A DNA stretch of 64,000 bases from Roseomonas sp. OT10 (GTDB lineage Bacteria > Pseudomonadota > Alphaproteobacteria > Acetobacterales > Acetobacteraceae): NCBI RefSeq assembly GCF_020991085.1, contig NZ_CP087719.1, forward strand, positions 868,001 through 932,000. Reading direction: 5' to 3'. The position numbers and the translations under genes are program-made. Under the pieces are notes generated by a model that was given only the letters and a program-made list of their open reading frames with translations, was not told where the DNA came from and ran no database searches. Of the stretch, positions 1-64,000 are shown in pieces; within the stretch, counting starts at the first letter, position 1; each line of letters starts with the position of its first letter.

Positions 1-44
1 CGCGGCTCCGTCGCGCCGCCCGGATGCTGAGGGGAGACGCCGTT

Positions 45-821
45 TTGCCCAAGACCAAGGTCCTGCTGGTCGGCGAGAGCTGGGTCAGCGCCGCGACCCA
101 CTACAAGGGATTCGACGCCTTCGGCAGCGTCACCTTCCACAAGGGGGCCGAGCCGCTGGCCGAGGCGCTGCGGGACAGCGCGTTCGACCTGACCTACATG
201 ACCGCGCACGAGGCGGCGGAGGGCTTTCCCTTCACCCTGGAGGGGCTGTCGGACTACCGCGCCATCCTGCTCTCCGACATCGGCGCCAACACGCTGCTGC
301 TGCCGCAATCCGTCTGGCTGCATGGCCGGCCGACGCCGAACCGCCTGAAGCTGATCCGCGACTGGACGGCGGCCGGCGGCGGGCTGGTGATGATCGGCGG
401 CTACCTGACCTTCCAGGGCTTCGACGGGCGCGGCCGCTGGCACCGCACCCCGGTGGAGGCGGCGCTGCCCGTCACCTGCCTGCCCTATGACGACCGTATC
501 GAGGCCCCGGAGGGCTTCCGTCCGGAGATCACCGGCCCCGCCGACCACCCCATCCTGCGCGGGCTGGAGGGGGAGTGGCCGCTGCTGCTGGGCGCCAACG
601 AGGTGATGGCGCGGGAGCGGGAGGACGTGCAGATCCTGGCGCGGCTGCCGGCGGAGCAGGGCGGCCATCCGCTGCTGGTCACCGGCCGGCATGGCGAGGG
701 GCGGACCCTGGCCTGGACCTCCGACATCGGCCCGCACTGGCTGCCGGAGGATTTCGTCCGCTGGCCCGGCTATGCGACGCTGTGGCGCAACGTGCTCTCC
801 TGGGTGACCGGGGCGCGCTGA
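45..821 (+). CDS. Glutamine amidotransferase-like (ThuA/GATase1-fold) protein
   Basis: About 258 residues that look like the cytoplasmic amidotransferase-like family: an N-terminal beta strand KVLLVGESW, a central GGGLVMIGGY stretch and a C-terminal RTLAWTSDIGPHW segment. No glutaminase activity can be asserted. I chose TTG at 45 because GGGGAGA lies 7 bases upstream (31-37) and the family usually starts just before KVLLVGES; an in-frame ATG at 24 has no visible ribosome site and would add seven residues. A TGA at 28-30 may be the stop of a gene running in from the left. It heads a same-strand run with the PfkB kinase and peptide ABC importer, suggesting catabolism of an imported compound. 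Confidence 0.75.
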   Translation: MPKTKVLLVGESWVSAATHYKGFDAFGSVTFHKGAEPLAEALRDSAFDLTYMTAHEAAEGFPFTLEGLSDYRAILLSDIGANTLLLPQSVWLHGRPTPNRLKLIRDWTAAGGGLVMIGGYLTFQGFDGRGRWHRTPVEAALPVTCLPYDDRIEAPEGFRPEITGPADHPILRGLEGEWPLLLGANEVMAREREDVQILARLPAEQGGHPLLVTGRHGEGRTLAWTSDIGPHWLPEDFVRWPGYATLWRNVLSWVTGAR

Positions 822-867
822 TGCCGGGCAGCCCCTCCCACCCCGCGGCGCGGAGGCCGCCACGCCG

Positions 868-1761
868 GTGAGCCGCCTCTGCGTCCTCGGCAATGCAGGA
901 CTTGACCTGCGCCTGCCCGTGCCGCGCCTGCCCCGTCCGGGCGAGACGCTGGTCGGCGGCGCGGCCAGCCGGGCGCCCGGGGGCAAGGGGCTGAACCAGG
1001 CGGTGGCGGCCGCCCGCTGCGGCCTCGGCCCCGTGCGCTTTTGCGCGCCCCTGGGCACGGATGCGGAGGGCCGGGAGGTCGCGGCGCGCCTCGCGGCGGA
1101 GCCCCTGGACGCGACGTTCCACCACCCCGGCCCGCCCACCGACCTGTCGGTGCTGCTGGTCTCGCCCGATGGCGAGAACGCCATCGTCACCGCCGGGGCC
1201 TGCGCCGATGCGCTGGGGGCGGCGCCGGCCGCGGCCTTTGCGGCGGAGGCCGGCGCCGGCGGCTGGGTGCTGCTGCAGGGGAACCTCTCGCTGGACGCCA
1301 CCGCCGCCGCCCTCGCCGCGGCGCGGGCGGCCGGCGCGCGATGCCTGCTCAACCTCGCGCCGCTGCGCTGGCCGGCCATGGCGCTGCTGCCGGGCCTCGA
1401 CCTCGCCGTCGCGAATGCCGTGGAGGCGCGCGACCTGACCGGGCTGGAGGCGGAGGCGGCGGCGCTGGCGCTGCACCGGGCCGGCGCGGCCGTGGCGGTC
1501 GTCACGCTCGGCGCCGCCGGGCTGGCCATGGCCACCGGGGCGGGCGTGCGCCGCCTGCCGGCCGCGCCGGCCCGGGTGCGCGACACCACAGGGGCGGGCG
1601 ATGCCTTCTGCGGCGTGCTGGCGGCGATGCTGGCCGCCGGCGCGGCGCCGGAGCCGGCCCTGGCCGCGGCGCAGCGCGCCGGCGCCCGGACGGTGGAGCG
1701 GGAGGGCGCCTTCGACGCCCTGCCGGACGGGCCCACCCTGCGCGCCCTGGCGGCAGCATGA
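868..1761 (+). CDS. PfkB-family carbohydrate kinase (ribokinase-like)
   Basis: 297 residues, normal for the PfkB family. The N-terminal signature includes APGGKGLNQAVAAARCG (about residues 37-53) and the C-terminal signature is DTTGAGDAFCG (about 237-247) with the catalytic Asp of the anion hole. It phosphorylates a sugar or sugar-like alcohol with ATP; the substrate cannot be read from sequence. It starts with GTG 46 bases after the preceding gene, and its stop overlaps the ATG of the next gene (ATGA at 1758-1761), so it is translationally coupled to the ABC importer. Pairing of a ribokinase-like enzyme with a peptide-class importer hints at a nucleoside- or glycoside-like substrate, which is inference. 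Confidence 0.88.
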   Translation: MSRLCVLGNAGLDLRLPVPRLPRPGETLVGGAASRAPGGKGLNQAVAAARCGLGPVRFCAPLGTDAEGREVAARLAAEPLDATFHHPGPPTDLSVLLVSPDGENAIVTAGACADALGAAPAAAFAAEAGAGGWVLLQGNLSLDATAAALAAARAAGARCLLNLAPLRWPAMALLPGLDLAVANAVEARDLTGLEAEAAALALHRAGAAVAVVTLGAAGLAMATGAGVRRLPAAPARVRDTTGAGDAFCGVLAAMLAAGAAPEPALAAAQRAGARTVEREGAFDALPDGPTLRALAAA

Positions 1762-2762
1762 CCCCGGCGCTCCCGCCCCCGACCCTGTGGCTGGAGGACG
1801 TCACCATCGCCCTCGGCCCGCCAGGCCGGCGCGTGCCGGTGGTGGAGGGGGTTTCGCTGCGCCTCGATCCCGGGCGCATCCTCTGCGTGGTGGGGGAGAG
1901 CGGCTCGGGCAAGAGCGTCACCGCCATGGCGCTGATGCGGCTGCTGCCGCCGGGCATCACCGCCGTCACCGCGACGGCCCTGCGCTTCGCGGGCACGGAC
2001 CTGCTCGCCCTGGACGAGCGCGGCATGAACCGCCTGCGCGGCGACCGCATGGCGATGATCTTCCAGGAGCCGATGACGTCGCTGAACCCGGTCTTCACCA
2101 TCGGCGACCAGATCGGCGAATCCCTGCGCGTGCATCGCGGCCTGTCCGCCGCCGCGGCCCGCGCCCGTGCGCTGGAGGCGCTGCGCGCGGTTGGCGTGCC
2201 CGCGGCGGAAAGGCGGCTGGACGCCTACCCGCACGAGCTGTCGGGCGGGCTGCGCCAGCGCGCGATGATCGCCATGGCGCTCGCCACCGAGCCGGCGCTG
2301 ATCATCGCGGACGAGCCCACCACCGCGCTGGACGTGACGGTGCAGGCGGGCATCCTCGCCCTGCTCGCCGAGCTGCGCGACCGCACCGGCACCGCCATCC
2401 TGCTGATCACCCACGACCTGGGCGTGGTGGCCGAGGTCGCCGACGCCGTCTGCGTCATGTATGCCGGGCAGGTGGTGGAGCGCGCGCCCGCGGCCACGCT
2501 GTTCCAAGCGGCGCAGCACCCCTACACCCTGGCGCTGCTGGCCGCCCGCCCCTCCCTCTCCGACACGGTGGAGCGGCTGGAGCCCATCCCCGGCCGCATG
2601 CCCGCCCCCGGGACCGCCCCGCCCGGCTGCCGCTTCGCGCCGCGCTGTCCCTTCGCGGCGGAGATCTGCGCCGAGCCGCCGCCGATGCGCGCCTTCGGGC
2701 CGGAGCACGACGCCGCCTGCTGGCGCGCGCCCGTGGACACCCTGGCGGAGGCGCCGGCATGA
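1758..2762 (+). CDS. Peptide/nickel-type ABC transporter ATP-binding protein (DppD-like)
   Basis: 334 residues. Walker A is GESGSGKS (about residues 48-55), the signature is LSGGLRQR, Walker B is [13 protein letters not shown] and the switch His sits in LLITHDLG. The C-terminal extension typical of the oligopeptide subfamily is present ([12 protein letters not shown]), where clustered cysteines may bind an iron-sulfur cluster in this family. It powers import with the DppF-like partner that follows. The ATG overlaps the upstream stop and its own stop overlaps the next ATG, so stoichiometry is probably set by coupled translation. Confidence 0.93.
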
Positions 2763-3814
2763 CGCCGCTGCTGCGGGCCGAGGGGCTGCGCAAGAGCTTC
2801 GCCCTGGCCGGCGGACGGCGCCTGCTGGCGGTCGACGGCGTGGACCTGACCCTGGAGCGCGGCGAGACCCTGGCCGTGGTGGGGGAGAGCGGCTGCGGCA
2901 AGTCCACCCTGGGCCGGCTGCTGCTGCGGCTGGAGGAGGCGGATGCCGGGCGCATCGCCCTCGACGGCGCCGATCTGCGGGCCCTGCGCGGGGGCGCTCT
3001 GCGGGCGGCGCGACGGCGCCTCCAGGTGGTGTTCCAGGACCCCTATGCCTCGCTCGATCCGCGCCAGCGGGTGCGGGACGTGCTCTGCCGCCCCATGCGC
3101 CTGCACGGGCTGGCCGATGCGCGGGAGGCGCCGCGCCGCGCCGCCGCCCTGCTGGAGCGCGTCGGCCTGGCGCCCACGGCGCTGGACCGGCTGCCGCACG
3201 AGTTCTCCGGCGGGCAGCGGCAGCGCATCGCCATCGCCCGCGCCCTCTCGGTGCAGCCGGAGGCGATCGTCTGCGACGAGCCCGTCTCCGCCCTCGACGT
3301 CTCCGTGCAGGCGCAGGTGGTGAACCTGCTGCAGGGGCTGCAGCGCGAGACGGGCGTGGCGTTGCTGTTCATCTCGCACGACCTTGCGGTGGTGCGTCAC
3401 CTCGCCCACCGGGTGGCGGTGATGTATGCCGGGCGGGTGGTCGAGACGGGGCCGGCGGCGCGCCTCTTCGACCATCCGTCGCACCCCTATACCCGCGCCC
3501 TGCTCGCCGCCGCGCCGCGGGCGGAGACGGGGGCCCGGCGCCATGCCCCGATCGCCGGCGAGCCGCCCGATCCCACCGCGCCGCCGCCCGGCTGCCGCTT
3601 CGCCTCGCGCTGCCCCGAGGTACGCGACGTCTGCCGCGCGGGCGAGCACCCGCCGTTGCGGCCGTTGGGTGGGGGCCACGCCTCCGCCTGCCTCTTCGCC
3701 GAGATGCTGCCGGAGCCCGCGCCGCGCCCCCCCGAGGCGGCGGAGCGGGGGCCGCTCGCCGCCCGGGTCGCCGCCTACCGCCGGGCCCGCGACCGGGCCG
3801 GGGCGGCCGCCTGA
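2759..3814 (+). CDS. Peptide/nickel-type ABC transporter ATP-binding protein (DppF-like)
   Basis: 351 residues. Walker A GESGCGKS (about 43-50), Q-loop in VFQDPYASLDPRQ, signature FSGGQRQR, Walker B AIVCDEPVSALD and switch LFISHDLA are all intact. The oligopeptide-family C-terminal motif PGCRFASRCPE follows at about residue 280. The VFQDPYASL and DPRQRV spacing is characteristic of the F-type subunit. It forms the ATPase heterodimer with the preceding gene; ATGA overlap upstream and TGATG overlap downstream tie it to the permeases. Confidence 0.93.
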   Translation: MTPLLRAEGLRKSFALAGGRRLLAVDGVDLTLERGETLAVVGESGCGKSTLGRLLLRLEEADAGRIALDGADLRALRGGALRAARRRLQVVFQDPYASLDPRQRVRDVLCRPMRLHGLADAREAPRRAAALLERVGLAPTALDRLPHEFSGGQRQRIAIARALSVQPEAIVCDEPVSALDVSVQAQVVNLLQGLQRETGVALLFISHDLAVVRHLAHRVAVMYAGRVVETGPAARLFDHPSHPYTRALLAAAPRAETGARRHAPIAGEPPDPTAPPPGCRFASRCPEVRDVCRAGEHPPLRPLGGGHASACLFAEMLPEPAPRPPEAAERGPLAARVAAYRRARDRAGAAA

Positions 3815-4818
3815 TGCGGCCCGCGGCCAAGCGTCCGTGGGGGATCCCCCGGCCTATCCCCCGGCCTATCCCCCTGGGCGCCGTCGCGCGGCGGCTGCTG
3901 GCCCTGCTGCCGGTGCTGTTCGGCCTCTGCCTGCTCTCCTTCACCCTGCTGGCGCTGGTGCCGGGCGATCCGGTGACCGCCATGCTGGGGCTGGAGGCCG
4001 ATCCGGCCGCCGTCGCCACGCTGCGCGCGAAATACGCGCTGGACGAGCCGCTGCCGGCGCGCTTCCTCGCCTGGTTCGGGGCGGTGCTGACCGGGGACCT
4101 CGGCCGCTCGATCCAGACGGGGCGGCCGGTGCTCACCATGGTGGGCACGGCGCTGGTGCCCACCCTCCAGCTCGCCGTGGCGGCGATGACGGTGTCGCTG
4201 CTGATCGCCATTCCCGCCGGCATCGTGGCCGCGACGCGCCGCGACCGGCCGGCCGACCTCGCCGCCTCGCTGCTCGCCCTCTGCGGCCTCTCGCTGCCCT
4301 CGTTCTGGCTGGGGCTGCTGCTGATCCTGGGGCTGTCGGTGCACCTGCCGCTGCTTCCCTCCTCGGGCTACGTGCCCTTCAGCACCGATCCGCTGGCGGC
4401 GCTGCGGCATCTGGTGCTGCCGGCGCTGACCCTCGGCGCGGCCATGGCGGCGGCGACGATGCGCATGACCCGTTCGGCCATGATCGAGGCGCTGTCGGCC
4501 GACTACATCCGCACCGCCCGGGCCAAGGGCCTGCCCGCCCGCCGCGTGGTGTGGCGCCACGCGCTGCGCAACGCGCTGCTGCCGGTGGTGACGCTGGTGG
4601 GCCTCCAGTTCGGGCAGGTGCTGGGCGGGGTGGTGATCACGGAGAGCGTCTTCTCCTGGCCCGGCATCGGCAAGCTGACGGTGGATGCCATCTTCGCCCG
4701 TGACCATCCCGTGGTGCAGGGCGCGATCCTGGTGACCGCGACGCTCTTCGTGCTGATCAACCTCGCCACCGACCTGCTCTACGCCGTGCTCGACCCGCGG
4801 CTGCGGCGGCGCGCATGA
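3814..4818 (+). CDS. Peptide/nickel-type ABC transporter permease (DppB-like)
   Basis: 334 residues with an N-terminal membrane helix (about 25-50), the B-type conserved GDPVTAMLG segment just after it and the EAA loop SADYIRTARAKGLPARRV near residue 228 for contact with the ATPases. It forms half of the membrane channel. The start is the ATG at 3814, which shares its first base with the upstream stop (TGATG). The cytoplasmic N-terminus carries a threefold IPRP repeat encoded by a 12 bp tandem repeat, unusual for the family. Confidence 0.93.
   Translation: MRPAAKRPWGIPRPIPRPIPLGAVARRLLALLPVLFGLCLLSFTLLALVPGDPVTAMLGLEADPAAVATLRAKYALDEPLPARFLAWFGAVLTGDLGRSIQTGRPVLTMVGTALVPTLQLAVAAMTVSLLIAIPAGIVAATRRDRPADLAASLLALCGLSLPSFWLGLLLILGLSVHLPLLPSSGYVPFSTDPLAALRHLVLPALTLGAAMAAATMRMTRSAMIEALSADYIRTARAKGLPARRVVWRHALRNALLPVVTLVGLQFGQVLGGVVITESVFSWPGIGKLTVDAIFARDHPVVQGAILVTATLFVLINLATDLLYAVLDPRLRRRA
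3844..3871. repeat. 12 bp tandem repeat in permease N-terminus
   Basis: The unit CCCCCGGCCTAT occurs twice in tandem followed by a partial third unit, coding for IPRPIPRPIP in the cytoplasmic N-terminus of the DppB-like permease. In-frame unit length means copy-number changes would not break the gene. It looks like replication slippage in a flexible region. Confidence 0.7.
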
Positions 4819-5660
4819 GCGCCACGGCCACCACGGCCCGTGCGCCACGCCGGCGCCTCGTCTCCGGGCCGCGCGCCGGGCTGGGCCTCGTCCTCGTCGT
4901 GGCGGTGCTGCTGCTCGCCCTGCTCGCCCCCTGGATCGCCGGCCATGCGCCGGAGGAGCCGGACTTCCTCGCCACCCTCGCGCCGCCCTCCGCCGCGCAT
5001 TGGCTGGGCACGGACGATCTCGGCCGCGACGTGCTGGCGCGTATCCTGGCTGGGGCGCGGGTGTCCCTGCTGGTCGGCGTCGCCAGCGTCGGCGCCGCGC
5101 TGCTGCTGGGCGTGCCCATCGGGCTGGTGGCAGGCTATGCCGGCGGCTGGGTGGACGCGGTGCTGATGCGCTGCATGGACGTGCTGCTCGCCTTTCCCGG
5201 CATCCTGCTGGCGCTGGGCATCACGGCGGCGCTGGGTGCCTCGCTGGTCAACACCGTCATTGCCATCGCCGCGGTGAACCTCCCGGTGCTGGCGCGGGTG
5301 GCGCGCGGGCAGGCCATGGCGGTGCGGTCGCTGGACTACGTGGCGGCGGAGCGGGCGCTCGGCTTCGGCGAAGTGACGATCCTGTGGCGCTGCGTGCTGC
5401 CCAACACCCTCTCGCCGATCCTGGTGCAGGGCTCGCTGCTGCTCGCCTCCTCCATCATCACGGAATCCTATCTGTCCTTCCTGGGGCTGGGCGTGCAGCC
5501 GCCGACCCCGACCTGGGGCAACATGCTGCGCGATGCCGTGGGCTTCCTCGACCAGGCGGTGTGGCTCGCCTGGTTTCCCGGCCTCGCCATCTTCCTCACC
5601 GTGCTGGGCTTCAACCTGCTGGGCGACGGCTTGCGCGACCGGCTGGACCCGCGCGGATGA
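4815..5660 (+). CDS. Peptide/nickel-type ABC transporter permease (DppC-like)
   Basis: 281 residues. The C-type signature HWLGTDDLGRDVLARILAG is at about residues 62-80, followed by five predicted membrane helices and the EAA loop SLDYVAAERALGFG near 175-188. It is the second half of the channel for the importer. ATG overlaps the upstream stop (ATGA). The C-terminus GFNLLGDGLRDRLDPR is typical of the family. Confidence 0.93.
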   Translation: MSATATTARAPRRRLVSGPRAGLGLVLVVAVLLLALLAPWIAGHAPEEPDFLATLAPPSAAHWLGTDDLGRDVLARILAGARVSLLVGVASVGAALLLGVPIGLVAGYAGGWVDAVLMRCMDVLLAFPGILLALGITAALGASLVNTVIAIAAVNLPVLARVARGQAMAVRSLDYVAAERALGFGEVTILWRCVLPNTLSPILVQGSLLLASSIITESYLSFLGLGVQPPTPTWGNMLRDAVGFLDQAVWLAWFPGLAIFLTVLGFNLLGDGLRDRLDPRG

Positions 5661-5697
5661 CGTCACGCCAACCCCGAACCGCTGGAGTGCCGCTGCC

Positions 5698-7215
5698 ATG
5701 ACCGGAACCACCCGACGCGCGCTGCTGGGCACCGCCCTCGCCGCACCGGCCGCCCTCGCCCTGCCGCGCGGCGCGGCGGCGCAGGAGAATGGCGGGACGC
5801 TGAGCATCGGCGTCGTCTCCGACCCGGTGACCCTGGACCCGGCCTTCGCCGGCTCCTTCTTCGAGAACCAGGTCCTCTACAACCTGCACGAGACGCTGCT
5901 GGTCGCCCGCCCGGACGGGCAGGTCTTCCCCGGCCTCGCCACGCACGAGCAGAAGGACCCGCTGACGCATGTGCTGACGCTGCGCGAGGGGCTGACCTTC
6001 CACGACGGCACGCCGCTCGACGCGGAGGCGGTGAAGTTCAACATCGACCGCTATACCGACCCGGCGGGGGGCTCCATCCGCCGCTCCGACTTCGGGCCGC
6101 TCGCGGGCGTCGCCGTCACCGGCCCGCGCACGGTGGAGATCCGGCTCTCCGCGCCCTATGCGCCGCTGCCGCTGGTGCTGACGAACCGCGCCGGCATGAT
6201 GGTCTCGCCCAGCGCGGTCCGCTCGCTCGGCGCCGACTTCGCGGCCAGGGCGGTCGGGGCCGGGCCCTGGAAGCTCGCGAGCTGGACCAAGAACAGCGAG
6301 CTGGTGCTGGAGCGCTTCCCCGGCTACTGGGCGGGCGACGGCCACCCCTTCGCGCGGCTGGTCTTCCGCCCGCTGCCGGACGAGACGGTGCGCCTCGCCA
6401 ACCTCCGCTCCGGCACGCTGCAGCTGATCGACGCGATCCCGCCCCAGTCCGTGGCGGCCTTGCAGCGGGAGGCGAACCTGCGCGTGTCGCAGATGCCCTC
6501 GCTCGGCTTCAACGCCTTCGCCTTCAACTGCACCCGCGCGCCCTTCAACGATCCGCGCCTGCGCCGGGCCTTCAGCGCGGCGGTGGACCCGGAGGTCATC
6601 CACCGCGTCGTCTACTTCAACACCGGCCGCGTCGCCCGCGGGCCGCTCTCCCCCGCCGTGCCCTGGGCCTTCGACGAATCCGCCACCGGCATCGCGCACG
6701 ACCCGGCCCGCGCCCGCGCCCTGCTGGCCGAGGTGGGCGCCACGCAGCCGGTGCCGGTGACCGTGACGGTGACCAACTCGCCCCAGATGGTGCGCATCGC
6801 CCAGGTGCTGCAGGCGGCCGGCAACGTCGCCGGCTTCAAGGTCGAGGTGCGGCAGATCGACCCGACCAGCCTCATCACTGTGCTGCGCCAGCGCGACTTC
6901 GACATCTGCATGGCACCGTGGTCCGGCCGCTACGACCCGGACGGCAACATGTACTTCTATTTCACCAAGGGCGGGCCGAACAACTTCGCGGGCTACGAGA
7001 GCGATGCGGTGACGGAGCTGCTGCAGCGGGCGCGCGCCACCTCCGCCCAGGCGGAGCGGGCCACCCTGTATCGCCAGGCACAGCGGCAGGTCCAGGAGGA
7101 CGCGCCGATGCTGTTCCTGCACTTCGACGCCATCCTCCAGGCCTCGGTCGGGCGGCTGCGCTGGACGCAATACCCCGACGCCGTGTTCCGCCTGTTCGAC
7201 GCCAAGGCCACCTGA
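5698..7215 (+). CDS. ABC transporter solute-binding protein, family 5 (peptide/nickel type)
   Basis: 505 residues. The N-terminus (TRRALLGTALAAPAALALPRGAAAQ) is a tat-like twin-arginine signal ending near residue 28; the mature part starts ENGGTLSIG and holds the family hallmarks LTFHDGTPLDAEAVKFNIDR and APFNDPRLRRAFSAAVD. It would capture the substrate in the periplasm for the DppBCDF-like importer just upstream, 37 bases away. Start ATG has GGAG at 5684-5687. Family 5 receptors bind peptides, nickel, opines and other ligands; the ligand is unknown here. Confidence 0.92.
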   Translation: MTGTTRRALLGTALAAPAALALPRGAAAQENGGTLSIGVVSDPVTLDPAFAGSFFENQVLYNLHETLLVARPDGQVFPGLATHEQKDPLTHVLTLREGLTFHDGTPLDAEAVKFNIDRYTDPAGGSIRRSDFGPLAGVAVTGPRTVEIRLSAPYAPLPLVLTNRAGMMVSPSAVRSLGADFAARAVGAGPWKLASWTKNSELVLERFPGYWAGDGHPFARLVFRPLPDETVRLANLRSGTLQLIDAIPPQSVAALQREANLRVSQMPSLGFNAFAFNCTRAPFNDPRLRRAFSAAVDPEVIHRVVYFNTGRVARGPLSPAVPWAFDESATGIAHDPARARALLAEVGATQPVPVTVTVTNSPQMVRIAQVLQAAGNVAGFKVEVRQIDPTSLITVLRQRDFDICMAPWSGRYDPDGNMYFYFTKGGPNNFAGYESDAVTELLQRARATSAQAERATLYRQAQRQVQEDAPMLFLHFDAILQASVGRLRWTQYPDAVFRLFDAKAT

Positions 7216-7224
7216 GCGGAAGCC

Positions 7225-7250
7225 CCGCCCGGGGTGATTCCCCCGGGCGG
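7225..7250 (+). terminator. Hairpin terminator candidate after the peptide importer operon
   Basis: CCGCCCGGGG (7225-7234) and CCCCGGGCGG (7241-7250) form a perfect 10 bp stem with the loop TGATTC, 9 bases after the last stop. No T-run follows, which is common in very GC-rich genomes. It probably ends the 1-7.2 kb operon. Confidence 0.6.
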
Positions 7251-7353
7251 CGATATGCTCTAGGGATCGCGCGGCACGGCGGGCCGGCGGCAGGCTGCTG
7301 CCGTCCGAGCCATCGCGCTGCGCCGCCGCATCGGGCAGAACAGGGGGAATGTC

Positions 7354-8103
7354 ATGCGCCTGAAGGACAAGGTCACGCTCGTCACCGGTGCCGCGTCCGG
7401 CTTCGGCGAGGGGATCGCCCGCCTCTACGCCGCCGAGGGGGCGAAGGTCGTGGTGGCCGATCTCAACCTCGAGGGGGCGAAGCGCGTGGCGGGCGAGATC
7501 GGCGGCACGCCGGTGGGTGGCGACGTCGCCCGCACCGCCGACGTGCAGGCCATGGTGGACACGGCGCTCCAGGCCCATGGCCGGCTCGACGCGGTGGTGA
7601 ACAATGCCGGCTGGACCTACCGCAACCAGCCGTCGCTGGACGTCAGCGAGGAGGAGTTCGACCGCGTCTTCGCCATCAACGTGAAGTCGCTCTATTTGAT
7701 GGCCCGCGCCGCCATCCCCGCCATGCGCCGCAACGGCGGGAAGGGCGGGTCCTTCATCACCGTCTCCTCCACCGCCGGGCTGCGGCCTCGCCCCAACCTC
7801 ACCTGGTACAACGCCACCAAGGGGGCGGCGAACACCATCACCCTGGCGATGGCGCAGGAATTCGCGAAGGACAACATCCGGGTGAACGCCGTCTGCCCGG
7901 TGATCGGCGCCACCGGTTTGCTGGAGAGCTTCATGGGCATGCCGGACACCCCGGAGAACCGGCAGCGCTTCCTGGCCACCATCCCGCTCGGCCGCTTCTC
8001 CACCCCCGCCGACATCGCCAATGCCTGCCTGTGGCTGGCCGAGGACTCCTCCTCCTTCATCACCGGCGTGCTGCTGCCGGTGGACGGCGGCCGCTGCGCC
8101 TGA
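7354..8103 (+). CDS. SDR-family NAD(P)-dependent oxidoreductase
   Basis: 249 residues, classical short-chain dehydrogenase length. Cofactor motif TGAASGFGEGIA (about 12-23), NNAG at about 86-89, catalytic Ser in ITVSSTAG, Tyr and Lys in WYNATKGA (YxxxK), and C-terminal ITGVLLPVDGGRCA. It resembles FabG- and glucose-dehydrogenase-type members, and residue D37 after the strand VVVADL favours NAD over NADP by the usual rule. A purine-rich AGGGGGAA precedes the ATG. It sits 16 bases before pdxY, so the two are likely co-transcribed. Substrate unknown. Confidence 0.9.
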   Translation: MRLKDKVTLVTGAASGFGEGIARLYAAEGAKVVVADLNLEGAKRVAGEIGGTPVGGDVARTADVQAMVDTALQAHGRLDAVVNNAGWTYRNQPSLDVSEEEFDRVFAINVKSLYLMARAAIPAMRRNGGKGGSFITVSSTAGLRPRPNLTWYNATKGAANTITLAMAQEFAKDNIRVNAVCPVIGATGLLESFMGMPDTPENRQRFLATIPLGRFSTPADIANACLWLAEDSSSFITGVLLPVDGGRCA

Positions 8104-8119
8104 GTAGGAAGGAGAGGCC

Positions 8120-8968
8120 ATGAACATCCTCTCCATCCAGTCCTGGGTCGCCTACGGACACGTGGGCAACGCCTCCGCCGTCTTCCCGCTGCAGCGGCTG
8201 GGGGCGGAGGTCTGGGCGCTGAACACGGTGCAGTTCTCCAACCACACCGGCTACGGCGCCTGGCGCGGCCAGGTCTTTGGCGCGGAGCTGATCCGCGACC
8301 TGGTCACGGGGATCGAGGAGCGCGGCGTGCTCGGCAAGGCCGATGCCGTGCTCTCCGGCTACATGGGCGATGCCGCGATCGGCGAGGCCATCCTGGACGC
8401 CGCCGCGCGCGTGAAGGCGCTGAACCCGAAGGCGCTCTACTGCTGCGACCCGGTGATCGGCGATGTCGGGCGGGGCATCTTCGTCCGCCCCGGCATCCCG
8501 GAATTCATGCGCGACCGCGCCGTCCCAGCCGCCGGCATCGTCACGCCGAACCAGTTCGAGCTGGAATGGCTGACCGGCCGCCCCGTCAACACCCTGGCGG
8601 ATGCCCGGCGCGCCATCACCGCGCTCCAGGCGAAGGGGCCGCGCATCGTCCTCGTCACCTCGCTGCACGTCGAGGACACGCCGGCGGATTGCATCGAGAT
8701 GCTGGCGGCGGACGGTCCCGCCTTCTGGCGCGTGCGCACGCCGCTGCTGCCCATCTCCGTCAACGGCGCGGGGGACGCCATCGCGGCGCTGTTCCTGTTC
8801 CACTGCCTGCGCTGGCGCGATGTCCGCGTGGCCGTCTCCTCCGCGGCGTCCTCCATCCATGGGCTGCTGGCCCGCACCGCCGAGGCAGGGTCGCGCGAGA
8901 TCCTGACCGTTGCCGCCCAGGACGAGTTCGTGCGGCCCAGCCAGACCTTCGTCGCCGAGCCCTGCTGA
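8120..8968 (+). CDS. pdxY: Pyridoxal kinase
   Basis: 282 residues matching the PdxY family: N-terminal [32 protein letters not shown] at about 111-116, and the C-terminal anion hole [13 protein letters not shown]. It phosphorylates pyridoxal for the vitamin B6 salvage pathway in the cytoplasm. AGGAAGGAGAGG lies just upstream of the ATG. It follows the SDR gene closely and precedes ada on the same strand, with a small hairpin (8985-8999) between pdxY and ada. Confidence 0.93.
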
Positions 8969-9036
8969 GGCCGGTCCCCGGATGCGGGCGCAACGCCCGG
9001 ATGGCGCCGTCCGGGCCGGACATGGGAGGTAGCGAC

Positions 9037-10140
9037 ATGCGCGATACCCCAGACCTGATCCCGGAAGCCAACCCGGCCGGCACCCGGCCGGTGGAGGAGG
9101 AGGCGCTCTGGGCCTCCCTGCAAAGGCGCGAGGCGCGCGGGGACGCCGTCTATGCCGTCACCACCCAGGGCGTGTACTGCCGCTTCGGCTGCCCCTCCCG
9201 GCCACCGCTGCGCCGCAACACCCGCTTCTTCGCCGATGGCCCGGCCGCCGAGGCCGCCGGTTTCCGCGCCTGCCGCCGCTGCGACCCCCGCGGCGAGCGG
9301 GCGGCGCTGCAGGCCGAGGCGGTGCGGGCCGCCTGTGCCCTGATCGAGCAGTCGGAGACCATCCCCTCCCTGGCCCGCCTGGCGGAGCGGGCGGGCTATG
9401 CCCGGCACCACTTCCTGCGGCTGTTCCGGGACATTACCGGCGTTACCCCGCGGTCCTATGCCGAGGGGGTGCGGGCCCGGCGCCTCTCCGCCGCACTGCA
9501 TGACGGGGCGCGGGTCGCCGATGCCGTGGCGGAGGCAGGCTTCGGCAGCGAAAGCCGGGTCTACGAGCGGCCCGGCCGCGTTCTGGGCATGACGCCCGGC
9601 GCCGCCCGTCGCGGCGGGCAGGGCGAGGTGATCCGCACCGCCCTGGCCGAGAGCGCCCTGGGGCCGTTGCTGGTGGGGGCCACGGAGAAGGGCGTCTGCT
9701 TCCTGGGCTTCGGCGAGCCGCCGGAGGCGCTGGAGGGCGACCTGCGCGCCCGCTTCCCTCAGGCCAGGATCGAGCCCGCGGAGCAGGCCCTGGCGGAGAT
9801 CGTCCGGTCCGCCGTGGCGTTCGTGGCGGAGCCGCGGGCAGCGCTGGACCTGCCCCTGGACCTGCGCGGCACCGCCTTCCAGCGCCGGGTCTGGGAGGCG
9901 TTGCGGGCCATCCCCCTGGGCGAGACGCGGACCTATGGCGGCCTGGCCGCCTCGCTGGGGGCGCCGGAGGCGGTGCGGGCGGTGGCCCGGGCCTGCGCCC
10001 GGAATCCCGTCTCGCTCGCCGTGCCCTGCCACCGGGTGGTCGGCAAGGACGGCGCCCTGACGGGCTATCGCTGGGGCGTGCCGCGCAAGCAGGCGCTTCT
10101 GGCGGGCGAGGCGGCGGCCCGGTCCGGGCGCGGGGGCTGA
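9037..10140 (+). CDS. ada: Bifunctional DNA repair methyltransferase / transcriptional regulator Ada
   Basis: 367 residues. Domain order: Ada zinc domain with YCRFGC and CRRC ligands (about 45-80, the first cysteine accepts methyl groups from phosphotriesters), AraC-type helix-turn-helix (about 100-185, ending GMTPGAAR), then the O6-methylguanine methyltransferase domain with active-site PCHRVVG near residue 330. It repairs alkylated DNA and, once methylated, activates its regulon. The start at 9037 is supported by GGGAGG at 9024-9029. In the HTH segment SESRVYERPGRVLGMTP the usual phenylalanine of SYF-R is replaced, a minor deviation. Confidence 0.95.
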   Translation: MRDTPDLIPEANPAGTRPVEEEALWASLQRREARGDAVYAVTTQGVYCRFGCPSRPPLRRNTRFFADGPAAEAAGFRACRRCDPRGERAALQAEAVRAACALIEQSETIPSLARLAERAGYARHHFLRLFRDITGVTPRSYAEGVRARRLSAALHDGARVADAVAEAGFGSESRVYERPGRVLGMTPGAARRGGQGEVIRTALAESALGPLLVGATEKGVCFLGFGEPPEALEGDLRARFPQARIEPAEQALAEIVRSAVAFVAEPRAALDLPLDLRGTAFQRRVWEALRAIPLGETRTYGGLAASLGAPEAVRAVARACARNPVSLAVPCHRVVGKDGALTGYRWGVPRKQALLAGEAAARSGRGG

Positions 10141-10156
10141 GGCCGGCCCTCCACCC

Positions 10157-10183
10157 GCGCCGCCGGGGTGGATCCGGCGGCGC
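10157..10183. terminator. Bidirectional hairpin between convergent ada and ureG
   Basis: GCGCCGCCGG (10157-10166) and CCGGCGGCGC (10174-10183) form a perfect 10 bp stem with a 7-base loop in the 51 bp gap between the two convergent stops. Likely a terminator serving both directions; no T-run is present. Confidence 0.6.
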
Positions 10184-10191
10184 CGGACCCG

Positions 10192-10890
10192 TCAGGCAAG
10201 CGCGGCCCGGTGCCGCAGGGGCAGGCCGCCGCTGGTCAGGACGAACTCGGCGATCTCGGCGACGCCCTTGTTCTCCTTCAGGTTGGTGAAGAGGAACGGG
10301 CGGCTGCCGCGCATCTTCCGCGCGTCGCGGTCCATCACGCCGAGGTCGGCGCCCACCAGCGGGGCGAGGTCGATCTTGTTGATCACCAGCAGGTCGGAGC
10401 GGGTGATGCCCGGCCCACCCTTGCGCGGGATCTTGTCGCCGGCCGAGACGTCGATGACGTAGATGGTCAGGTCCGCCAGCTCGGGCGAGAAGGTCGCGGC
10501 CAGGTTGTCGCCGCCGCTCTCGATGAACAGCACCTCCAGCGCGGGGAAGCGCTCCGTCATCTCGTGTACGGCGGCAAGGTTGATCGAGGCATCCTCGCGG
10601 ATGGCGGTGTGCGGGCAGCCGCCCGTCTCGACGCCGGTGATCCGCTCGGGGGCCAGGGCGCCGCTGCGGGTCAGGAACTCCGCATCCTCGCGGGTGTAGA
10701 TGTCGTTGGTGATGACGGCGATGTCGTAGTGGTCGCGGAGGTGCTTGCACAGCCGGTCGGTCAGCGCCGTCTTGCCCGAGCCCACGGGCCCGCCGATGCC
10801 GACGCGGAAGGGGCCGTGCGCCATCCGATGACCGGAGTGCCCCTCGGGCACGGAGGTCTGAATCGGATGGCCAGGCGAAGCTGCGGTCAT
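10192..10890 (-). CDS. ureG: Urease accessory GTPase UreG
   Basis: 232 residues. P-loop GPVGSGKT at about 34-41, the nickel/zinc-binding metal motif GCPHTA, the ESGGDN switch and NKIDLAP guanine-specificity motif are all present. It hydrolyses GTP while delivering nickel to the urease active site. The ATG at 10890 overlaps the ureF stop (ATGA), supporting it over the internal ATG at 10824. The start gives a 22-residue N-terminal extension with histidines, common in UreG of this group. Confidence 0.95.
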
Positions 10891-11621
10891 GAGCGGAAGA
10901 GCCTCGTGTATTGCGTCTCGTGGCGCATGGAGAAGAGGTCCAGCACCGGGGCGGCGGTGCCGATGTCGTCGAGCGCCGCCGCCAGCGCAGCCCCGGTCGC
11001 GGCCTGCACATGGGGCAGCAGCGCGGCGGTCGCCACCTGCCCGTCCGTCTGGCCCAGCGGCACGAGGCGCACCCCGGCGGAAACCAGGTTGGCCGCGAAG
11101 CCCGCCAGCCAGCCGAAGGCGGCGTCGCGCAGCGCCACGCCCTGCCACGCCGCCGCCGCGCCGAAGGCCACGGGATGGGCGAGGCGGCGCGGGTGGCGGG
11201 CCATCAGGGCGGCGAAGCGCGGATTGGGCCAGGCGGCGGCGGTGACGGCCGCGAAGGCGTTGCCCTGGGCGAGGCTCTCCAGCGCCGTCTCGGCCGTGCC
11301 GCGCCAGGCCGCCGCCAGCTCCGCCGCCGCGTCCAGCGCGGCGTCGTCCCCGGCGCTCGCCGCGCGCCAGGCGGCGGCGAGGAGCGGGCCGTCCACCGCC
11401 CCCGCACCGGCCGTCAGCGCGGTCGCGACGTAGGCGACGAGGCTGTCGCGGTCTCGCACCGCCCCATCCTCCACCGCCGCCTCCAGCCCGTGGCTGTAGC
11501 TGAAGGCGCCGATCGGATAGCCGGGGCTGAGCCAGGACAGCAGCCGGTAGAGAGCGGCCGGGTCCGTGGCTGTCCCAGGGGGCTCAGTGATGGTGGTCAC
11601 CGTCGCCGTGGTGGTGTTCAT
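10887..11621 (-). CDS. ureF: Urease accessory protein UreF
   Basis: About 244 residues. Typical motifs are [21 protein letters not shown] near the N-terminus and [14 protein letters not shown] at the end, the latter being the conserved UreF tail. It acts with UreD and UreG on apo-urease before nickel insertion. The start is uncertain: ATG at 11621 and GTG at 11600 are both inside the 3' end of ureE, where the His-codon-rich sequence leaves no recognisable ribosome site. The overlap with ureE is about 15-38 bases and implies coupled translation. Confidence 0.9.
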
Positions 11622-12149
11622 GGCCGTGGCCATGGTCGTGGCCGCCCGGGCCGTGGGCATGGCCCGCCGCGCGGAAATGCTGGTGGTCGCTGCGGTTGTG
11701 CTCGCCATAGGCGCCGCCCTCCGGGTCGAAGGGGGCGGAGACGGGGCGCAGCGTGGCGCCGAGGCCCGTCAGCATGGCGGTGATCACGTGGTCGTCGCGG
11801 ATCAGGATGCGGTCGGCCGAGAGCTGCGCCGGCAGATGCCGGTTGCCCAGGTGCCAGGCGAGGCGCAGCAAATGGTGCGCGTCGCGCGCGGTGATCTCCA
11901 CCAGTGGCTCCGGCGCGGCGCGGACGGCGATGACGCCGCCGCCCTCCAGCAGCAGCCCGTCGCCGTCGTGCAGCACCACCGCCTCCGGCAGGTCGAGCAG
12001 GAATTCGGTGCCGCCCTCGGCCAGGTAGCGCTTGCGGCGGCGGAAGCGGTCGTCGAAATCCAGCGTCACGGTGTCGCGGGCGGTGCGTGCCACCCACCCC
12101 CCGGCAGGGAGGATGGTGGTGGCGCGGCGCAGGCTGGCGTCCCCGGCCA

Positions 12150-12150
<1 letters not shown>
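11584..12150 (-). CDS. ureE: Urease nickel metallochaperone UreE
   Basis: 188 residues. The peptide-binding N-terminal half is followed by the metal-binding half (AWHLGNRHLPAQL, RDDHVITAMLTGLG) and a C-terminal tail with about 15 histidines ([23 protein letters not shown] region) that binds extra nickel. It hands nickel to UreG. Its ATG shares one base with the ureC stop (TGATG), and its tail overlaps ureF. The His-rich tail is as strong as in classical Klebsiella-type UreE. Confidence 0.95.
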
Positions 12151-13862
<1,712 letters not shown>

Positions 13863-13866
13863 GGGA

Positions 13867-14172
13867 TCAGACCTTCCCTTCCGTCTCGCCGCGGAAGCCG
13901 TGGATGACGCGGGCGCCGGCGATCGGCACGAGGTTCACGCTGCGGGTCTGCCCCGGCTCGAACCGCACCGCGGTGCCGGCGGCGATGTCGAGGCGCTGGC
14001 CCCGCGCCTTGGTCCGGTCGAAGGACAGGGCCGGGTTGGTCTCGGCGAAGTGGAAGTGGCTGCCGACCTGGATGGGGCGGTCGCCGGTGTTGGCGACCTC
14101 CAGCGCGGTCACGGGGCGGCCGGGGTTCAGTTCGATCTCGCCGGAGGCGGGGAGGAGTTCGCCGGGGATCAT
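13867..14172 (-). CDS. ureB: Urease subunit beta
   Basis: 101 residues, full length for a separate beta subunit. Signature stretches are [20 protein letters not shown] and [18 protein letters not shown]. It is a structural component of the (alpha beta gamma)3 enzyme. There is a 76 bp spacer to ureA on its 5' side with no gene in it. Confidence 0.96.
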
Positions 14173-14248
14173 CGGCAGGAATCCTGTCGGGCCATGCGAT
14201 TCACGCTCCGCTCCTCGCTGCGCTGCGGGGCTCGCGACCGCCTGGCGC

Positions 14249-14551
14249 TCATCGGATGGGCTCGTGGACGGTGACGAGCTTGGTGCCGTCGGGGAAGGTC
14301 GCCTCGACCTGGATCTCGTGGATCATCTCCGGCACCCCCTCCATCACCTGGTCGCGCGTGAGGACGGTGGCGCCGTCGCGCATCAGTTCCGCCACGCTGC
14401 GACCGTCCCGCGCGCCCTCCACCACGTAGTCGGTGATCAGGGCGATGGATTCCGGGTGGTTCAGCTTCGCGCCGCGCTCCAGCCGGCGGCGCGCCACCAT
14501 CGCCGCCATGGCGACGAGCAGCTTGTCCTTCTCGCGGGGGGTCAGGTGCAT
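14249..14551 (-). CDS. ureA: Urease subunit gamma
   Basis: 100 residues: [30 protein letters not shown] and [28 protein letters not shown] are the family hallmarks. It is the first gene of the urease operon here. ureD/ureH, normally directly upstream in alphaproteobacteria, is absent; the next gene on this strand is the DUF4096-like gene at 14628-15236. No promoter is obvious in the 76 bp between them. Confidence 0.96.
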
Positions 14552-14627
14552 GGGCGCATGGGTCCGGCCTGTGTCGCGGTGCAGCGGAGGTTAGGGGCGC
14601 GGCGCGGGTGCGGTCCAGGGGTGGGGG

Positions 14628-15236
14628 TCATGGCCAGGCGTGCCGGACGGAGAGGGGGATGCGGGCGCGGCCTGCCGCCGTGCGGTGAAGGGCGCGGAGG
14701 GTGGCGAGGAGGGCGCGCAGCGGGCCGCGCTGGCCGTGCGGCGCGGTATCCGGGTCCGGAATGGGGGTGCGGGCGAGGGTTTCGGACAAAAGGGGATCGG
14801 GGAGGAGCCAGGGCGGTCCGTTCAGGGCGGAGCGGAGGCCGAGGCGTCGGATCAAGACAAGGAAGGGGAAGCCGAGGAGGCGGGCGGCGCGTCGGCAGGC
14901 GCGGCAGATGGCGTGCTCGATGGTGCGGAGGGGGTGGGCGGAGTCGGCCTCGGCAAGGGCGAGGAGGAGGCGCTGCCAGAGGCCGGCATGGGTGAGGCGG
15001 CGGAAGTGCCGGGCGACGGTGTCGGGCTTGCCGAAGCGGGGCGGGAGGGCGGCCCAGGGGGCGCGGGAGAGGGCGGCGTGGAAGATGGCGTCCATGCGGG
15101 CGCGGAGGTCGGGGACGGGGCGGCCGCGCGGGTCGGCGCGGGCGAGGTGGGGGAGGAGGGCGGCCCAGGCGGCGTCGGAGAGGGGGGACCAGGGGGTGGG
15201 AGGGGAGAGGCGGGGGGTGTGGGGGAGGAGGGACAT
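14628..15236 (-). CDS. DUF4096 / IS5-transposase N-terminal-like protein
   Basis: 202 residues. PWSPLSDAAWAALLPHL and the RARMDAIFHAAL...WAALPPRFGKPDTVARHFRRLTHAGLW region resemble the DNA-binding N-terminal domain (DUF4096) of IS5-type transposases. There is no DDE catalytic domain, and the C-terminal half with CRACRRAARLLGFP is not one I recognise. No inverted repeats bound it, so it looks like a domesticated or decayed transposase relative rather than an active element. The ATG at 15236 has purine-rich complement sequence around it; a TTG at 15272 is possible. Coding-strand proline codons give a heavily G-rich + strand. Confidence 0.6.
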   Translation of the reverse strand: MSLLPHTPRLSPPTPWSPLSDAAWAALLPHLARADPRGRPVPDLRARMDAIFHAALSRAPWAALPPRFGKPDTVARHFRRLTHAGLWQRLLLALAEADSAHPLRTIEHAICRACRRAARLLGFPFLVLIRRLGLRSALNGPPWLLPDPLLSETLARTPIPDPDTAPHGQRGPLRALLATLRALHRTAAGRARIPLSVRHAWP

Positions 15237-15247
15237 GGGAGGAAGGG
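15183..15247 (+). other. G-run cluster, candidate G-quadruplex
   Basis: About ten runs of three to six G within 65 bases on the + strand, separated by 1-5 base loops. It covers the start codon and first codons of the minus-strand DUF4096-like gene and ends at the edge of the AT-rich island. Such spacing fits intramolecular G-quadruplexes; structure is not demonstrated. Confidence 0.6.
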
Positions 15248-15354
15248 TAGCAGAAAGCCGAGTTATAGGCAAGTTTTCCTACGTCTTGTGCTTCGAAAAA
15301 TCTACAACAAGTCTTTTCTTTATGGTAATGATAGGAAAAAGATGGAGTGTCATC

Positions 15355-15975
15355 ATGATGGCCAAAAAATTTTTGTGGCCCTGCGTATTACTGTCCGCCA
15401 TAGGCTGTTCTAATGCTCGCGAAGAACCAATGACGGAGCTTCACGTTCCCGGATTATTCACCCGCAGCACGGCAGAAATTGGTGTTATATCTACGGGCGC
15501 TTCATATAGAATCGTGACCTTCCGCGTAAATCCATTGGATAGGGGCGACGGCAATAGTCAGCCAGCAGGTTCCTTTTGCGCCGAACCTCCACCGGATGCA
15601 GCTGAAGCGGTGGCCTCACGAATCGCCACTTCATTTGAAGCAACTGGAACAGTTAATGCCGCAGCAGGTGAGAGCGGAAATGTACAAGGGGCAGGCTCGT
15701 ACGAGAGAGCCCTCGCAACTGCCGTCATGGCCATGACTCGCCGATCTCAAGGTTTGCAGTTTGCGCGCGACCAAACAACTTCGGTCTGCCAAGACTATTT
15801 GAATGGAAGGATCGGGCGAGAGGAATATTTGAGATTGCGGCGGGAAATTATTGCTGCAAGCGTGCCTCTAATAAAGGCCGAAATCGACAAGCTTCCAAAC
15901 CTGAATGTTTCCGTGGTTTCAGCGCCCAGTATTGCGCCGAGTGATAATAAGCCGCGGTCTCCCACACAAAACTAG
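15355..15975 (+). CDS. Putative lipoprotein in an AT-rich island
   Basis: 206 residues. MMAKKFLWPCVLLSAIGC ends in a plausible lipobox with Cys18, so an outer- or inner-membrane lipoprotein is likely. The mature part has a FCAEPPPDAAEA motif, a small-residue stretch (TGTVNAAAGESGNVQG) and RSQGLQFARDQTTSVCQDYLNGRIG, which from memory recur in a family of uncharacterised secreted bacterial proteins. GGAG at 15344-15347 sets the start. Base composition is far lower in GC than its neighbours and codon use includes many A/T-ending codons, strong signs of horizontal transfer. Function unknown. Confidence 0.75.
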   Translation: MMAKKFLWPCVLLSAIGCSNAREEPMTELHVPGLFTRSTAEIGVISTGASYRIVTFRVNPLDRGDGNSQPAGSFCAEPPPDAAEAVASRIATSFEATGTVNAAAGESGNVQGAGSYERALATAVMAMTRRSQGLQFARDQTTSVCQDYLNGRIGREEYLRLRREIIAASVPLIKAEIDKLPNLNVSVVSAPSIAPSDNKPRSPTQN

Positions 15976-16017
15976 AGGTCGCAACGGATGCTCCGCCATT
16001 CGAAGCGCCGCGCTGCA

Positions 16018-16047
16018 TGGCTCCCCCAGACCAGCATGAGGGAGCCA
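16018..16047 (+). terminator. Hairpin after the lipoprotein gene
   Basis: TGGCTCCC (16018-16025) and GGGAGCCA (16040-16047) make a perfect 8 bp stem with a 14-base loop, 43 bases after the lipoprotein stop. It may end that transcript; the long loop and absent T-run make it weak. Confidence 0.35.
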
Positions 16048-16187
16048 GCATCACAGCTTTCTGCGATGCTTTCGGCCGAGGCGCCCTGTCAAGTTGTCAG
16101 CGAGGATCGCAACCATGGCAGGAAAGGATGGGACTGCGGCGATGACCGATCAGCGGCGGCGATGACGGCGTCGTGTCATGGCCGCCC

Positions 16188-16502
16188 CTACTCACCCACC
16201 AACGCTCGCACCACCGCCTCCGGCTCGCGCTCGATCACCCGCAGCAGCGTCCGCGCGGCCGGGTCCGGCTTCCGCAACCCCTGCTCCCAATCCCGCACGG
16301 CACTGAGCCTGAGCCCGAAGCGCTCCGCGAAGGCCTCGCGGGTCAGCCCCATACGGGTCCGGATGGCGCGCACATCGGGCACGTCCGGCGCCAGGTGAAC
16401 CCGCGCAGGCTCAGCCGCTCCCCGCAGGATGGCGGCGGCCTCCTCCAGCGAGGCGATCAGGTCGCGGCCGAACTCGGTATCCTTGTCGGTGTCGTGGCTC
16501 AT
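16188..16502 (-). CDS. XRE-family antitoxin (HigA/NadS-like)
   Basis: 104 residues. The C-terminal half is an XRE helix-turn-helix: VRAIRTRMGLTREAFAERFGLRLSAVRDWEQG (about 46-77), then RKPDPAARTLLRVIEREP. Antitoxins of this type bind the toxin and repress their own operon. It follows the toxin with an ATGA overlap (toxin stop 16499-16501), the toxin-first order typical of HigBA-type systems. Confidence 0.85.
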   Translation of the reverse strand: MSHDTDKDTEFGRDLIASLEEAAAILRGAAEPARVHLAPDVPDVRAIRTRMGLTREAFAERFGLRLSAVRDWEQGLRKPDPAARTLLRVIEREPEAVVRALVGE

Positions 16503-16855
16503 TTCCGGCCCTCCTTCATGGCCTTGGCGAGGGTCAGCACCGCCGCCCGCTGCGCGGAGCTGAGGTCGGCCTGCTGGTTCTTGCCGTAGAGCAGCAGGGC
16601 CAGCACGGGCAGATCGTCGGTCAGCAGATAGTAGATCACCCGGAAGGCACCGCTCTTGCCCCGACCCTTCGGTGCCCAGCGCAGCTTCCGGACGCCGCCC
16701 AGACCGGGGATCACGTCGCCGGCCAGCGGGTCGGCGGAAAGTGTGTCGATCATCTCGGCGCGCTCGTCGCGGGCCAGCAGGGCATCCGCCTGTCGTGTGA
16801 AAATCGACGTTTCAAGGATGGAGTGCTTCGGCGGCACACGGAAAGAATACAGCAT
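16499..16855 (-). CDS. RelE/HigB-type toxin
   Basis: 118 residues. ETSIFTRQADALLARDERAEMIDTL, GDVIPGLGGVRKLRWAPKGRGKSGAFRVIYYL and YGKNQQADLS match the RelE-related toxin family (COG4737), presumably a ribosome-dependent mRNA nuclease. The start could be ATG at 16855 or GTG at 16837; neither has a clear ribosome site. A 17 bp palindrome covers the ATG, see the operator entry. The first member of the two-gene operon. Confidence 0.82.
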   Translation of the reverse strand: MLYSFRVPPKHSILETSIFTRQADALLARDERAEMIDTLSADPLAGDVIPGLGGVRKLRWAPKGRGKSGAFRVIYYLLTDDLPVLALLLYGKNQQADLSSAQRAAVLTLAKAMKEGRK

Positions 16856-16863
16856 TGCTGTAT
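16847..16863 (-). promoter_or_regulatory. Palindromic operator over the toxin start
   Basis: ATACAGCATTGCTGTAT is a perfect palindrome: 8 bp arms around a single central T. It contains the toxin ATG complement (16853-16855). An XRE antitoxin commonly binds such a site to autorepress its operon, so this is the likely operator; the position over the start codon also leaves room for a leaderless transcript or for the GTG start at 16837. Confidence 0.65.
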
Positions 16864-17159
16864 CCGATGAAACAGTGGACTTTGCGGGTCATCACCTTCG
16901 GACACCCCACCTTCCGGTGGCGCACGGCCCGGCACTGCCTACAACAGGCGATGACGTCCGCCAGACCGCCTCGCCTGACCCGCCGAACCCCTCCACCCCG
17001 CGTCAGACTCCGGGAGGTGCACGAACCTGAGCTTCCTGCCAGGGTGCAGGGGGCAGCGCCCCTGCCTGCGACAGGTCAACCAGCCCTCACCGTACCGACA
17101 GGTCCTCCGTCGCTGGCCACGAGCGGGACGGCGCGCCACCCCCTTCCACCCGGCACACC
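16864..17159. other. Intergenic region with one terminator-like hairpin
   Basis: No supported gene between the toxin operator and the membrane-protein gene. GCAGGGG (17046-17052) and CCCCTGC (17059-17065) form a 7 bp stem about 95 bases past the stop of the minus-strand gene at 17160, a possible terminator for it. The toxin promoter should also lie near 16864-16900, but I see no convincing -35/-10 pair. Confidence 0.5.
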
Positions 17160-17624
17160 TCACGCAACGCCATCCCGCATCCCGCTCGCACGCGGCGTGA
17201 AGGCCAGCCCCGCCGGCAGGGCGCGGAGAAGCTCGCGCCCCTTCGCCTCGCCCGCCACGTCCACGAACAGCGTCCCCCTGCCTCTCGCCTTGAGGGCGAT
17301 GCGGGTGCCGAACGGCGTCCAGGGCGCGTCCACCCGCTCGATGGCGCTGAACGGCCAGTGGTCGGGTCGGAAGACCTTGAAGCGCACGCCGTCGCGCCCG
17401 ATGGCGAAGCGCGGGCTGATGCTGTTCCGCGAATAGGCGAAGGCGGAGAAGCGGCGCGACAGGCCCCGCACGGGGATCACGACGCTGCCGTCCGGGCCGT
17501 GCGAGAGCGGCTGGTCCGAGGCCCGGCGCAGCCGGCGCATCAGCCACAGCGCCAGGCCGCCGGACAGCAGGAACACCGCCACGAACATCCCGACGCCCAG
17601 GAGGATGATGGTCTCGCCGTCCAT
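17160..17624 (-). CDS. Single-span membrane protein of unknown function
   Basis: 154 residues. One N-terminal membrane helix (IILLGVGMFVAVFLLSGGLALWL, about 6-28) followed by a basic RRLRR stop-transfer and a beta-rich domain containing DGVRFKVFRPDHWPFSAIERVDAP and TLFVDVAGEAKGRELL. That pattern resembles short PH-like or YcxB-like membrane-anchored domains, but I do not recognise a named family. Start ATG at 17624 follows a GGCGGGGCGG purine stretch. It stands alone between the toxin-antitoxin pair and the M20 peptidase. Confidence 0.65.
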   Translation of the reverse strand: MDGETIILLGVGMFVAVFLLSGGLALWLMRRLRRASDQPLSHGPDGSVVIPVRGLSRRFSAFAYSRNSISPRFAIGRDGVRFKVFRPDHWPFSAIERVDAPWTPFGTRIALKARGRGTLFVDVAGEAKGRELLRALPAGLAFTPRASGMRDGVA

Positions 17625-17710
17625 GCCGCCCCGCCGGTGGAGGACGCCGCGCGGGTCGCGGCCGCCATGCCCGGCACGGTCGCGCGCCGAACCGCGCCGC
17701 GTCAACGCGC

Positions 17711-17734
17711 CTTGTGCCGCGCAGCGGCAACAAG
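17711..17734 (-). terminator. Hairpin downstream of the M20 peptidase
   Basis: CTTGTGCCGC (17711-17720) pairs with GCGGCAACAAG (17724-17734) with one bulged base and a 3-base loop. It lies 63 bases past the peptidase stop on the minus strand; the outer AT pairs resemble the base of a terminator stem. Confidence 0.4.
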
Positions 17735-17796
17735 CGCCCCGTGCCGCTCCGCGCCGCGGCAACGCATCGCGGCACAGGGCGGCCGCGCCTCCGCGC

Positions 17797-19029
17797 CTAC
17801 CCCTCGAACAGGTCCCGCAGAGCCAACGCCACCACCTCCGTCGCCTTGTACAGATCCGCCAGCGGCAGGCGCTCATCCGCCCGGTGGGCGTTCGCCTCCT
17901 CGATCGTGCGCGGCCCGGCCCCGTACAGGACGATGGGCACGCCGGCCGCCGCGTAGTGGCGGGCATCGGTGTAGAGCGGCACGCCCTTCGCCGTGATCGC
18001 CTCGCCCATCACCGCGCTGGCCCGGGCGCAGAGCCGTTCGGTCAGCCGCGTCCCGCCCGGCAGCGGCACCAGCGGCTCGGCCAGCAGGATGCGGCGCACG
18101 GTGACGGTGGCCCGCGGGAAGGCGGCGGCCGCCCGGGCGATCACCGCGCGCAGCTCCGCCTCGACCGCCGCAGGCTGCTCCTCGGGGATCATGCGGCGGT
18201 CGAGGCGGAAGGTGACGCGGTCCGGCACCACGTTGGTGTTGATGCCGCCCTTGATCAGCCCGACGGTCATCTGCGCCGCGCCGATGCCCTCGATGGCGGA
18301 GACGCGCTGCGCCAGCCCCTTGCGCCAGTCGTAGAGGCCGCCGAGCAGCCCGGTCGCCGCCTCCAGCGCATCGACCCCGGTGAAGGGCATGGCGGCGTGG
18401 GCGGAGCGGCCGTCCACCTGCACCTCCAGGTGCAGGCAGCCGTTATGGGCGTTGGTGACGGCGTAGGAGAAGCCGGCGCCGATGGCCAGGTCGGGCTTGC
18501 TGATCCCCTCGCGCAGCAGCCAGCCGGGGCCGATCTCGCCGCCGGATTCCTCGTCATAGGTCAGGTGCAGCTCGACGGTGCCGGCGCTGAGCCCGCCTGC
18601 CTCGCGCAGCGCCAGCAGCGCCCAGGCATAGGTGGCGAAGTCGCTCTTGGAGACGGCGGCGCCGCGCCCGTACATCCATCCGTCCACGACGGCGGCGCCG
18701 TAGGGGTCCTGGGTCCAGCCCTCGCCCGGCGGCACCACGTCGCCATGCGCGTTCAGCGCCACCACCGGGCCGGGGCCGAAGCGGTGGCGCACGACCAGGT
18801 TGGTGGCCGAGACCATCCCGTGCTCCCGCGCCAGGGCCTCCGGCACGACGTGGCGCTCGACGACCAGGCCCAGCCCCTCCAGCAGCGCGGCGGTGCGCTC
18901 GGCATGGGCGGTGCAGTCGCCGGGCGGGTTGTCGGAGGGGACCTTCACCATCTCCGCCAGGAAGGCCGTCTGTGCCTCCCGCTGCCGGGTCAGCCAATCG
19001 CGGATCGCTTGGTCCTGGGGTGCCGCCAT
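17797..19029 (-). CDS. M20-family metallopeptidase (ArgE/DapE-like)
   Basis: 410 residues. Metal and catalytic motifs: NAHGDVVPPGEGW (metal His and Asp), GRGAAVSKSDFATYAWAL, and TYDEESGGEIGPGW with the catalytic glutamate pair; the dimerisation domain contains DGRSAHAAMPFTGVDA. It is a zinc amidohydrolase acting on N-acyl amino acids, peptides or related amides. In the usual G(R)G(A/S)xDMKGG motif the sequence is AVSKSDFAT, with serine-aspartate in place of DMKG, so its substrate class may differ from ArgE or DapE. Start ATG at 19029; longer starts are possible. Confidence 0.9.
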   Translation of the reverse strand: MAAPQDQAIRDWLTRQREAQTAFLAEMVKVPSDNPPGDCTAHAERTAALLEGLGLVVERHVVPEALAREHGMVSATNLVVRHRFGPGPVVALNAHGDVVPPGEGWTQDPYGAAVVDGWMYGRGAAVSKSDFATYAWALLALREAGGLSAGTVELHLTYDEESGGEIGPGWLLREGISKPDLAIGAGFSYAVTNAHNGCLHLEVQVDGRSAHAAMPFTGVDALEAATGLLGGLYDWRKGLAQRVSAIEGIGAAQMTVGLIKGGINTNVVPDRVTFRLDRRMIPEEQPAAVEAELRAVIARAAAAFPRATVTVRRILLAEPLVPLPGGTRLTERLCARASAVMGEAITAKGVPLYTDARHYAAAGVPIVLYGAGPRTIEEANAHRADERLPLADLYKATEVVALALRDLFEG

Positions 19030-19236
19030 GGGGTGCTCCGGTGCGCGGGGGTGTCCGTTCCCGCATAGGGCCGAAGGGCGGGGGAGGGGAACCACCCCCG
19101 GCGCCGCACCGCGCCTCCCGGCGAGGGGGCGTCGGCGGCGCTGGCCGGCCATCGGGATCCGCCCCGGACCGGGGGGAGGCGGCCTCCGCCGGGGGCGGGC
19201 CGGGGCGGCGGCGCCCCCGGCCTTACCGTCCGCCGT

Positions 19237-20115
19237 TCAGCCCGCCGCCTGGGGCAGGCGCATCCAGGCCGGGATCCGCGGCGCCACGCGTGCCTCCCCG
19301 GCCAGCAGCGGACCGGCGGCGTCCAGCGCGTCGAGGCGGAGGAGGGCGAGGGCGGTGCCGTCGCGGCCGGAGCGCACCTCCCCCACCTCGCGCTCGCCGG
19401 CACGGATGGGGGTGCCGGGCGCGGGCAGGGGGCCGTCCACGGCGACGGGGACGAGGCGGCGCTTGAGCAGGCCGCGGTACTTGGTCCGCGCGGTCAGCTC
19501 CTGGCCCATGTAGCAGCCCTTGGTCCAGGAGACGCCGTGCAGCTCGTCGAAGCCCGCCTCCAGCAGGACGGACTTCTCCGCCTCCATGTCGCGGGAGCCG
19601 TCGGGCAGGCCGAGGGCCAAGCGGTGGCGGTCGTAGTCGGCGGCGCTGGCGTCGGCGGCGAGGGGCGTGCCGGCGGGGAGAAGGAGGCGCCAGCCCGCCT
19701 CGGGCAGGCGCGGGTCGGGGGCGGCGAGGGCGCCGGCGGGCGGGGCGGCCCCGCCCCAGGCGGCGGCCACGGTGAAGTCGGCAGACGCGTCGCGCAGGGC
19801 GACGCGGGCGCGCAGGCGGAAGCGGGACAGGCGCTGGAGCAGGGCGGGAAGGAGCGCGGCCTCGGCATCCAGCAGCAGGCGGACGCCGTCGGACAGGAGG
19901 AAGAAATCCGCCAGCCACTTGCCCTGAGGGGTGAGGAGGGCGGCCCAGACGGCGGTGCCGGGGGCGGCGCCGGTCACGTCGCCGGGAGCGGCTCCGGTCA
20001 CGTCGCCGGGAGCGGCGCCGGTCACGTCGTTGGAGACGAGGCCCTGGAGGAAGGGGAGGCGGTCCTCGCCGGAGATCTCCAGCACGCCACGGTCGGGGAG
20101 GGTCGCGATCGGCAT
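19237..20115 (-). CDS. ygfZ: YgfZ/GcvT-domain folate-binding protein
   Basis: 292 residues. The diagnostic KGCYMGQELTARTKYRG motif with its cysteine is at about residues 200-216. The N-terminal GcvT-like fold starts LEISGEDRLPFLQGLVSNDV. This tetrahydrofolate-binding family helps assemble or repair certain iron-sulfur enzymes. An in-frame insertion of three DVTGAAPG units follows LVSNDV near residue 30, where the family normally has one. It is divergent from the glycosyltransferase gene at 20235. Confidence 0.92.
   Translation of the reverse strand: MPIATLPDRGVLEISGEDRLPFLQGLVSNDVTGAAPGDVTGAAPGDVTGAAPGTAVWAALLTPQGKWLADFFLLSDGVRLLLDAEAALLPALLQRLSRFRLRARVALRDASADFTVAAAWGGAAPPAGALAAPDPRLPEAGWRLLLPAGTPLAADASAADYDRHRLALGLPDGSRDMEAEKSVLLEAGFDELHGVSWTKGCYMGQELTARTKYRGLLKRRLVPVAVDGPLPAPGTPIRAGEREVGEVRSGRDGTALALLRLDALDAAGPLLAGEARVAPRIPAWMRLPQAAG
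19957..20028. repeat. Three 24 bp tandem repeats inside ygfZ
   Basis: Units at 19957-19980, 19981-20004 and 20005-20028 differ at only two positions and encode the 8-residue unit DVTGAAPG on the minus strand. The 24 bp period keeps frame. Likely a slippage-generated minisatellite in a surface loop. Confidence 0.85.
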
Positions 20116-20234
20116 GGGGGGAGAGGTGGCGCGGGGTACCGGCGAGGGCAATGGAAAATGCGCGGGGGGGAATGCGCGGGGCGCAGGGCCGGCGCCTGCG
20201 ACGGCGAGGGGCGGCAAGGGCGGCGGTCCGTGCT

Positions 20235-21218
20235 ATGGCCCCCGGCACGATGCGTGTGCTCTTCGTCACCTCGACCCGGATCGGCGATGCCGTCCTCTCC
20301 ACCGGGCTGCTCGACCACCTGCTGCGGGCCCATCCGGAGGCACGGTTCACCATCGCCTGCGGCCCGGTGGCGGAGGGGGTCTTCGCCCGCCTGCCGCGGC
20401 GGGAGGCGACGATCGTCCTGGCCAAGCGGCCGCTCTCCGCCCACTGGCTCGACCTGTGGCGGCGGGTGGTGCGGACGCGCTGGGACCTGGTGGTGGACCT
20501 GCGCGGCTCCGCCCTGTCCTGGCTGGTGCCGACGCGGCGGCGGGCGGTGATGCGCGGCGGGCGGCGGCGCGGGCACCGGATCGGGCATATCGCGGCGGTG
20601 CTGGGGCTGTCGCCGCCGCCCGCGCCGGTGGCCTGGACCGCACCGGCGGACGAGGCGCGGGCGGCGGCGCTGCTGGATGGGGCCGACGGTACCGTCGCGG
20701 CCCCCATCCTGGCCCCCATCCTGGCCCTGGGACCGACGGCGAACTGGTCCGGCAAGGTCTGGCCGGCGGAGCGGTTCGAGGCGCTGGCGGCGGCGCTGAC
20801 GGCGCCGGGCGGGCCGCTGCCGGGAGCGCGGATCGTGCTGCTGGGCGGGCCGGGGGCGCAGGAGCGGGCCATGGCGGCGCCGCTGGTGGCCGCGCTGCCG
20901 GGGGCGCTGGATCTGATCGGCCGGCTGTCCCTGCCGGAGGCGGCGGCGGTGCTGCGGCGCTGCGCCCTGTTCGTGGGCAATGATTCCGGGCTGATGCACC
21001 TCTCCGCCGCGGCGGGAACCCCGACGCTGGGGCTGTTCGGACCCACCCCGGCGGAGGAGTACGCGCCGGTCGGCCGCGCCGCCCGGGCCGTGGTGGCGCC
21101 GGACGGCACGATGGCGGGCCTGGAGGTGGAGGCGGTGCTCGCCGCGGCGCGGGCGCTGCTGCCGCGGCAGGCCGGGCCGGATGCGGGACGCCTGGATCCG
21201 GGGGGCGTCGCCGCGTGA
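20235..21218 (+). CDS. Glycosyltransferase family 9 (heptosyltransferase-like)
   Basis: 327 residues. MRVLFVTSTRIGDAVLSTGLLDHL at the start, LGPTANWSGKVWPAERF in the middle and FVGNDSGLMHLSAAAGTPTLGLFGPT near residue 260 are the GT9 pattern of LPS heptosyltransferases that use ADP-heptose. Start choice is between ATG 20235 (AGGGCGG about 10 bases upstream) and ATG 20250 (MRVLF, the usual family start). A short PILAPILA repeat sits mid-protein. It overlaps the next glycosyltransferase by GTGA, forming an LPS or glycan assembly operon with it and the AsnB-like gene. Confidence 0.88.
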   Translation: MAPGTMRVLFVTSTRIGDAVLSTGLLDHLLRAHPEARFTIACGPVAEGVFARLPRREATIVLAKRPLSAHWLDLWRRVVRTRWDLVVDLRGSALSWLVPTRRRAVMRGGRRRGHRIGHIAAVLGLSPPPAPVAWTAPADEARAAALLDGADGTVAAPILAPILALGPTANWSGKVWPAERFEALAAALTAPGGPLPGARIVLLGGPGAQERAMAAPLVAALPGALDLIGRLSLPEAAAVLRRCALFVGNDSGLMHLSAAAGTPTLGLFGPTPAEEYAPVGRAARAVVAPDGTMAGLEVEAVLAAARALLPRQAGPDAGRLDPGGVAA

Positions 21219-22264
21219 GGGTGGCGCAGGTGATGGCCGGCGCCGTGCTGGGGGGGGCGGAGACCTTCTACGAGCGCCTCTGCATCGCCCTGCACGCCGC
21301 GGGCGAGGAGGTGCTGCCGGTGGTCCGGACGGAGCCGGGGCGGATGGCGCGGCTGCGGGAGGGCGGGCTGGCGCCGCTGGGGCTGCGCTTCGGCGGGCCG
21401 CTGGACCTCCTCACCGGGCCGCGGCTGCGCAGCGCGCTGCGGGGCTTCGCGCCGGCGGTGACGGTGGCCTGGATGAACCGCGCCGCGCGCTTCGCGCCGA
21501 AGGGGCCGTGGACGCTGGTGGGGCGGCTGGGGGGGTATTACGACCTGAGGCACTATCGCCGCTGCGACCATCTGGTCGGCAACACGCGCGACCTGGCCCG
21601 CTGGATCGCGGCGCAGGGTTGGCCGGCCGATCGGGTGCACCACCTGCCGAACTTCGCGCCCGACCTGCGCGGCGCGGCACCCGCCGCCCTGCCCGCGCCG
21701 CCGGGGATGCGCCGGCTGCTGGCGCTGGGCCGGCTGCACCGGAACAAGGCCTTCGACGTGCTGCTGCGGGCCCTGGCGGGGCTGCCGGGGGTGCACCTCT
21801 CCCTGGGCGGGGAGGGGCCGGAGCGGCCCGCGCTGGAGCGGCTGGCGGCGGAGCTGGGCGTGGCGGAGCGCGTGGCCTTCCTCGGCTGGCGGCGCGACAC
21901 CGGGGCGCTGCTGGCGGCCTGTGACGTGCTGGTCTGCCCCTCCCGTCACGAGCCGCTGGGGAACGTGGTGCTGGAGGCCTTCTCGGCCGGGCGGCCGGTG
22001 GTCGCCGCCGCGGCGCAGGGGCCGGGCGAGGTGATCCGCGACGGGGAGACGGGGCTGCTGGTGCCGGTCGACGATGCGGGCGCGCTGGCCGCCGCGCTGC
22101 GCCGCGTGCTGGAGGAGCCGGCGCTGGCCCTGCGCCTGGCCGCCGCCGGGCGCGCCGAGTACGAGGCGGTGCATGCGGAGGCGCCGGTGATCGCGCGCTG
22201 GCGCGGCTTCCTCGCCGCCGTGGCGCCCACCATGGCGCCCCCCGGGGCCGGGGAGGCGCGCTGA
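21215..22264 (+). CDS. Glycosyltransferase family 4 (GT-B fold)
   Basis: 349 residues. The N-terminal acceptor domain begins RVAQVMAGAVLGGAETFYERL; the C-terminal donor domain has LALGRLHRNKAFDVLLRAL, SLGGEGPERPALERLA and the EPLGNVVLEAFSAGRPVV nucleotide-sugar motif (about 245-265). It transfers a sugar from a nucleotide donor to a growing surface glycan, retaining mechanism. GTG start is embedded in the upstream stop (GTGA), and the AsnB-like gene starts 2 bases after its stop. Confidence 0.9.
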   Translation: MRVAQVMAGAVLGGAETFYERLCIALHAAGEEVLPVVRTEPGRMARLREGGLAPLGLRFGGPLDLLTGPRLRSALRGFAPAVTVAWMNRAARFAPKGPWTLVGRLGGYYDLRHYRRCDHLVGNTRDLARWIAAQGWPADRVHHLPNFAPDLRGAAPAALPAPPGMRRLLALGRLHRNKAFDVLLRALAGLPGVHLSLGGEGPERPALERLAAELGVAERVAFLGWRRDTGALLAACDVLVCPSRHEPLGNVVLEAFSAGRPVVAAAAQGPGEVIRDGETGLLVPVDDAGALAAALRRVLEEPALALRLAAAGRAEYEAVHAEAPVIARWRGFLAAVAPTMAPPGAGEAR

Positions 22265-22265
22265 C

Positions 22266-24026
22266 ATGTGCGGCATCGCCGGCCTCGCCCTGCAAGCCGG
22301 GCAGACCCCCGACCCGACGGTGCTGGAGGCGCTGACCCGCGCGCTGGCGCATCGCGGCCCGGACGGGCGTGGGCACCACGTCTCCGGCAACGTCGCGCTG
22401 TCGCACACGCGGCTGGCCATCATCGACCTGGCGGGCGGCGACCAGCCGCTCTTCGCGGGCGCGGCCGCGCTGGTCGGCAATGGCGAGGTCTACAACTACC
22501 GGGAGCTGCGGCAGGAGAACCTCCTCTCCTGCGTCACCGGCAGCGACTGCGAGCCGCCGCTGCACCTGTGGCGGCGCGACGGGCTGGGCTTCGCCGACAC
22601 GCTGCGCGGCATGTGGGCCATCGCCATCCACGACCGCGCCGCGCGGCAGGTGGTGCTGTCGCGCGACCCCTTCGGCATCAAGCCGCTCTACTGGGCGGAG
22701 GTCGCGGGCGGCATCGCCTTCGCGTCCGAGCCGCAGGCGCTGCTCGCCGCGGGGCTGGTCGCGCCGCGCCTGCGCGCGGAGGCACGGGACGAGCTGCTGC
22801 AGCTGCAGTTCACGACCGGCGCCGAGACCATCTTCCAGGGCATCCACCGCGTCCTGCCCGGCGAGACCCTGGCCATCGCCGAGGGCGCGGTGGTGGAGCG
22901 GCAGCGGCGCGACGCTCTGCCGCCGGGCGCGCCCGAGGAGGTGGACGAGGAGACGGCGCTGGCCCGCTTCGGCACGGCCTTCCGCGAGAGCGTCGAGTTC
23001 CACCAGCGCTCCGACGTGCCCTACGGCATGTTCCTCTCGGGCGGCACGGACAGCGCCGCCGTGCTGGCGATGATGGCGCGGCTGAACGACCGCCCGGTGC
23101 TGGCCTTCACCGCCGGCTTCGACACCAGCGGCCACGGCACGGACGAGCGCGAGCAGGCCGCCGCCGCCGCCGCCGCCGCGGGCGCCCGCCACGTCCGGCT
23201 GGAGGTCGGCGAGGCGGAGGTCTGGCAGAACCTGCCGCGCATCGTCGGCGCCATGGACGACCCGGCCGCCGACTACGCCATCATCCCCACCTGGTTCCTG
23301 GCGCGCCGCGCGCGGGAGGAGGTGAAGGTCGTCCTCTCCGGCGAGGGCGGCGACGAGCTGCTGGGCGGCTACGGCCGCTACCGCGCCGCGATGCGGCCCT
23401 GGTGGCTGGGTGGCAAGGCGATGCGGGCGCACGGCACCTTCGACCGGCTGGACGTGCTGCGCGACCCGCCGCGCCTGTGGCGCGACGGGCTGACCGCGGC
23501 GGAGAGCGCCGTCGCCCTGCCGGGCCGCACGCGGCTGATGGCGGCGCAGGCGCTGGACGTCGCGGACTGGCTGCCCAACGACCTGCTGACCAAGCTCGAC
23601 CGCTGCCTGATGGCGCATGCGGTGGAGGGGCGGGTGCCCTTCCTCGACCAGGGCGTGGTGGAGGCCGCCTGGCGCCTGCCGGATTCGCTGAAGGTGCGGC
23701 GGGAGTCCGGCAAGTGGCTGCTGCGCCGCTGGCTGGAGCGGGAGTTCCCCGCCTCGAAGCCCTTCGCGAGGAAGAAGGGCTTCACTGTCCCGGTCGGCGC
23801 CTGGATCGCCGGGCAGGCGGACCGCCTCGCCCCGCTGGTGGCGGCGCAGCCCGGCGTGGCGGAGATCGCCAGGCCCGGCCGCATCCTGCCGCTGTTCCGA
23901 GCCGCCGCGAACAAGCGCGAGGGCTTCGCGGCGTGGCACCTGCTGTTCTACGCGCTGTGGCACGCGCGGCATGTCGAGCGACGCAGCGACGCCGGGAACG
24001 TGTTCGAGGTGCTGGCGCAGCGGTAG
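22266..24026 (+). CDS. Asparagine synthase (glutamine-hydrolysing) family protein
   Basis: 586 residues. Cys2 of MCGIAGLAL is the glutaminase nucleophile; RGPDGRG, GNGEVYNY and the GATase2 domain run to about residue 200. The synthetase domain has the PP-loop FLSGGTDSA near 255 and LSGEGGDELLGGYGRY near 360. Many such proteins in surface-glycan operons amidate sugars or peptides instead of making asparagine; the position right after two glycosyltransferases supports that reading, but free asparagine synthesis cannot be excluded. Domain motifs all intact. Confidence 0.9.
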   Translation: MCGIAGLALQAGQTPDPTVLEALTRALAHRGPDGRGHHVSGNVALSHTRLAIIDLAGGDQPLFAGAAALVGNGEVYNYRELRQENLLSCVTGSDCEPPLHLWRRDGLGFADTLRGMWAIAIHDRAARQVVLSRDPFGIKPLYWAEVAGGIAFASEPQALLAAGLVAPRLRAEARDELLQLQFTTGAETIFQGIHRVLPGETLAIAEGAVVERQRRDALPPGAPEEVDEETALARFGTAFRESVEFHQRSDVPYGMFLSGGTDSAAVLAMMARLNDRPVLAFTAGFDTSGHGTDEREQAAAAAAAAGARHVRLEVGEAEVWQNLPRIVGAMDDPAADYAIIPTWFLARRAREEVKVVLSGEGGDELLGGYGRYRAAMRPWWLGGKAMRAHGTFDRLDVLRDPPRLWRDGLTAAESAVALPGRTRLMAAQALDVADWLPNDLLTKLDRCLMAHAVEGRVPFLDQGVVEAAWRLPDSLKVRRESGKWLLRRWLEREFPASKPFARKKGFTVPVGAWIAGQADRLAPLVAAQPGVAEIARPGRILPLFRAAANKREGFAAWHLLFYALWHARHVERRSDAGNVFEVLAQR

Positions 24027-24085
24027 GGCGCTTGGCGCGGGGAGAGGCCAGGCCCTTCCCGCCTTCCCCCAGGACGGCAGGAGAC

Positions 24086-24670
24086 GGCGCTTCTCCGTCA
24101 GGACATCGACGACGGCGCGCAGTTCGGCCGGCATCTGCTCGCGCGTCGGGATATACAGCTGGAAACCGTCGAAGGGCGGGCACCATGGTTCCAGCACCCG
24201 GACGAGCAGGCCGCTGGCGAGATGCGCCCGCACGGCGAAATCCATGTGCATGACCAGCCCGATCCCCTGAGGGCGGCGCTCGTCATCACGTCGTCGCTGT
24301 TGGTGACGAGATGGCCCTGCGGCTCGATCGACAGGTCGCGCCCATCGCCGGGATCGGTGAACTCCCGTCGGTAGAGGACGGCGCTGGCGGTCTGCCGGTA
24401 CCCGATGCGGTTGTGGCGGGCGAGGTCCTCCGGGCCGGCGGGTGGCTGGTTCGCCGCGACATAGGCGGGCGAGGCCACCACCGCCATCGCGACCGGCGGC
24501 GTGACCGGTATGGCGATCATGCTGTCCGGCACCGCTTCCAGCAGGCGTATGGCGGCGTCGCAGCCGTCCCGGACGATGTCGCCCAGCCCGTCATCCACGA
24601 CCACCTCCAGCCGGATCAGGGGATGACGGCGGGCGAACTCCCCGAGGTGGGGCTCGATGAACGACGGCAC
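24086..24670 (-). pseudogene. LysR-type regulator remnant, N-truncated and frameshifted
   Basis: Only the effector-binding half of a LysR regulator survives: PSFIEPHLGEFARRHPLIRLEVVVDD to DDVMTSAALRG in one frame, then VMHMDFAVRAHLASGLLVRVLEPWCPPFDGFQLYIPTREQ in another. The frame change is near 24268 and fits a small deletion. About 130 residues including the DNA-binding helix-turn-helix are missing; homology stops at 24671 exactly where repeat copy A begins. The downstream frame runs open into asnB antisense. It cannot encode a working regulator. Confidence 0.8.
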
Positions 24671-24672
24671 GA

Positions 24673-24933
24673 CGAGGAGCCATGCTCCTCGGCGGGTAGG
24701 GCCTCCGCTCGCGCTGACGCCTCTGATGTTTCTTTCAGAGTCCCGCCTGTCCGCATTCCGTCAGGGTTCCGCCCGCAGGCTGACGTCTACCGGAAGCACC
24801 AAACTCCCAGCGGGGACCGGGGCCCGCTTGTGGCCCCGGCAGGGGAGGGTCTGGGAGGGGACGGCGTCCCCTCCCGGTCCGACGCCGGAGCACGATAGAA
24901 CGACAGGTCAGGCCATCCCGCCGTTGGTATGGG
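24673..24933 (+). repeat. Dispersed hairpin element, copy A (left-truncated)
   Basis: Matches the right 260 bp of the element described for 32676-33097. It begins inside the CGCCGAGGAGC hairpin (stem remnants 24673-24680 and 24684-24691) and keeps the CGTCAG/CTGACG stem (24760-24786), the CCGGGGCC/GGCCCCGG stem (24818-24840) and the GGGAGGGGAC/GTCCCCTCCC stem (24854-24876). The right terminal repeat (CATCCCGCCGTTGGTAT) is intact. It abuts the LysR remnant, so the junction marks an insertion or deletion event. Confidence 0.85.
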
Positions 24934-25257
24934 CCGCGACGCGCGCCGGGCCGGGTCGCTCCAGGGGGTGCCGTGGCGTTCGTGGGGCGATGCCTCGCGG
25001 GTGGCGGGGGGCTTCGCCGGGTCGTCCGGCCGCAGCGCCGTGGCGCCGGGCCACGGGGCGACCCCGGCGTCGCAGAGCAGGGCCTGGCGTCGCAGGGCAG
25101 GAGGCCCGGCGCGAATTTTGCCTCGCATCGTCCATTCGGAGGGTGCCGGCCAGCGGCGGGGGGTCCAGAACCACTCCTCGGCAGGACGCCGCGCGTCCGC
25201 GGCACGCCATTCCTGAAGGAGCCATGGACCGGCAGCGCCGGCCTGCATGGATTCATC
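24934..25257. other. Non-coding or decayed stretch, no gene supported
   Basis: Several overlapping open frames exist on both strands but none shows recognisable domains, a ribosome site or convincing codon structure. It lies between repeat copy A and the AT-rich promoter of the exopolysaccharide operon and may contain further gene remnants. Confidence 0.5.
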
Positions 25258-25308
25258 GTCTCAAATTCATGCCGCAAAATTAATTCAATCCATATTCGTT
25301 AACATTTC

Positions 25309-25337
25309 TTGACGAATGGCACGCTGCTCGTTACGAA
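25309..25337 (+). promoter_or_regulatory. Sigma-70-like promoter of the exopolysaccharide operon
   Basis: TTGACG (25309-25314) and TACGAA (25332-25337) are 17 bases apart, in a locally AT-rich stretch (25260-25310) that is rare in this genome. The downstream sugar-transferase ATG is 40 bases beyond. Confidence 0.5.
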
Positions 25338-25376
25338 GCTCGAACCTTTGCACAGACGTCGCAAGGAGTTCGGACC

Positions 25377-26078
25377 ATGGCTCAGTGGATGCCTGCCCAG
25401 AAGCAAGGCTTCGACCTGCTGATCGTGCTGACGGCCGCGGTCTTCGCGATCCCCGTCCTCGCCATCGCCGCGCTGCTGATCCTGGCGCTGGAGGGCCGGC
25501 CGGTCCTCTACGTCTCGCGACGACGCGTCTATCGTGACATCACCATGCCGGTGGCGAAGTTCCGGACCATGCGGCGCAACGCCGACCGCCTGATCAACCG
25601 TGACACGGTGCCGGTGGCGGGCGTGCGGTTCCTCAACACGCCCAGCGATTCCCCCGTCTATACCCCCATCGGGCGCTGGATCGAGCGGCTGATGCTGACG
25701 GAGATGCCGCAGCTCTGCTACGTGCTGCTGGGCAGGATGAGCCTCGTCGGCAACCGGCCGCTGCCGGAGAACGTCATCGCCTCGCTGCGCGAGGAGTACC
25801 CCGATGCCGAGACGCGCTTCCTGACCCCCGCGGGCCTGACCGGCCCGGTGCAGCTGATCGGCCGCGACCACATCTCCGACCGCGACCGCCTGATGCTGGA
25901 GACGACCTATTGCCACGTGGTGGAGCATGCCTATTCGCCCCTCCTGGACCTGCGCATCCTGGTCGGCACCGTGCTGGTCGGGCTGGTGCCGGGCTACCGC
26001 TTCACCCCGGAGCAGGTGATGGACCTGCTGCTGAGCCATGCCCGGCCGCGCCCGCATGCCGCGGCGGGCCTGATCTGA
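25377..26078 (+). CDS. Sugar transferase (undecaprenyl-phosphate hexose-1-phosphate transferase-like)
   Basis: 233 residues. One N-terminal membrane helix (about 11-36), then KFRTMRRNAD, ERLMLTEMPQLCYVLLGRMSLVGNRPLP and the C-terminal SPLLDLRILVGTV, the pattern of monotopic initiating sugar transferases. It would load the first sugar phosphate onto the lipid carrier for exopolysaccharide. The usual D-E-L-P-Q is here TEMPQ. AAGGAG at 25363-25368 supports the ATG. First gene of a four-gene operon with a Wza-like protein, but no flippase or polymerase is nearby. Confidence 0.88.
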   Translation: MAQWMPAQKQGFDLLIVLTAAVFAIPVLAIAALLILALEGRPVLYVSRRRVYRDITMPVAKFRTMRRNADRLINRDTVPVAGVRFLNTPSDSPVYTPIGRWIERLMLTEMPQLCYVLLGRMSLVGNRPLPENVIASLREEYPDAETRFLTPAGLTGPVQLIGRDHISDRDRLMLETTYCHVVEHAYSPLLDLRILVGTVLVGLVPGYRFTPEQVMDLLLSHARPRPHAAAGLI

Positions 26079-26092
26079 CCCCGCGGACGGCC

Positions 26093-27343
26093 ATGGCGGC
26101 CGGGCGCCGGCGGCACCGGACGGGCAGGGGGGGCCGCACGGCCTTCCTTGCCCTTCTGCTTGCCGGTTCCCTCGTCGCCGGGTCCCCGTTCGCTGGTTCG
26201 CTGGTCGCCGCGCCGGCCCGGGCGGAGACGCCGGACTTCCTGCTCGGCCCGGGCGACCGCGTCGCCGTCTCGGTCTTCCGCCGCCCGGATCTCTCGGGCG
26301 AGTTCCGCATCCTGCCGGGCGGGACCCTGTCCCTGCCCTTCCTCGGCAGCCTGCCCGCTTCCGGCCTGCCCCTCTCCGCGCTGCGCGACGCCATCCAGGC
26401 GCGGCTGAAGGAGGATGCCTTCCTGCTCGACCCGCGCGTCACGCTCGACCTGGTCGAGGCGCGGCCGGTCTTCGTCGCGGGCGACGTGCGCCGGCCCGGC
26501 AGCTATCCCTTCCAGTTCGGCATGACGGTGCTGCACGCGATCACCGCGGCCGGCGGGCCGCGCGCCGTGGATACGGAGGAGCTGGGCGCGCAGATCGAGA
26601 TCGGCAACCTGCGCGAGAAGCTGCGGCAGGCGCAGCAGGGGATCGGCCTCGCCCTGATCCGGCGCGAGCGGCTGCAGGCGGAACGCGACGGCGCCGCGGA
26701 TTTCACCGCCCCCGACACGCGGCGCTACCTCTCCGAGGAGAAGGCGGCGGAGGTGGTGGCGAGCGAGCGGCGCATGATGGCGCAGCGCGACGAGGTGATC
26801 CGCACGCAGAAGGCGATGATCGCCGACCAGACGGCGCTCTACCGCGCCGAGATCCAGGCGCTGACCGAGCAGGCGGAATCGAAGCAGCGCGAGGGCGATC
26901 TGGTGCTGGAGGAGACGCGCTACGCACAGAACCTGCTGCGCCAGGGGCTGACGCCGCGCACCCCCCGCATCAACGAGCTGCAGCGCCTGTCCATCCAGCT
27001 GGAGAGCGACCGCCGCCAGATCGCCGCCCAGATCGCCCGCGCCCGGCAGGAGATCGTGCGCCTGGAGCAGTCCGCGAACGGGCTGGAGCAGCAGCGCCAG
27101 ATCGAGGTGACGGGCTGGCTGCGCGACAACGCGGATCTGCTCAACGGCCTGACCGTCACGCTGGAGGAGAGCCACGCCTCCCTGACCCGCGTCGGCGAGG
27201 CGCTGCCGGCGCCGGGCGGCGCGCGCGACGCTGCCGACCGCTTCGTCATCCTGCGCCAGTCCGGCGGCGGGACGGAGCGGATCGCCGCCCGCGCGGACAC
27301 GCCGCTGCGGCCGGGCGACCTGGTCGAGACCGCGGCGCGTTGA
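26093..27343 (+). CDS. Polysaccharide export protein (Wza/OPX-like) with long coiled coil
   Basis: 416 residues. Signal peptide about 1-43 (basic start, AFLALLLAGSLVAG, cut near APARAE). The Poly_export motif LGPGDRVAVSVFRRPDLSGEFRILPGG follows, then an SLBB-like VFVAGDVRRPGSYPFQFGMTVLHAITAAGG. From about residue 165 to 350 the sequence is a glutamine- and arginine-rich helical coiled coil, an arrangement seen in OPX proteins lacking the outer-membrane helix barrel. No lipobox cysteine is visible. It likely couples the export channel to the periplasm; 14 bases after the sugar transferase. Confidence 0.87.
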   Translation: MAAGRRRHRTGRGGRTAFLALLLAGSLVAGSPFAGSLVAAPARAETPDFLLGPGDRVAVSVFRRPDLSGEFRILPGGTLSLPFLGSLPASGLPLSALRDAIQARLKEDAFLLDPRVTLDLVEARPVFVAGDVRRPGSYPFQFGMTVLHAITAAGGPRAVDTEELGAQIEIGNLREKLRQAQQGIGLALIRRERLQAERDGAADFTAPDTRRYLSEEKAAEVVASERRMMAQRDEVIRTQKAMIADQTALYRAEIQALTEQAESKQREGDLVLEETRYAQNLLRQGLTPRTPRINELQRLSIQLESDRRQIAAQIARARQEIVRLEQSANGLEQQRQIEVTGWLRDNADLLNGLTVTLEESHASLTRVGEALPAPGGARDAADRFVILRQSGGGTERIAARADTPLRPGDLVETAAR

Positions 27344-27374
27344 CGGGCGCGCCGGGCGGAGGCGGTATGGTGCC

Positions 27375-28499
27375 ATGACCGCCCGGACCCGCGCCCTGGC
27401 CCTGTCGCTGGCCCTGCTGCCCCCGGCGGCGCTGCCCCCGGCCCTCTGGCCCGCGACCGCCCTGGCGGCCGAGCCGCAATGCCGCTTCCCCGGCCCCTGG
27501 CAGCGGGTGGAGGTGATGCGCACGCTGGCCAACGGGCCGCTCAGCCCGCTGCGCATCGCCGCCGATCCCTCCGTGCTGCACGAGGGCGGCCGCTACCGGC
27601 TGTGGTTCACCAATGCCGACAGCCGGCAGCGCACCGGCATCGCCTATGCCGAGAGCGCGAACGGGCTGACCTGGCGCATCTGGAAGAAGGCCTCCGCGCC
27701 GGACCGGGTGATGGACCTGGTGCTGGCGCCGCCGGCCGATGGCTGGGACGCGCCGGGGATCGAGACGGCGAACGTGCTGCGCACGCCCGAAGGCGGCTAC
27801 CGCCTGTACTATTCCGGCAACCACCGGCCGCAGGGCAGCATCACCTACGCCATCGGCATGGCGGAATCGCCGGACGGCATCACCTGGACCCGGCGTTCCC
27901 AGCCCGTGCTGGAGGCGCAGCAGGACTGGGAGAAGCCGCTCTGCGGTAATCCCGCCGATCCCGCCACCTGCCGCATGGGCGGGGTGCTGGAGCCCAGCGT
28001 GCTCTACGACCCCGCTGCGCGGCTCTACCGCATGTGGTATGTCGGGCTCGGCGAGCCGCGCGGCTCCTTCCGCACCTACCGCATCGGCCACGCCACCTCG
28101 CCGGACGGCATCGCCTGGACGCGCCGCCCCGCGCCCGTCCTGACCCTGGGCGGCAAGGGCGCCTGGGACGAGATGTGGACCACGCATGTGAACGTGGTCG
28201 CGGATCCGAAGGCGGGCTTCCACATGTTCTACTTCGGCAGCGCCCCCGCCGATTACCGGGACGGCGTCGAGATCCAGCGCGGGGCCATCGGCCATGCCTG
28301 GAGCGCCGACGGCATCGCCTGGCAGCGCAACCCGGCCAACCCCATCCTGTCGCCGCGCCCCGGCCAGCCGGATGCCTGGTCGCTGGGCGGGCCGCATGCG
28401 CTGATCGAGGACGGGCGCGCGCGCCTGTGGTACTTCGCCAGCCCGAGCAGCGGCCTGGAATCGCAGATCGTGCTGGCCGAGGCACCCTGCGGCCCATGA
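27375..28499 (+). CDS. Exported glycoside-hydrolase-like beta-propeller protein
   Basis: 374 residues. Signal peptide ends near ALAAE (about residue 35). Repeated blade motifs such as ADPSVLHEGGRYRLWF, SPDGITWTRR, EPSVLYDPAARLYRMWYVG and SADGIAWQRNPANPIL match the five-bladed propeller of GH32/43/62-related proteins. The acidic residues at the start of blades suggest a glycan-binding or cleaving role, perhaps trimming the polymer made by this operon. Two cysteine pairs may form disulfides. Exact activity unknown. Confidence 0.75.
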   Translation: MTARTRALALSLALLPPAALPPALWPATALAAEPQCRFPGPWQRVEVMRTLANGPLSPLRIAADPSVLHEGGRYRLWFTNADSRQRTGIAYAESANGLTWRIWKKASAPDRVMDLVLAPPADGWDAPGIETANVLRTPEGGYRLYYSGNHRPQGSITYAIGMAESPDGITWTRRSQPVLEAQQDWEKPLCGNPADPATCRMGGVLEPSVLYDPAARLYRMWYVGLGEPRGSFRTYRIGHATSPDGIAWTRRPAPVLTLGGKGAWDEMWTTHVNVVADPKAGFHMFYFGSAPADYRDGVEIQRGAIGHAWSADGIAWQRNPANPILSPRPGQPDAWSLGGPHALIEDGRARLWYFASPSSGLESQIVLAEAPCGP

Positions 28500-28534
28500 T
28501 GCCGTGCCGCCCGGCATGACGCGGCACGGCTGAC

Positions 28535-29581
28535 GTGGCGGCGCTGCGCCCCCTGTTGCTGCGCCTGCTCGCCGGGCTGCGGCTCGATGCGCTGGCGCGG
28601 CCGCTGCATGGCGGCGCGGGCGCGGTGCTGATGTTCCACCGGGTGCAGCCGGACGATCCCACGCTGACCTTCGGGCCCAACCGCCGGAACAGCGTCACGC
28701 CCGGGCTGTTCTGCCGCCTGCTGGATGCGCTGGCGGCGGCAGGGATCGCCGCCGTCACGCTGGAGGAGGCGGCCGCGCGCCTGGCCGCGCCGCGGCCGGG
28801 GCGCTTCGTCTGCCTGACCTTCGACGACGGCTACCGCGACAACCACGACATCCTGCTGCCGATCCTGGAGGCCCGGCGCGTGCCCGCGATCGTCTATGTC
28901 GCGCCGGGGCTGGTCGACGGCACCGCGCCGCTGTGGTGGTACGGGCTCGACCAGGCCATCGCGCGGGAGGGGGCGCTGCGCCTGCCGCTCGACGGCGCCG
29001 CCGAGTTGCCCGCGGCGGAGGGGCGCGCAAAGCACGCCGCCTATGCCCGCGCCGCCGCCGCCATGCTGCGCGCCCGGCCGGATGCCGTCGCCGCCGTGTC
29101 GACCACGCTGGCGGAGCGCTACGGCGTGGACTTCGCTGCCCTGGCCCGCCGGCACATGATGGGCTGGGACATGGTGCGCCGCCTCGCCGCCTCGCCCTGG
29201 GTGACGATCGGCGCGCACACCCTGTCGCATCCCAGCCTCGCCACCCTGGACGAGGCGGCGGCGCTGGCCGAGATGGGCGGCAGCCGCGAGCGGCTGGAGG
29301 CGGAGACCGGACTGCCGGTGCGCCACTTCGCCTACCCCTTCGGCACCCCCGTGACGACCGGCCCGCGGGAGGCCCGGCTGGCCCAGGCCCTCGGCTTCCG
29401 CACCGCCGTCACCACCCATCCGGGCAACCTCTTCCCGGCGCATCTCGGGCAGCCCTGCGTCTGGCCGCGCCACGGCATCGGGCCGGAGGACGGGCCCGAG
29501 GCGGTGCGCGTCAAGCTCAGCGGCCTGGCGAACGCCCTGCGCCGCCCGCTGCGGCGCGTGGTGACGGCGCCGCTGGGGTGA
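28535..29581 (+). CDS. Polysaccharide deacetylase (NodB domain)
   Basis: 348 residues. VLMFHRV near residue 35, catalytic TFDDGYRDN at about 95-103, metal-binding HTLSHPSL (about 229-236) and FAYPFGTP. This carbohydrate esterase family 4 domain removes N- or O-acetyl groups from a glycan. GTG start with weak upstream purines. It closes the exopolysaccharide operon; a run of ten C and the palindrome CCCCGCGGGG follow its stop before the convergent monooxygenase gene. Confidence 0.88.
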   Translation: MAALRPLLLRLLAGLRLDALARPLHGGAGAVLMFHRVQPDDPTLTFGPNRRNSVTPGLFCRLLDALAAAGIAAVTLEEAAARLAAPRPGRFVCLTFDDGYRDNHDILLPILEARRVPAIVYVAPGLVDGTAPLWWYGLDQAIAREGALRLPLDGAAELPAAEGRAKHAAYARAAAAMLRARPDAVAAVSTTLAERYGVDFAALARRHMMGWDMVRRLAASPWVTIGAHTLSHPSLATLDEAAALAEMGGSRERLEAETGLPVRHFAYPFGTPVTTGPREARLAQALGFRTAVTTHPGNLFPAHLGQPCVWPRHGIGPEDGPEAVRVKLSGLANALRRPLRRVVTAPLG

Positions 29582-29609
29582 GGCGGCGCCCCCCCCCCGC
29601 GGGGTCGGG

Positions 29610-30920
29610 TCAGAAGGCCAGCAGATTGTCGCGGAACTGGTCGTGGGCGTAGTGGCGACGGGCCAGGCCGCGGCGTTGCAGGGCGGGCACCAGCCCGTCG
29701 GTGATCTCCGCCACGCTGCGGCGGGTGGTGTCGGCCAGGGTGAGCAGGAAGCCGTCGCCGCCGACCTCCTCCATCGCCGCGCCCATCCGCTCCGCCACCT
29801 GGTCCGGGGTGCCGACCAGCTCGATGGAGCCGGTGCGGGCATAGTCCACCAGCAGCTCGCGCAGGGTGCGGCCGCGGTTCTTGCCGATGAACTGCTCCAG
29901 GCTCTGCTGGTGGCCGTTGGTCCGCAGCTCGCCCAGCGGCCGGTCCAGGTCGAACTCCGCGAAGTCGATGTTCGTCACCTTGCTCAGGTGGGCGAGGCGG
30001 ATGTGCGGGTTGTCCGCGTGGAACTCGGCGTTGCGGCGCTGCCGGGCCAGCGCCTCCTCCTCGGTCGCGCCGAGGATGGGCGAGACGAGGAACAGCACCT
30101 TGCAATGGTCGGGATTGCGGCCGAACCGCGCCATGCGCTCGCGCACGTCGTCGCGATACGCCTTCATCGCCTTCGCCCCCTTGGTGCTGGCGACGATGGT
30201 GTCCGCCCATTTCGCGGCGAAGGCGCGGCCGGCGGGCGAGCCGCCCGCCTGGGCGATCACCGGCTGGCCCTGGGGGCAGGGGCCGGAGTTCAGCGGGCCG
30301 CGGCAGCGGAACCAGCGGCCCTCGAAGTTCACCGCATGCACCTTGCTCGGGTCGATCAGCGCGCCGCCCTCGATGCCGCCGGTGATGGCGCCGGGTTCCC
30401 AGGAACCCCAGAGCTGGCGGACGAGGTCCATGTACTCCTCCGCCATCTCGTAGCGCAGGTCGTGCTCCGGCATCCCCGGCAGGCCGAAGTTCTGCGCGGC
30501 ATAGTCGGAGGAGCCGGTGACGGCGTTCCAGCCGATCCGCCCGGCCGAGACCTGGTCCAGCGTGCCGATCAGCCGTGCGAGCAGGTAGGGCGGGTAGGCA
30601 AAGGTGCCCAGCGTGGGAACGATGCCGATGCGCGAGGTCTCCCGCGCCAGCAGCCCGGCCACCACCGCCGGGTCCTGGCGCGGCACGGCGATGCCGTTCT
30701 CCAGGTACACGTCGCGGGAGGAGCCGTAGCTTTCCCCGACATAGGAGGAATCCTCGAGCAGCACGTAGTCGAAGCCGGCGCGCTCCAGGTTGCGCGTCAT
30801 CTCGACGAAGAACTCCGGCCGCATCCAGGTCTCGGCCACGTTGCCGGTCCATTCCTCGCCCCAGGACTGGATGCTGGAGCCCTGCAGGAACCAGCCGAGG
30901 TGGAAGCGCTTGTCGGTCAT
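29610..30920 (-). CDS. LLM-class flavin-dependent monooxygenase (NtaA/SnaA/DszA-like)
   Basis: 436 residues. FHLGWFLQGSSIQSWGEEWTG, FDYVLLEDSSYVG, GRIGWNAVTGSSDYAAQNFG and IAQAGGSPAGRAFAAKWADTIV are hallmarks of the NtaA/DszA branch of bacterial luciferase-like enzymes, which use FMNH2 and oxygen to cleave C-N or C-S bonds. GGAG lies just 5' of the ATG. It is divergent from the peptide-type receptor at 31098, a common arrangement when the receptor imports the monooxygenase substrate. No flavin reductase is nearby. Confidence 0.9.
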   Translation of the reverse strand: MTDKRFHLGWFLQGSSIQSWGEEWTGNVAETWMRPEFFVEMTRNLERAGFDYVLLEDSSYVGESYGSSRDVYLENGIAVPRQDPAVVAGLLARETSRIGIVPTLGTFAYPPYLLARLIGTLDQVSAGRIGWNAVTGSSDYAAQNFGLPGMPEHDLRYEMAEEYMDLVRQLWGSWEPGAITGGIEGGALIDPSKVHAVNFEGRWFRCRGPLNSGPCPQGQPVIAQAGGSPAGRAFAAKWADTIVASTKGAKAMKAYRDDVRERMARFGRNPDHCKVLFLVSPILGATEEEALARQRRNAEFHADNPHIRLAHLSKVTNIDFAEFDLDRPLGELRTNGHQQSLEQFIGKNRGRTLRELLVDYARTGSIELVGTPDQVAERMGAAMEEVGGDGFLLTLADTTRRSVAEITDGLVPALQRRGLARRHYAHDQFRDNLLAF

Positions 30921-31097
30921 CGGAACTCCGGGAGCGGGCAGGGGCGCGGGCGTGGCGCCCGGCGCGGGACGGGGAGGGAGGATGCCGCGCCATGCGCATT
31001 CCGTGCCAGGGGGCGCCCGGCGCCTGCCCGGCCGGCCGGGCTTCCGTCCTGGCCCGCATCCTGCGAAGACATCCGTTCCGTTCCCGGGAGATCCTCC

Positions 31098-32678
31098 ATG
31101 CGCCGCCTCTCGCTCTGCTCCACCCTCGCCGCGGCGGGCCTGGCCCTCGGCCTCGGCGCCGCCCCGGCCCCGGCCGAGACGGTGCTGCGCGCGGTGCTGA
31201 TCAACGAGCTGACCAGCATCGACCCCGTGGTCTCCACCGCCGCCTTCGTGCGCAACCACGGCTTCTTCATCTACGACCAGCTCTTCGCGCTCGACAGCAA
31301 GGGCGTGGCACAGCCCCAGATGGTGGGCAGCCACAGCGTGTCCGACGACCGCATGACCTGGCGCTTCACGCTGCGCGACGGGCTCGCCTTCCATGACGGC
31401 GCGCCGGTGCGGGCGGCGGATGCCGTGGCCTCGATCCGGCGCTGGGCGCAGCGCGACGTGGTCGGGCGGGCCCTGGCCGCGGCGACCGCCTCGCTGGAGG
31501 CGGTGGACGACAAGACCTTCGAGCTGAAGCTCTCCCGCCCCTTCGCCCTGGTGCTGGAGGCGCTGGCGCGCCCCACCGGCAGCGCGCTGTTCGTCATGCC
31601 CGAGCGGGTGGCGCAGACCCCCGCCACCACGGCCATCACCGACACCACCGGCTCCGGCCCCTTCGTCTTCCCGCGCGACCGCTGGCGCATCGGCGACCGC
31701 GCCGTCTACCAGCGCAACCCGACCTACCGGCCGCGTCCCGAGGCGCCGGACGGGCTCGCCGGCGGCAAGGTGGTGACGCTGGACCGGGTGGAATGGCTGG
31801 CCATGCCCGATGCCGCCGTGGCGGTGAACGCGCTGACCACGGGGGAGATCGACTTCATCGAGCAGCCGCCGCCCGACCTGGTCCCGCAGCTGGAGCGCAA
31901 CCGGCAACTGCGCGTCGCCCCGATCAACCCCATCGGCTACATGGTCTGGCTGCGGATCAACCACGCCCAGGCACCCTTCAACGACCCCCGCGCGCGGCAG
32001 GCGCTGCTGCATCTGCTGAACCAGCAGGAGGTGCTGGAGGGGATGGGCGTGCGCGCCGCGGAGCAGGTGCCCTACTGCCCCGCCTTCTTCATGTGCGGCA
32101 CGCCGCTGGAGACGGCGGCCGGCGCGCGCGGCCTGCGCCAGCCGGACGTCGCCCAGGCGCGGCGGCTGCTGCAGGAGGCGGGGTATGACGGGCGCAAGGT
32201 CGTCTTCCTGAACGCCACCGACAACCCGTTGAACAATGCCGCCACGCTGGTCATGGCGGAGGCCTTCGGCAAGGGCGGGCTGGTCATGGACGTGCCCTCG
32301 ATGGACTGGGGCACGCTGACGCAGCGGCGCAACCGGCGCGAGCCGCAGGCGGAGGGCGGCTGGAACCTGTTCGTCACCATCGCCAACGCCTTCGACGCGG
32401 AGAACCCGCTCTCCAACCTCTACCTCGCCAGCCCCTGCGAGGGTGGCCTGGCCGGCTGGCCCTGCGACGCGGAGCTGGAGCGGCTGCGCCGGTCCTGGTG
32501 GGAGGAATCCGACCCCGCCAAGCGGCGCGCCCTGCTCGACCAGGTGCATGCGCGCGCCTACGAGGTGCTGCCCTACATCAATGCCGGGCAGTTCCGCACC
32601 AACGCCGCTTGGCGCTCCAACATCACCGGCATCCGCCCGACCACCGTGCCAGTCTTCTGGGGGGTGGAGAAGAACTGA
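31098..32678 (+). CDS. ABC transporter solute-binding protein, family 5
   Basis: 526 residues. Signal peptide about 1-27 (LSLCSTLAAAGLALGLGAAPAPAE). Family hallmarks include LRDGLAFHDGAPVRAADAVASIRRW and HAQAPFNDPRARQALLHLLNQQ. Two mid-protein cysteines (PYCPAFFMCG) could pair. GGGAG at 31086-31090 supports the ATG. It is an orphan receptor: no permease or ATPase follows. Its TGA is the first three bases of repeat copy B, so the element supplies the stop codon. Confidence 0.9.
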   Translation: MRRLSLCSTLAAAGLALGLGAAPAPAETVLRAVLINELTSIDPVVSTAAFVRNHGFFIYDQLFALDSKGVAQPQMVGSHSVSDDRMTWRFTLRDGLAFHDGAPVRAADAVASIRRWAQRDVVGRALAAATASLEAVDDKTFELKLSRPFALVLEALARPTGSALFVMPERVAQTPATTAITDTTGSGPFVFPRDRWRIGDRAVYQRNPTYRPRPEAPDGLAGGKVVTLDRVEWLAMPDAAVAVNALTTGEIDFIEQPPPDLVPQLERNRQLRVAPINPIGYMVWLRINHAQAPFNDPRARQALLHLLNQQEVLEGMGVRAAEQVPYCPAFFMCGTPLETAAGARGLRQPDVAQARRLLQEAGYDGRKVVFLNATDNPLNNAATLVMAEAFGKGGLVMDVPSMDWGTLTQRRNRREPQAEGGWNLFVTIANAFDAENPLSNLYLASPCEGGLAGWPCDAELERLRRSWWEESDPAKRRALLDQVHARAYEVLPYINAGQFRTNAAWRSNITGIRPTTVPVFWGVEKN

Positions 32679-33097
32679 TACGGACGGCGGGATGCGCTGA
32701 TCCGTGCCGGCACGAGGTGCGCCCGTGGCCCGGGGGCAAGGCTCCGCCTCGCCCCCGTACCCCCACTCCGCCAGGACCCTGCGGGCCCTGGACCCGATGG
32801 GCGCTGCCGCGGGACAGCCTGCGACGGGGTCGAGGCGCCGAGGAGCATGGCTCCTCGGCGGGTATGGCCGCAGCATTCGCTGACGCCTTCAAACCTATTC
32901 TGGAGTCCCGCCTGTCCGCGCGCTGTCAGGGTTCAGACCGGAGGCTGACACCCCCCGAAAGCACCAAACTCCCAGCGGGAACCGGGGCCCGCTTGTGGCC
33001 CCGGCAGGGGAGGGTCTGGGAGGGGACGCCGTCCCCTCCCGGTCCGCCGCAGGACCACCACAGCACGACGGATCAGGTCAGCCCGCCCTGGGTATCA
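32676..33097 (+). repeat. Dispersed multi-hairpin element with terminal inverted repeats, copy B (full)
   Basis: 422 bp bounded by TGATACGGACGGCGGGATG on the left and its imperfect complement ending GTATCA. In order it holds GGGGGC.../...GCCCCC (32732-32756), CCAGGACCC/GGGCCCTGG (32771-32791), a perfect 11 bp stem CGCCGAGGAGC/GCTCCTCGGCG with loop ATG (32836-32860), GTCAG/CTGAC, CCGGGGCC/GGCCCCGG and a perfect 10 bp stem GGGAGGGGAC/GTCCCCTCCC with loop GCC (33018-33040). No protein is encoded. It sits between convergent genes. Copies A, C and D share the same order in the same orientation. Confidence 0.88.
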
Positions 33098-33196
33098 GCC
33101 GGGGACGTCACGCTCCTGGCCCGAGGGGGCGGGCGCTGCCCTTTCTCCTTTCACGGAGGCTGGGGAACGCGGCCGGGCGCGCCCGTCCTTTGCCGC

Positions 33197-33952
33197 TCAG
33201 GCGATGGGGGGCAGCAGGGTGTCCAGCGTCTGCCAGAGCCGCTTCAGGTCGGAATCGCGCGACAGGCGATGGTCGCCGTCCTTCACCAGGGTCACCGCCA
33301 CGTCGTCGCCGGCCAGCGCGTCGGCGATGCGCAGCGCGTGCTGCCAGGGCACCTCGGCATCCCGCATGCCCTGGACCAGCCGCACCGGCCCGGCATAGTC
33401 CAGCGGCCCGCCCAGGATCAGGTGGTGGCGCCCTTCCTCCAGCAGCTGGGCGGTGATCGGCAGCGGCTCGCCATAGGCGGAGGGGCGACGGACGATGCCG
33501 TCGCGGGCCAGGGTCTCCCGCTCCTCCGCCGTCAGCTCGGCGGGGATGAGGTCTTCGGTGAAGTCCGGGGCGGCGGCGATGCCCAGCACCGCCCGCACCC
33601 GCTCCGCCCCCCAGCGCCGGGCGAGGAGCAGGGCGATCCAGCCGCCCATGGAGGACCCGGCCAGCACGACCGGCCCGGGGGCGCGGTCGTCGATGACGGC
33701 CGCGGCATCCTCCAGCCACCCGCCGATGGTGCCGTCCTCGAACAGCCCGCCGCTGATGCCGTGGCCGGCATAGTCCAGGCGGAGGAAGGCGCGCCCGCGC
33801 TCGCCGCAGCGGTCGCGCAGGAAGAGCGCCTTGCCGCCTTCCATGTCGGAGCGGAAGCCGCCGAGGAAGACCACGGTCGGCCCGTCGCCCTCCAGCGCCG
33901 CCCAGGCGAGGGGGGTGCCCTCGCGCTCCAGGGTTCCCCGGTGCTCCCTCAT
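33197..33952 (-). CDS. Alpha/beta hydrolase
   Basis: 251 residues. Oxyanion-side motif VVFLGGFRSDMEG, nucleophile elbow GSSMGGW (Ser near 105), acid in GMRDAEVPW and catalytic His in DGDHRLS: a complete triad. Start ATG at 33952 has GAGGGAG 6 bases upstream, preferred over ATG 33968-33970. It begins 10 bases after the FAH-family stop and is likely co-transcribed with it. It may hydrolyse an ester or lactone; specificity unknown. Resembles the palmitoyl-thioesterase/ABHD10-like group, tentatively. Confidence 0.88.
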   Translation of the reverse strand: MREHRGTLEREGTPLAWAALEGDGPTVVFLGGFRSDMEGGKALFLRDRCGERGRAFLRLDYAGHGISGGLFEDGTIGGWLEDAAAVIDDRAPGPVVLAGSSMGGWIALLLARRWGAERVRAVLGIAAAPDFTEDLIPAELTAEERETLARDGIVRRPSAYGEPLPITAQLLEEGRHHLILGGPLDYAGPVRLVQGMRDAEVPWQHALRIADALAGDDVAVTLVKDGDHRLSRDSDLKRLWQTLDTLLPPIA

Positions 33953-33962
33953 GGGCGCTCCC

Positions 33963-35096
33963 TCATGCATCGGCCAGCGGCAGCCCGCGCGCGGCCAGGC
34001 TGCGGAACAGCGCGCCCGTGCCGAAGCGCCAGGGCGGGCACTCGTCCGTGCGCGCCACCGTGTTGCTCAGCGCGCCGAGGCGGGGGGAGGAGATGGTGAC
34101 CACGTCGCCGGGCCTGTGGGTGAAGCCCATGCCGGGGGCGCCGCGGTCCTTGCTGGGCGAGAAGGGCGTGCCCAGGAACAGCACCAGGCCGTCCGGGTAC
34201 TGGTGGTGGGCGTTGCTGGCCTGCGCCACGAGGTCGGCGGGGTCGCGGCTGATCGCGTCCACCCGGCCGCGCTCGTCCAGGGTGAAGCCGTCCTCCCCCG
34301 AAATGGTCAGCCGGACCTCCGCCTGCCGCACGTCCTCCAGCGTGAAGCCTTCGTCGAACAGCCGCAGCACGGGGCCCAGGGCGCAGGCGGCGTTGTTGTC
34401 CTTGGCGCGGCCGAGCAGCAGGGCCGAGCGTCCCTCGACGTCGCGCAGGTTCACGTCGTTGCCCAGCATGGCGCCCACGATCGCGCCGCGTGAGTTCACC
34501 GCCAACACCGCCTCCGGCTCCGGGTTGGACCAGTCCGAGGCGGGGTGGACGCCGATGCGGGCGCCGGGCCCGACCGCGCTCATCGGCTGCGCCTTGGTGA
34601 AGACCTCCGCATCCGGGCCGATGCCGACCTCCAGGTACTGGCTCCACCAGCCCTTCTCCACCAGCGAGCGCTTGACCGCCATCGCCTCCGGGCTGCCGGG
34701 GCGCAGGTTGGTCAGGTCGTCGCCGAGGATGCCGCGCACCTCCGCCCGGATCGTCTCCGCCTGGGAGGCGTCGCCCCGGCAGCGCTCCTCGATCACCCGT
34801 TCCAGCATGGAGCGGACGTAGGTCACGCCGCAGGCCTTGATCGCCTGCAGGTCGATCGGCGCCAGCAGCCGCCCCTGCGCCAGCGCGGCCGCCAGGTCGA
34901 AATCCAGGCGGCGTCCCCGCCCGCGGATCGCCGCCACCGGGTCGGGGGAATCCAGCCACGCGCTGGCGGTGCCGAAGGCGTGGGTGAGGTCGTGGGCCTC
35001 GCCCCCCTGCACGCCCAGCACCACGGGGCCTTCCGGCGTGTCCAGGCGGGCGGCGAAGCTGCCGCGGGTCCAGTCGTCGGGCAGGCGCGATGTCAT
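33963..35096 (-). CDS. Fumarylacetoacetate hydrolase-family protein
   Basis: 377 residues. The C-terminal FAH domain has VFTKAQPMSAVG, NPEPEAVLAVNSRG (metal ligand glutamates), GNDVNLRDVEGRSALLLGRAKDNNAACALGP and a GxFTHRPGDVVTISSPRLGALSNTV end. Members hydrolyse or decarboxylate beta-dicarbonyl or sugar-acid intermediates with Mg. The extended N-terminus and length fit the fumarylacetoacetate hydrolase / 2-keto-3-deoxy-D-arabinonate dehydratase-like group. Divergent from the sugar-type ABC operon at 35281, which suggests sugar-acid catabolism. Confidence 0.87.
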   Translation of the reverse strand: MTSRLPDDWTRGSFAARLDTPEGPVVLGVQGGEAHDLTHAFGTASAWLDSPDPVAAIRGRGRRLDFDLAAALAQGRLLAPIDLQAIKACGVTYVRSMLERVIEERCRGDASQAETIRAEVRGILGDDLTNLRPGSPEAMAVKRSLVEKGWWSQYLEVGIGPDAEVFTKAQPMSAVGPGARIGVHPASDWSNPEPEAVLAVNSRGAIVGAMLGNDVNLRDVEGRSALLLGRAKDNNAACALGPVLRLFDEGFTLEDVRQAEVRLTISGEDGFTLDERGRVDAISRDPADLVAQASNAHHQYPDGLVLFLGTPFSPSKDRGAPGMGFTHRPGDVVTISSPRLGALSNTVARTDECPPWRFGTGALFRSLAARGLPLADA

Positions 35097-35280
35097 GCGG
35101 CGTACTCCCACCGTTGCGGGCCGCTGCGGCCCTTGGCTTGGCCGCGGCCCCGGCGGCGCCGGGGGCGGGGCACCCCCTGTGTAGCCGCCCGCATTGGCGC
35201 TTGCCATCCGCCCCGGCCCGGTCGAGCATCCGGGCCATAAGCCCGGCCGGAAGCCGGGAAAGCCAATCGGGGGTAGGACG

Positions 35281-36645
35281 ATGTCCAAGGTCACGCGGCG
35301 CGTGGCGCTGGGGGCGGGGGCGGCCCTGCTGGCGGCGCCGGCCCTGGTCCGGCAGGGCCATGCCCAGGGGGCTGCCGACCGGGGGGCCGCCAACCGGGGG
35401 GCCTTCAACTGGAAGCGTTTCTCCGGCGAGCGGATCGAGGTGAGCCTGACGGCGACGCCGCGCTCGCAGATCCTGGCACAATACAACAAGGAGTTCGAGG
35501 ACCTCACCGGCATCAGGGTCGGCGTCGAGCAGATCCCCGAGCAGCAGCACCGGCAGAAATTCGCGATCGAGTTCGCCTCCGGCCGGCCCTCCTTCGACGT
35601 GGTGACGATCAGCCTGCATGTGAACAAGCGCCAGGTCGGGCGCGCGAAGTGGTGCATGGACCTGCGGCCCCTGCTCCAGGATGCCAGCCTGACCTCGCCG
35701 GAGTTCGACTTCGCCGATTTCAGCGCGGGCGCCGTGGCCTACAGCACCCAGTCGGACGGGCGGCTGGACACCATGCCGCACGACAACGACCTGTGGATCA
35801 TCTACTACAACAAGGAGATGCTCGCCCAGCGCGGCCTCGCCATGCCGAAGACCTGGGACGAGTTCTACACGGCGGCCAAGGCGCTGACCGATCCGTCGAA
35901 GCAGCAGTACGGCTTCGTCGGCCGCGGGCTGCGCAACGCCAACGTGCCTGTCTATGCCTCCTTCCTGCTGGGCACGCAGCAGCGCGATTCCGTCGACCCG
36001 GCGACGATGAGGCTGATGACGGACACGCCCGATGCCATCTGGGCCGGGCAGATGTACCAGAAGCTGCTGCGCGAATGCGCGCCCCCCGGGGTGGTGGGCT
36101 TCAACTGGAACGAGAGCCAGACGAGCTTCATGCAGGGCCGCGCCGCCTTCTGGCTGGACGGCGTGGGCTTCGCCGCGCCGCTGGAGGACAGGCAGCGTTC
36201 CCGCGTGGCGGGCAAGGTGGGCTATGCCGTCGTCCCGGCCGGGCCGGCGCACCACCATTGCGCCCTGTTCGGCACGGGCATGGGCATCAGCGAGATGTCC
36301 AGCAAGAAGGAGCCCTCCTGGCTCTACGTGCAATGGGCGCTGAACAAGCAGAACCAGCTCCGCTTCCTCACCTCCGGGGCGGGCGCCCCGGCCCGCAGCT
36401 CGGCCTATCGCAACGAGGAGGCGATCGCCACCAGCCGTTTCCCGCGCGACTTCTTCACCACCCTGATCGAGAGCGGCAAGATCGCCCGCCCCGGCCTGCC
36501 GGAGATCGTGCCGGTGACGGAGTTCCGCGACACCATCGGCACGGCGCTGACCAACACGATCGGCGGCGCGGACGTGGCGGCGGAGCTGAAGCGCGCCACC
36601 GAGGCCTTCCGCCCGGTGCTGGAGCAGTCCGAGAGGGCGAGCTGA
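35281..36645 (+). CDS. ABC transporter solute-binding protein, family 1 (sugar type), paralog 1
   Basis: 454 residues. Signal with twin-arginine-like TRRVALGAGAALLAAPAL. The mature part has FEDLTGIRVGVEQIPEQQHRQKF, SGRPSFDVV, IIYYNKEMLAQRG and GQMYQKLLRECAPPGVVGFNWNE, a family 1 receptor. A short GAADRGAANRGA duplication follows the signal. Purine-rich GGGGGTAGGA precedes the ATG. It is followed 73 bases later by a close paralog and then two permeases. The ligand is probably a sugar or polyol; unproven. Confidence 0.9.
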   Translation: MSKVTRRVALGAGAALLAAPALVRQGHAQGAADRGAANRGAFNWKRFSGERIEVSLTATPRSQILAQYNKEFEDLTGIRVGVEQIPEQQHRQKFAIEFASGRPSFDVVTISLHVNKRQVGRAKWCMDLRPLLQDASLTSPEFDFADFSAGAVAYSTQSDGRLDTMPHDNDLWIIYYNKEMLAQRGLAMPKTWDEFYTAAKALTDPSKQQYGFVGRGLRNANVPVYASFLLGTQQRDSVDPATMRLMTDTPDAIWAGQMYQKLLRECAPPGVVGFNWNESQTSFMQGRAAFWLDGVGFAAPLEDRQRSRVAGKVGYAVVPAGPAHHHCALFGTGMGISEMSSKKEPSWLYVQWALNKQNQLRFLTSGAGAPARSSAYRNEEAIATSRFPRDFFTTLIESGKIARPGLPEIVPVTEFRDTIGTALTNTIGGADVAAELKRATEAFRPVLEQSERAS

Positions 36646-36718
36646 GCGCGCCGGGTTGACGTGGCGGCGCGGGGACGGCACCCCGCGCCGCGAGGCTTGT
36701 CCGAGAGAAGGCAGAACG

Positions 36719-38050
36719 ATGAAGCAAGTGTCTCGCCGCATGGTGCTGGGGGCCGGCGCCTCGCTGCTGGCGGCCCCGCCCCTGGTGGAGCGCGCCAACG
36801 CCCAGTCCCGCTTCGACTGGAAGCAGTTCAAGGGCGAGAAGATCGAGGTCAACCTCGTCACCAACCCGCATGCCGCGCAGATGATCGCCGGCATGAAGGA
36901 GTTCGAGGACCTCACCGGCATCCGCGCCGCCGTGGAGCAGGTGCCGGAGCAGCAGCAGCGCCAGAAGTTCGCGATCGAGTTCGCCTCCGGCCGCCCCTCC
37001 TTCGACGTGGTCCTGGCCAGCCTGCACGTGAACAAGCTGCAGATGGGGCGGGCGAAGTGGTGCGCCGACCTGCGGCCGATGATCGCGGACGCGCAGATCA
37101 CCTCGCCGGAGCTGGACCTCGCCGACTTCAGCCAGGGTGCGCTGGCCTATGCCACCCAGCCGGACGGGCGGATGGATTCGCTGCCCTTCGACGTGGATCA
37201 CTTCATCCTGTACTACAACAAGGACCTGCTGGCGCAGCGCAACATCGCCGTGCCGAAGACCTTCGACGAGCTGTACACGGCGGCCAAGGCACTGACCGAC
37301 CCGGCGAAGCAGCAATATGGCTTCGTCGGCCGGGGCCTGCGCAACGCCAATGTCGTGCTGTGGATGAACATCCTGCTCACCACGGCGCAGCATGGCGCGC
37401 TGGACGCGAACGGCAAGCTGGCGACGGATTCGCCGGACGCGGTCTGGGCCGGGCAGATGTACCAGAAGCTGCTGCGCGAATGCGCCCCGCCCGGCGTGGT
37501 CGGCTTCAATTGGAACGAGTGCCAGACGACCTTCATGCAGGGGCGTGCGGCCTTCTGGATCGACGGCGTCGGCTATGCTGCGCCGCTGGAGGACCCGCAG
37601 CGCTCCCGCCTCGCGGGCAAGCTGGGCTATGCCGTGGTGCCGGCCGGGCCGGCGCACCAGCATTCCTCCTTCTTCTGCTCGGGGCTCGGCATCGCCGAGG
37701 CGTCGCGCAAGAAGGGGCCGGCCTGGCTCTGGGTGCAGTGGGCGACGAGCAAGCCCAAGCTGATCCAGACGCTCAACACCGGCGCCGGCGCCCCGCCGCG
37801 CATCTCCTCCTACCAGAGCGAGGAGGCGCGCAAGGGCAGCCGTTTCCCGGCGCAGTACTTCGACACGCTGGTCGAGAGCATCCGCCTCGCCCGCCCGGGC
37901 CTGCCGGAGATGCTGCCGGTGACGGAGTTCCGCGACACCATCGGCACGGCGCTGACCAACACCATCGGCGGCGCGGACGTGGCGGCGGAGCTGAAGCGCG
38001 CCACCGACGCCTTCCGCCCGGTGCTGGAACAGTCCGAGAAGGGGACCTGA
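36719..38050 (+). CDS. ABC transporter solute-binding protein, family 1, paralog 2
   Basis: 443 residues, very similar to paralog 1 across its length (shared FEDLTGIR, SGRPSFDVV, GQMYQKLLRECAPPGVVGFNWNE, and an almost identical C-terminal 50 residues ending AELKRAT-AFRPVLEQSE). Signal peptide VSRRMVLGAGASLLAAPPLVERANA. Differences cluster in the ligand-facing middle (DVDHFILYYNK versus DNDLWIIYYNK; VVLWMNILL versus VPVYASFLL), so the two may bind different ligands for one channel. GAGAAGG lies upstream of ATG 36719. Confidence 0.9.
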   Translation: MKQVSRRMVLGAGASLLAAPPLVERANAQSRFDWKQFKGEKIEVNLVTNPHAAQMIAGMKEFEDLTGIRAAVEQVPEQQQRQKFAIEFASGRPSFDVVLASLHVNKLQMGRAKWCADLRPMIADAQITSPELDLADFSQGALAYATQPDGRMDSLPFDVDHFILYYNKDLLAQRNIAVPKTFDELYTAAKALTDPAKQQYGFVGRGLRNANVVLWMNILLTTAQHGALDANGKLATDSPDAVWAGQMYQKLLRECAPPGVVGFNWNECQTTFMQGRAAFWIDGVGYAAPLEDPQRSRLAGKLGYAVVPAGPAHQHSSFFCSGLGIAEASRKKGPAWLWVQWATSKPKLIQTLNTGAGAPPRISSYQSEEARKGSRFPAQYFDTLVESIRLARPGLPEMLPVTEFRDTIGTALTNTIGGADVAAELKRATDAFRPVLEQSEKGT

Positions 38051-38053
38051 CCG

Positions 38054-38968
38054 ATGAGCGGCGTCGTGGCCACCGGCCCCATCGCTACCGCCCCGGTCGC
38101 CCGGCGCCGCAACTACGCGCGCCACTACGGCTGGTTCATCGTGCCGGCCGCGGTGGTGGTGATCGGGGTGATCCTCTTCCCCTGGATCTTCACCCTCTAC
38201 ATGTCGGCGCATGACTGGAAGATCGGCGGCGGCCAGACCTTCGTGGGGCTGGACAACTACCGCAAGCTCTTCACCGACGAGCGCTTCCTCTGGGCCATCC
38301 TGCGCACGCTCTACTTCACGGCGCTGGCCGTCATCCTGCCCATGGTGCTGGGCGTGCTGGCGGCCATGGCCTTCAACCGGAAGTTCCCCCTGCGCGGGCT
38401 GGCGCGGACCATCTTCATCCTGCCGATGATGGCGACCCCCGTGGCCGTCGCGCTGGTCTGGACGATGATGTTCCACCCCCAGCTCGGCGTGCTGAACTGG
38501 CTGCTGACCAGCCTGGGCCTGCCGCCCTCGCTGTGGATCTACGACGCCAAGACGGTGATCCCGACGCTGGTGATCGTGGAGGTCTGGCACTGGACGCCGC
38601 TGGTGATGCTGATCACGCTGGGCGGCCTCGCCTCCCTGCCGCAGGACCCCTACGAGGCGGCGAAGATCGACGGGGCGACGGCCTGGCAGAGCTTCCGCCA
38701 CATCACCTGGCCGCTGCTGTTCCCCTTCGTCGTCGTGGCGCTGATCATCCGCACCATCGACGCGCTGAAGGCGTTCGATACCATCTACGTCATCACCCAG
38801 GGCGGGCCGGGCACGTCGAGCGAGACGATCAACATCTTCCTCTACCTGCAAGGCTTCGCCTACTACAACATGGGCTTCGCCTCGGCGGTGGTGGTGGTCT
38901 TCTTCTCCATGATCGTCCTGCTCGCCATGGGCCTGCTCTGGACCCGGCAGCGGGCGAAGGCGCTCTGA
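38054..38968 (+). CDS. Sugar-type ABC transporter permease (MalF/UgpA-like)
   Basis: 304 residues with six predicted helices. MFHPQLGVLNWLLTSLG in the middle and the EAA loop LPQDPYEAAKIDGATAWQSFRHITWP at about 193-218 mark the first permease of CUT1 importers. It starts 3 bases after the receptor stop and is followed one base later by the second permease. No ATPase gene lies in this operon. Confidence 0.92.
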   Translation: MSGVVATGPIATAPVARRRNYARHYGWFIVPAAVVVIGVILFPWIFTLYMSAHDWKIGGGQTFVGLDNYRKLFTDERFLWAILRTLYFTALAVILPMVLGVLAAMAFNRKFPLRGLARTIFILPMMATPVAVALVWTMMFHPQLGVLNWLLTSLGLPPSLWIYDAKTVIPTLVIVEVWHWTPLVMLITLGGLASLPQDPYEAAKIDGATAWQSFRHITWPLLFPFVVVALIIRTIDALKAFDTIYVITQGGPGTSSETINIFLYLQGFAYYNMGFASAVVVVFFSMIVLLAMGLLWTRQRAKAL

Positions 38969-38969
38969 C

Positions 38970-39800
38970 ATGAACCACCGCCTCTCCCGCCTCCTGGAGC
39001 GCATCGGCTTCGGCTTCGCCGTGCTGATGCTGATCAGCCCGGCGCTGCTGGTCTTCCTGTGGATGCTCTCGCTCTCGCTGAAGAACGAGCTGGACAACAC
39101 CGCCTTCCCGCCGGTCTTCATCCCCGACCCGCCGACGTTGGACAACTTCCGCTCCGTCTTCGAGCGCAACGACTTCCTGCTCTACACCTGGAACAGCATC
39201 GTCGTGTCCTTCGCCGCCACCGGCCTCGCCATCCTGATCGGCGTGCCGGCGGGCTACGGCATCGCCAAGATGAAGGCGACGCGGATGGCGGCGCTGATCC
39301 TGCTGGCGCGCATCACGCCGGGCCTGTCCTACCTGATCCCGCTCTTCCTGCTGTTCCAGTGGCTGGGGCTGACGGGGACGCTGACGCCGATCATCGTCAC
39401 CCACCTGGTCATCACCGTGCCCATCGTCGTCTGGGTGATGATCGGCTTCTTCGAGGGGCTGCCGGGCGAGCTGGAGGAGGCGGCGCTGGTGGACGGCGCG
39501 ACCATCTGGCAGGCCTTCCGCCACGTTGCCTTCCCGCTGGCCAAGCCTGGGATCACGGTCGCGGTGATCCTGTCCTTCATCTTCTCCTGGAACAACTTCG
39601 TCTTCGCCATGGTGCTGGCGGGGCGCGAGACCCGCACCCTGCCGGTGGCGGTGAACAACATGCTGACCTTCGAGCAGGTCTCCTGGGGCCCGCTCGCGGC
39701 CGCGGCGCTGCTGGTCACGCTGCCGGTGCTGGTGCTGACGCTGCTGGCGCAGAAGCAGATCGTCGAGGGGCTGACCGCCGGCGGCGTGAAGGGCGGCTGA
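38970..39800 (+). CDS. Sugar-type ABC transporter permease (MalG/UgpE-like)
   Basis: 276 residues. The EAA loop GELEEAALVDGATIWQAFRHVAFPLAKPG is at about 170-197, and six helices are predicted. It pairs with the MalF-like permease as the channel. The operon ends here with a strong hairpin; the MalK-like ATPase must be supplied from elsewhere in the genome. Confidence 0.92.
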   Translation: MNHRLSRLLERIGFGFAVLMLISPALLVFLWMLSLSLKNELDNTAFPPVFIPDPPTLDNFRSVFERNDFLLYTWNSIVVSFAATGLAILIGVPAGYGIAKMKATRMAALILLARITPGLSYLIPLFLLFQWLGLTGTLTPIIVTHLVITVPIVVWVMIGFFEGLPGELEEAALVDGATIWQAFRHVAFPLAKPGITVAVILSFIFSWNNFVFAMVLAGRETRTLPVAVNNMLTFEQVSWGPLAAAALLVTLPVLVLTLLAQKQIVEGLTAGGVKGG

Positions 39801-39808
39801 TCCCGGCG

Positions 39809-39836
39809 CGGGCGGGGGAGGGCACTCCCCCGCCCG
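39809..39836 (+). terminator. Hairpin terminator after the sugar-type ABC operon
   Basis: CGGGCGGGGGA (39809-39819) and TCCCCCGCCCG (39826-39836) form a perfect 11 bp stem with a 6-base loop, 8 bases after the last stop. No T-run, but very stable. Confidence 0.7.
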
Positions 39837-39909
39837 GTCGGCGCGGCCTGTTCTCCAGACCTGGCCGGTTCGGCACTATGCCGCCTCGGATGCCAGGGAC
39901 GCAGGACGC

Positions 39910-40875
39910 ATGACCATCCCCATCATCGATGTCGGCGGCCTGCGCGACCCCGCCGCGCGCCCGGCCACCGTGGCGGCGCTGGGTGCCGCCTGCCGGGACA
40001 CGGGTTTCTTCCTGGTGACCGGCCATGGGGTGCGCGATCCGGCGGCAGGCCTGTTCCCTGCCGCCCGGGCGTTCTTCGCCCTGCCGCCGGCGGCCAAGGA
40101 CGCCGTGTCGATCCGGCGCTCCCCCCACAACCGGGGCTATGTCGCCCTGTCGGAGGAGCGGTTGCAGGCGGATGCCGCGCCGGACCGCAAGGAGGCCTTC
40201 AACATCGGCCTCGACCTGCCCCCGGACGATCCCGAGATCGTGGCGGGAATCCCCTTCCGGGGGGTGAACCTCTGGCCCGACCTGCCCGGCTTCCGCCAGA
40301 CCCTCCTCGCGCATTTCCGGGAATGCTGGCGGCTCGGCCGGTTGCTGCACCGGGGCTTCGCCCTGGACCTGGGCGTGGCGGAGGATTTCTTCGAGGACAA
40401 GCTGGACCGCCCGATCGCGACCCTGCGCCTGCTCCGCTACCCCGGGGGCGGCCCGGAGGGTGGCGATGCCGCCGCGCCCGGTGCCGGGGAACATACCGAC
40501 TACGGCAACGTCACCATCCTCGCCACCGACGGCACGCCCGGGCTGGAGGTCCGCACCCGGGCCGGCGAGTGGATCGCGCCGCCCGCCATGCCGGGCGCCT
40601 TCGTCTGCAATATCGGCGACTGCCTGATGCGCTGGTCGAACGGCACCTACCTCTCCACCCCGCACCGCGTCCGGGTGCCGGAACGGGAGCGCTTCTCGGC
40701 CGCCTTCTTCCTCGACCCCAATCCGGAGGCGCCGGTCGTGGCGCTGCCGCCCTGCGTCCCGGCCGGGGAGGCGCCGCGCTGGCCGCCGACGACCGGGGCC
40801 GACTACCTGCGGGAACGGCTGGACGCGACCTATGCCCACCGCAATGCCCCGGGGCGCGCCCCGGCCGGGATGTAG
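39910..40875 (+). CDS. 2-oxoglutarate/Fe(II)-dependent oxygenase (isopenicillin N synthase-like)
   Basis: 321 residues. IPIIDVGGL and GFFLVTGHGV at the N-terminus, iron ligands HTD in GEHTDYGNVTIL (about 197-199) and His in LSTPHRVRVPERERFS with the 2OG-binding Arg-x-Ser: all intact. The family hydroxylates, desaturates or forms ethylene from small substrates; substrate unknown. It stands 109 bases after the ABC operon and 48 bases before a glycosyltransferase. A purine-rich GGGACGCAGGA precedes the ATG. Confidence 0.9.
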   Translation: MTIPIIDVGGLRDPAARPATVAALGAACRDTGFFLVTGHGVRDPAAGLFPAARAFFALPPAAKDAVSIRRSPHNRGYVALSEERLQADAAPDRKEAFNIGLDLPPDDPEIVAGIPFRGVNLWPDLPGFRQTLLAHFRECWRLGRLLHRGFALDLGVAEDFFEDKLDRPIATLRLLRYPGGGPEGGDAAAPGAGEHTDYGNVTILATDGTPGLEVRTRAGEWIAPPAMPGAFVCNIGDCLMRWSNGTYLSTPHRVRVPERERFSAAFFLDPNPEAPVVALPPCVPAGEAPRWPPTTGADYLRERLDATYAHRNAPGRAPAGM

Positions 40876-40923
40876 CCGGCCCCGGTTCACCTGCCGGGCG
40901 ATCCGGCCTATTCCGGCCGGCGC

Positions 40924-42042
40924 ATGTCCCAGCCCCCCACCGTGCTCCAGGTGCTGCCCGCCCTCGTCTCCGGCGGCGTCGAGCGCGGCACCGTGGAGAT
41001 CGCCGAGGCCCTGGCCGGCGCCGGCTTCCGCGCCCTGGTCGCCTCGGCCGGCGGGCCGCTGGTGGCGGAGCTGGAGGCAGTGGGCGCCCGCCACGCCACC
41101 CTGCCGCTGGACCGCAAGTCTCCCCTGGCCCTCGCCGCCAATGCCCGCGCGCTGGAACGGCTGATCCGGGCGGAGGGGGTGGACATCGTCCATGCCCGCT
41201 CCCGCTTCCCCGCCTGGTCGGCGCTGGCGGCGGCACGACGCACGGGCGCGCGCTTCGTCACCACCTTCCACGGCGTCTACAGCGAGAGCTTCCCGGGCAA
41301 GCGGCTCTACAACTCCGTCATGGTGCGCGGCGACCGGGTGATCGCGATCAGCGAGCACGTCGCCGGCATCATCCACGCCCGCTACGGCACCGGTCCCGAC
41401 CGTCTGCGCATCATCCCGCGCGGGGCGGACGTGACCCGCTTCGACCCCGCGGCGGTCCCCTCGGACCGGGTCGCCGCCCTGCGCGCGGCCTGGGCCGTGC
41501 CGGAGGGGCGGCCGGTGGTCCTGCTGCCCGGCCGTCTCACCCGCTGGAAGGGGCAGGCGGTGCTGCTGCGCGCCCTGGCACGGCTGCTGCCCGACCCGCC
41601 CTTCGGGCTGCTGGTGGGCGAGGGGGGGATGCGCGCCGAACTGGAGGCGGAGGCGCGCCGGCTCGGCCTCGCCGGCCACGTCGCCCTGCCGGGGCTGACG
41701 CGGGACATGCCGGCGGCGCTGCTGCTGGCGGATCTGGTGGTCCATGCCAGCACCGCGGCCGAGCCCTTCGGCCGCACCGTGGTCGAGGCCCAGGCGATGC
41801 GCCGGCCCGTCATCGCCGCCGATCTGGGCGCCCCGCGCGAGACGGTGGAGGAGGGGGTAACCGGCTGGCGCGTCCCGCCGGACGACCCGGAGGCGCTGGC
41901 GGCGGCCATCCGCCGCGCCCTGGCCCTGCCGCCCGAGGCCCGCGCCGCCCTGGGCATCCGCGCCCGGGCCGCCGTGCTGGCGCGCTACACCACCGCCGCG
42001 ATGCAGGCCGCGACGCTGAACGTGTACCGGGAGCTGCTGTGA
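40924..42042 (+). CDS. Glycosyltransferase family 4
   Basis: 372 residues. VLQVLPALVSGGVERGTVEIAEAL at the start, RSRFPAWSA and FVTTFHGVYSESFPGKRLYN acceptor region, then LLPGRLTRWKGQAVLLRAL and EPFGRTVVEAQAMRRPVIAAD donor motif (about 280-300). It overlaps the GT9 gene by GTGA. The pair looks like an LPS-core or related glycan module and is distinct from the similar pair at 20-22 kb. Confidence 0.92.
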   Translation: MSQPPTVLQVLPALVSGGVERGTVEIAEALAGAGFRALVASAGGPLVAELEAVGARHATLPLDRKSPLALAANARALERLIRAEGVDIVHARSRFPAWSALAAARRTGARFVTTFHGVYSESFPGKRLYNSVMVRGDRVIAISEHVAGIIHARYGTGPDRLRIIPRGADVTRFDPAAVPSDRVAALRAAWAVPEGRPVVLLPGRLTRWKGQAVLLRALARLLPDPPFGLLVGEGGMRAELEAEARRLGLAGHVALPGLTRDMPAALLLADLVVHASTAAEPFGRTVVEAQAMRRPVIAADLGAPRETVEEGVTGWRVPPDDPEALAAAIRRALALPPEARAALGIRARAAVLARYTTAAMQAATLNVYRELL

Positions 42043-43004
42043 GCGACGCCGGGCAGATCCTCGTCATCAAGCTGGCCGCGCTGGGCGACATGGTGCAGGC
42101 CTTCGGTCCCTTCGCGGCCATCCGCGCCCACCATCCCGGGGCGCGCATCACCCTGCTGACCACCCCGCCCTTCGCCGAGCTGGCCCGCCGCTCGCCCTGG
42201 TTCGACGAGGTCTGGACGGAGGGCCGCCCGCCCGCGGGGGACTGGCGGGCGCTGTGGCGGCTGGCGCGGCGGCTGCGGGCCGGGCGCTTCGACCGGGTCT
42301 ACGACCTCCAGACCTCCGGGCGGTCCTCGCGCTATCGCTGGCTGGTCGGGGGCCGGGCGGAATGGTCGGGCATCGCCCGCGGCGCCAGCCACCCGCATGC
42401 CAACCCGGCGCGGGACACGATGCACACGCTGGAGCGCCAGCGCGAGCAGCTGGAGATGGCGGGGCTGCGCGACTTCCCGGAGCCGGACCTCTCCTGGCTC
42501 GCCGCCGACCTGTCACGCCTGGGCCTGCCGGACCGCTTCGCCCTGCTGGTCCCCGGCGCCAGCCCCGGCCGCCCGGCCAAGCGCTGGCCGCACTTCCCGG
42601 CGCTCGCCGCCCGGCTGCCGCTGCCCGTCGCCGTGGCCGGCGGACCGGCGGAGGCGCCGCTGGCCGAGGCGATCCGCGCCGCCCGCCCCGATGCGCTGGA
42701 CCTGACGGGGAAGACCTCGCTTTTCGAGCTGGGCGCGCTGGCCCGCCGCGCCGCCCTGGCGGTGGGCAACGACACCGGCCCAACCCATGTGGCCGCGGCG
42801 GTGGGCTGCCCGACGCTGGCCCTGTTCGGCGCCGACAGCGACCCGGCGCTCTCGGCGCCCCGGGGGCCGCGCGCGGCCGTGCTGCGACGCCTGCCGCTCG
42901 AGGCGCTGGAGCCGGAGGCGGTGGTCGCGGCGCTGCAAGCAATGGGAGCGCTGGCAGAGGGCGGAGAGGCCGGGGGGATGCCGCCCCTGCCAGGCTCCGT
43001 CTGA
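42039..43004 (+). CDS. Glycosyltransferase family 9 (heptosyltransferase-like)
   Basis: 321 residues. ILVIKLAALGDMVQAFGPFAAIR is the GT9 N-terminus; LLVPGASPGRPAKRWPHFPALAARL and AVGNDTGPTHVAAAVGCPTLALFG are the donor-binding motifs. It would add a heptose or related sugar. GTG start overlaps the upstream stop. Its TGA (43002-43004) is the first three bases of repeat copy C, so the element supplies the stop codon. Confidence 0.9.
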   Translation: MSDAGQILVIKLAALGDMVQAFGPFAAIRAHHPGARITLLTTPPFAELARRSPWFDEVWTEGRPPAGDWRALWRLARRLRAGRFDRVYDLQTSGRSSRYRWLVGGRAEWSGIARGASHPHANPARDTMHTLERQREQLEMAGLRDFPEPDLSWLAADLSRLGLPDRFALLVPGASPGRPAKRWPHFPALAARLPLPVAVAGGPAEAPLAEAIRAARPDALDLTGKTSLFELGALARRAALAVGNDTGPTHVAAAVGCPTLALFGADSDPALSAPRGPRAAVLRRLPLEALEPEAVVAALQAMGALAEGGEAGGMPPLPGSV

Positions 43005-43424
43005 TACGGACGGCAGGATGCCCCGATCCGTGCCGGCGTGGGGTGCGTCCGTGGCCCGGGGGCAAGGCTCTGCCTTCCCCCCGTACCCCCCATCCGCCAG
43101 GACCCTGCGGGCCCTGGACCCGATCAGCGCTGCCGCGGGACAGCCGGACATGGGGTCACGGCGCCGAGGAGCCATGCTCCTCGGCGAGTACGGCCGCAGC
43201 CCGCGCTGACGCCTTCTGAAGCCTTTTCAGAGTCCCGCCTGTCCGCGCTCCGTCAGGGTTCAGCCCAGAGGCTGACGCCCACCGGAAGCACCAGACTCCC
43301 AGCGGGGACCGGGGCCCGCTTGTGGCCCCGGCAGGGGAGGGTCTAGGAGGGGACGGCGTCCCCTCCCGGTCCGACGCCGGAACATGACGGCACGACAGGC
43401 CAGGTCATCCCGCCGTTGGCATGA
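43002..43424 (+). repeat. Dispersed multi-hairpin element, copy C (full)
   Basis: 423 bp, same plan as copy B. Left end TGATACGGACGGCAGGATG; right end CATCCCGCCGTTGGCATGA. The 11 bp stem is at 43162-43186 with loop CAT, and the last stem GGAGGGGAC/GTCCCCTCC at 43346-43366 with loop GGC. It separates the GT9 gene from the thrS leader on the same strand, so it may end transcription before thrS. Confidence 0.88.
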
Positions 43425-43615
43425 GCGCCCCTCGATCCACGGGGGGTGCGTGACCATCTACCGTTCACTGCCCCGGGGGCCGGCGCGGAACGGACGCGCT
43501 GGTGCGGCCCGTGGCAGTGGGACGCTGCCGCGCGCGCGCCTCGCTTGACGCATGGCGACGCGCGCCGCAAAGGTCGCGCCCCTTTACCCCTGTACCAGAG
43601 GACTGGCCTTTTCCG

Positions 43616-45595
43616 ATGCCCGTGATCACCCTGCCTGACGGATCCTCCCGGTCGTTCGACGGGGCGGTGACGGGCACGCAGGTCGCGGCCGATATCGGGC
43701 CGGGCCTCGCCAAGGCGGCGCTCGCCATGGTGCTGGACGGGAAGGTGGTGGACCTCGCCACCCCGATTGAGGCCGATGCGGCGGTGCGCTTCGTCACCCG
43801 CAAGGACCCGGAGGCGCTGGAGCTGATCCGGCACGACGCGGCGCACGTGCTGGCCGAGGCGGTGCAGGAGCTGTTCCCCGGCACCCAGGTCACCATCGGC
43901 CCGGCGATCGAGGACGGCTTCTACTACGACTTCGCCCGCAACGAGCCCTTCACCCCGGAGGACTTCCCGGCGATCGAGGCGAAGATGCGCGAGATCGTCG
44001 CGCGCAACGCCGGCTTCGTGCGCGAGGTCTGGCCGCGCCAGGTCGCCATCGACTTCTTCGAGGCGAAGGGCGAGCGCTACAAGGCGGAGCTGATCCGCGA
44101 CCTGCCCGAGGACGTGCCGATCAGCATCTACCGCCAGGGCGAGTGGCTCGACCTCTGCCGCGGGCCGCACATGCGCTCGACCGGCGACATCGGCTCCGCC
44201 TTCAAGCTGATGAAGGTGGCCGGGGCCTATTGGCGCGGCGACCACCGCAACGCCATGCTCTCGCGCCTCTACGCCACCGCCTGGCGCGACCAGAAGGAGC
44301 TGGACGCCTACCTCCTCCGGCTGGAGGAGGCGGAGCGCCGCGACCACCGGAAGATCGGCAAGGAGATGGACCTGTTCCACCTCCAGGAGGAGGCGGTCGG
44401 CTCCATCTTCTGGCATCCCAAGGGCTGGAAGCTCTACCGGGTGCTGGAGGACTTCATGCGCCGCCGGTTGGATGCGGCGGACTACCAGGAGGTGCGGACC
44501 CCGCAGCTCGTGGACCGCAAGCTCTGGGTGGCCTCGGGCCACTGGGAGAAGTTCCGCGAGAGCATGTTCATCGCCACCGTCGAGGACGAGTCCGAGAAGG
44601 ACCGCGTGCTCGCGCTGAAGCCGATGAACTGCCCCTGCCACGTGCAGATCTTCAACCAGGGCCTGCGCAGCTACCGCGAGCTGCCGTTGCGCATGGCGGA
44701 GTTCGGCGCCTGCCACCGCTACGAGCCCTCGGGCGCCCTGCACGGCATCATGCGAGTGCGCTCCTTCACCCAGGACGACGCCCATATCTTCTGCACCGAG
44801 GAGCAGATCGCGGGCGAGACCGTCCGCTTCGTCGACCTGCTCTCCTCCATCTACCGCGACCTGGGCTTCGACAGCTTCCGGGTGAAGTTCTCCGACCGGC
44901 CGGAGAACCGCGCCGGCACGGACGCGACCTGGGACCAGGCGGAGGGCGCGCTGCGCGACGCCTGCATGAGCGCGGGCGTCGAGTACGAGCTGAACCCGGG
45001 GGAGGGCGCCTTCTACGGCCCCAAGCTGGAGTTCGTCCTGCGCGACGCCATCGGCCGCGACTGGCAGTGCGGCACCCTGCAGGTGGACTTCGTCCTGCCG
45101 GAGCGGCTGGAGGCGGAGTACGTGGCCGAGGACGGGTCGCGGAAGCGCCCGGTCATGCTGCACCGCGCGATCCTGGGCAGCTTCGAGCGCTTCCTGGGCA
45201 TCCTGATCGAGCAGCATGCCGGACGCTTCCCGCTCTGGCTGGCGCCGGTGCAGGTGGTGGTGGCGACCATCGTCAGCGACGCGGACGGCTTCGCCCGCCA
45301 GGCGGTCGAGGCCCTGCGCGCCCAGGGCATCCGGGCGGAGCTCGACCTGCGCAACGAGAAGATCAACCGCAAGGTCGCCGACCACATCGCCGGGCGCGTC
45401 CCGGTGCTGGCGGTGATCGGCCGGCGCGAGGCCGAGGAGGGCGCGGTGGTGCTGCGCCGGCTGCCGGGCCGCGAGCAGGAGACCGTCCCGCTGGCCGAGG
45501 CGGTGCTCCGGCTGGCGGAGGAGGCGACGCCCCCGGACCTGCTACCCCGCGCGGCGGCGCCGGGGCAGCCGCAGAAGGTGGTTGCAGCGGCCTGA
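43616..45595 (+). CDS. thrS: Threonine-tRNA ligase
   Basis: 659 residues. TGS domain (about 1-62), the editing second additional domain with [11 protein letters not shown] and [13 protein letters not shown], the class II catalytic core with [15 protein letters not shown] (motif 2) and [22 protein letters not shown] (motif 3), and a C-terminal anticodon-binding domain. It charges tRNA-Thr. The 190 bp between copy C and the start holds no gene; GAGGA at 43598-43602 is rather far from the ATG. No T-box or other riboswitch was recognised. infC follows 50 bases later. Confidence 0.97.
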
Positions 45596-45645
45596 GCCGC
45601 GCACCATAAAACGCAAAACGATCGAAACCAAAACAGGAGCAGACC

Positions 45646-46185
45646 CTGGCCCGAGGCCCTATCCCGAACCAGCTTCCCACCCGCGACGGCCCTCGCGTGA
45701 ACGAGGAGATCCGCGTCCCGCAGGTCCGCCTGATCGACCAGGACGGCGAGATGCTGGGCGTCATGAGCGCCCGCGACGCCCTCCTGCGCGCCTATGACGC
45801 CGGCATGGACCTTCTGGAGATCAGCCCGAACGCGGTCCCGCCGGTGTGCAAGATCACGGATTTCGGGAAGTTCAAGTACGAGCAGCAGAAGAAGGCCAAC
45901 GAGGCCCGCAAGAAGCAGAAGGTCGTCGAGATCAAGGAGATCAAGGTCCGTCCGAACATCGACGACCACGACTACGAGGTGAAGATGCGGGCCGCGAAGT
46001 CTTTCATCGAGGAGGGCGACAAGGTGAAGGTCACCCTTCGCTTCCGCGGCCGCGAGATGGCGCACCAGGATCTCGGCGCCAAGGTGCTGGAGCGCATCCG
46101 CACCGAGCTGAGCGAGATCGTGAAGGTGGAATCCATGCCCCGGCTGGAGAACCGCCAGATGGTCATGGTGCTGGCGCCGAAGTAA
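45646..46185 (+). CDS. infC: Translation initiation factor IF-3, non-canonical CTG start
   Basis: 179 residues. N domain [28 protein letters not shown], linker [19 protein letters not shown] domain [18 protein letters not shown] to the end: full-length IF-3. The conserved alphaproteobacterial leader [16 protein letters not shown] is encoded upstream of the first GTG (45697) and traces back to CTG at 45646, with AGGAG at 45635-45639 six bases before it; no ATG, GTG or TTG is available there. Rare-start infC genes are autoregulated because IF-3 rejects its own start codon. Shares an operon with thrS. Confidence 0.93.
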
Positions 46186-46264
46186 CGGCCGCCCCGCCTG
46201 CGCGACGCCCGTGCCGGGCCCGGCCACCGCCGGGACCCGGTGCCGTCGTCTTCAGGCTCCGTCT

Positions 46265-47074
46265 TCAGGCAACGGCCTCGCCCCGGCCCAGCCGCAGCAG
46301 GGCGTGGAAGGGGCAGCCGCCGGACTTGCGACGCTTGCGCACGGTGGCGGCGTAGCGGCCGGGGCGGTGCTCCGCCTCCTGGCTGGGGGCGACCACGTCG
46401 CGCATCCAGCCCTCCCATTCCTCCGCCGTCAGGGCCGCCAGCCCCGCCGTGGTCTCCGACCGGTCCAGCACCGGCTCGGCATAGGCCGCCTGGGGCACCG
46501 GCACGGCCTGGAGGAAGGGCATCCCCCGCCGGAAGCTCACCGGCTCCCCGGTGCGGGCGATCCGGAAGTTGGCGAAGAGCGGACCGGCCCAGAGATCGGT
46601 CTCCACCACCCCCTCGAAGGCCACCGCCCCCGCCACGCCGGGCATGTTCGCGGGCGCGCGCAGCCACAGGCTCCAGCCCGGGGCGGTGCGGGCGAGCAGC
46701 CCCGTCCAGACCTGCACCATGCCCGCTTCCGGCAGGGCGGTGAGGAAGGGGGGCGAGTAGCCCTGCGCCGCCTCGGGCGCCGCCGCGTCGAAGGCCGCGG
46801 CGAAGTGGGGGAACTGCGCCGCCTCCAGCGGCAGCCAGCCCTCGAAGGCCTCCGCGCAGGCCCACCAGACCCGCTCGCCGTCGAAGAGCAGGTCGAAATC
46901 CGTCGGCGGGGAGAGCCACCAGCCGAACCCCGTGGCGGTCGTCACTGCGTCGCACCAGCGGGCGGCGCGCACCGGCAGCATGCCCAGCGCGTCGCGCCCG
47001 GCCCGCTCGGGCAGGGGCATGCCGGGGATCACGGCGCGGAAGCGGATGGTGGGGCTTTCGGTCATGGCCGTCAT
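46265..47074 (-). CDS. DUF6065-like protein downstream of repeat peptide
   Basis: 269 residues. IRFRAVIPGMPLPERAGRDALG, WCDAVTTATGFGWWLSPPTDFDLLFDGERVWW and the central PANMPGVAGAVAFEGVVETDLW resemble, from memory, the uncharacterised DUF6065 family. No catalytic motif can be assigned; the C-terminus ends with RKRRKSGGCPFHALLRLGRG. Start is ATG 47074 or 47065; a GTG at 47092 has no ribosome site. It lies 68 bases after the repeat-peptide gene with a 13 bp perfect hairpin between, so it is probably transcribed at lower level from the same promoter. Confidence 0.75.
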   Translation of the reverse strand: MTAMTESPTIRFRAVIPGMPLPERAGRDALGMLPVRAARWCDAVTTATGFGWWLSPPTDFDLLFDGERVWWACAEAFEGWLPLEAAQFPHFAAAFDAAAPEAAQGYSPPFLTALPEAGMVQVWTGLLARTAPGWSLWLRAPANMPGVAGAVAFEGVVETDLWAGPLFANFRIARTGEPVSFRRGMPFLQAVPVPQAAYAEPVLDRSETTAGLAALTAEEWEGWMRDVVAPSQEAEHRPGRYAATVRKRRKSGGCPFHALLRLGRGEAVA

Positions 47075-47104
47075 CGTGTCCGTGTCTCTCACCGATCGCG
47101 GGGT

Positions 47105-47137
47105 GGCCGGGCGCGGGAGGGGGCCCCGCGCCCGGCC
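47105..47137 (-). terminator. Strong hairpin between repeat peptide and DUF6065 gene
   Basis: GGCCGGGCGCGGG (47105-47117) and CCCGCGCCCGGCC (47125-47137) form a perfect 13 bp stem with a 7-base loop, within the 68 bp between the two genes. Likely a partial terminator or mRNA-stabilising end that raises peptide mRNA over the downstream enzyme gene. Confidence 0.7.
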
Positions 47138-47142
47138 CGGGC

Positions 47143-47343
47143 TCAGCCGCGGCGCAGCCCGGCGCCGACGCGGACCTTGCCCGCATCCGCCACGGCGGCG
47201 GGGCGCAGCTTCAGCCCGGCACCCACGCGGACCTTGCCGCTGTCGGCCACGGCGGCCGGGGTGGCGGGGCGGCGCAGACCGGCGCCGACGCGGACCCGGC
47301 CCTGGTCGGCGATGGCGGGGAGGGAGGCGAGCGGGAAGGTCAT
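47143..47343 (-). CDS. Small protein of three VRVGAGL repeats
   Basis: 66 residues. After MTFPLASLPA come three near-identical units: IADQGRVRVGAGLRR, VADSGKVRVGAGLKL and VADAGKVRVGAGLRR, joined by short proline/alanine linkers, ending in G. GGAG 6 bases before ATG 47343 chooses this start over ATG 47355. No signal peptide, no cysteine. The layout, short leader, repeated core, hairpin and partner gene, is that of a ribosomally made peptide precursor with several core copies, but a small structural protein is also possible. I do not recognise the family. Confidence 0.72.
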   Translation of the reverse strand: MTFPLASLPAIADQGRVRVGAGLRRPATPAAVADSGKVRVGAGLKLRPAAVADAGKVRVGAGLRRG

Positions 47344-47418
47344 CGGAATCTCCATGTCAGGAGCGGCCCGGGGGGTGCCGCCCGTGGTATCGGACGCCGG
47401 GGAGCGGCCGATGACGGG

Positions 47419-47448
47419 ACGATAATCCTAGGAATTTAGAGCCGTCAA
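47419..47448 (-). promoter_or_regulatory. Candidate promoter for the repeat-peptide operon
   Basis: On the minus strand TTGACG (47448-47443) and TATCGT (47424-47419) are 18 bases apart within an AT-rich 90 bp stretch (47420-47480). The repeat-peptide start is about 75 bases downstream. The same stretch must hold the opposing promoter for the gene at 47576. Confidence 0.45.
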
Positions 47449-47575
47449 CGGGAATATTGACCTATTAATCCGCCTTTTGTCCTTGACGGCGTTTTCACGC
47501 GCGGCGCATCCCTTCTCACGCGCGGATTCACGGCGCCGGGACGAAGCTGTGGCCACCGACAGGGAAACCTCCGCG

Positions 47576-47851
47576 ATGGCCGGCCCGATCTCCGACGATC
47601 ACGACACGTTGCTGATGGAGGTGCTGGTCGCCGCCCGCCGGCTGCTGGCCTTGCAGTCGCGCCTGGATTCCGGCGCGCGAGCCGCCGGCTGCCTGGCCGA
47701 GGCCATCGACCGCGACTTCCTCCTCTTCGACCTGCACGACGCGGCGCGCGACCTGCGCGAGGCGGTGGAGGCCGCGGAGGCGATCACCAGCGCCCGCTCC
47801 CTGGGCGGGCTGCTCCCGAAGACCCGGCCGGTGCAAGCCATGAGCGGCTGA
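47576..47851 (+). CDS. Small helical protein of unknown function
   Basis: 91 residues, mostly alpha-helical by eye (DHDTLLMEVLVAARRLLALQSRL, LHDAARDLREAVEAAEAI). No cysteine pair or known motif. AGGGA at 47561-47565 precedes ATG 47576; GTG 47549 or TTG 47477 would extend it. Divergent from the repeat-peptide operon, followed by 148 bp without a gene. Confidence 0.55.
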   Translation: MAGPISDDHDTLLMEVLVAARRLLALQSRLDSGARAAGCLAEAIDRDFLLFDLHDAARDLREAVEAAEAITSARSLGGLLPKTRPVQAMSG

Positions 47852-47999
47852 GGCGCCGGGGTCCGGCGCGCCGCCCCCGGAACGGGCGCGGCCACCGCCG
47901 GTCGGCGCGGCCGCTGCCGCGCGACCGGGTTGGGCGCCGGGCGGAACAATACAGGGACCGTCTTCCTTGGCGGCGGCGCTGCGCTAGGCTGCGCCGCGC

Positions 48000-49826
48000 A
48001 TGTGCGTGTTCGTTCCTTCCCTGCGGTTGCGCCTCACCCTGCTCGGCGCCACCGATGCCTGGAGCCTGACCAGCGAACGGGTCCTGCCCCGCGGCCGCAA
48101 GACGCGGGCGCTGCTGGCGATCCTGGCCCTGGCGAACGGCCAGCCGGTCTCCCGGCTGCGCCTGGCTTCGCTCCTCTGGTCCCGCAGCGCGGTCGAGCAG
48201 GCCCGCGGCAGCCTGCGCCAGGCGCTGCATGAGCTGGCCAGCGCCCTGGCACCGGCCGGGCCCGGGCTGCTGAGCGCCGGGCGGGATGCTGTCACGCTGG
48301 ACGCGTCCCAGGCCTGGGTGGATGCGCTGGAAGGGCTGCGCGCGACCCCCGATCGGCCGGAGGCGCTGGAGCTGCTGGGGGCGCCGCTGCTGCCCGACCT
48401 GGACGGGCTCTCCCCCGCGCTCGATTCGTGGCTGGCCGACGAGCGGTCCCGCCTGCAGGCGCAGGCCAGGGCCCTGGCCGGCCGGATCCTCCAGGCCGGC
48501 CCTCCCGCCGCGCAGGCCGCCGCTGCCGCCTGCCTGCGTCGCCTGGAGCCGGCGTTGGCGGTCGTCCCGGGCGGCGTGCCGCAAGGGCCGCCGTCCCGCC
48601 CCGCCGCCCCGCGCCGCGGCATCCGCCTGGGCGTGCCACCGCTGGCCGTCTCCGGCGGGACGGAGGACGCGCATCTGGCGGCGGCGCTGGCCGAGGAGAT
48701 CACCGCCGGGCTGGCGCGCTTCCGCTGGCTCTTCCTGGCCGATCCCGCCACCCTCGCCGCCAGCCCCGACCCGGTCGCCATGGCCGGCCGCATGGGGCTG
48801 GATGCCGTGCTGCTCGGCTCCGTGCAGCGGGACGGGGCGCGGGTGCGGGTGGCACTTCGCCTGGTCGAGCCGGAATCGGGCGACCTGCCGGCCGGCGCGG
48901 CCGGGCCGATGCAGCGCGCCGTGCTGTGGTCCGCCCGCTTCGACCGCGAGGGCGAGGACCGCTTCACGCTGCAGGACGAGATCGCCGCGGCCGTGGTCGC
49001 CCGGCTCGACCCGGAGCTGCTGCTGATGGAGGGCCGCCGTGCGCTGTCCCGGCCGCCCGCCGATGCCTCGGCGCACGACCTGCTGCTGCGGGCGATCCCC
49101 GCGCTGCACGCGCTGGAGCGCAACGCCTTCGAGGAGGCGGGCCGTTCGCTGGAGGAGGCGATCCGGCGCGACCCCGACTATGCCGCGGCGCATGCCTGGG
49201 CGGCCTGCTGGCACATCCTGCAGGTGGGCCAGGGCTGGGCCCCGGATCACGAGGCGGCCCTGGCCCGGGCGGAGGCGCTGGCCGCCCGCGCCACCGCGCT
49301 GGACCCGGCCGACGCGTTGGCGCTGACCGTGCGCGGCCATGTCCTGGCCTATCTGCACCACCGGCCGGAGGAAGGCTGCGCCCTGCACGAGCGCGCGCTG
49401 GCGCTGAACCCGAACCTCGCCATGGCCTGGGTCTTCTCCGGCCTGGCCCACAGCTATTGCGGGCGGCACGAGGCCGCACTGGACCGGCTCGCCCGCTACG
49501 CCCGCCTCGCGCCGCTGCACCCGCTGGCCTTCTTCTTCGACGCGGCGCAACTGGTGCCGCTGATGCTGCTGGGCCGGCACGAGGCGGTGATCGAGGCGGC
49601 GCGGGCCGTCGTGGCCCTGCACCCCGCCTTCTCCTTCCCGCTGCGCCCCTGGCTGGCGTCGCTGGGCTGGCTGGACCGGCCGGAGGCGGCGGAGGTGCGG
49701 ACCCGGCTGCTGGCGCTGGAACCGGGACTGACCATCCGTGCCGCCCTGCGCCGTGCCCCGCTGCGCGAGGCGGACCGCGCGCTCTACGCCGAGGGGCTGC
49801 GCCGGGGCGGGCTGCCGGAAGGCTGA
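48000..49826 (+). CDS. BTAD/winged-helix transcriptional regulator with TPR repeats
   Basis: 608 residues. N-terminal OmpR-like winged helix (LTLLGATDAWSL, LLAILALANGQPVSRLRLASLLWS, RGSLRQALHELASAL), a bacterial transcriptional-activator domain to about 180, a TolB-like middle (IRLGVPPLAVSGG, VLLGSVQRDGARVRVALRLVE), then TPR-type repeats (AAAHAWAACWHIL, LALNPNLAMAWVFSGLAHSY) to the end. This SARP-like soluble one-component architecture often regulates surface or transport genes. Neighbouring targets are not evident; repeat copy D follows 51 bases later. Confidence 0.85.
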   Translation: MCVFVPSLRLRLTLLGATDAWSLTSERVLPRGRKTRALLAILALANGQPVSRLRLASLLWSRSAVEQARGSLRQALHELASALAPAGPGLLSAGRDAVTLDASQAWVDALEGLRATPDRPEALELLGAPLLPDLDGLSPALDSWLADERSRLQAQARALAGRILQAGPPAAQAAAAACLRRLEPALAVVPGGVPQGPPSRPAAPRRGIRLGVPPLAVSGGTEDAHLAAALAEEITAGLARFRWLFLADPATLAASPDPVAMAGRMGLDAVLLGSVQRDGARVRVALRLVEPESGDLPAGAAGPMQRAVLWSARFDREGEDRFTLQDEIAAAVVARLDPELLLMEGRRALSRPPADASAHDLLLRAIPALHALERNAFEEAGRSLEEAIRRDPDYAAAHAWAACWHILQVGQGWAPDHEAALARAEALAARATALDPADALALTVRGHVLAYLHHRPEEGCALHERALALNPNLAMAWVFSGLAHSYCGRHEAALDRLARYARLAPLHPLAFFFDAAQLVPLMLLGRHEAVIEAARAVVALHPAFSFPLRPWLASLGWLDRPEAAEVRTRLLALEPGLTIRAALRRAPLREADRALYAEGLRRGGLPEG

Positions 49827-49877
49827 AACGCGCTCCGGCGAACGGCCGCGGGCGCCGTGCCGGTCCGGGCGGCCGCG

Positions 49878-50277
49878 TCATACGCGCGGCGTGAGGCCTC
49901 GATCCGTGCCGGCGTGGGGTGCGCCCGTGGCCCGGGGGCAAGGCGCTGCCTCGCCCCCGTACCCCCACTCCGCCAGGACCCTGCGGGCCCTGGACCCGAG
50001 GGGCGCTGCCGCGGGACAGTCTGCGACGGGGTCGAGGCGCCGAGGAGCCATGCTCCTCGGCGGGTACGGTGTCCGCACTTGCAGACGCCTTTGAAGCTTT
50101 ATTGGAGTCCCGCCTGTCCGCGCGCCGTCAGGGTTGAGCCCGCAGGCTGACGGCAGCCCTGTAGAGCCAATTCCCAGCGGGGACCGGGGCCCGCTTGTGG
50201 CCCCGGCAGGGGAGGGCCTGGGAGGGGACGGCGTCCCCTCCCGGTCCCCCGCCCGAACACCACGGCACGCGGTATCA
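49878..50277 (+). repeat. Dispersed multi-hairpin element, copy D (full, right end shortened)
   Basis: 400 bp. Left end TCATACGCGCGGCGTGAGG is more diverged; right end is GGTATCA after a small deletion. The 11 bp stem lies at 50038-50062 with loop CAT and the 10 bp stem at 50220-50242 with loop GGC. The last three bases TCA are the complement of the stop codon of the minus-strand Bug receptor gene. It fills the gap between convergent genes. Confidence 0.87.
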
Positions 50278-51288
50278 CTCGACCGTCGCGCCGGAGCGGC
50301 GGACGATCTCTGCCCAGCGTTTCACCTCGCCCTGGACGAACGCCTCGAAGGTCGCCGGGCTGGTGCCGCCCTGGGGCGTCAGGCCGGGGGGCATGCCGCC
50401 CAGGTCGGCCAGCCTCGCGGCCGTCTCGGGCTCCCGCACGACCGCGTCGATCTCCGCGCCCAGCTTCTCTACGATAGGGCGGGGGGTGCGGGCGGGGGCC
50501 TGGATGCCGAACCAGGCCGTGGCCTCCACACCCGGCAGCCCTTCCTCGGCCGTGGTCGGCACGGCGGGTAGGGCGGGGGTGCGCTGGGCCGTCGTCACCG
50601 CCAGCGCGCGCAGCCGGCCGTCCCGGGTATGGCCGATGGCGGAGGGAAGGTTGTCCACCCCGGCCTGCACGCGGCCGGCGATCACCTCGGCCAGCATGGG
50701 CCCGGCGCCGCGGAAGGGGACGTGGATCATGTCGATCCCCGCCTCCACCTTCAGCAGCTCTCCCGTCATGTGCAGGGAGGTGCCGGCACCGGAGGAGCCA
50801 TAGTTCACCTTGCCCGGATTCGCCTTCGCATAGGCCACCAGCTCGCGCAGGGTCTGCACCGGCATCTCGTTGGTCACGAAGATGACGTTGGGCACCTTCA
50901 CCGCGAGGCCGACGGCGGTCAGGTCCTCGGGCCGGTAGGGCATGCGGGTGCCGTAGAGCGCGTAGTTGATGGCGCCGCTGCTGATCGTCTGCATCAGGAT
51001 CGTGTAGCCATCCGCCTCGCCCTTCGCGACGAGGTCGGAGCCGATGTTGCCGCCCGCGCCGGCGCGGTTCTCGATGGGGAAGGGCTGGCCCAGGCGCTGC
51101 TGCAACCGCTCCGCCAGGATGCGCGCTACGAGGTCGGTCGTGCCGGCCGGCGGGAAGGGAACCACCAGCCGGACGGCGCGTGTTGGCCAGTTTGCCGGGG
51201 CCTGGGAGAAGGAGCGGCGCGGAACGAGGCTCGCGGCGAGCAATCCGAGAGGGACGGCGGACAGCCGGCGGCGGGTCGGATGGGTCAT
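50275..51288 (-). CDS. Bug-family tripartite tricarboxylate transporter substrate-binding protein
   Basis: 337 residues. Signal peptide with TRRRLSAVPLGLLAASL. Bug family motifs: IRLVVPFPPAGTTDLVAR-type start (here RAVRLVVPFPPAGTTDLVARILAERL), NRAGAGGNIGSDLVAKGEADGYTILM, and VNYGSSGAGTSLHMTGELLK. GGAGGAAG sits just upstream of ATG 51288. No TctA or TctB genes are adjacent, typical of the orphan Bug receptors abundant in this bacterial group. Its stop codon is the right end of repeat copy D. Confidence 0.92.
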   Translation of the reverse strand: MTHPTRRRLSAVPLGLLAASLVPRRSFSQAPANWPTRAVRLVVPFPPAGTTDLVARILAERLQQRLGQPFPIENRAGAGGNIGSDLVAKGEADGYTILMQTISSGAINYALYGTRMPYRPEDLTAVGLAVKVPNVIFVTNEMPVQTLRELVAYAKANPGKVNYGSSGAGTSLHMTGELLKVEAGIDMIHVPFRGAGPMLAEVIAGRVQAGVDNLPSAIGHTRDGRLRALAVTTAQRTPALPAVPTTAEEGLPGVEATAWFGIQAPARTPRPIVEKLGAEIDAVVREPETAARLADLGGMPPGLTPQGGTSPATFEAFVQGEVKRWAEIVRRSGATVE

Positions 51289-51432
51289 GCTTCCTCCTGT
51301 GCCGGCCTCTCGTCGGGGCGTTGTGGATTCCGCCCGGTGCCGGCTTCGGCACCTGTCCTGCCGCAGCTGACGCCGCTCTTGCAAGGTTTCCCGTCCTGGC
51401 CGGTACTGGGCGCGGACGGAGGATGCAGCCGG

Positions 51433-53220
51433 ATGGGATTCGTACGCCTCTATGCCCGGGTGCTGGGGGTCCTCGCGCCCGACCGATGGGTGGCGATCGG
51501 CCTGGCCCTGTCCGCGCTCGCCCTGGCCGGGCTGCAGTTCCTCGAGCCGGTGCTGTTCGGCCGGGTGGTGGACGTGCTGTCCTCCACCGACCGGCTGCCC
51601 GCCGACGAGGTCTGGCGCCAGGCCGTCGCCCTGCTGGTGGTCTGGGGCGCGGTCGGGCTGACGGGCATCGCCGCGAACGTCGCCACCTCCCTGCTCGCCG
51701 ACCGCATGGCGCACCGCAACCGCCTGACCGCGATGCACCGCTACTTCCAGCATGTCCTGGCCCTGCCGCTCTCCTTCCACGGGGACACGCAGTCGGGCCG
51801 GGTGATCAAGGTGATGCTGGTCGGCACCGACCACCTTTTCTCCGTCTGGCTGTCCTTCTTCCGCGAGCACCTGGTCACCTTCATCTCCGCGCTGGTGCTG
51901 CTGCCGCTGACGGTGATGCTGAACTGGCGGCTGTCGCTGCTGCTGATCGTGCTGGTGGTGGTCTTCGTCGCCGTCTCCACCTGGGTGATCCGCAACACCC
52001 AGGAGGCGCAGGAGCATGTGGAAGGGCTGCAGACGCAGCTCGCCGGCAACGTGCAGGATGCCCTGTCCAACGTGGTGGTGGTGCAGGCCTTCACCCGGAT
52101 GAATGCCGAGAGCCGGATGTTCGGCGACATCATCCGGCAGGTGCTGGACCACCAGTTCCCCGTGCTGAACTGGTGGGCGGTGGTGTCCGTGCTGACGCGC
52201 GGGGCCTCCACCATCTGCGTCATCGCCATCTTCCTGCTGGGCACCGTCCTGCACATGCGCGGGCAGGCGACGGTGGGCGAGATCGTCTCCTTCATGGGCT
52301 TCGCCAACATGCTGATCGCCCGGATGGAGGGCGCGGTCGGCTTCGCCTCCCGCCTCGTGCTGCAGCGCCCGGCGCTGGAGGAGATGTTCGAGGTGCTGGA
52401 CGCCCGCTCCACCGTGCCGGAGAAGCCGGGGGCGATCGAGCTGGGCCGCGCGCGCGGCGAGGTGCGGTTCGAGAACGTGGCCTTCGGCTATCCCGGCGGC
52501 CCGCGCATCCTGAAGGACGTCTCCTTCACCGCGGAGCCCGGCCGCACCCTGGCGCTGGTCGGCCAGACGGGGGCGGGCAAGTCCACCGCCATGTCGCTGC
52601 TCCAGCGCCTGTGGGATCCGGTGGAGGGGCGGGTGCTGCTGGACGGGCACGACCTGCGCGACATCAGCCTGGACAGCCTGCGCAGCAACATCGGCGTGGT
52701 GTTCCAGGATTCGATGCTGTTCAACCGCACCATCCGCGAGAACCTGCTGGTCGGCCGCCCCGATGCGACGCAGGAGCAGATCGAGCACGCCTGCCGCATG
52801 GCGGAGGCGCACGACTTCATCCAGCGCCAGCCCAACGGCTACGACACGATGATCGGCGAGCGCGGCAGCACGCTCTCCGGCGGGCAGAAGCAGCGCCTCT
52901 CCATCGCCCGCGCGCTGCTGAAGGACCCGCCGGTGCTGATCCTGGACGAGGCGACGAGTGCGCTGGACACGGCGACGGAGGCGCGGGTGCAGAAGGCGCT
53001 GGCCGCGTTGATGGCCGGGCGGACCACCTTCATCATCGCCCACCGCCTCTCCACCGTGCGCGACGCCGACGAGATCCTGGTCTTCGAGGCCGGGCTGATC
53101 GCCGAGCGCGGCAACTTCGACGAGCTGGTGGCCCTCGGCGGCCGCTTCGCCGAGCTGGTCCGCACCCAGCTCGCCGGCACGGCGGCGGCGCAGCCGCGCG
53201 TCCCCGCCCCGGTGGGCTGA
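51433..53220 (+). CDS. ndvA: ABC exporter, permease-ATPase fusion (NdvA/ChvA-like)
   Basis: 595 residues. Transmembrane domain with six helices (about 15-290), then the nucleotide-binding domain with Walker A VGQTGAGKS (about 377-385), signature LSGGQKQR, Walker B VLILDEATSALD and switch IIAHRLST. The N-terminus VRLYARVLGVLAP...FLEPVLFGRVVDVL resembles NdvA, the exporter of cyclic beta-1,2-glucan; no glucan synthase gene is present here, so the name is tentative. GGAGGA at 51417-51422 precedes the ATG. Confidence 0.88.
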   Translation: MGFVRLYARVLGVLAPDRWVAIGLALSALALAGLQFLEPVLFGRVVDVLSSTDRLPADEVWRQAVALLVVWGAVGLTGIAANVATSLLADRMAHRNRLTAMHRYFQHVLALPLSFHGDTQSGRVIKVMLVGTDHLFSVWLSFFREHLVTFISALVLLPLTVMLNWRLSLLLIVLVVVFVAVSTWVIRNTQEAQEHVEGLQTQLAGNVQDALSNVVVVQAFTRMNAESRMFGDIIRQVLDHQFPVLNWWAVVSVLTRGASTICVIAIFLLGTVLHMRGQATVGEIVSFMGFANMLIARMEGAVGFASRLVLQRPALEEMFEVLDARSTVPEKPGAIELGRARGEVRFENVAFGYPGGPRILKDVSFTAEPGRTLALVGQTGAGKSTAMSLLQRLWDPVEGRVLLDGHDLRDISLDSLRSNIGVVFQDSMLFNRTIRENLLVGRPDATQEQIEHACRMAEAHDFIQRQPNGYDTMIGERGSTLSGGQKQRLSIARALLKDPPVLILDEATSALDTATEARVQKALAALMAGRTTFIIAHRLSTVRDADEILVFEAGLIAERGNFDELVALGGRFAELVRTQLAGTAAAQPRVPAPVG

Positions 53221-53398
53221 ACGCCCGGGCCCGATCCCGCGGCGGGGCCGGCGCCGGTCGCGCAGGGGTGAGGGGCGGCCATCCCGTTCTTCTTGCGCTG
53301 CTGCAATCAGCGGTGGCAGCATCTTCCGTCCACAACGGCGTGCCGGCGCCGCTGCGGCACAGCGTGGCGCCGGGCCGACCGCAACGGGAGGCTGTACC

Positions 53399-53833
53399 AT
53401 GACGATTGCCGAGATTCTGAAGGGCAAGGGCGACCAGGTGGTCTCGGTCTCGCCGGGGGACAATGCGGCGTCCATCGCCCGGACGCTGGCCCAGTACCGG
53501 ATCGGTGCCGTCCTGGTGCGCGGCAGCGGCGGCGAGGTGCTGGGCATCGTCAGCGAGCGTGACATCGTCCGCGCCTTCGCCTCGCATGGCGAGGAGCTGC
53601 CCCGCATGACGGCCGAGGCCCTGATGACCCGCAACCTCACCACCGTCACGCCCTGCACCGCCGTCCTGGAGGCGCTGGGGACCATGACGGACCGGCGCAT
53701 CCGCCACCTGCCGGTGATGGTGGAGGAACGGCTGGCTGGCATGGTCTCCATCGGCGACCTGGTGAAGGCCCGCATCGGCGAGGTGGAGTACGAGGCGGAA
53801 TCGCTGCGGACCTACGTCGCCACCGGCGGCTGA
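53399..53833 (+). CDS. CBS-domain pair protein
   Basis: 144 residues made of two CBS domains. Repeat 1 includes NAASIARTLAQYRIGAVLV and GIVSERDIVRAF; repeat 2 includes LMTRNLTTVTPCTAVLEAL, RRIRHLPVM and GMVSIGDLVKARI. CBS pairs bind adenosine nucleotides and often regulate a partner or act in stress. The ATG at 53399 follows GGGAGG. It stands alone between the exporter and TRAP operon. Confidence 0.9.
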   Translation: MTIAEILKGKGDQVVSVSPGDNAASIARTLAQYRIGAVLVRGSGGEVLGIVSERDIVRAFASHGEELPRMTAEALMTRNLTTVTPCTAVLEALGTMTDRRIRHLPVMVEERLAGMVSIGDLVKARIGEVEYEAESLRTYVATGG

Positions 53834-54008
53834 GGCGGTCGGCCGGCGCGGCGCAGCCTGCCTGTCGTGGCGGCGGCGCTGCCTCCCGGCGGGGCAGGCG
53901 TCGGCCGGCTGGCGGCGGGCCGGCCCGCGAGGGCCCTTGCGGAGCGGAAGGCGTGGCCCCGATAGTTTGCGGGTTCGCGTCATCCCCTGCCGGAGAGGGA
54001 CCCGCCGC

Positions 54009-55013
54009 ATGCCTGTCACCCGTCGTACCCTGGCTGCCGCCTTGGCCGCCCCCTTGGCCGGCCTCGCTGCCGCCCCGCTGCTGGGGCGCGCGGCGCAGGC
54101 GCAGACGAAGTGGCAGTTCGCCACCCCCTATCCGGACGGCAACTTCCACACGCGCAACATCCGCGCCTTCGTCGAGGCGGTGCAGCAGGCCTCGGGCGGG
54201 AAGCTCGCGATCCAGCTCCACACCAACGGCGCGCTGCTGCCCATGCCGCAGATCAAGCGCGGCGTGCAGCAGGGGCAGGTGGAGCTGGGCGAGATCCTGC
54301 TCTCCGCCTACGGCAACGAGGACCCGTTCTTCGAGGTGGACGGCATCCCGCAGCTCGTCGCCGACTATGCCCAGGCGAAGCGGCTGATGGAGCTGGCGAA
54401 GCCCAAGATCGAGGCGCGCTTCCAGCGCCAGGGCCTGTCGCTGCTGTTCATGGTGCCCTGGCCGCCCTCGGGCTTCTACAGCAACACGCCGATCGAGACG
54501 ATCGAGGCGCTGCGCGGCACCCGCATGCGCACCTTCAACGTCATGACCAACCGCTTCGCCACCCTGGTCGGCGCCGCGCCCACCCTGGTGCAGGCGGCCG
54601 AGATTCCCCAGGCCTTCGCGACGGGGGTGGTGAACACCATGGTCACCAGCGCCGCGACCGGGGTGGACAGCTCCGCCTGGGACTACGCCAAGATCTTCAC
54701 CCCCGTCGGCTTCACCCTGACGCGCAACGCCGTCTTCATGTCCCGCCGCGCCTTCGAGGCGCTGCCGGCCGAGGTGCAGCAGGCGGTGCGCGCCGCCGCC
54801 GCGACGGCCGAGGCGAATGGCTGGACGCTGTCCGAGGAGGCCGCCACCAGTGCCCAGGCGACGCTGGCAGGCAAGGGCATGACGGTGAACCAGCCGACGC
54901 CGGCCCTGCTCGACGGCATGGCCAAGGTCAGCCAGACGATGGTCGACGAATGGCTGACCCGCTCGGGCGAGGACGGCAAGGCCCTGATCGCCGCCTATCG
55001 CCAGGGCGGCTGA
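54009..55013 (+). CDS. TRAP transporter substrate-binding protein (DctP-like)
   Basis: 334 residues. Signal TRRTLAAALAAPLAGLAAAPLLGRAAQAQ. DctP motifs: PYPDGNFHTRNIRAFVEAV, GEILLSAYGNEDPFFEVDGIP and LRGTRMRTFN with the arginine that binds a substrate carboxylate. GAGAGGGA lies upstream of ATG 54009. It is the periplasmic receptor of the three-gene TRAP operon that follows, importing a carboxylate with the sodium or proton gradient. Confidence 0.92.
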   Translation: MPVTRRTLAAALAAPLAGLAAAPLLGRAAQAQTKWQFATPYPDGNFHTRNIRAFVEAVQQASGGKLAIQLHTNGALLPMPQIKRGVQQGQVELGEILLSAYGNEDPFFEVDGIPQLVADYAQAKRLMELAKPKIEARFQRQGLSLLFMVPWPPSGFYSNTPIETIEALRGTRMRTFNVMTNRFATLVGAAPTLVQAAEIPQAFATGVVNTMVTSAATGVDSSAWDYAKIFTPVGFTLTRNAVFMSRRAFEALPAEVQQAVRAAAATAEANGWTLSEEAATSAQATLAGKGMTVNQPTPALLDGMAKVSQTMVDEWLTRSGEDGKALIAAYRQGG

Positions 55014-55016
55014 GGC

Positions 55017-55553
55017 GTGCTCCGCCGCGCGCTGGACGCGCTCTACCGCGCCAGCGCCGGCCTCGCCGCGCTGTCGCTCCTGGGCATCTTCCTGGTGATG
55101 ATGGGGCAGGTCGCGCTGCGGGAGCTGGGGCGGCAGCTTCCGGCGGCCGACGACATCTCCGCCTATCTCTGCGTCGCCACCACCTTCTTCGCCCTCGCCC
55201 ATACCTTCCGGCGCGGCGAGCTGATCCGCGTGGGGCTGTTGCTGGAGCGCCTCTCCCCCGGGCCGCGGCGGATCGCGGAGCTGGTGGCGCTGGCGCTGGC
55301 GGCGCTGCTGGTGGGCGCCATCGCCTGGCACACCGGGCTGGACGCGATGTTCTCCTGGGAGATCGAGGAGGTCGCCCAGGGCACGGTGCCGATCCCCCTG
55401 TGGATTCCCAAGCTCGCCATGCCGCTCGGCGCGGGCATCCTGCTGCTGGCCATCCTGGAGGAGTTCGTGGACGTGCTGCGCGGCCGCATCCCCTCCTACG
55501 TCGCCGCCGCCGCGGAACGCGCGGCGGCCGGCGACTTCTCCGCGGAGGTGTGA
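55017..55553 (+). CDS. TRAP transporter small permease (DctQ-like)
   Basis: 178 residues with four predicted helices: LSLLGIFLVMMGQVALRE, ISAYLCVATTFFALAHTFRRGELI, a third helix region near 85-105, and MPLGAGILLLAILEE. The RGELIRV motif and length fit DctQ. GTG start, 3 bases after the receptor stop; TTG start of the large permease follows 6 bases later. Confidence 0.88.
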   Translation: MLRRALDALYRASAGLAALSLLGIFLVMMGQVALRELGRQLPAADDISAYLCVATTFFALAHTFRRGELIRVGLLLERLSPGPRRIAELVALALAALLVGAIAWHTGLDAMFSWEIEEVAQGTVPIPLWIPKLAMPLGAGILLLAILEEFVDVLRGRIPSYVAAAAERAAAGDFSAEV

Positions 55554-55559
55554 GGCGCC

Positions 55560-56861
55560 TTGGACCTGCTGACCCTCTCGCTGCTGCTGCTCTTCCTGCT
55601 CTGCCTGCTGCTGGGCGCCGGGCTGTGGATCGCCCTCGCCCTGACCGGGGTGGGCTGGGTCGCGACCGCCCTGGTCCATCCGCAGCCCGGCACCTTCCTC
55701 GCCGCCGCGATGTGGGAGAGCACCGGCTCCTGGACGCTCGCCGCTCTGCCGATGTTCGTCTGGATGGGCGAGATCCTGTTCCGCACGAAGTTGAGCGAGG
55801 AGCTGTTCAACGGCCTCTCGCCCTGGGTGCGGCGCATCCCCGGCCGGCTGCTGCACGTCAACATCCTGGCCTGCGGCATCTTCGGCAGCGTCTCCGGCTC
55901 CTCCGCCGCGACCTGCGCCACCGTCTCCAAGATCGCGCTGCCGGAGCTGAGGCGGCGCGGCTATGACGAGGACACGGCGATCGGCAGCCTCGCCACCTCC
56001 GGCACGCTGGGCATCCTGATCCCGCCCTCGATCATCATGGTCGTCTACGCCGTGGCGGCGGAGGTCTCGATCGTGCGCGTCTTCCTCGCCGGCATGATCC
56101 CCGGTGCCATCGTGATGGGGCTGTTCAGCGCCTACATCATCGTCTGGGCGCTGCTGAATCCGGCCAAGCAGCCGCCGCCGGAGCCGCGCATGGGGCTGGG
56201 CGAGAAGCTGCGCGCCTCCGCCCAGCTCATCCCCTGCGCGCTGCTGATCGTCGCCGTGATCGGCACCATGTTCGTCGGCTGGGCGACGGCGACGGAGGCC
56301 GCGGCCTTCGGCGTGCTGGGCAGCCTGGTCCTGGCGGCGGTGACGGGGATGTTGAGCTGGCGCTCCTTCCTCGACAGCCTGGCCGGCGCGACGCGGCTCT
56401 CCTGCATGATCATGTTCATCCTGGCCGGCGCTGCCTTCCTCACCAAGGCCATGGCGCTGACGGGCATCCCGGCCGCGCTGGCCCAGGCGGTGGCGGCGCT
56501 CGACCTCGGCCCCTACGGCATCATCGCCCTGCTGACGGTGGTCTACGTGGTCCTGGGCACGGCGCTGGACGGCGTGTCGATGATCGTGCTCACCACCTCG
56601 ATCGTCGTGCCGATGGTCCAGCATGCCGGCTTCGACTTGGTCTGGTTCGGCATCTTCATCGTGCTGCTGGTCGAGATCGCCGAAATCACGCCGCCGGTCG
56701 GCTTCAACCTGTTCGTCATGCAGACCATGACGGGGCGGGAGCAGACGGACGTCGCCTGGGCCTCGCTGCCCTTCTTCCTGATGCTGGTGCTGACGGTGGC
56801 GATCTGCACCGTCTTCCCCGTGCTCGTCACCTGGCTGCCGGACGTGCTGCTGTCGCGCTGA
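55560..56861 (+). CDS. TRAP transporter large permease (DctM-like)
   Basis: 433 residues, twelve or so helices. GSVSGSSAATCATVSKIALPELRRRGYD and SLATSGTLGILIPPSIIMVVYAV are the DctM signature, and GVSMIVLTTSIVVPMVQ and ITPPVGFNLFVMQ lie in the C-terminal half. Starts with TTG (MDLLTLSLLLLFLLC) directly after DctQ. It forms the main transport channel. The transcript probably ends near the hairpin at 56911-56940. Confidence 0.92.
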   Translation: MDLLTLSLLLLFLLCLLLGAGLWIALALTGVGWVATALVHPQPGTFLAAAMWESTGSWTLAALPMFVWMGEILFRTKLSEELFNGLSPWVRRIPGRLLHVNILACGIFGSVSGSSAATCATVSKIALPELRRRGYDEDTAIGSLATSGTLGILIPPSIIMVVYAVAAEVSIVRVFLAGMIPGAIVMGLFSAYIIVWALLNPAKQPPPEPRMGLGEKLRASAQLIPCALLIVAVIGTMFVGWATATEAAAFGVLGSLVLAAVTGMLSWRSFLDSLAGATRLSCMIMFILAGAAFLTKAMALTGIPAALAQAVAALDLGPYGIIALLTVVYVVLGTALDGVSMIVLTTSIVVPMVQHAGFDLVWFGIFIVLLVEIAEITPPVGFNLFVMQTMTGREQTDVAWASLPFFLMLVLTVAICTVFPVLVTWLPDVLLSR

Positions 56862-56899
56862 ATCGCGGGGGTGAAACGGGGCGGCGAAAACGGGGCGGC

Positions 56900-56940
56900 G
56901 AAAAAGGAAACGCCGCCCCCGGCTGCTGCCGGGGACGGCG
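56900..56940 (-). terminator. Intrinsic terminator for the minus-strand repeat protein
   Basis: CGCCG-C-CCCCGGC (56911-56923) and GCCGGGG-A-CGGCG (56928-56940) make a 12 bp stem with one mismatch and loop TGCT. On the minus strand it is followed by TTTCCTTTTT (complement of 56901-56910), a canonical T-run. It is the clearest rho-independent terminator in the window. Two copies of GGGGCGGCGAAAA precede it on the + strand. Confidence 0.75.
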
Positions 56941-56986
56941 TCCCGCATCGCCGGTTCCGGGCCGGCCGGGGCCGGCCCGTCCGGTG

Positions 56987-57559
56987 TCAGTTCACCGGGC
57001 GGAGCGTGCCGTCCGGGCCGCGCTCGAAGACGCCGCCGCCGCCCATGAAGGCGGAGTTCATGCTGCCCGTATGGGCGGGCATGCTGCCGTAGGTCGGCGC
57101 GGGGGCGGCCGGGGCCGCTGCGGGCGCCGGCTCCGGCGCGACGCCGCGGCGGCGGGAGCGCGGCACGAACTGGCCCGTGCCGGGGCCGCCGGTGGCGGAG
57201 ACGCTGTTGCCGTCATTGACCTGCGGGCCGCCGCTGCCGAAGCCGCCCGCGCCGCGGTTCACCCGGACGCGCGGGTTGCCGCTGGCCGAGGCGCTGCGGC
57301 TCTGGTCCATCGGGCTGGCGCCCGGCGTGTTCTGCGTCGTCGGCACCGTGCCGAGCCCACGACCCGTGCTCCGCGCCGAGGCGCTGTTGCTCTGGTCCAT
57401 CGGGCTGGCGCCGACGCCGGGCAGCGCCGTCGGCACGCGCGTGTCCGCGCCCGGCGGCTGGATCGGCGGAGTCGGCTGCTGCGCCGCCGCGCCCCAGCTG
57501 GCGAGAGCCAGAACCAGGGCCGCCGCTGTGGCGCTGCCGTAGGTGGTACGCTTACTCAT
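56987..57559 (-). CDS. Exported DQSNSASAR-repeat protein, paralog 1
   Basis: 190 residues. Signal peptide ATAAALVLALASWGAAAQ. The mature chain is low-complexity with repeats GVGASPMDQSNSASAR, PGASPMDQSRSASA, NSVSATGGPGTGQFVPRSRRRG and a C-terminal GGGGVFERGPDGTLRPVN. GGGAGAG precedes ATG 57559. It shares all repeat types with the gene at 57871-58353. No domain I recognise; possibly a secreted matrix or envelope component. Confidence 0.75.
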   Translation of the reverse strand: MSKRTTYGSATAAALVLALASWGAAAQQPTPPIQPPGADTRVPTALPGVGASPMDQSNSASARSTGRGLGTVPTTQNTPGASPMDQSRSASASGNPRVRVNRGAGGFGSGGPQVNDGNSVSATGGPGTGQFVPRSRRRGVAPEPAPAAAPAAPAPTYGSMPAHTGSMNSAFMGGGGVFERGPDGTLRPVN

Positions 57560-57600
57560 CGTGGTCTCTCCCAAAAACAGGACGGCCTTATTGCCGGGAC

Positions 57601-57628
57601 AGTATGATCCGGCTTCCTGCAACTGCAA
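57601..57628 (-). promoter_or_regulatory. Candidate promoter for repeat protein paralog 1
   Basis: Minus-strand TTGCAG (57628-57623) and CATACT (57606-57601) are 16 bases apart, 42 bases upstream of the gene start. It lies in the 311 bp gap 57560-57870 between the paralogs, which otherwise holds a weak hairpin CGGGCC/GGCCCG (57828-57845) below the second paralog stop and no gene. Confidence 0.35.
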
Positions 57629-57870
57629 GGCGGCGGATCATGACCGTCACGCCCCTGCTGCGCTGCATGTCCCCGGATGGTCGGGCTTCCGGACGGTTCC
57701 ATGGCCCGGATGTCGCTGCGGCAAATCGATTCGCCGTCTCTGGACTATGATCCTGGCGATACCGCCCGTGTTGCCACAAGGGGCAGCATGGAGGCTGGTG
57801 CTGCATTGCGGTGCCGCACGGCAAAGCCGGGCCCGGAGAGGCCCGTCTTCGCCGAGCGTGCCCCCGTCCG

Positions 57871-58353
57871 TCAGTTGACTGGCTGGAGGCGGCCATCCGG
57901 GCCGCGCTGGAACACGCCGCCGCCGCCCATGTACACGCCATCGGCACTGGCCGTGGCGCGCGTTCCGCGACGCTGGCTGCGCGTCGCGACCGGACCGGTG
58001 CCCGGCCCGCCCGCGGCCGAGACGCTGTTGCTGCTGTTGATCGCCGGCCCGCCATGGACCGGCACGTTCCGGTTGACCCGCACCCGCGGCGTGGCGCGTG
58101 CCGAGGCGCTGTTGCTCTGGTCGGTGGGCGAGGCGCCCATGCCAGGGCGGGAGGTCCGGGTGGCGCCCATGCCGCCGCCGGTGGTGCGGGCGGAGGCGCT
58201 GTTGCTCTGATCGGCGGGCGAGGCGCCCATGCCGGGCATGGTGGTGGAGACATGGCTGTCCCGGCCGGTCGGCTGCATCGTCTGCGCTTCGGCGGACACA
58301 GCCCAGCTGCCGAGCGCGAGGGCCAGGGCAGCGGCGGTGGCGGTGCGGAACAT
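57871..58353 (-). CDS. Exported DQSNSASAR-repeat protein, paralog 2
   Basis: 160 residues. Signal peptide TATAAALALALGSWAVSAEAQ. Two units GMGASPADQSNSASARTTGGGMGA and GMGASPTDQSNSASARATPRVRVNR, then NSVSAAGGPGTGPVATRSQRRG and GGGGVFQRGPDGRLQPVN. AGGAGT precedes ATG 58353. Together with its paralog it marks a tandem duplication with repeat-number change. Confidence 0.75.
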   Translation of the reverse strand: MFRTATAAALALALGSWAVSAEAQTMQPTGRDSHVSTTMPGMGASPADQSNSASARTTGGGMGATRTSRPGMGASPTDQSNSASARATPRVRVNRNVPVHGGPAINSSNSVSAAGGPGTGPVATRSQRRGTRATASADGVYMGGGGVFQRGPDGRLQPVN

Positions 58354-58548
58354 CGGGACTCCTGCTGTTGCCGCCGCTGCCGGGGGTGGCGGGCGGCTGC
58401 GACGGCAACGTGGCGCCGCGCGCGAGGTTGCCGCCCTGCCCGGCCTCCAGCCCTGGACGCCGGCCCTGGACGCCGGGATGCTGGCGCGATGCGGTGCAGT
58501 GTGGCCGCATGGGCCGGCGAATCGGTCAAAGTGACGAGGAGAACCACC

Positions 58549-59058
58549 ATGCAGCCCCCCATTTCCCTGCGGGAGCCCGCCTGGCTCCGGGAGTTCAAGG
58601 CGTTCATCACCCGCGGCAACGTCCTCGATCTCGCCGTCGGCGTGGTGATCGGCGCGGCCTTCACCACCATCGTCGGCAGCCTCGTCGAGGACATCATCAA
58701 CCCGGTCATCGGCCTGCTGGTCGGCGGAATCGACTTCTCCAACCTGTTCATCGTCCTGCGCGGCGAGCGCGCCCCGTCCCTGCAGGCCACGCGCGACAGC
58801 GGCGCCGCGGTGATCGCCATCGGCCAGTTCATCAACGCGGTGATCAAGTTCCTGATCGTCGCCATGGCGATCTTCTGGCTGCTGAAGGTCCTGGCCCGCG
58901 CCGGGCTGACCAAGGCCAAGGAGGAGCCGAAGGGGCCGCCCGAGCCGACCCTGACGGAGACGCTGCTGATGGAGATCCGCGACGAGCTGAAGGGCCGTCC
59001 GCCCGTGGCCGCCGTCCTGCCGCCGCCGGGGCCGGCGAACCCTAACCCGATCGCCTGA
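58549..59058 (+). CDS. mscL: Large-conductance mechanosensitive channel MscL
   Basis: 169 residues. FKAFITRGNVLDLAVGVVIGAAFTTIVGSLVEDIINPVIGLL is the first helix and pore; the second helix is near AIGQFINAVIKFLIVAMAIFWLLK. A cytoplasmic helix and a proline/alanine tail follow. It opens under hypo-osmotic stress. GAGGAG precedes the ATG. Its last 17 bases overlap the 3' end of the convergent dinB gene. Confidence 0.95.
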   Translation: MQPPISLREPAWLREFKAFITRGNVLDLAVGVVIGAAFTTIVGSLVEDIINPVIGLLVGGIDFSNLFIVLRGERAPSLQATRDSGAAVIAIGQFINAVIKFLIVAMAIFWLLKVLARAGLTKAKEEPKGPPEPTLTETLLMEIRDELKGRPPVAAVLPPPGPANPNPIA

Positions 59059-60304
59059 TCGACCGCCCTGCGCGCACCGCATCCTCCCCGAAGCGGGCGC
59101 GCAGGGCCTCCATCGCCTGCCAGCGCGCCGCCCGCTTCGGCGCGTCCGGATCGGCGAGGTCGCCGCGATCGGCCTCCGCCGCATCCACCACCGGCTGCGC
59201 GCCGATGCCGATCAGGCGGAAGGCCGTCCCGTCCGCCTCCCGCGCCAGCAGCGGCCGGGCGGCGGCGAAGAGCGTCTCCGGCACCAGCGAGGGCGAGGCG
59301 AGGCGCGCGTTGCGCGTGCGCAGCGCGAAGTTCGCCGTCTTCAGCTTCAGCACCACCCCGCCCGCGGCCAGCCGCTTCTCCGCCAGGCGGCGGGCGACCT
59401 TCTCGCACAGCCGCCACAGCGCCGGCTCCAGCGAATCGGCGCGCACGAGGTCCGTCTCGAAGGTGGTCTCGGCGCTGACCGACTTGGTGTCGCGCCCCGG
59501 CTGCACGGGCCGCGAATCCTCGCCCCGGGCGCGGGCGACCAGGGCTGGCCCGTCCTCGCCCAGCCGCCGCAGTGCCTCGCGCGGGGAGAGCGCCTGCAAC
59601 TGCCCCAGCGTGGCGAAGCCGGCGGCGGACAGCCGGCGCGCCAGCGCCGGCCCGACGCCGGGCAGCAGCGTCACCGGCTCCCCCGCCAGCAGCGCCGGCG
59701 CCTCCGCCGCTCCGATCACGGCGAAGCCGCGCGGCTTGTCGCGCTCCACCGCGATCTTGGCGAGCAGCCGGTTGGCGGCGAGGCCGACGGAGACCGTCAC
59801 CCCCACCTCCCGCTCCACCGCCAGGGCGAAGCGCGCCAGGGTGGCGGCGGCGGGGGCGCGGTGCAGGGCCTCCGTGCCGCGCAGGTCCAGCACCGCCTCG
59901 TCGATGGAGAGCGGCTGGACCAGGGGCGTGAGGGATTCCATCAGCCCGCGCACCTGGCGGGAGGCGGCGACGTACTTCGCGAAATCCGGCTTCACCACCA
60001 CCGCGTCGGGACAGGCGGCCAGCGCCTTGAACATCGGCATGGCGGAGCGCACGCCGCGGGTGCGCGCGACGTAGCAGGCGGCGGAGACGACGCCGCGCTT
60101 CCCGCCGCCGACGATCACCGGCCGCGCCCGTAGCTCCGGCCGGTCGCGCTTCTCGACGCTGGCGAAGAAGGCGTCGCAGTCGATATGCGCGACGGTGAGG
60201 TCGAACAGCTCCGGATGCGCGACCAGCCGCCGCCCGCCGCAGCCGGCGCAGCGCAGGGCGGCGCCCTCCGTCCGGGCCAGGCAGTCGCGGCAGAGCGCGG
60301 GCAT
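59042..60304 (-). CDS. dinB: DNA polymerase IV with N-terminal zinc-binding motif
   Basis: 420 residues. The first 22 residues carry C5, C8, C19 and C22, a four-cysteine zinc-finger-like motif seen in some alphaproteobacterial DinB proteins. The Y-family core follows: HIDCDAFFASVE (metal aspartates 42 and 44), YVARTRGVRSAMP, SIDEAVLDL, then the HhH region LPGVGPALARRL and the little finger domain. It performs translesion synthesis. The end overlaps mscL; no LexA box was recognised upstream. Confidence 0.94.
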   Translation of the reverse strand: MPALCRDCLARTEGAALRCAGCGGRRLVAHPELFDLTVAHIDCDAFFASVEKRDRPELRARPVIVGGGKRGVVSAACYVARTRGVRSAMPMFKALAACPDAVVVKPDFAKYVAASRQVRGLMESLTPLVQPLSIDEAVLDLRGTEALHRAPAAATLARFALAVEREVGVTVSVGLAANRLLAKIAVERDKPRGFAVIGAAEAPALLAGEPVTLLPGVGPALARRLSAAGFATLGQLQALSPREALRRLGEDGPALVARARGEDSRPVQPGRDTKSVSAETTFETDLVRADSLEPALWRLCEKVARRLAEKRLAAGGVVLKLKTANFALRTRNARLASPSLVPETLFAAARPLLAREADGTAFRLIGIGAQPVVDAAEADRGDLADPDAPKRAARWQAMEALRARFGEDAVRAGRSIRRSG

Positions 60305-60433
60305 CGCCGCGTCATAGGCCGGCGGCCCGGAGTCCCGCCAGCATCCTGGCGCGTGGCCGGCCGCGCCGATGCGCCGCCCCGGCGGCGTCCCCGGTCCCGC
60401 GCCCGGGCAGCACGGGGCGGGAGCCGGGCGGGG

Positions 60434-61330
60434 TCAGCCGTGGTCCCAGAGCCGGGCGGCGCCGAAGACGCCGGAGCTGTCGCCGTGCCGCGCCCGGCGC
60501 AGGTTCACCGCCTTGGCATCGCCGAAGATCCAGGGCGCCATCAGCCTGGGCACCTGCTCGTAGAGGCGGGGCAGGTTGGACACGCCGCCGCCCAGCACGA
60601 TCACGTCCGGGTCCAGCACGTTCACCAGGCTCGCCAGGGCGCGGGCCAGCCGGTCGGCATGGCGTTCCAGCCCGGCGCGGGCGGCGGCGTCGCCGGTGGC
60701 GGCGCGGTCCTCCAGCCGGGAGGCGTCCCGGTGGCCCGGCCCGTCCGTGTCGCAGGCGAGGCCGGGGCCGGAGAGGTAGGTCTCCAGGCAGTTGGGCCGG
60801 CCGCACCAGCAGGTGGTGCCCGGCAGCTCCTCCGGCCGCATCCAGGGCAGGGGGGTATGGCCCCATTCGCCCGCCACGCGGTTCAGCCCGTCCAGCGGCC
60901 GGCCGTGCACGATGATGCCGCCGCCGCAGCCGGTGCCCAGGATGACCGCGAAGACCACCGGGAAGCCCGCGCCGGCGCCATCCGCCGCCTCGCTCATCGC
61001 CAGGCAGTTGGCGTCGTTCATCACCCGCACCTCCCGCCCCAGCGCGGCCGCCAGGTCGCGGTCCAGCGCCTGCCCGTTCAGGGCCTGGGTGTTGGCGTTG
61101 CGGACCAGCCCGGTGGCGGGGCTGATGCTGCCGGGGATGCCGACGCCGACCGTGCCCCGCGCGCCCAGCTCCCGCTCCGCCTCCTCCACCAGCGCCGCCA
61201 TGGCGTCGACGATGCCGGCATAGGGGCCGGGGGTGGGCCGGCGGCGGCGCAGCACGACCTTCCCCGCCCCGTCCAGGGCGACGATCTCCGTCTTGGTGCC
61301 GCCCAGATCGATGCCCAGCCGGATCCGCAT
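60434..61330 (-). CDS. ROK-family sugar kinase (fructokinase/GlcNAc kinase-like)
   Basis: 298 residues. DLGGTKTEIVALD phosphate motif at the start, MNDANCLAMSEA, ILGTGCGGGIIV, the zinc-binding CWCGRPNCLETYLSGPGL and C-terminal DPDVIVLGGGVSN. It phosphorylates a hexose or amino sugar; the family and motif fit fructokinase or N-acetylglucosamine kinase. It lies 130 bases upstream of dinB on the same strand and is divergent from tusA. Confidence 0.9.
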   Translation of the reverse strand: MRIRLGIDLGGTKTEIVALDGAGKVVLRRRRPTPGPYAGIVDAMAALVEEAERELGARGTVGVGIPGSISPATGLVRNANTQALNGQALDRDLAAALGREVRVMNDANCLAMSEAADGAGAGFPVVFAVILGTGCGGGIIVHGRPLDGLNRVAGEWGHTPLPWMRPEELPGTTCWCGRPNCLETYLSGPGLACDTDGPGHRDASRLEDRAATGDAAARAGLERHADRLARALASLVNVLDPDVIVLGGGVSNLPRLYEQVPRLMAPWIFGDAKAVNLRRARHGDSSGVFGAARLWDHG

Positions 61331-61475
61331 GCCGCGCCCCCTCCCATCCGCGGCCAGATGTGCCCGATCGGCCCATGGCGGGAAAGGACCGGCGCCGGGC
61401 GGGGCGTGGCCGGCGCTGGACAGCGCCCCGGCCGGGTGATGGACTCGCGCGGGAGGCCATGGAGAGGCGCGCGGG

Positions 61476-61748
61476 ATGAGCGAGACGGTGCTCGACGTAC
61501 AGGGCCTGACCTGCCCGCTGCCGGTGCTCAAGGCCAACAAGGCGCTGCGCGGCCTGCCGCCCGGGGCGCGCCTGACGGTGCTCGCCACCGACCCCGCCAG
61601 CGTGAAGGACTTCCAGGCCTATGCGCGGGAGACGGGCCATGCGCTGGTCGGCTTCAGCGAGGGCCAGGGCCTCTACCGCTTCACCCTGCGCAAGCGGGAG
61701 GACGCGCCCTCGGCCGAGGCGGCGGCCGCGCCGAAACCCGCGCCATGA
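61476..61748 (+). CDS. tusA: TusA-family sulfurtransferase
   Basis: 90 residues. LDVQGLTCPLPVLKANKALRGLPPG holds the CPxP motif with the sulfur-carrying Cys13 region; VLATDPASVKDFQAYARETGH is the second family block. It relays sulfur for tRNA thiolation or cofactor synthesis. Its stop overlaps the ATG of the next gene (ATGA). Confidence 0.9.
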   Translation: MSETVLDVQGLTCPLPVLKANKALRGLPPGARLTVLATDPASVKDFQAYARETGHALVGFSEGQGLYRFTLRKREDAPSAEAAAAPKPAP

Positions 61749-62677
61749 GCCTGCTCCTCCTCACCCATCGCGCCTGCCTGTCGCACGACATGGGGCCGGA
61801 CCACCCCGAATGCCCGGAGCGCCTGCGGGCGGTGATGCAGGCGCTGGAGGCGCAGGCCTTCTCGACCCTGGTGCGGGAGGAGGCGCCGCTGGCGACGGTG
61901 GAGCAGCTCTGCCGCGTCCATCCGGCCGCCCATGTGGAGGCGGTGCTCGCCATCCGCCCCACAGGGGAGGAACGCGTGCCGCTGGACGGCGACACGCTGA
62001 TGAGCGCGGGCAGCGCCGAGGCGGCGTTGCGCGCCGCCGGGGCCGGCATCGCCGCGGTGGACGCGGTGCTGCGCGGCGAGTTCCGCCGGGCCTTCTGTGC
62101 CGTCCGCCCGCCCGGCCACCATGCCGAGCCGGACCGTGCCATGGGCTTCTGCCTGTTCTCCAACATCGCCGTCGCCGCCCGCCATGCCCAGGCCGCGCAC
62201 GGCGTCGCGCGCGTCGCGGTGGTGGATTTCGACGTCCACCACGGCAACGGCACCCAGGCGGCGTTCTGGGATGCGCCGGACCTGTTCTTCGCCTCCTCGC
62301 ACCAGATGCCGCTCTACCCCGGCACCGGCTCGGCCCGGGAGCGCGGGGTGGCGGGCAACATCGTCAACGCCCCGCTGGTGCCCGGCACCAAGGGCGAGGA
62401 GTTCCGCGCCGTCTGGCGCGACATCGTGCTGCCGGCGCTGGAGGCCTTCGCCCCCGGGCTGATCCTGGTCTCGGCCGGCTTCGACGCCCATGCCCGCGAC
62501 CCCCTCGCCCAGCTCCGCCTCCAGGAAGCGGATTTCGACTGGGTGACGCGCGCCATCTGCAACGTGGCGCAGCGGGTCTGCGGCGGCCGCGTCGTCTCGA
62601 TGCTGGAGGGGGGCTACGACGTCCAGGCCCTGGCCCGCTCCACCGCCGTCCATGTCCGCGCCCTGATGGAGGCGTGA
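61745..62677 (+). CDS. Histone deacetylase-family hydrolase (acetylpolyamine amidohydrolase-like)
   Basis: 310 residues. HPECPERLRAVMQAL at the start, AVRPPGHHAEPDRAMGFCLFSNIA with the catalytic His pair, zinc ligands in DFDVHHGNGTQ and SAGFDAHARDPLAQL, and GGYDVQALARS. Bacterial members deacetylate polyamines or small acyl amides. Coupled to tusA by an ATGA overlap. Confidence 0.93.
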   Translation: MSLLLLTHRACLSHDMGPDHPECPERLRAVMQALEAQAFSTLVREEAPLATVEQLCRVHPAAHVEAVLAIRPTGEERVPLDGDTLMSAGSAEAALRAAGAGIAAVDAVLRGEFRRAFCAVRPPGHHAEPDRAMGFCLFSNIAVAARHAQAAHGVARVAVVDFDVHHGNGTQAAFWDAPDLFFASSHQMPLYPGTGSARERGVAGNIVNAPLVPGTKGEEFRAVWRDIVLPALEAFAPGLILVSAGFDAHARDPLAQLRLQEADFDWVTRAICNVAQRVCGGRVVSMLEGGYDVQALARSTAVHVRALMEA

Positions 62678-62812
62678 GGCGGCGCGGCCCTCGATTCCGG
62701 CCCCTGCGCACGGCCCGCACGATGGCGTGAGGCGGCCGCCCGGCCCGGCCCGCCGCCGGAGGGGCGCCGGTAGGCTGCTACCCCGCCTCTGGACCGGCAC
62801 GCCGTCGCCTGT

Positions 62813-63082
62813 ATGGTCCGGGGCATGCCGGATGAGCAGAGCATGACGACCGACGCCCCGCCCGTGGAGAGCCTGAGCTTCGAGGAGGCGCTGCGCGAGC
62901 TGGAGGGCATCGTGCGCGGGCTGGAACGGGGCGAGGCCCCGCTGGAGGAGGCGATCGGCGCCTATACCCGCGGCACCGCGCTGCGCGCCCATTGCGAGCG
63001 CAAGCTGAGCGAGGCGGAGCAGCGGGTGCAGGCCATCGTCCCCGGCGCCGCCGGCCCCGCCCTGCGCGAGATGGACGAGTGA
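62813..63082 (+). CDS. xseB: Exodeoxyribonuclease VII small subunit
   Basis: 89 residues. SFEEALRELEGIVRGLERGEAPLEEAIGAYTRGTALRAHCERKLSEAEQRVQ is the whole XseB domain, a two-helix bundle that binds XseA. Start may be ATG 62813, 62825 or 62843; none has a clear ribosome site. Its stop overlaps the GTG of ispA, the usual xseB-ispA order. Confidence 0.94.
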   Translation: MVRGMPDEQSMTTDAPPVESLSFEEALRELEGIVRGLERGEAPLEEAIGAYTRGTALRAHCERKLSEAEQRVQAIVPGAAGPALREMDE

Positions 63083-64000
63083 GCGACGCGGAGACAGGCC
63101 CGGGGGGCACGGACCGGACGGGCACGGACCGGACGGGCACGGACCGGACGGGCATGGACCGGACGGGCATGAGCGAGGCCCTGGCGGCCGCCCTGGCCGA
63201 GGCGCAGGCGGAGATCGAGGAGGCGCTGGACACCCTGCTGCCGCCCGCGGAGGGGCCGGAGGCGCCGCTGCTGGCGGCCATGCGCCATGCCGCCATGGGC
63301 GGGGGCAAGCGGCTGCGCGGCTTCCTGGTGCTGGAAGGCGCGCGGCAGTTCCGGGTCGCCCGCGCCTCCGCCCTGCGGGTCGCCGCGGCGATCGAGATGC
63401 TGCACGCCTATTCCCTGGTGCATGACGACCTGCCGGCGATGGACGACGACGACCTGCGCCGCGGCCGGCCGACGGTGCACAAGCAGTGGGACGAGGCGAC
63501 CGCGATCCTGGCCGGCGATGCCCTGCAGACCCAGGCCTTCGCCGTGCTGGCGGCGCCGGACACGCATTCCGACCCGGCGGTGCGGGCCGAGCTCTGCCTG
63601 CGCCTGGCCCAGGCGGCCGGGGCGCGCGGCATGTGCGGCGGGCAGATGCTGGACATGCTGGCCGAGGCGGCGACGGAGCCGCTGGGCGAAGCCGCCGTGG
63701 CCCGGCTGCAACTGCTGAAGACCGGCAAGCTGATCGAGTTCTCGGCCGAGGCCGGGGCCATCCTGGGCAAGGCGCCGCATCCGCAGCGGGTGGCGCTGGC
63801 CGCCTATGGCCACGACATCGGCGCCGCCTTCCAGATCGCCGACGACCTGCTGGACGCCACGGCGACGGAGGCGGAGGCGGGCAAGCGCACCGGCAAGGAT
63901 GCCGGGGCGGGCAAGGCGACGCTGGTCGGGCTGCTGGGCGCCGGGCGTGCCGCCGCCCAGGCGGAGCGGCTGGTGGAGCAGGCCAAGGCGCATCTCGACG
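63079..64000 (+). CDS. ispA: Polyprenyl synthetase IspA (farnesyl diphosphate synthase), 3' end cut by window
   Basis: At least 307 residues seen. First aspartate-rich motif LVHDDLPAMDDDDLRRG (about 115-131), GGKRLRG binding site, second motif FQIADDLLDAT (about 250-260). It condenses isopentenyl and allylic diphosphates to farnesyl diphosphate. GTG 63079 overlaps the xseB stop; the first 30 residues are TDRTG repeats encoded by a 15 bp tandem repeat, and ATG 63154 or 63169 (MSEALAAAL) could be the functional start. Confidence 0.93.
   Translation, partial: MSDAETGPGGTDRTGTDRTGTDRTGMDRTGMSEALAAALAEAQAEIEEALDTLLPPAEGPEAPLLAAMRHAAMGGGKRLRGFLVLEGARQFRVARASALRVAAAIEMLHAYSLVHDDLPAMDDDDLRRGRPTVHKQWDEATAILAGDALQTQAFAVLAAPDTHSDPAVRAELCLRLAQAAGARGMCGGQMLDMLAEAATEPLGEAAVARLQLLKTGKLIEFSAEAGAILGKAPHPQRVALAAYGHDIGAAFQIADDLLDATATEAEAGKRTGKDAGAGKATLVGLLGAGRAAAQAERLVEQAKAHLD
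63106..63165. repeat. Four 15 bp tandem repeats at the ispA 5' end
   Basis: GGCACGGACCGGACG at 63106-63120, 63121-63135 and 63136-63150, then GGCATGGACCGGACG at 63151-63165. The unit is 15 bp, so the frame is kept and each unit encodes GTDRT or GMDRT. The C-to-T change in unit 4 creates an in-frame ATG. Confidence 0.9.

Follow-up and report, generated by a model that had tools for sequence, protein, structure and literature searches.

Copies in the window and in the genome

What is the sequence of several hairpins that recurs four times in the 64-kb window of the Roseomonas genome (the whole stretch of DNA analyzed), and why does it abut the stop codons of unrelated genes? A preliminary description had reported four copies with one hairpin order and one orientation, and all were found as stated. 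Their parts are given below, with limits that exclude the target duplication and with the hairpin slots of copy B as read from the sequence.

24669..24928, + strand: copy A, truncated, equal to model positions 158-417 of 418
32676..32678, + strand: left 3-mer TGA of copy B, the stop codon of the SBP_bac_5 gene (31098-32678)
32679..33094, + strand: copy B, full element, with left repeat at 32679-32694 and right repeat at 33079-33094
32732..32756, + strand: hairpin slot HP1 of copy B
32771..32791, + strand: hairpin slot HP2 of copy B, CCAGGACCCTGCGGGCCCTGG
32836..32860, + strand: hairpin slot HP3 of copy B, 11-bp stem and 3-base loop
32982..33004, + strand: hairpin slot HP2' of copy B, CCGGGGCC stem
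33018..33040, + strand: hairpin slot HP1' of copy B, GGGAGGGGAC stem
33095..33097, + strand: right 3-mer TCA of copy B, differing from the left TGA
43002..43004, + strand: left 3-mer TGA of copy C, the stop codon of the Glyco_transf_9 gene (42039-43004)
43005..43421, + strand: copy C, full element
43422..43424, + strand: right target duplication TGA of copy C
49878..49880, + strand: left 3-mer TCA of copy D
49881..50274, + strand: copy D, right end shortened, the nhmmer match reaching model position 401
50275..50277, - strand: right 3-mer of copy D, the TGA stop codon of the minus-strand TctC gene (50275-51288)

Copy A lacks the left 157 model positions, and its broken side adjoins a LysR gene remnant. 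Since the left TGA of copy B faces a right TCA, no target duplication is visible there, while copy D is flanked by TCA at 49878-49880 and 50275-50277 despite its shortened right end.

The element is present in some 200 dispersed copies in the genome. Its 17-bp core (at most one mismatch) matched 218 times in the 5.69-Mb genome and never in the reversed control, and a second module of 25 bp (at most two mismatches) matched 216 times, with 0 control matches. The element is thus real, as first described, and neither chance nor a local duplication. It measures ~417 bp, the 96 full copies spanning 402 to 447 bp. These share no conserved reading frame (an open frame is common to at most 18 of the 96), in agreement with the earlier view that the element has none of its own. 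No two copies exceeded 92.4% identity, and the absence of near-identical copies means that there is no sign of recent movement. Searches of plasmid and phage collections returned no match at an E value of 1e-5.

Ends, target duplication, and stop codons

The terminal inverted repeats had been given as 19 bp long. The inverted ends are real, but 3 of these base pairs (TGA/TCA) belong to the target duplication, which leaves a true repeat of 16 bp, TACSGACGGCGGGATG, with the two ends reading TACGGACGGCGGGATG and TACCGACGGCGGGATG. The arms of single copies have diverged independently of each other, and the end repeats within one copy showed no excess of pairing (62.4% versus 62.2% when shuffled). 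Among 74 both-ended copies, the flanking 3-mers were identical in 43 (TGA or TCA in 42, TTA in 1) and differed in 31; in a second set they were identical in 8 of 16 and differed in the other 8. When both sides carried TSA, the S base (C or G) agreed in 42 of 44 both-ended copies (Fisher test; P = 2.6e−10).

Comparison with congeners supports the view that the element was inserted into its sites. Three congeners without the element have a dgt gene of the same C-terminal length, also ending in TGA. The element is absent from all 8 glycosyltransferase orthologs compared, out of 14, and 3 of these 8 share the next gene, thrS. Readable congener loci of the SBP gene also lack the element, in a comparison that covers 7 of the 12 close orthologs. 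Insertion positions were shared with one congener (G012) in 2 of 5 versus 1 of 9 cases (P = 0.5), and a one-way count of 3 of 4 shared positions comes from stretches chosen for holding elements.

The flanking 3-mer was exactly the called stop codon in 43 of 58 mapped both-ended copies and in 9 of 16 copies of the second set (52 of 74 together); a separate codon-bias test gave stop-codon placement in 55 of 74. When the triplet is the TGA stop of the adjacent gene and is duplicated, the gene keeps its own stop. Under a null based on the TSA sites available in each spacer, the stop was used in 40 of 51 cases versus 33.6 expected (P = 0.008), and in the 29 spacers offering both kinds of sites it was used in 20 versus 12.6 expected. 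The preference for stop codons, given the TSA sites on offer, is modest. Strictly stop-codon-specific insertion is weakened by this null. The preferred context of the insertion site is a CTSAG-like palindrome, which needs no stop codon.

IS5-family elements (ISL2 and IS1031 groups) generate a 3-bp TNA target duplication. The Roseomonas element fits this rule (TSA in 42 copies, TTA in 1). Ends shared with an IS5-family element were not seen in 30 PF01609 loci. The domain search for a transposase with these ends covered PF01609: of 34 matches, 30 loci were examined by eye and none was flanked by a pair of element ends, so that the check proposed earlier, for a transposase gene between such ends, gave none in these loci. 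No end pairs 0.5 to 4 kb apart with matching TNA were found in 1.526 Mb. Three end pairs 4.2 to 5.7 kb apart, among 90 end matches genome-wide, proved to be ends of separate copies. The earlier proposal of a MITE mobilized in trans is supported in part: the inverted ends, the 3-bp duplication, the element-free congener loci, and the ~200 copies speak for a nonautonomous transposed element, but a transposase with such ends was not found in the one family searched.

Conservation and folding of the hairpins

The hairpin blocks are mostly near-invariant, and two of them are about 10 times better conserved than the end repeats: divergence was 1.3% in the HP1-HP2 block and 2.2% in the HP2'-HP1' block versus 18 to 19% in the end repeats and 14 to 19% in variable parts of the interior of the same copies. 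For HP3, extraction was limited to candidates with 8 or more of the 11 pairs formed; all pairs of the perfect 11-bp CGCCGAGGAGC hairpin, as already described, were formed in 98 of 101 extracted own copies. Across species, 98.0% of HP3 cells were paired and 63 were altered on both sides, versus 17.7 in shuffles, so that the suggested check for compensatory changes did reveal such changes between species; two of the five measures of this test (pairs with two-sided change and further pair types) were not above shuffles. The 10-bp GGGAGGGGAC hairpin, described earlier as perfect in nearly every copy, occurs in its slot more often than any other form, but another, longer sequence occupies this slot in at least 4 of the 96 full copies. 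Counts for the HP2' slot exclude the MAFFT alignment, which is not structural. Singleton counts did not separate selection from descent. The interior is better conserved than the ends, which is not the pattern of a currently active MITE, and we counted this against the explanation that we favor below.

The consensus has a strong predicted fold as RNA (z = −6.1), and as DNA it also folds more stably than shuffles (z = −3.8). Because the stems pair perfectly, both strands fold alike. No G+C-rich hairpin directly followed by a run of T, as in a Rho-independent terminator, was found inside copies B, C, or D. The earlier alternative of a structured RNA or a bidirectional terminator is in line with the kept stems and the convergent gene-end sites; the random orientation (see below) does not fit a strand-specific RNA, and these three copies showed no T-run terminator.

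Gene context and competing explanations

The 96 copies lie in 73 convergent, 23 tandem, and 0 divergent spacers, and the 28 copies of the second set in 18, 10, and 0, respectively. When only spacers with an empty length of at least 100 bp are considered, 25 convergent ones are occupied and 17 free, compared with 17 and 210 tandem ones and 0 and 117 divergent ones. With respect to the gene, the element points the same way in 22 cases and the opposite way in 21, and such random orientation speaks against a strand-specific RNA. A single spacer (L111) among the 96 sampled copies held two matches, possibly from one disrupted copy; by a rough estimate, an occupancy of 25% should leave ~14% of the occupied spacers with two copies.

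We consider it probable that this is a MITE-like nonautonomous element and that its cargo serves as a gene-end structure in both directions. The unit of ~417 bp has 16-bp inverted ends, occupies TSA sites, and duplicates 3 bp; a putative DDE transposase, lost or unrecognized here, would have moved it. Insertions cutting a transcription unit would be removed by selection, and the five strong hairpin slots, alike on both strands, may end or insulate transcription from both sides. A hairpin cargo that serves as a two-sided terminator or insulator would account for the kind of site at which the element is tolerated and for the good conservation of its hairpins. Congeners hold families with the same hairpin order, other stem sequences, and a similar niche, and a wider reading, possible although we would not call it probable, is that of a genus-wide class of gene-end elements, in which the order of the five slots is inherited while the letters turn over, the mobile element having turned into a terminator or insulator that the bacterial chromosome uses as a regular part in both directions. 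Most slots would then accept different perfectly paired stems, and a sizable fraction of the convergent junctions would carry the element, usually in a single copy; exchange between copies would refresh it, and in this species stop-rebuilding insertion would spread it.

A purely selfish MITE without host function, persisting where it does least harm and keeping its hairpins for mobility or by conversion, is a rather unlikely competitor. In Pseudomonas fluorescens SBW25, stem-loop repeats that are MITE-like show the same tail-to-tail bias, for which this explanation has been given (PMC2718517), and the scarcity of TSA sites in the Roseomonas spacers accounts for a good part of the excess at stop codons. 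Hairpin blocks ~10 times more conserved than the ends, next to a variable interior diverging by 14 to 19%, are not, however, what decay or uniform conversion would predict; the rarity of doubly occupied spacers and the congeners that keep the hairpin order with other sequences also speak against it. Active recognition of stop codons or translation termination regions by the transposase, beyond TSA, seems unlikely: it could account for the 52 of 74 mapped copies placed exactly in a stop codon and for the 20 stops used in two-choice spacers, but the excess is small once the available TSA sites are counted, and the palindromic context does without a stop codon.

The strong RNA fold would suit a family of trans-acting structured RNAs in many dispersed copies, an option that we regard as very improbable given the random orientation, stems that fold alike on both strands and also beat shuffles as DNA, and the lack of any Rfam match in the element regions of the window or in 8 loci at E values up to 0.1. 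Least credible of all is a REP/REPIN-type repeat moved by a RAYT (Y1 tyrosine transposase). Inverted hairpin modules flanking an interior do resemble a REP doublet, but Y1_Tnp (PF01797) was found in none of 15 genomes of the genus, with 5 of 14 control genomes positive, and the size of ~417 bp does not fit. The element has a target duplication, and HUH enzymes of the RAYT kind are not known to make one.

Tail-to-tail MITE-like repeats are already known in Pseudomonas, and the Roseomonas element is a further variant. The R0, R2, and IR1_g repeats of SBW25 are high-copy, inverted-repeat stem-loops with a tail-repeat-tail bias, termed MITE-like (PMC2718517), and the likeness extends to all these traits. 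The ends of R0 and R2 are common to resident insertion sequences (PMC2718517), whereas no insertion sequence with shared ends was found for the Roseomonas element among the 30 PF01609 loci; moreover, the term "target site" is absent from the main text of PMC2718517, and its section 10 describes no stop-codon duplication. REP/BIME and REPIN sequences, including CGTC REPs, are palindromic and lie mostly between convergent or unidirectional genes, the CGTC REPs having no dedicated transposase (PMC3733652). The Roseomonas element resembles REPs in its palindromes and its placement between convergent or unidirectional genes, and CGTC REPs in that no dedicated transposase was seen among the 30 PF01609 loci. 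REPs, however, are units of 20 to 40 bp with a GTAG or CGTC tag, whereas the present element is a composite of 417 bp that ends in inverted repeats and shows a 3-bp duplication; at 402 to 447 bp it exceeds the palindrome unit of REP/REPIN, although it has palindromic modules inside. The CIR repeats of Caulobacter and Brucella are likewise alphaproteobacterial and intergenic, with two inverted-repeat arms joined by a linker, but they measure ~110 bp and carry GANTC sites, and section 7 of PMC2229807 mentions no target duplication.

Most transposable elements damage the site that they enter. A TGA stop is the commonest safe TSA in a G+C-rich genome and is rebuilt by the 3-bp duplication, so the element may be either a genome parasite that does unusually little harm or a natural part for gene ends that is in wide use. 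Should the hairpin cargo end transcription, every insertion would set a bidirectional terminator between colliding genes, and the parasite would double as a genome part. Among interior markers, association was seen in 1 of 44 pairs, whose two markers lie ~15 bp apart. The interior segments thus appear to reassort between copies, and gene conversion probably keeps reshuffling them, which would make these some 200 copies a natural system in which to measure gene conversion between dispersed repeats.

Copy number and anatomy of the element

The window covers positions 868001 to 932000 of contig C1 in a 5.69-Mb genome of three contigs. All four copies of the ~417-bp multi-hairpin, MITE-like repeat proposed for it (copies A to D, A being truncated) were present. 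The search for further copies suggested in the preliminary description returned 218 genomic matches to a 17-bp core (104 forward and 114 reverse; 0 for the reversed control). A second module of 25 bp matched 216 times, and copy C, used as a genome query, gave at least 40 long matches with 87 to 100% identity (40 of 373 first-look candidates scored). By arithmetic (218 × ~417 bp), the element would make up ~91 kb of sequence, or roughly 1.6% of the genome, some matches not being full copies. Contig C2 held two weak copies only (in 275 of its 286 kb), and none were found in 60 of the 73 kb of contig C3 or in three 20-kb control stretches of contig C1. Among the first 100 core matches listed, which extend to 3.6 Mb, the density on C1 was uneven, with many copies at 0.2 to 1.1 Mb and from 2.9 Mb and few at 1.1 to 2.9 Mb. 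This low-density region resembles the repeat deserts described in PMC2718517.

We extracted 114 nonredundant copies from the window, sixty stretches chosen by place, and short loci, all in the same genome, 96 of them covering at least 90% of the model length. These full copies measured 402 to 447 bp, and no reading frame was open through more than 18 of the 96. The hairpin slots, HP1 to HP1', lie between inverted ends in this order:

Inverted end, first: TACGGACGGCGGGATG
HP1: GGGGGCAAGGC..GCCTCGCCCCC, then a linker
HP2: CCAGGACCCTGCGGGCCCTGG
HP3: CGCCGAGGAGC, a 3-base loop, GCTCCTCGGCG, then the variable middle
HP2': CCGGGGCC..GGCCCCGG
HP1': GGGAGGGGAC..GTCCCCTCCC
Inverted end, last: CATCCCGCCGTCGGTA

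The order HP2'-HP1' mirrors HP1-HP2, and the consensus fold is predicted to be more stable than those of shuffled sequences (z of -6.1 as RNA and -3.8 as DNA). In at least 4 of the 96 full copies, a longer alternative, GGGACGGGGATCGACGC..., takes the place of GGGAGGGGAC in the HP1' slot. The HP3 loop is CAT in 54 of 101 copies from this genome and its reverse complement, ATG, in 16, as if the hairpin had been flipped, which TTG (18 of 101) does not fit. On its truncated left side, copy A adjoins a LysR substrate-binding domain fragment (window 24098-24670, minus strand; 190-residue ORF, PF03466), and a single deletion may have taken the start of the LysR gene together with the left 157 element positions.

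Gene context and target duplication

Genes were called with a home-made caller (963 genes across 1.131 Mb). The called stretches included 97 of the 114 copies, and both neighbors were known for 96, counting two overlapping matches in one spacer of locus L111 that are maybe one disrupted copy. Of these, 73 lay between convergent genes, 23 between tandem genes, and none between divergent genes; element-free spacers of the same DNA were 77 convergent, 591 tandem, and 139 divergent. A second set of copies, most of them retrieved from the surroundings of end-repeat matches and one (L020) shared with the first, gave 18 convergent, 10 tandem, and 0 divergent (n = 28). Among spacers at least 100 bp long when empty, the element occupied 25 of the 42 convergent ones, 17 of the 227 tandem ones, and none of the 117 divergent ones, absolute values that are inflated because the stretches were picked for containing copies. 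As a rough estimate, about a quarter of the convergent junctions genome-wide carry the element.

In 74 of the 114 copies (both-ended copies), neither end was more than 8 bases away from its place in the model. The flanking 3-mers of these were identical in 43 (22 TCA/TCA, 20 TGA/TGA, and 1 TTA/TTA) and nonidentical as TGA/TCA in 2 and as TCA/TGA in none, the remaining 29 being various and many of them one base apart. In 42 of the 44 copies with TSA on both sides (S = C or G), the S bases agreed (Fisher P = 2.6e−10), and the flanking 3-mers are read as a 3-bp target duplication, TSA, within a CTSAG-like context. A called stop codon was the exact start or end of 43 of 58 mapped both-ended copies, the element having the orientation of the gene in 22 and the opposite one in 21. 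A codon-bias test without gene calling placed a stop codon in 55 of 74, and the second set had a stop codon in 9 of 16 and identical 3-mers in 8 of 16. The triplet at the insertion is usually the stop codon of a gene. The preference for stop codons must not be overstated: when TSA sites were counted in each reconstructed spacer of the both-ended copies that had TSA on one or both sides (n = 51), the stop codon was used in 40, against 33.6 expected (P = 0.008), and in 20 of the 29 spacers offering a choice, against 12.6 expected. Among the open-licence PubMed Central papers listed, we found no report of stop-codon duplication by such an element and none on repeats of this genus.

Congener loci and related families

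Relatives retrieved with one window protein were mostly Roseomonas-like Acetobacteraceae. The end sequence is nearly private to the species (90 matches versus 0 to 2 in each of 14 congeners). The dgt gene adjoining one copy ends in LRGLD, up to 3 residues, and TGA, at the same length, in this genome and in congeners G004, G012, and G003; among these four, only this genome has the element in the TGA. Eight of eight congener orthologs compared (of 14) lack the element at the Glyco_transf_9 gene adjoining copy C; in G004, G012, and G003, thrS follows this gene within ~80 bp, and the C-terminal residues differ from those of our gene. For the SBP_bac_5 gene adjoining copy B, inspection by eye revealed the same end motif in seven of seven orthologs compared (of 12 close ones), nothing element-like after the stop in five, and a different hairpin element there in G001 and G011. 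Two genes have a downstream element both here and in G012 (locus L143 with L331 and L117 with L336), either as old common insertions or as hot spots.

The HP2 module matched 58 times in G003, 72 in G004, and 49 in G012, and had no match in the other 11 congeners. G012 copies keep the hairpin order, with stems varying in the HP1, HP2', and HP1' slots (50 copies examined and 45 listed, some from our genome; not all slots are hairpinned in each copy). Of 29 G012 copies, from stretches selected because they contain the module, 15 lay between convergent genes, 14 between tandem genes, and none between divergent genes. G001, without the HP2 module, has its own repeat family with the same order, which, among spacers of at least 60 bp, was found in 7 of the 16 convergent ones, 2 of the 104 tandem ones, and none of the 48 divergent ones (Fisher P = 6e−6 and 2e−5), the element lengthening its own spacer. 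In 40 distinct HP3 sequences, representing three types of stem, 98.0% of cells were paired versus 84.5% in shuffles, with 63 two-sided changes versus 17.7. HP3 covariation was 0.386 versus at most 0.144 when slid. Pairs with a two-sided change (5 versus 4.5) and further pair types (10 versus 9.9) showed no excess over shuffles. All these HP3 values reflect few independent events, in sequences admitted only at 8 or more of 11 pairs.

Probable exchange between copies and putative mobilization

Copies differed by 15% on average, the best pair being 92.4% identical. Divergence was high in the end repeats (18 to 19%) and variable segments (14 to 19%), low in the HP1-HP2 (1.3%) and HP2'-HP1' (2.2%) blocks, and in between in the HP3 block including its variable loop (6.5%) and in segment 226-262 (6.4%). 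Linkage among variable sites was near the shuffled level beyond ~20 bp. Among multibase markers, 1 of 44 pairs, ~15 bp apart, was associated (P < 0.001), the next lowest P being 0.067, with few copies in some tests. The few weak long-range associations mostly joined sites within columns 1 to 40 or sites of the two outer ends; the outer ends were linked to each other (P = 3e−5). These patterns are read as short-tract exchange between copies combined with constraint on the hairpin blocks. Recurrent mutation may explain single-base sites and is unlikely for alternatives of 7 to 8 bases.

The data support an element that is dispersed with target duplication, absent from congener loci, and sited at gene ends. 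Because of the 3-bp duplication, a DDE transposase would have moved it; purifying selection would remove insertions inside transcription units, and the hairpins would end or insulate transcription from both sides. No T-runs follow the hairpins in copies B to D, so termination, if real, would be less canonical, or the elements may instead protect 3' ends. The tail-to-tail bias is shared with the MITE-like repeats of Pseudomonas fluorescens SBW25, for which PMC2718517 reads it as a least harmful location; REPs show a related location bias (PMC3733652).

Contig C2 (286 kb) has a burst of like insertion sequences, with 9 of 12 PF01609 matches of equal score. In the window, a 5_ureB_sRNA match (Rfam, 125 bits; 13421-13710) lies opposite a minus-strand ORF (12150-13862) and may represent conserved urease coding sequence rather than an antisense RNA.
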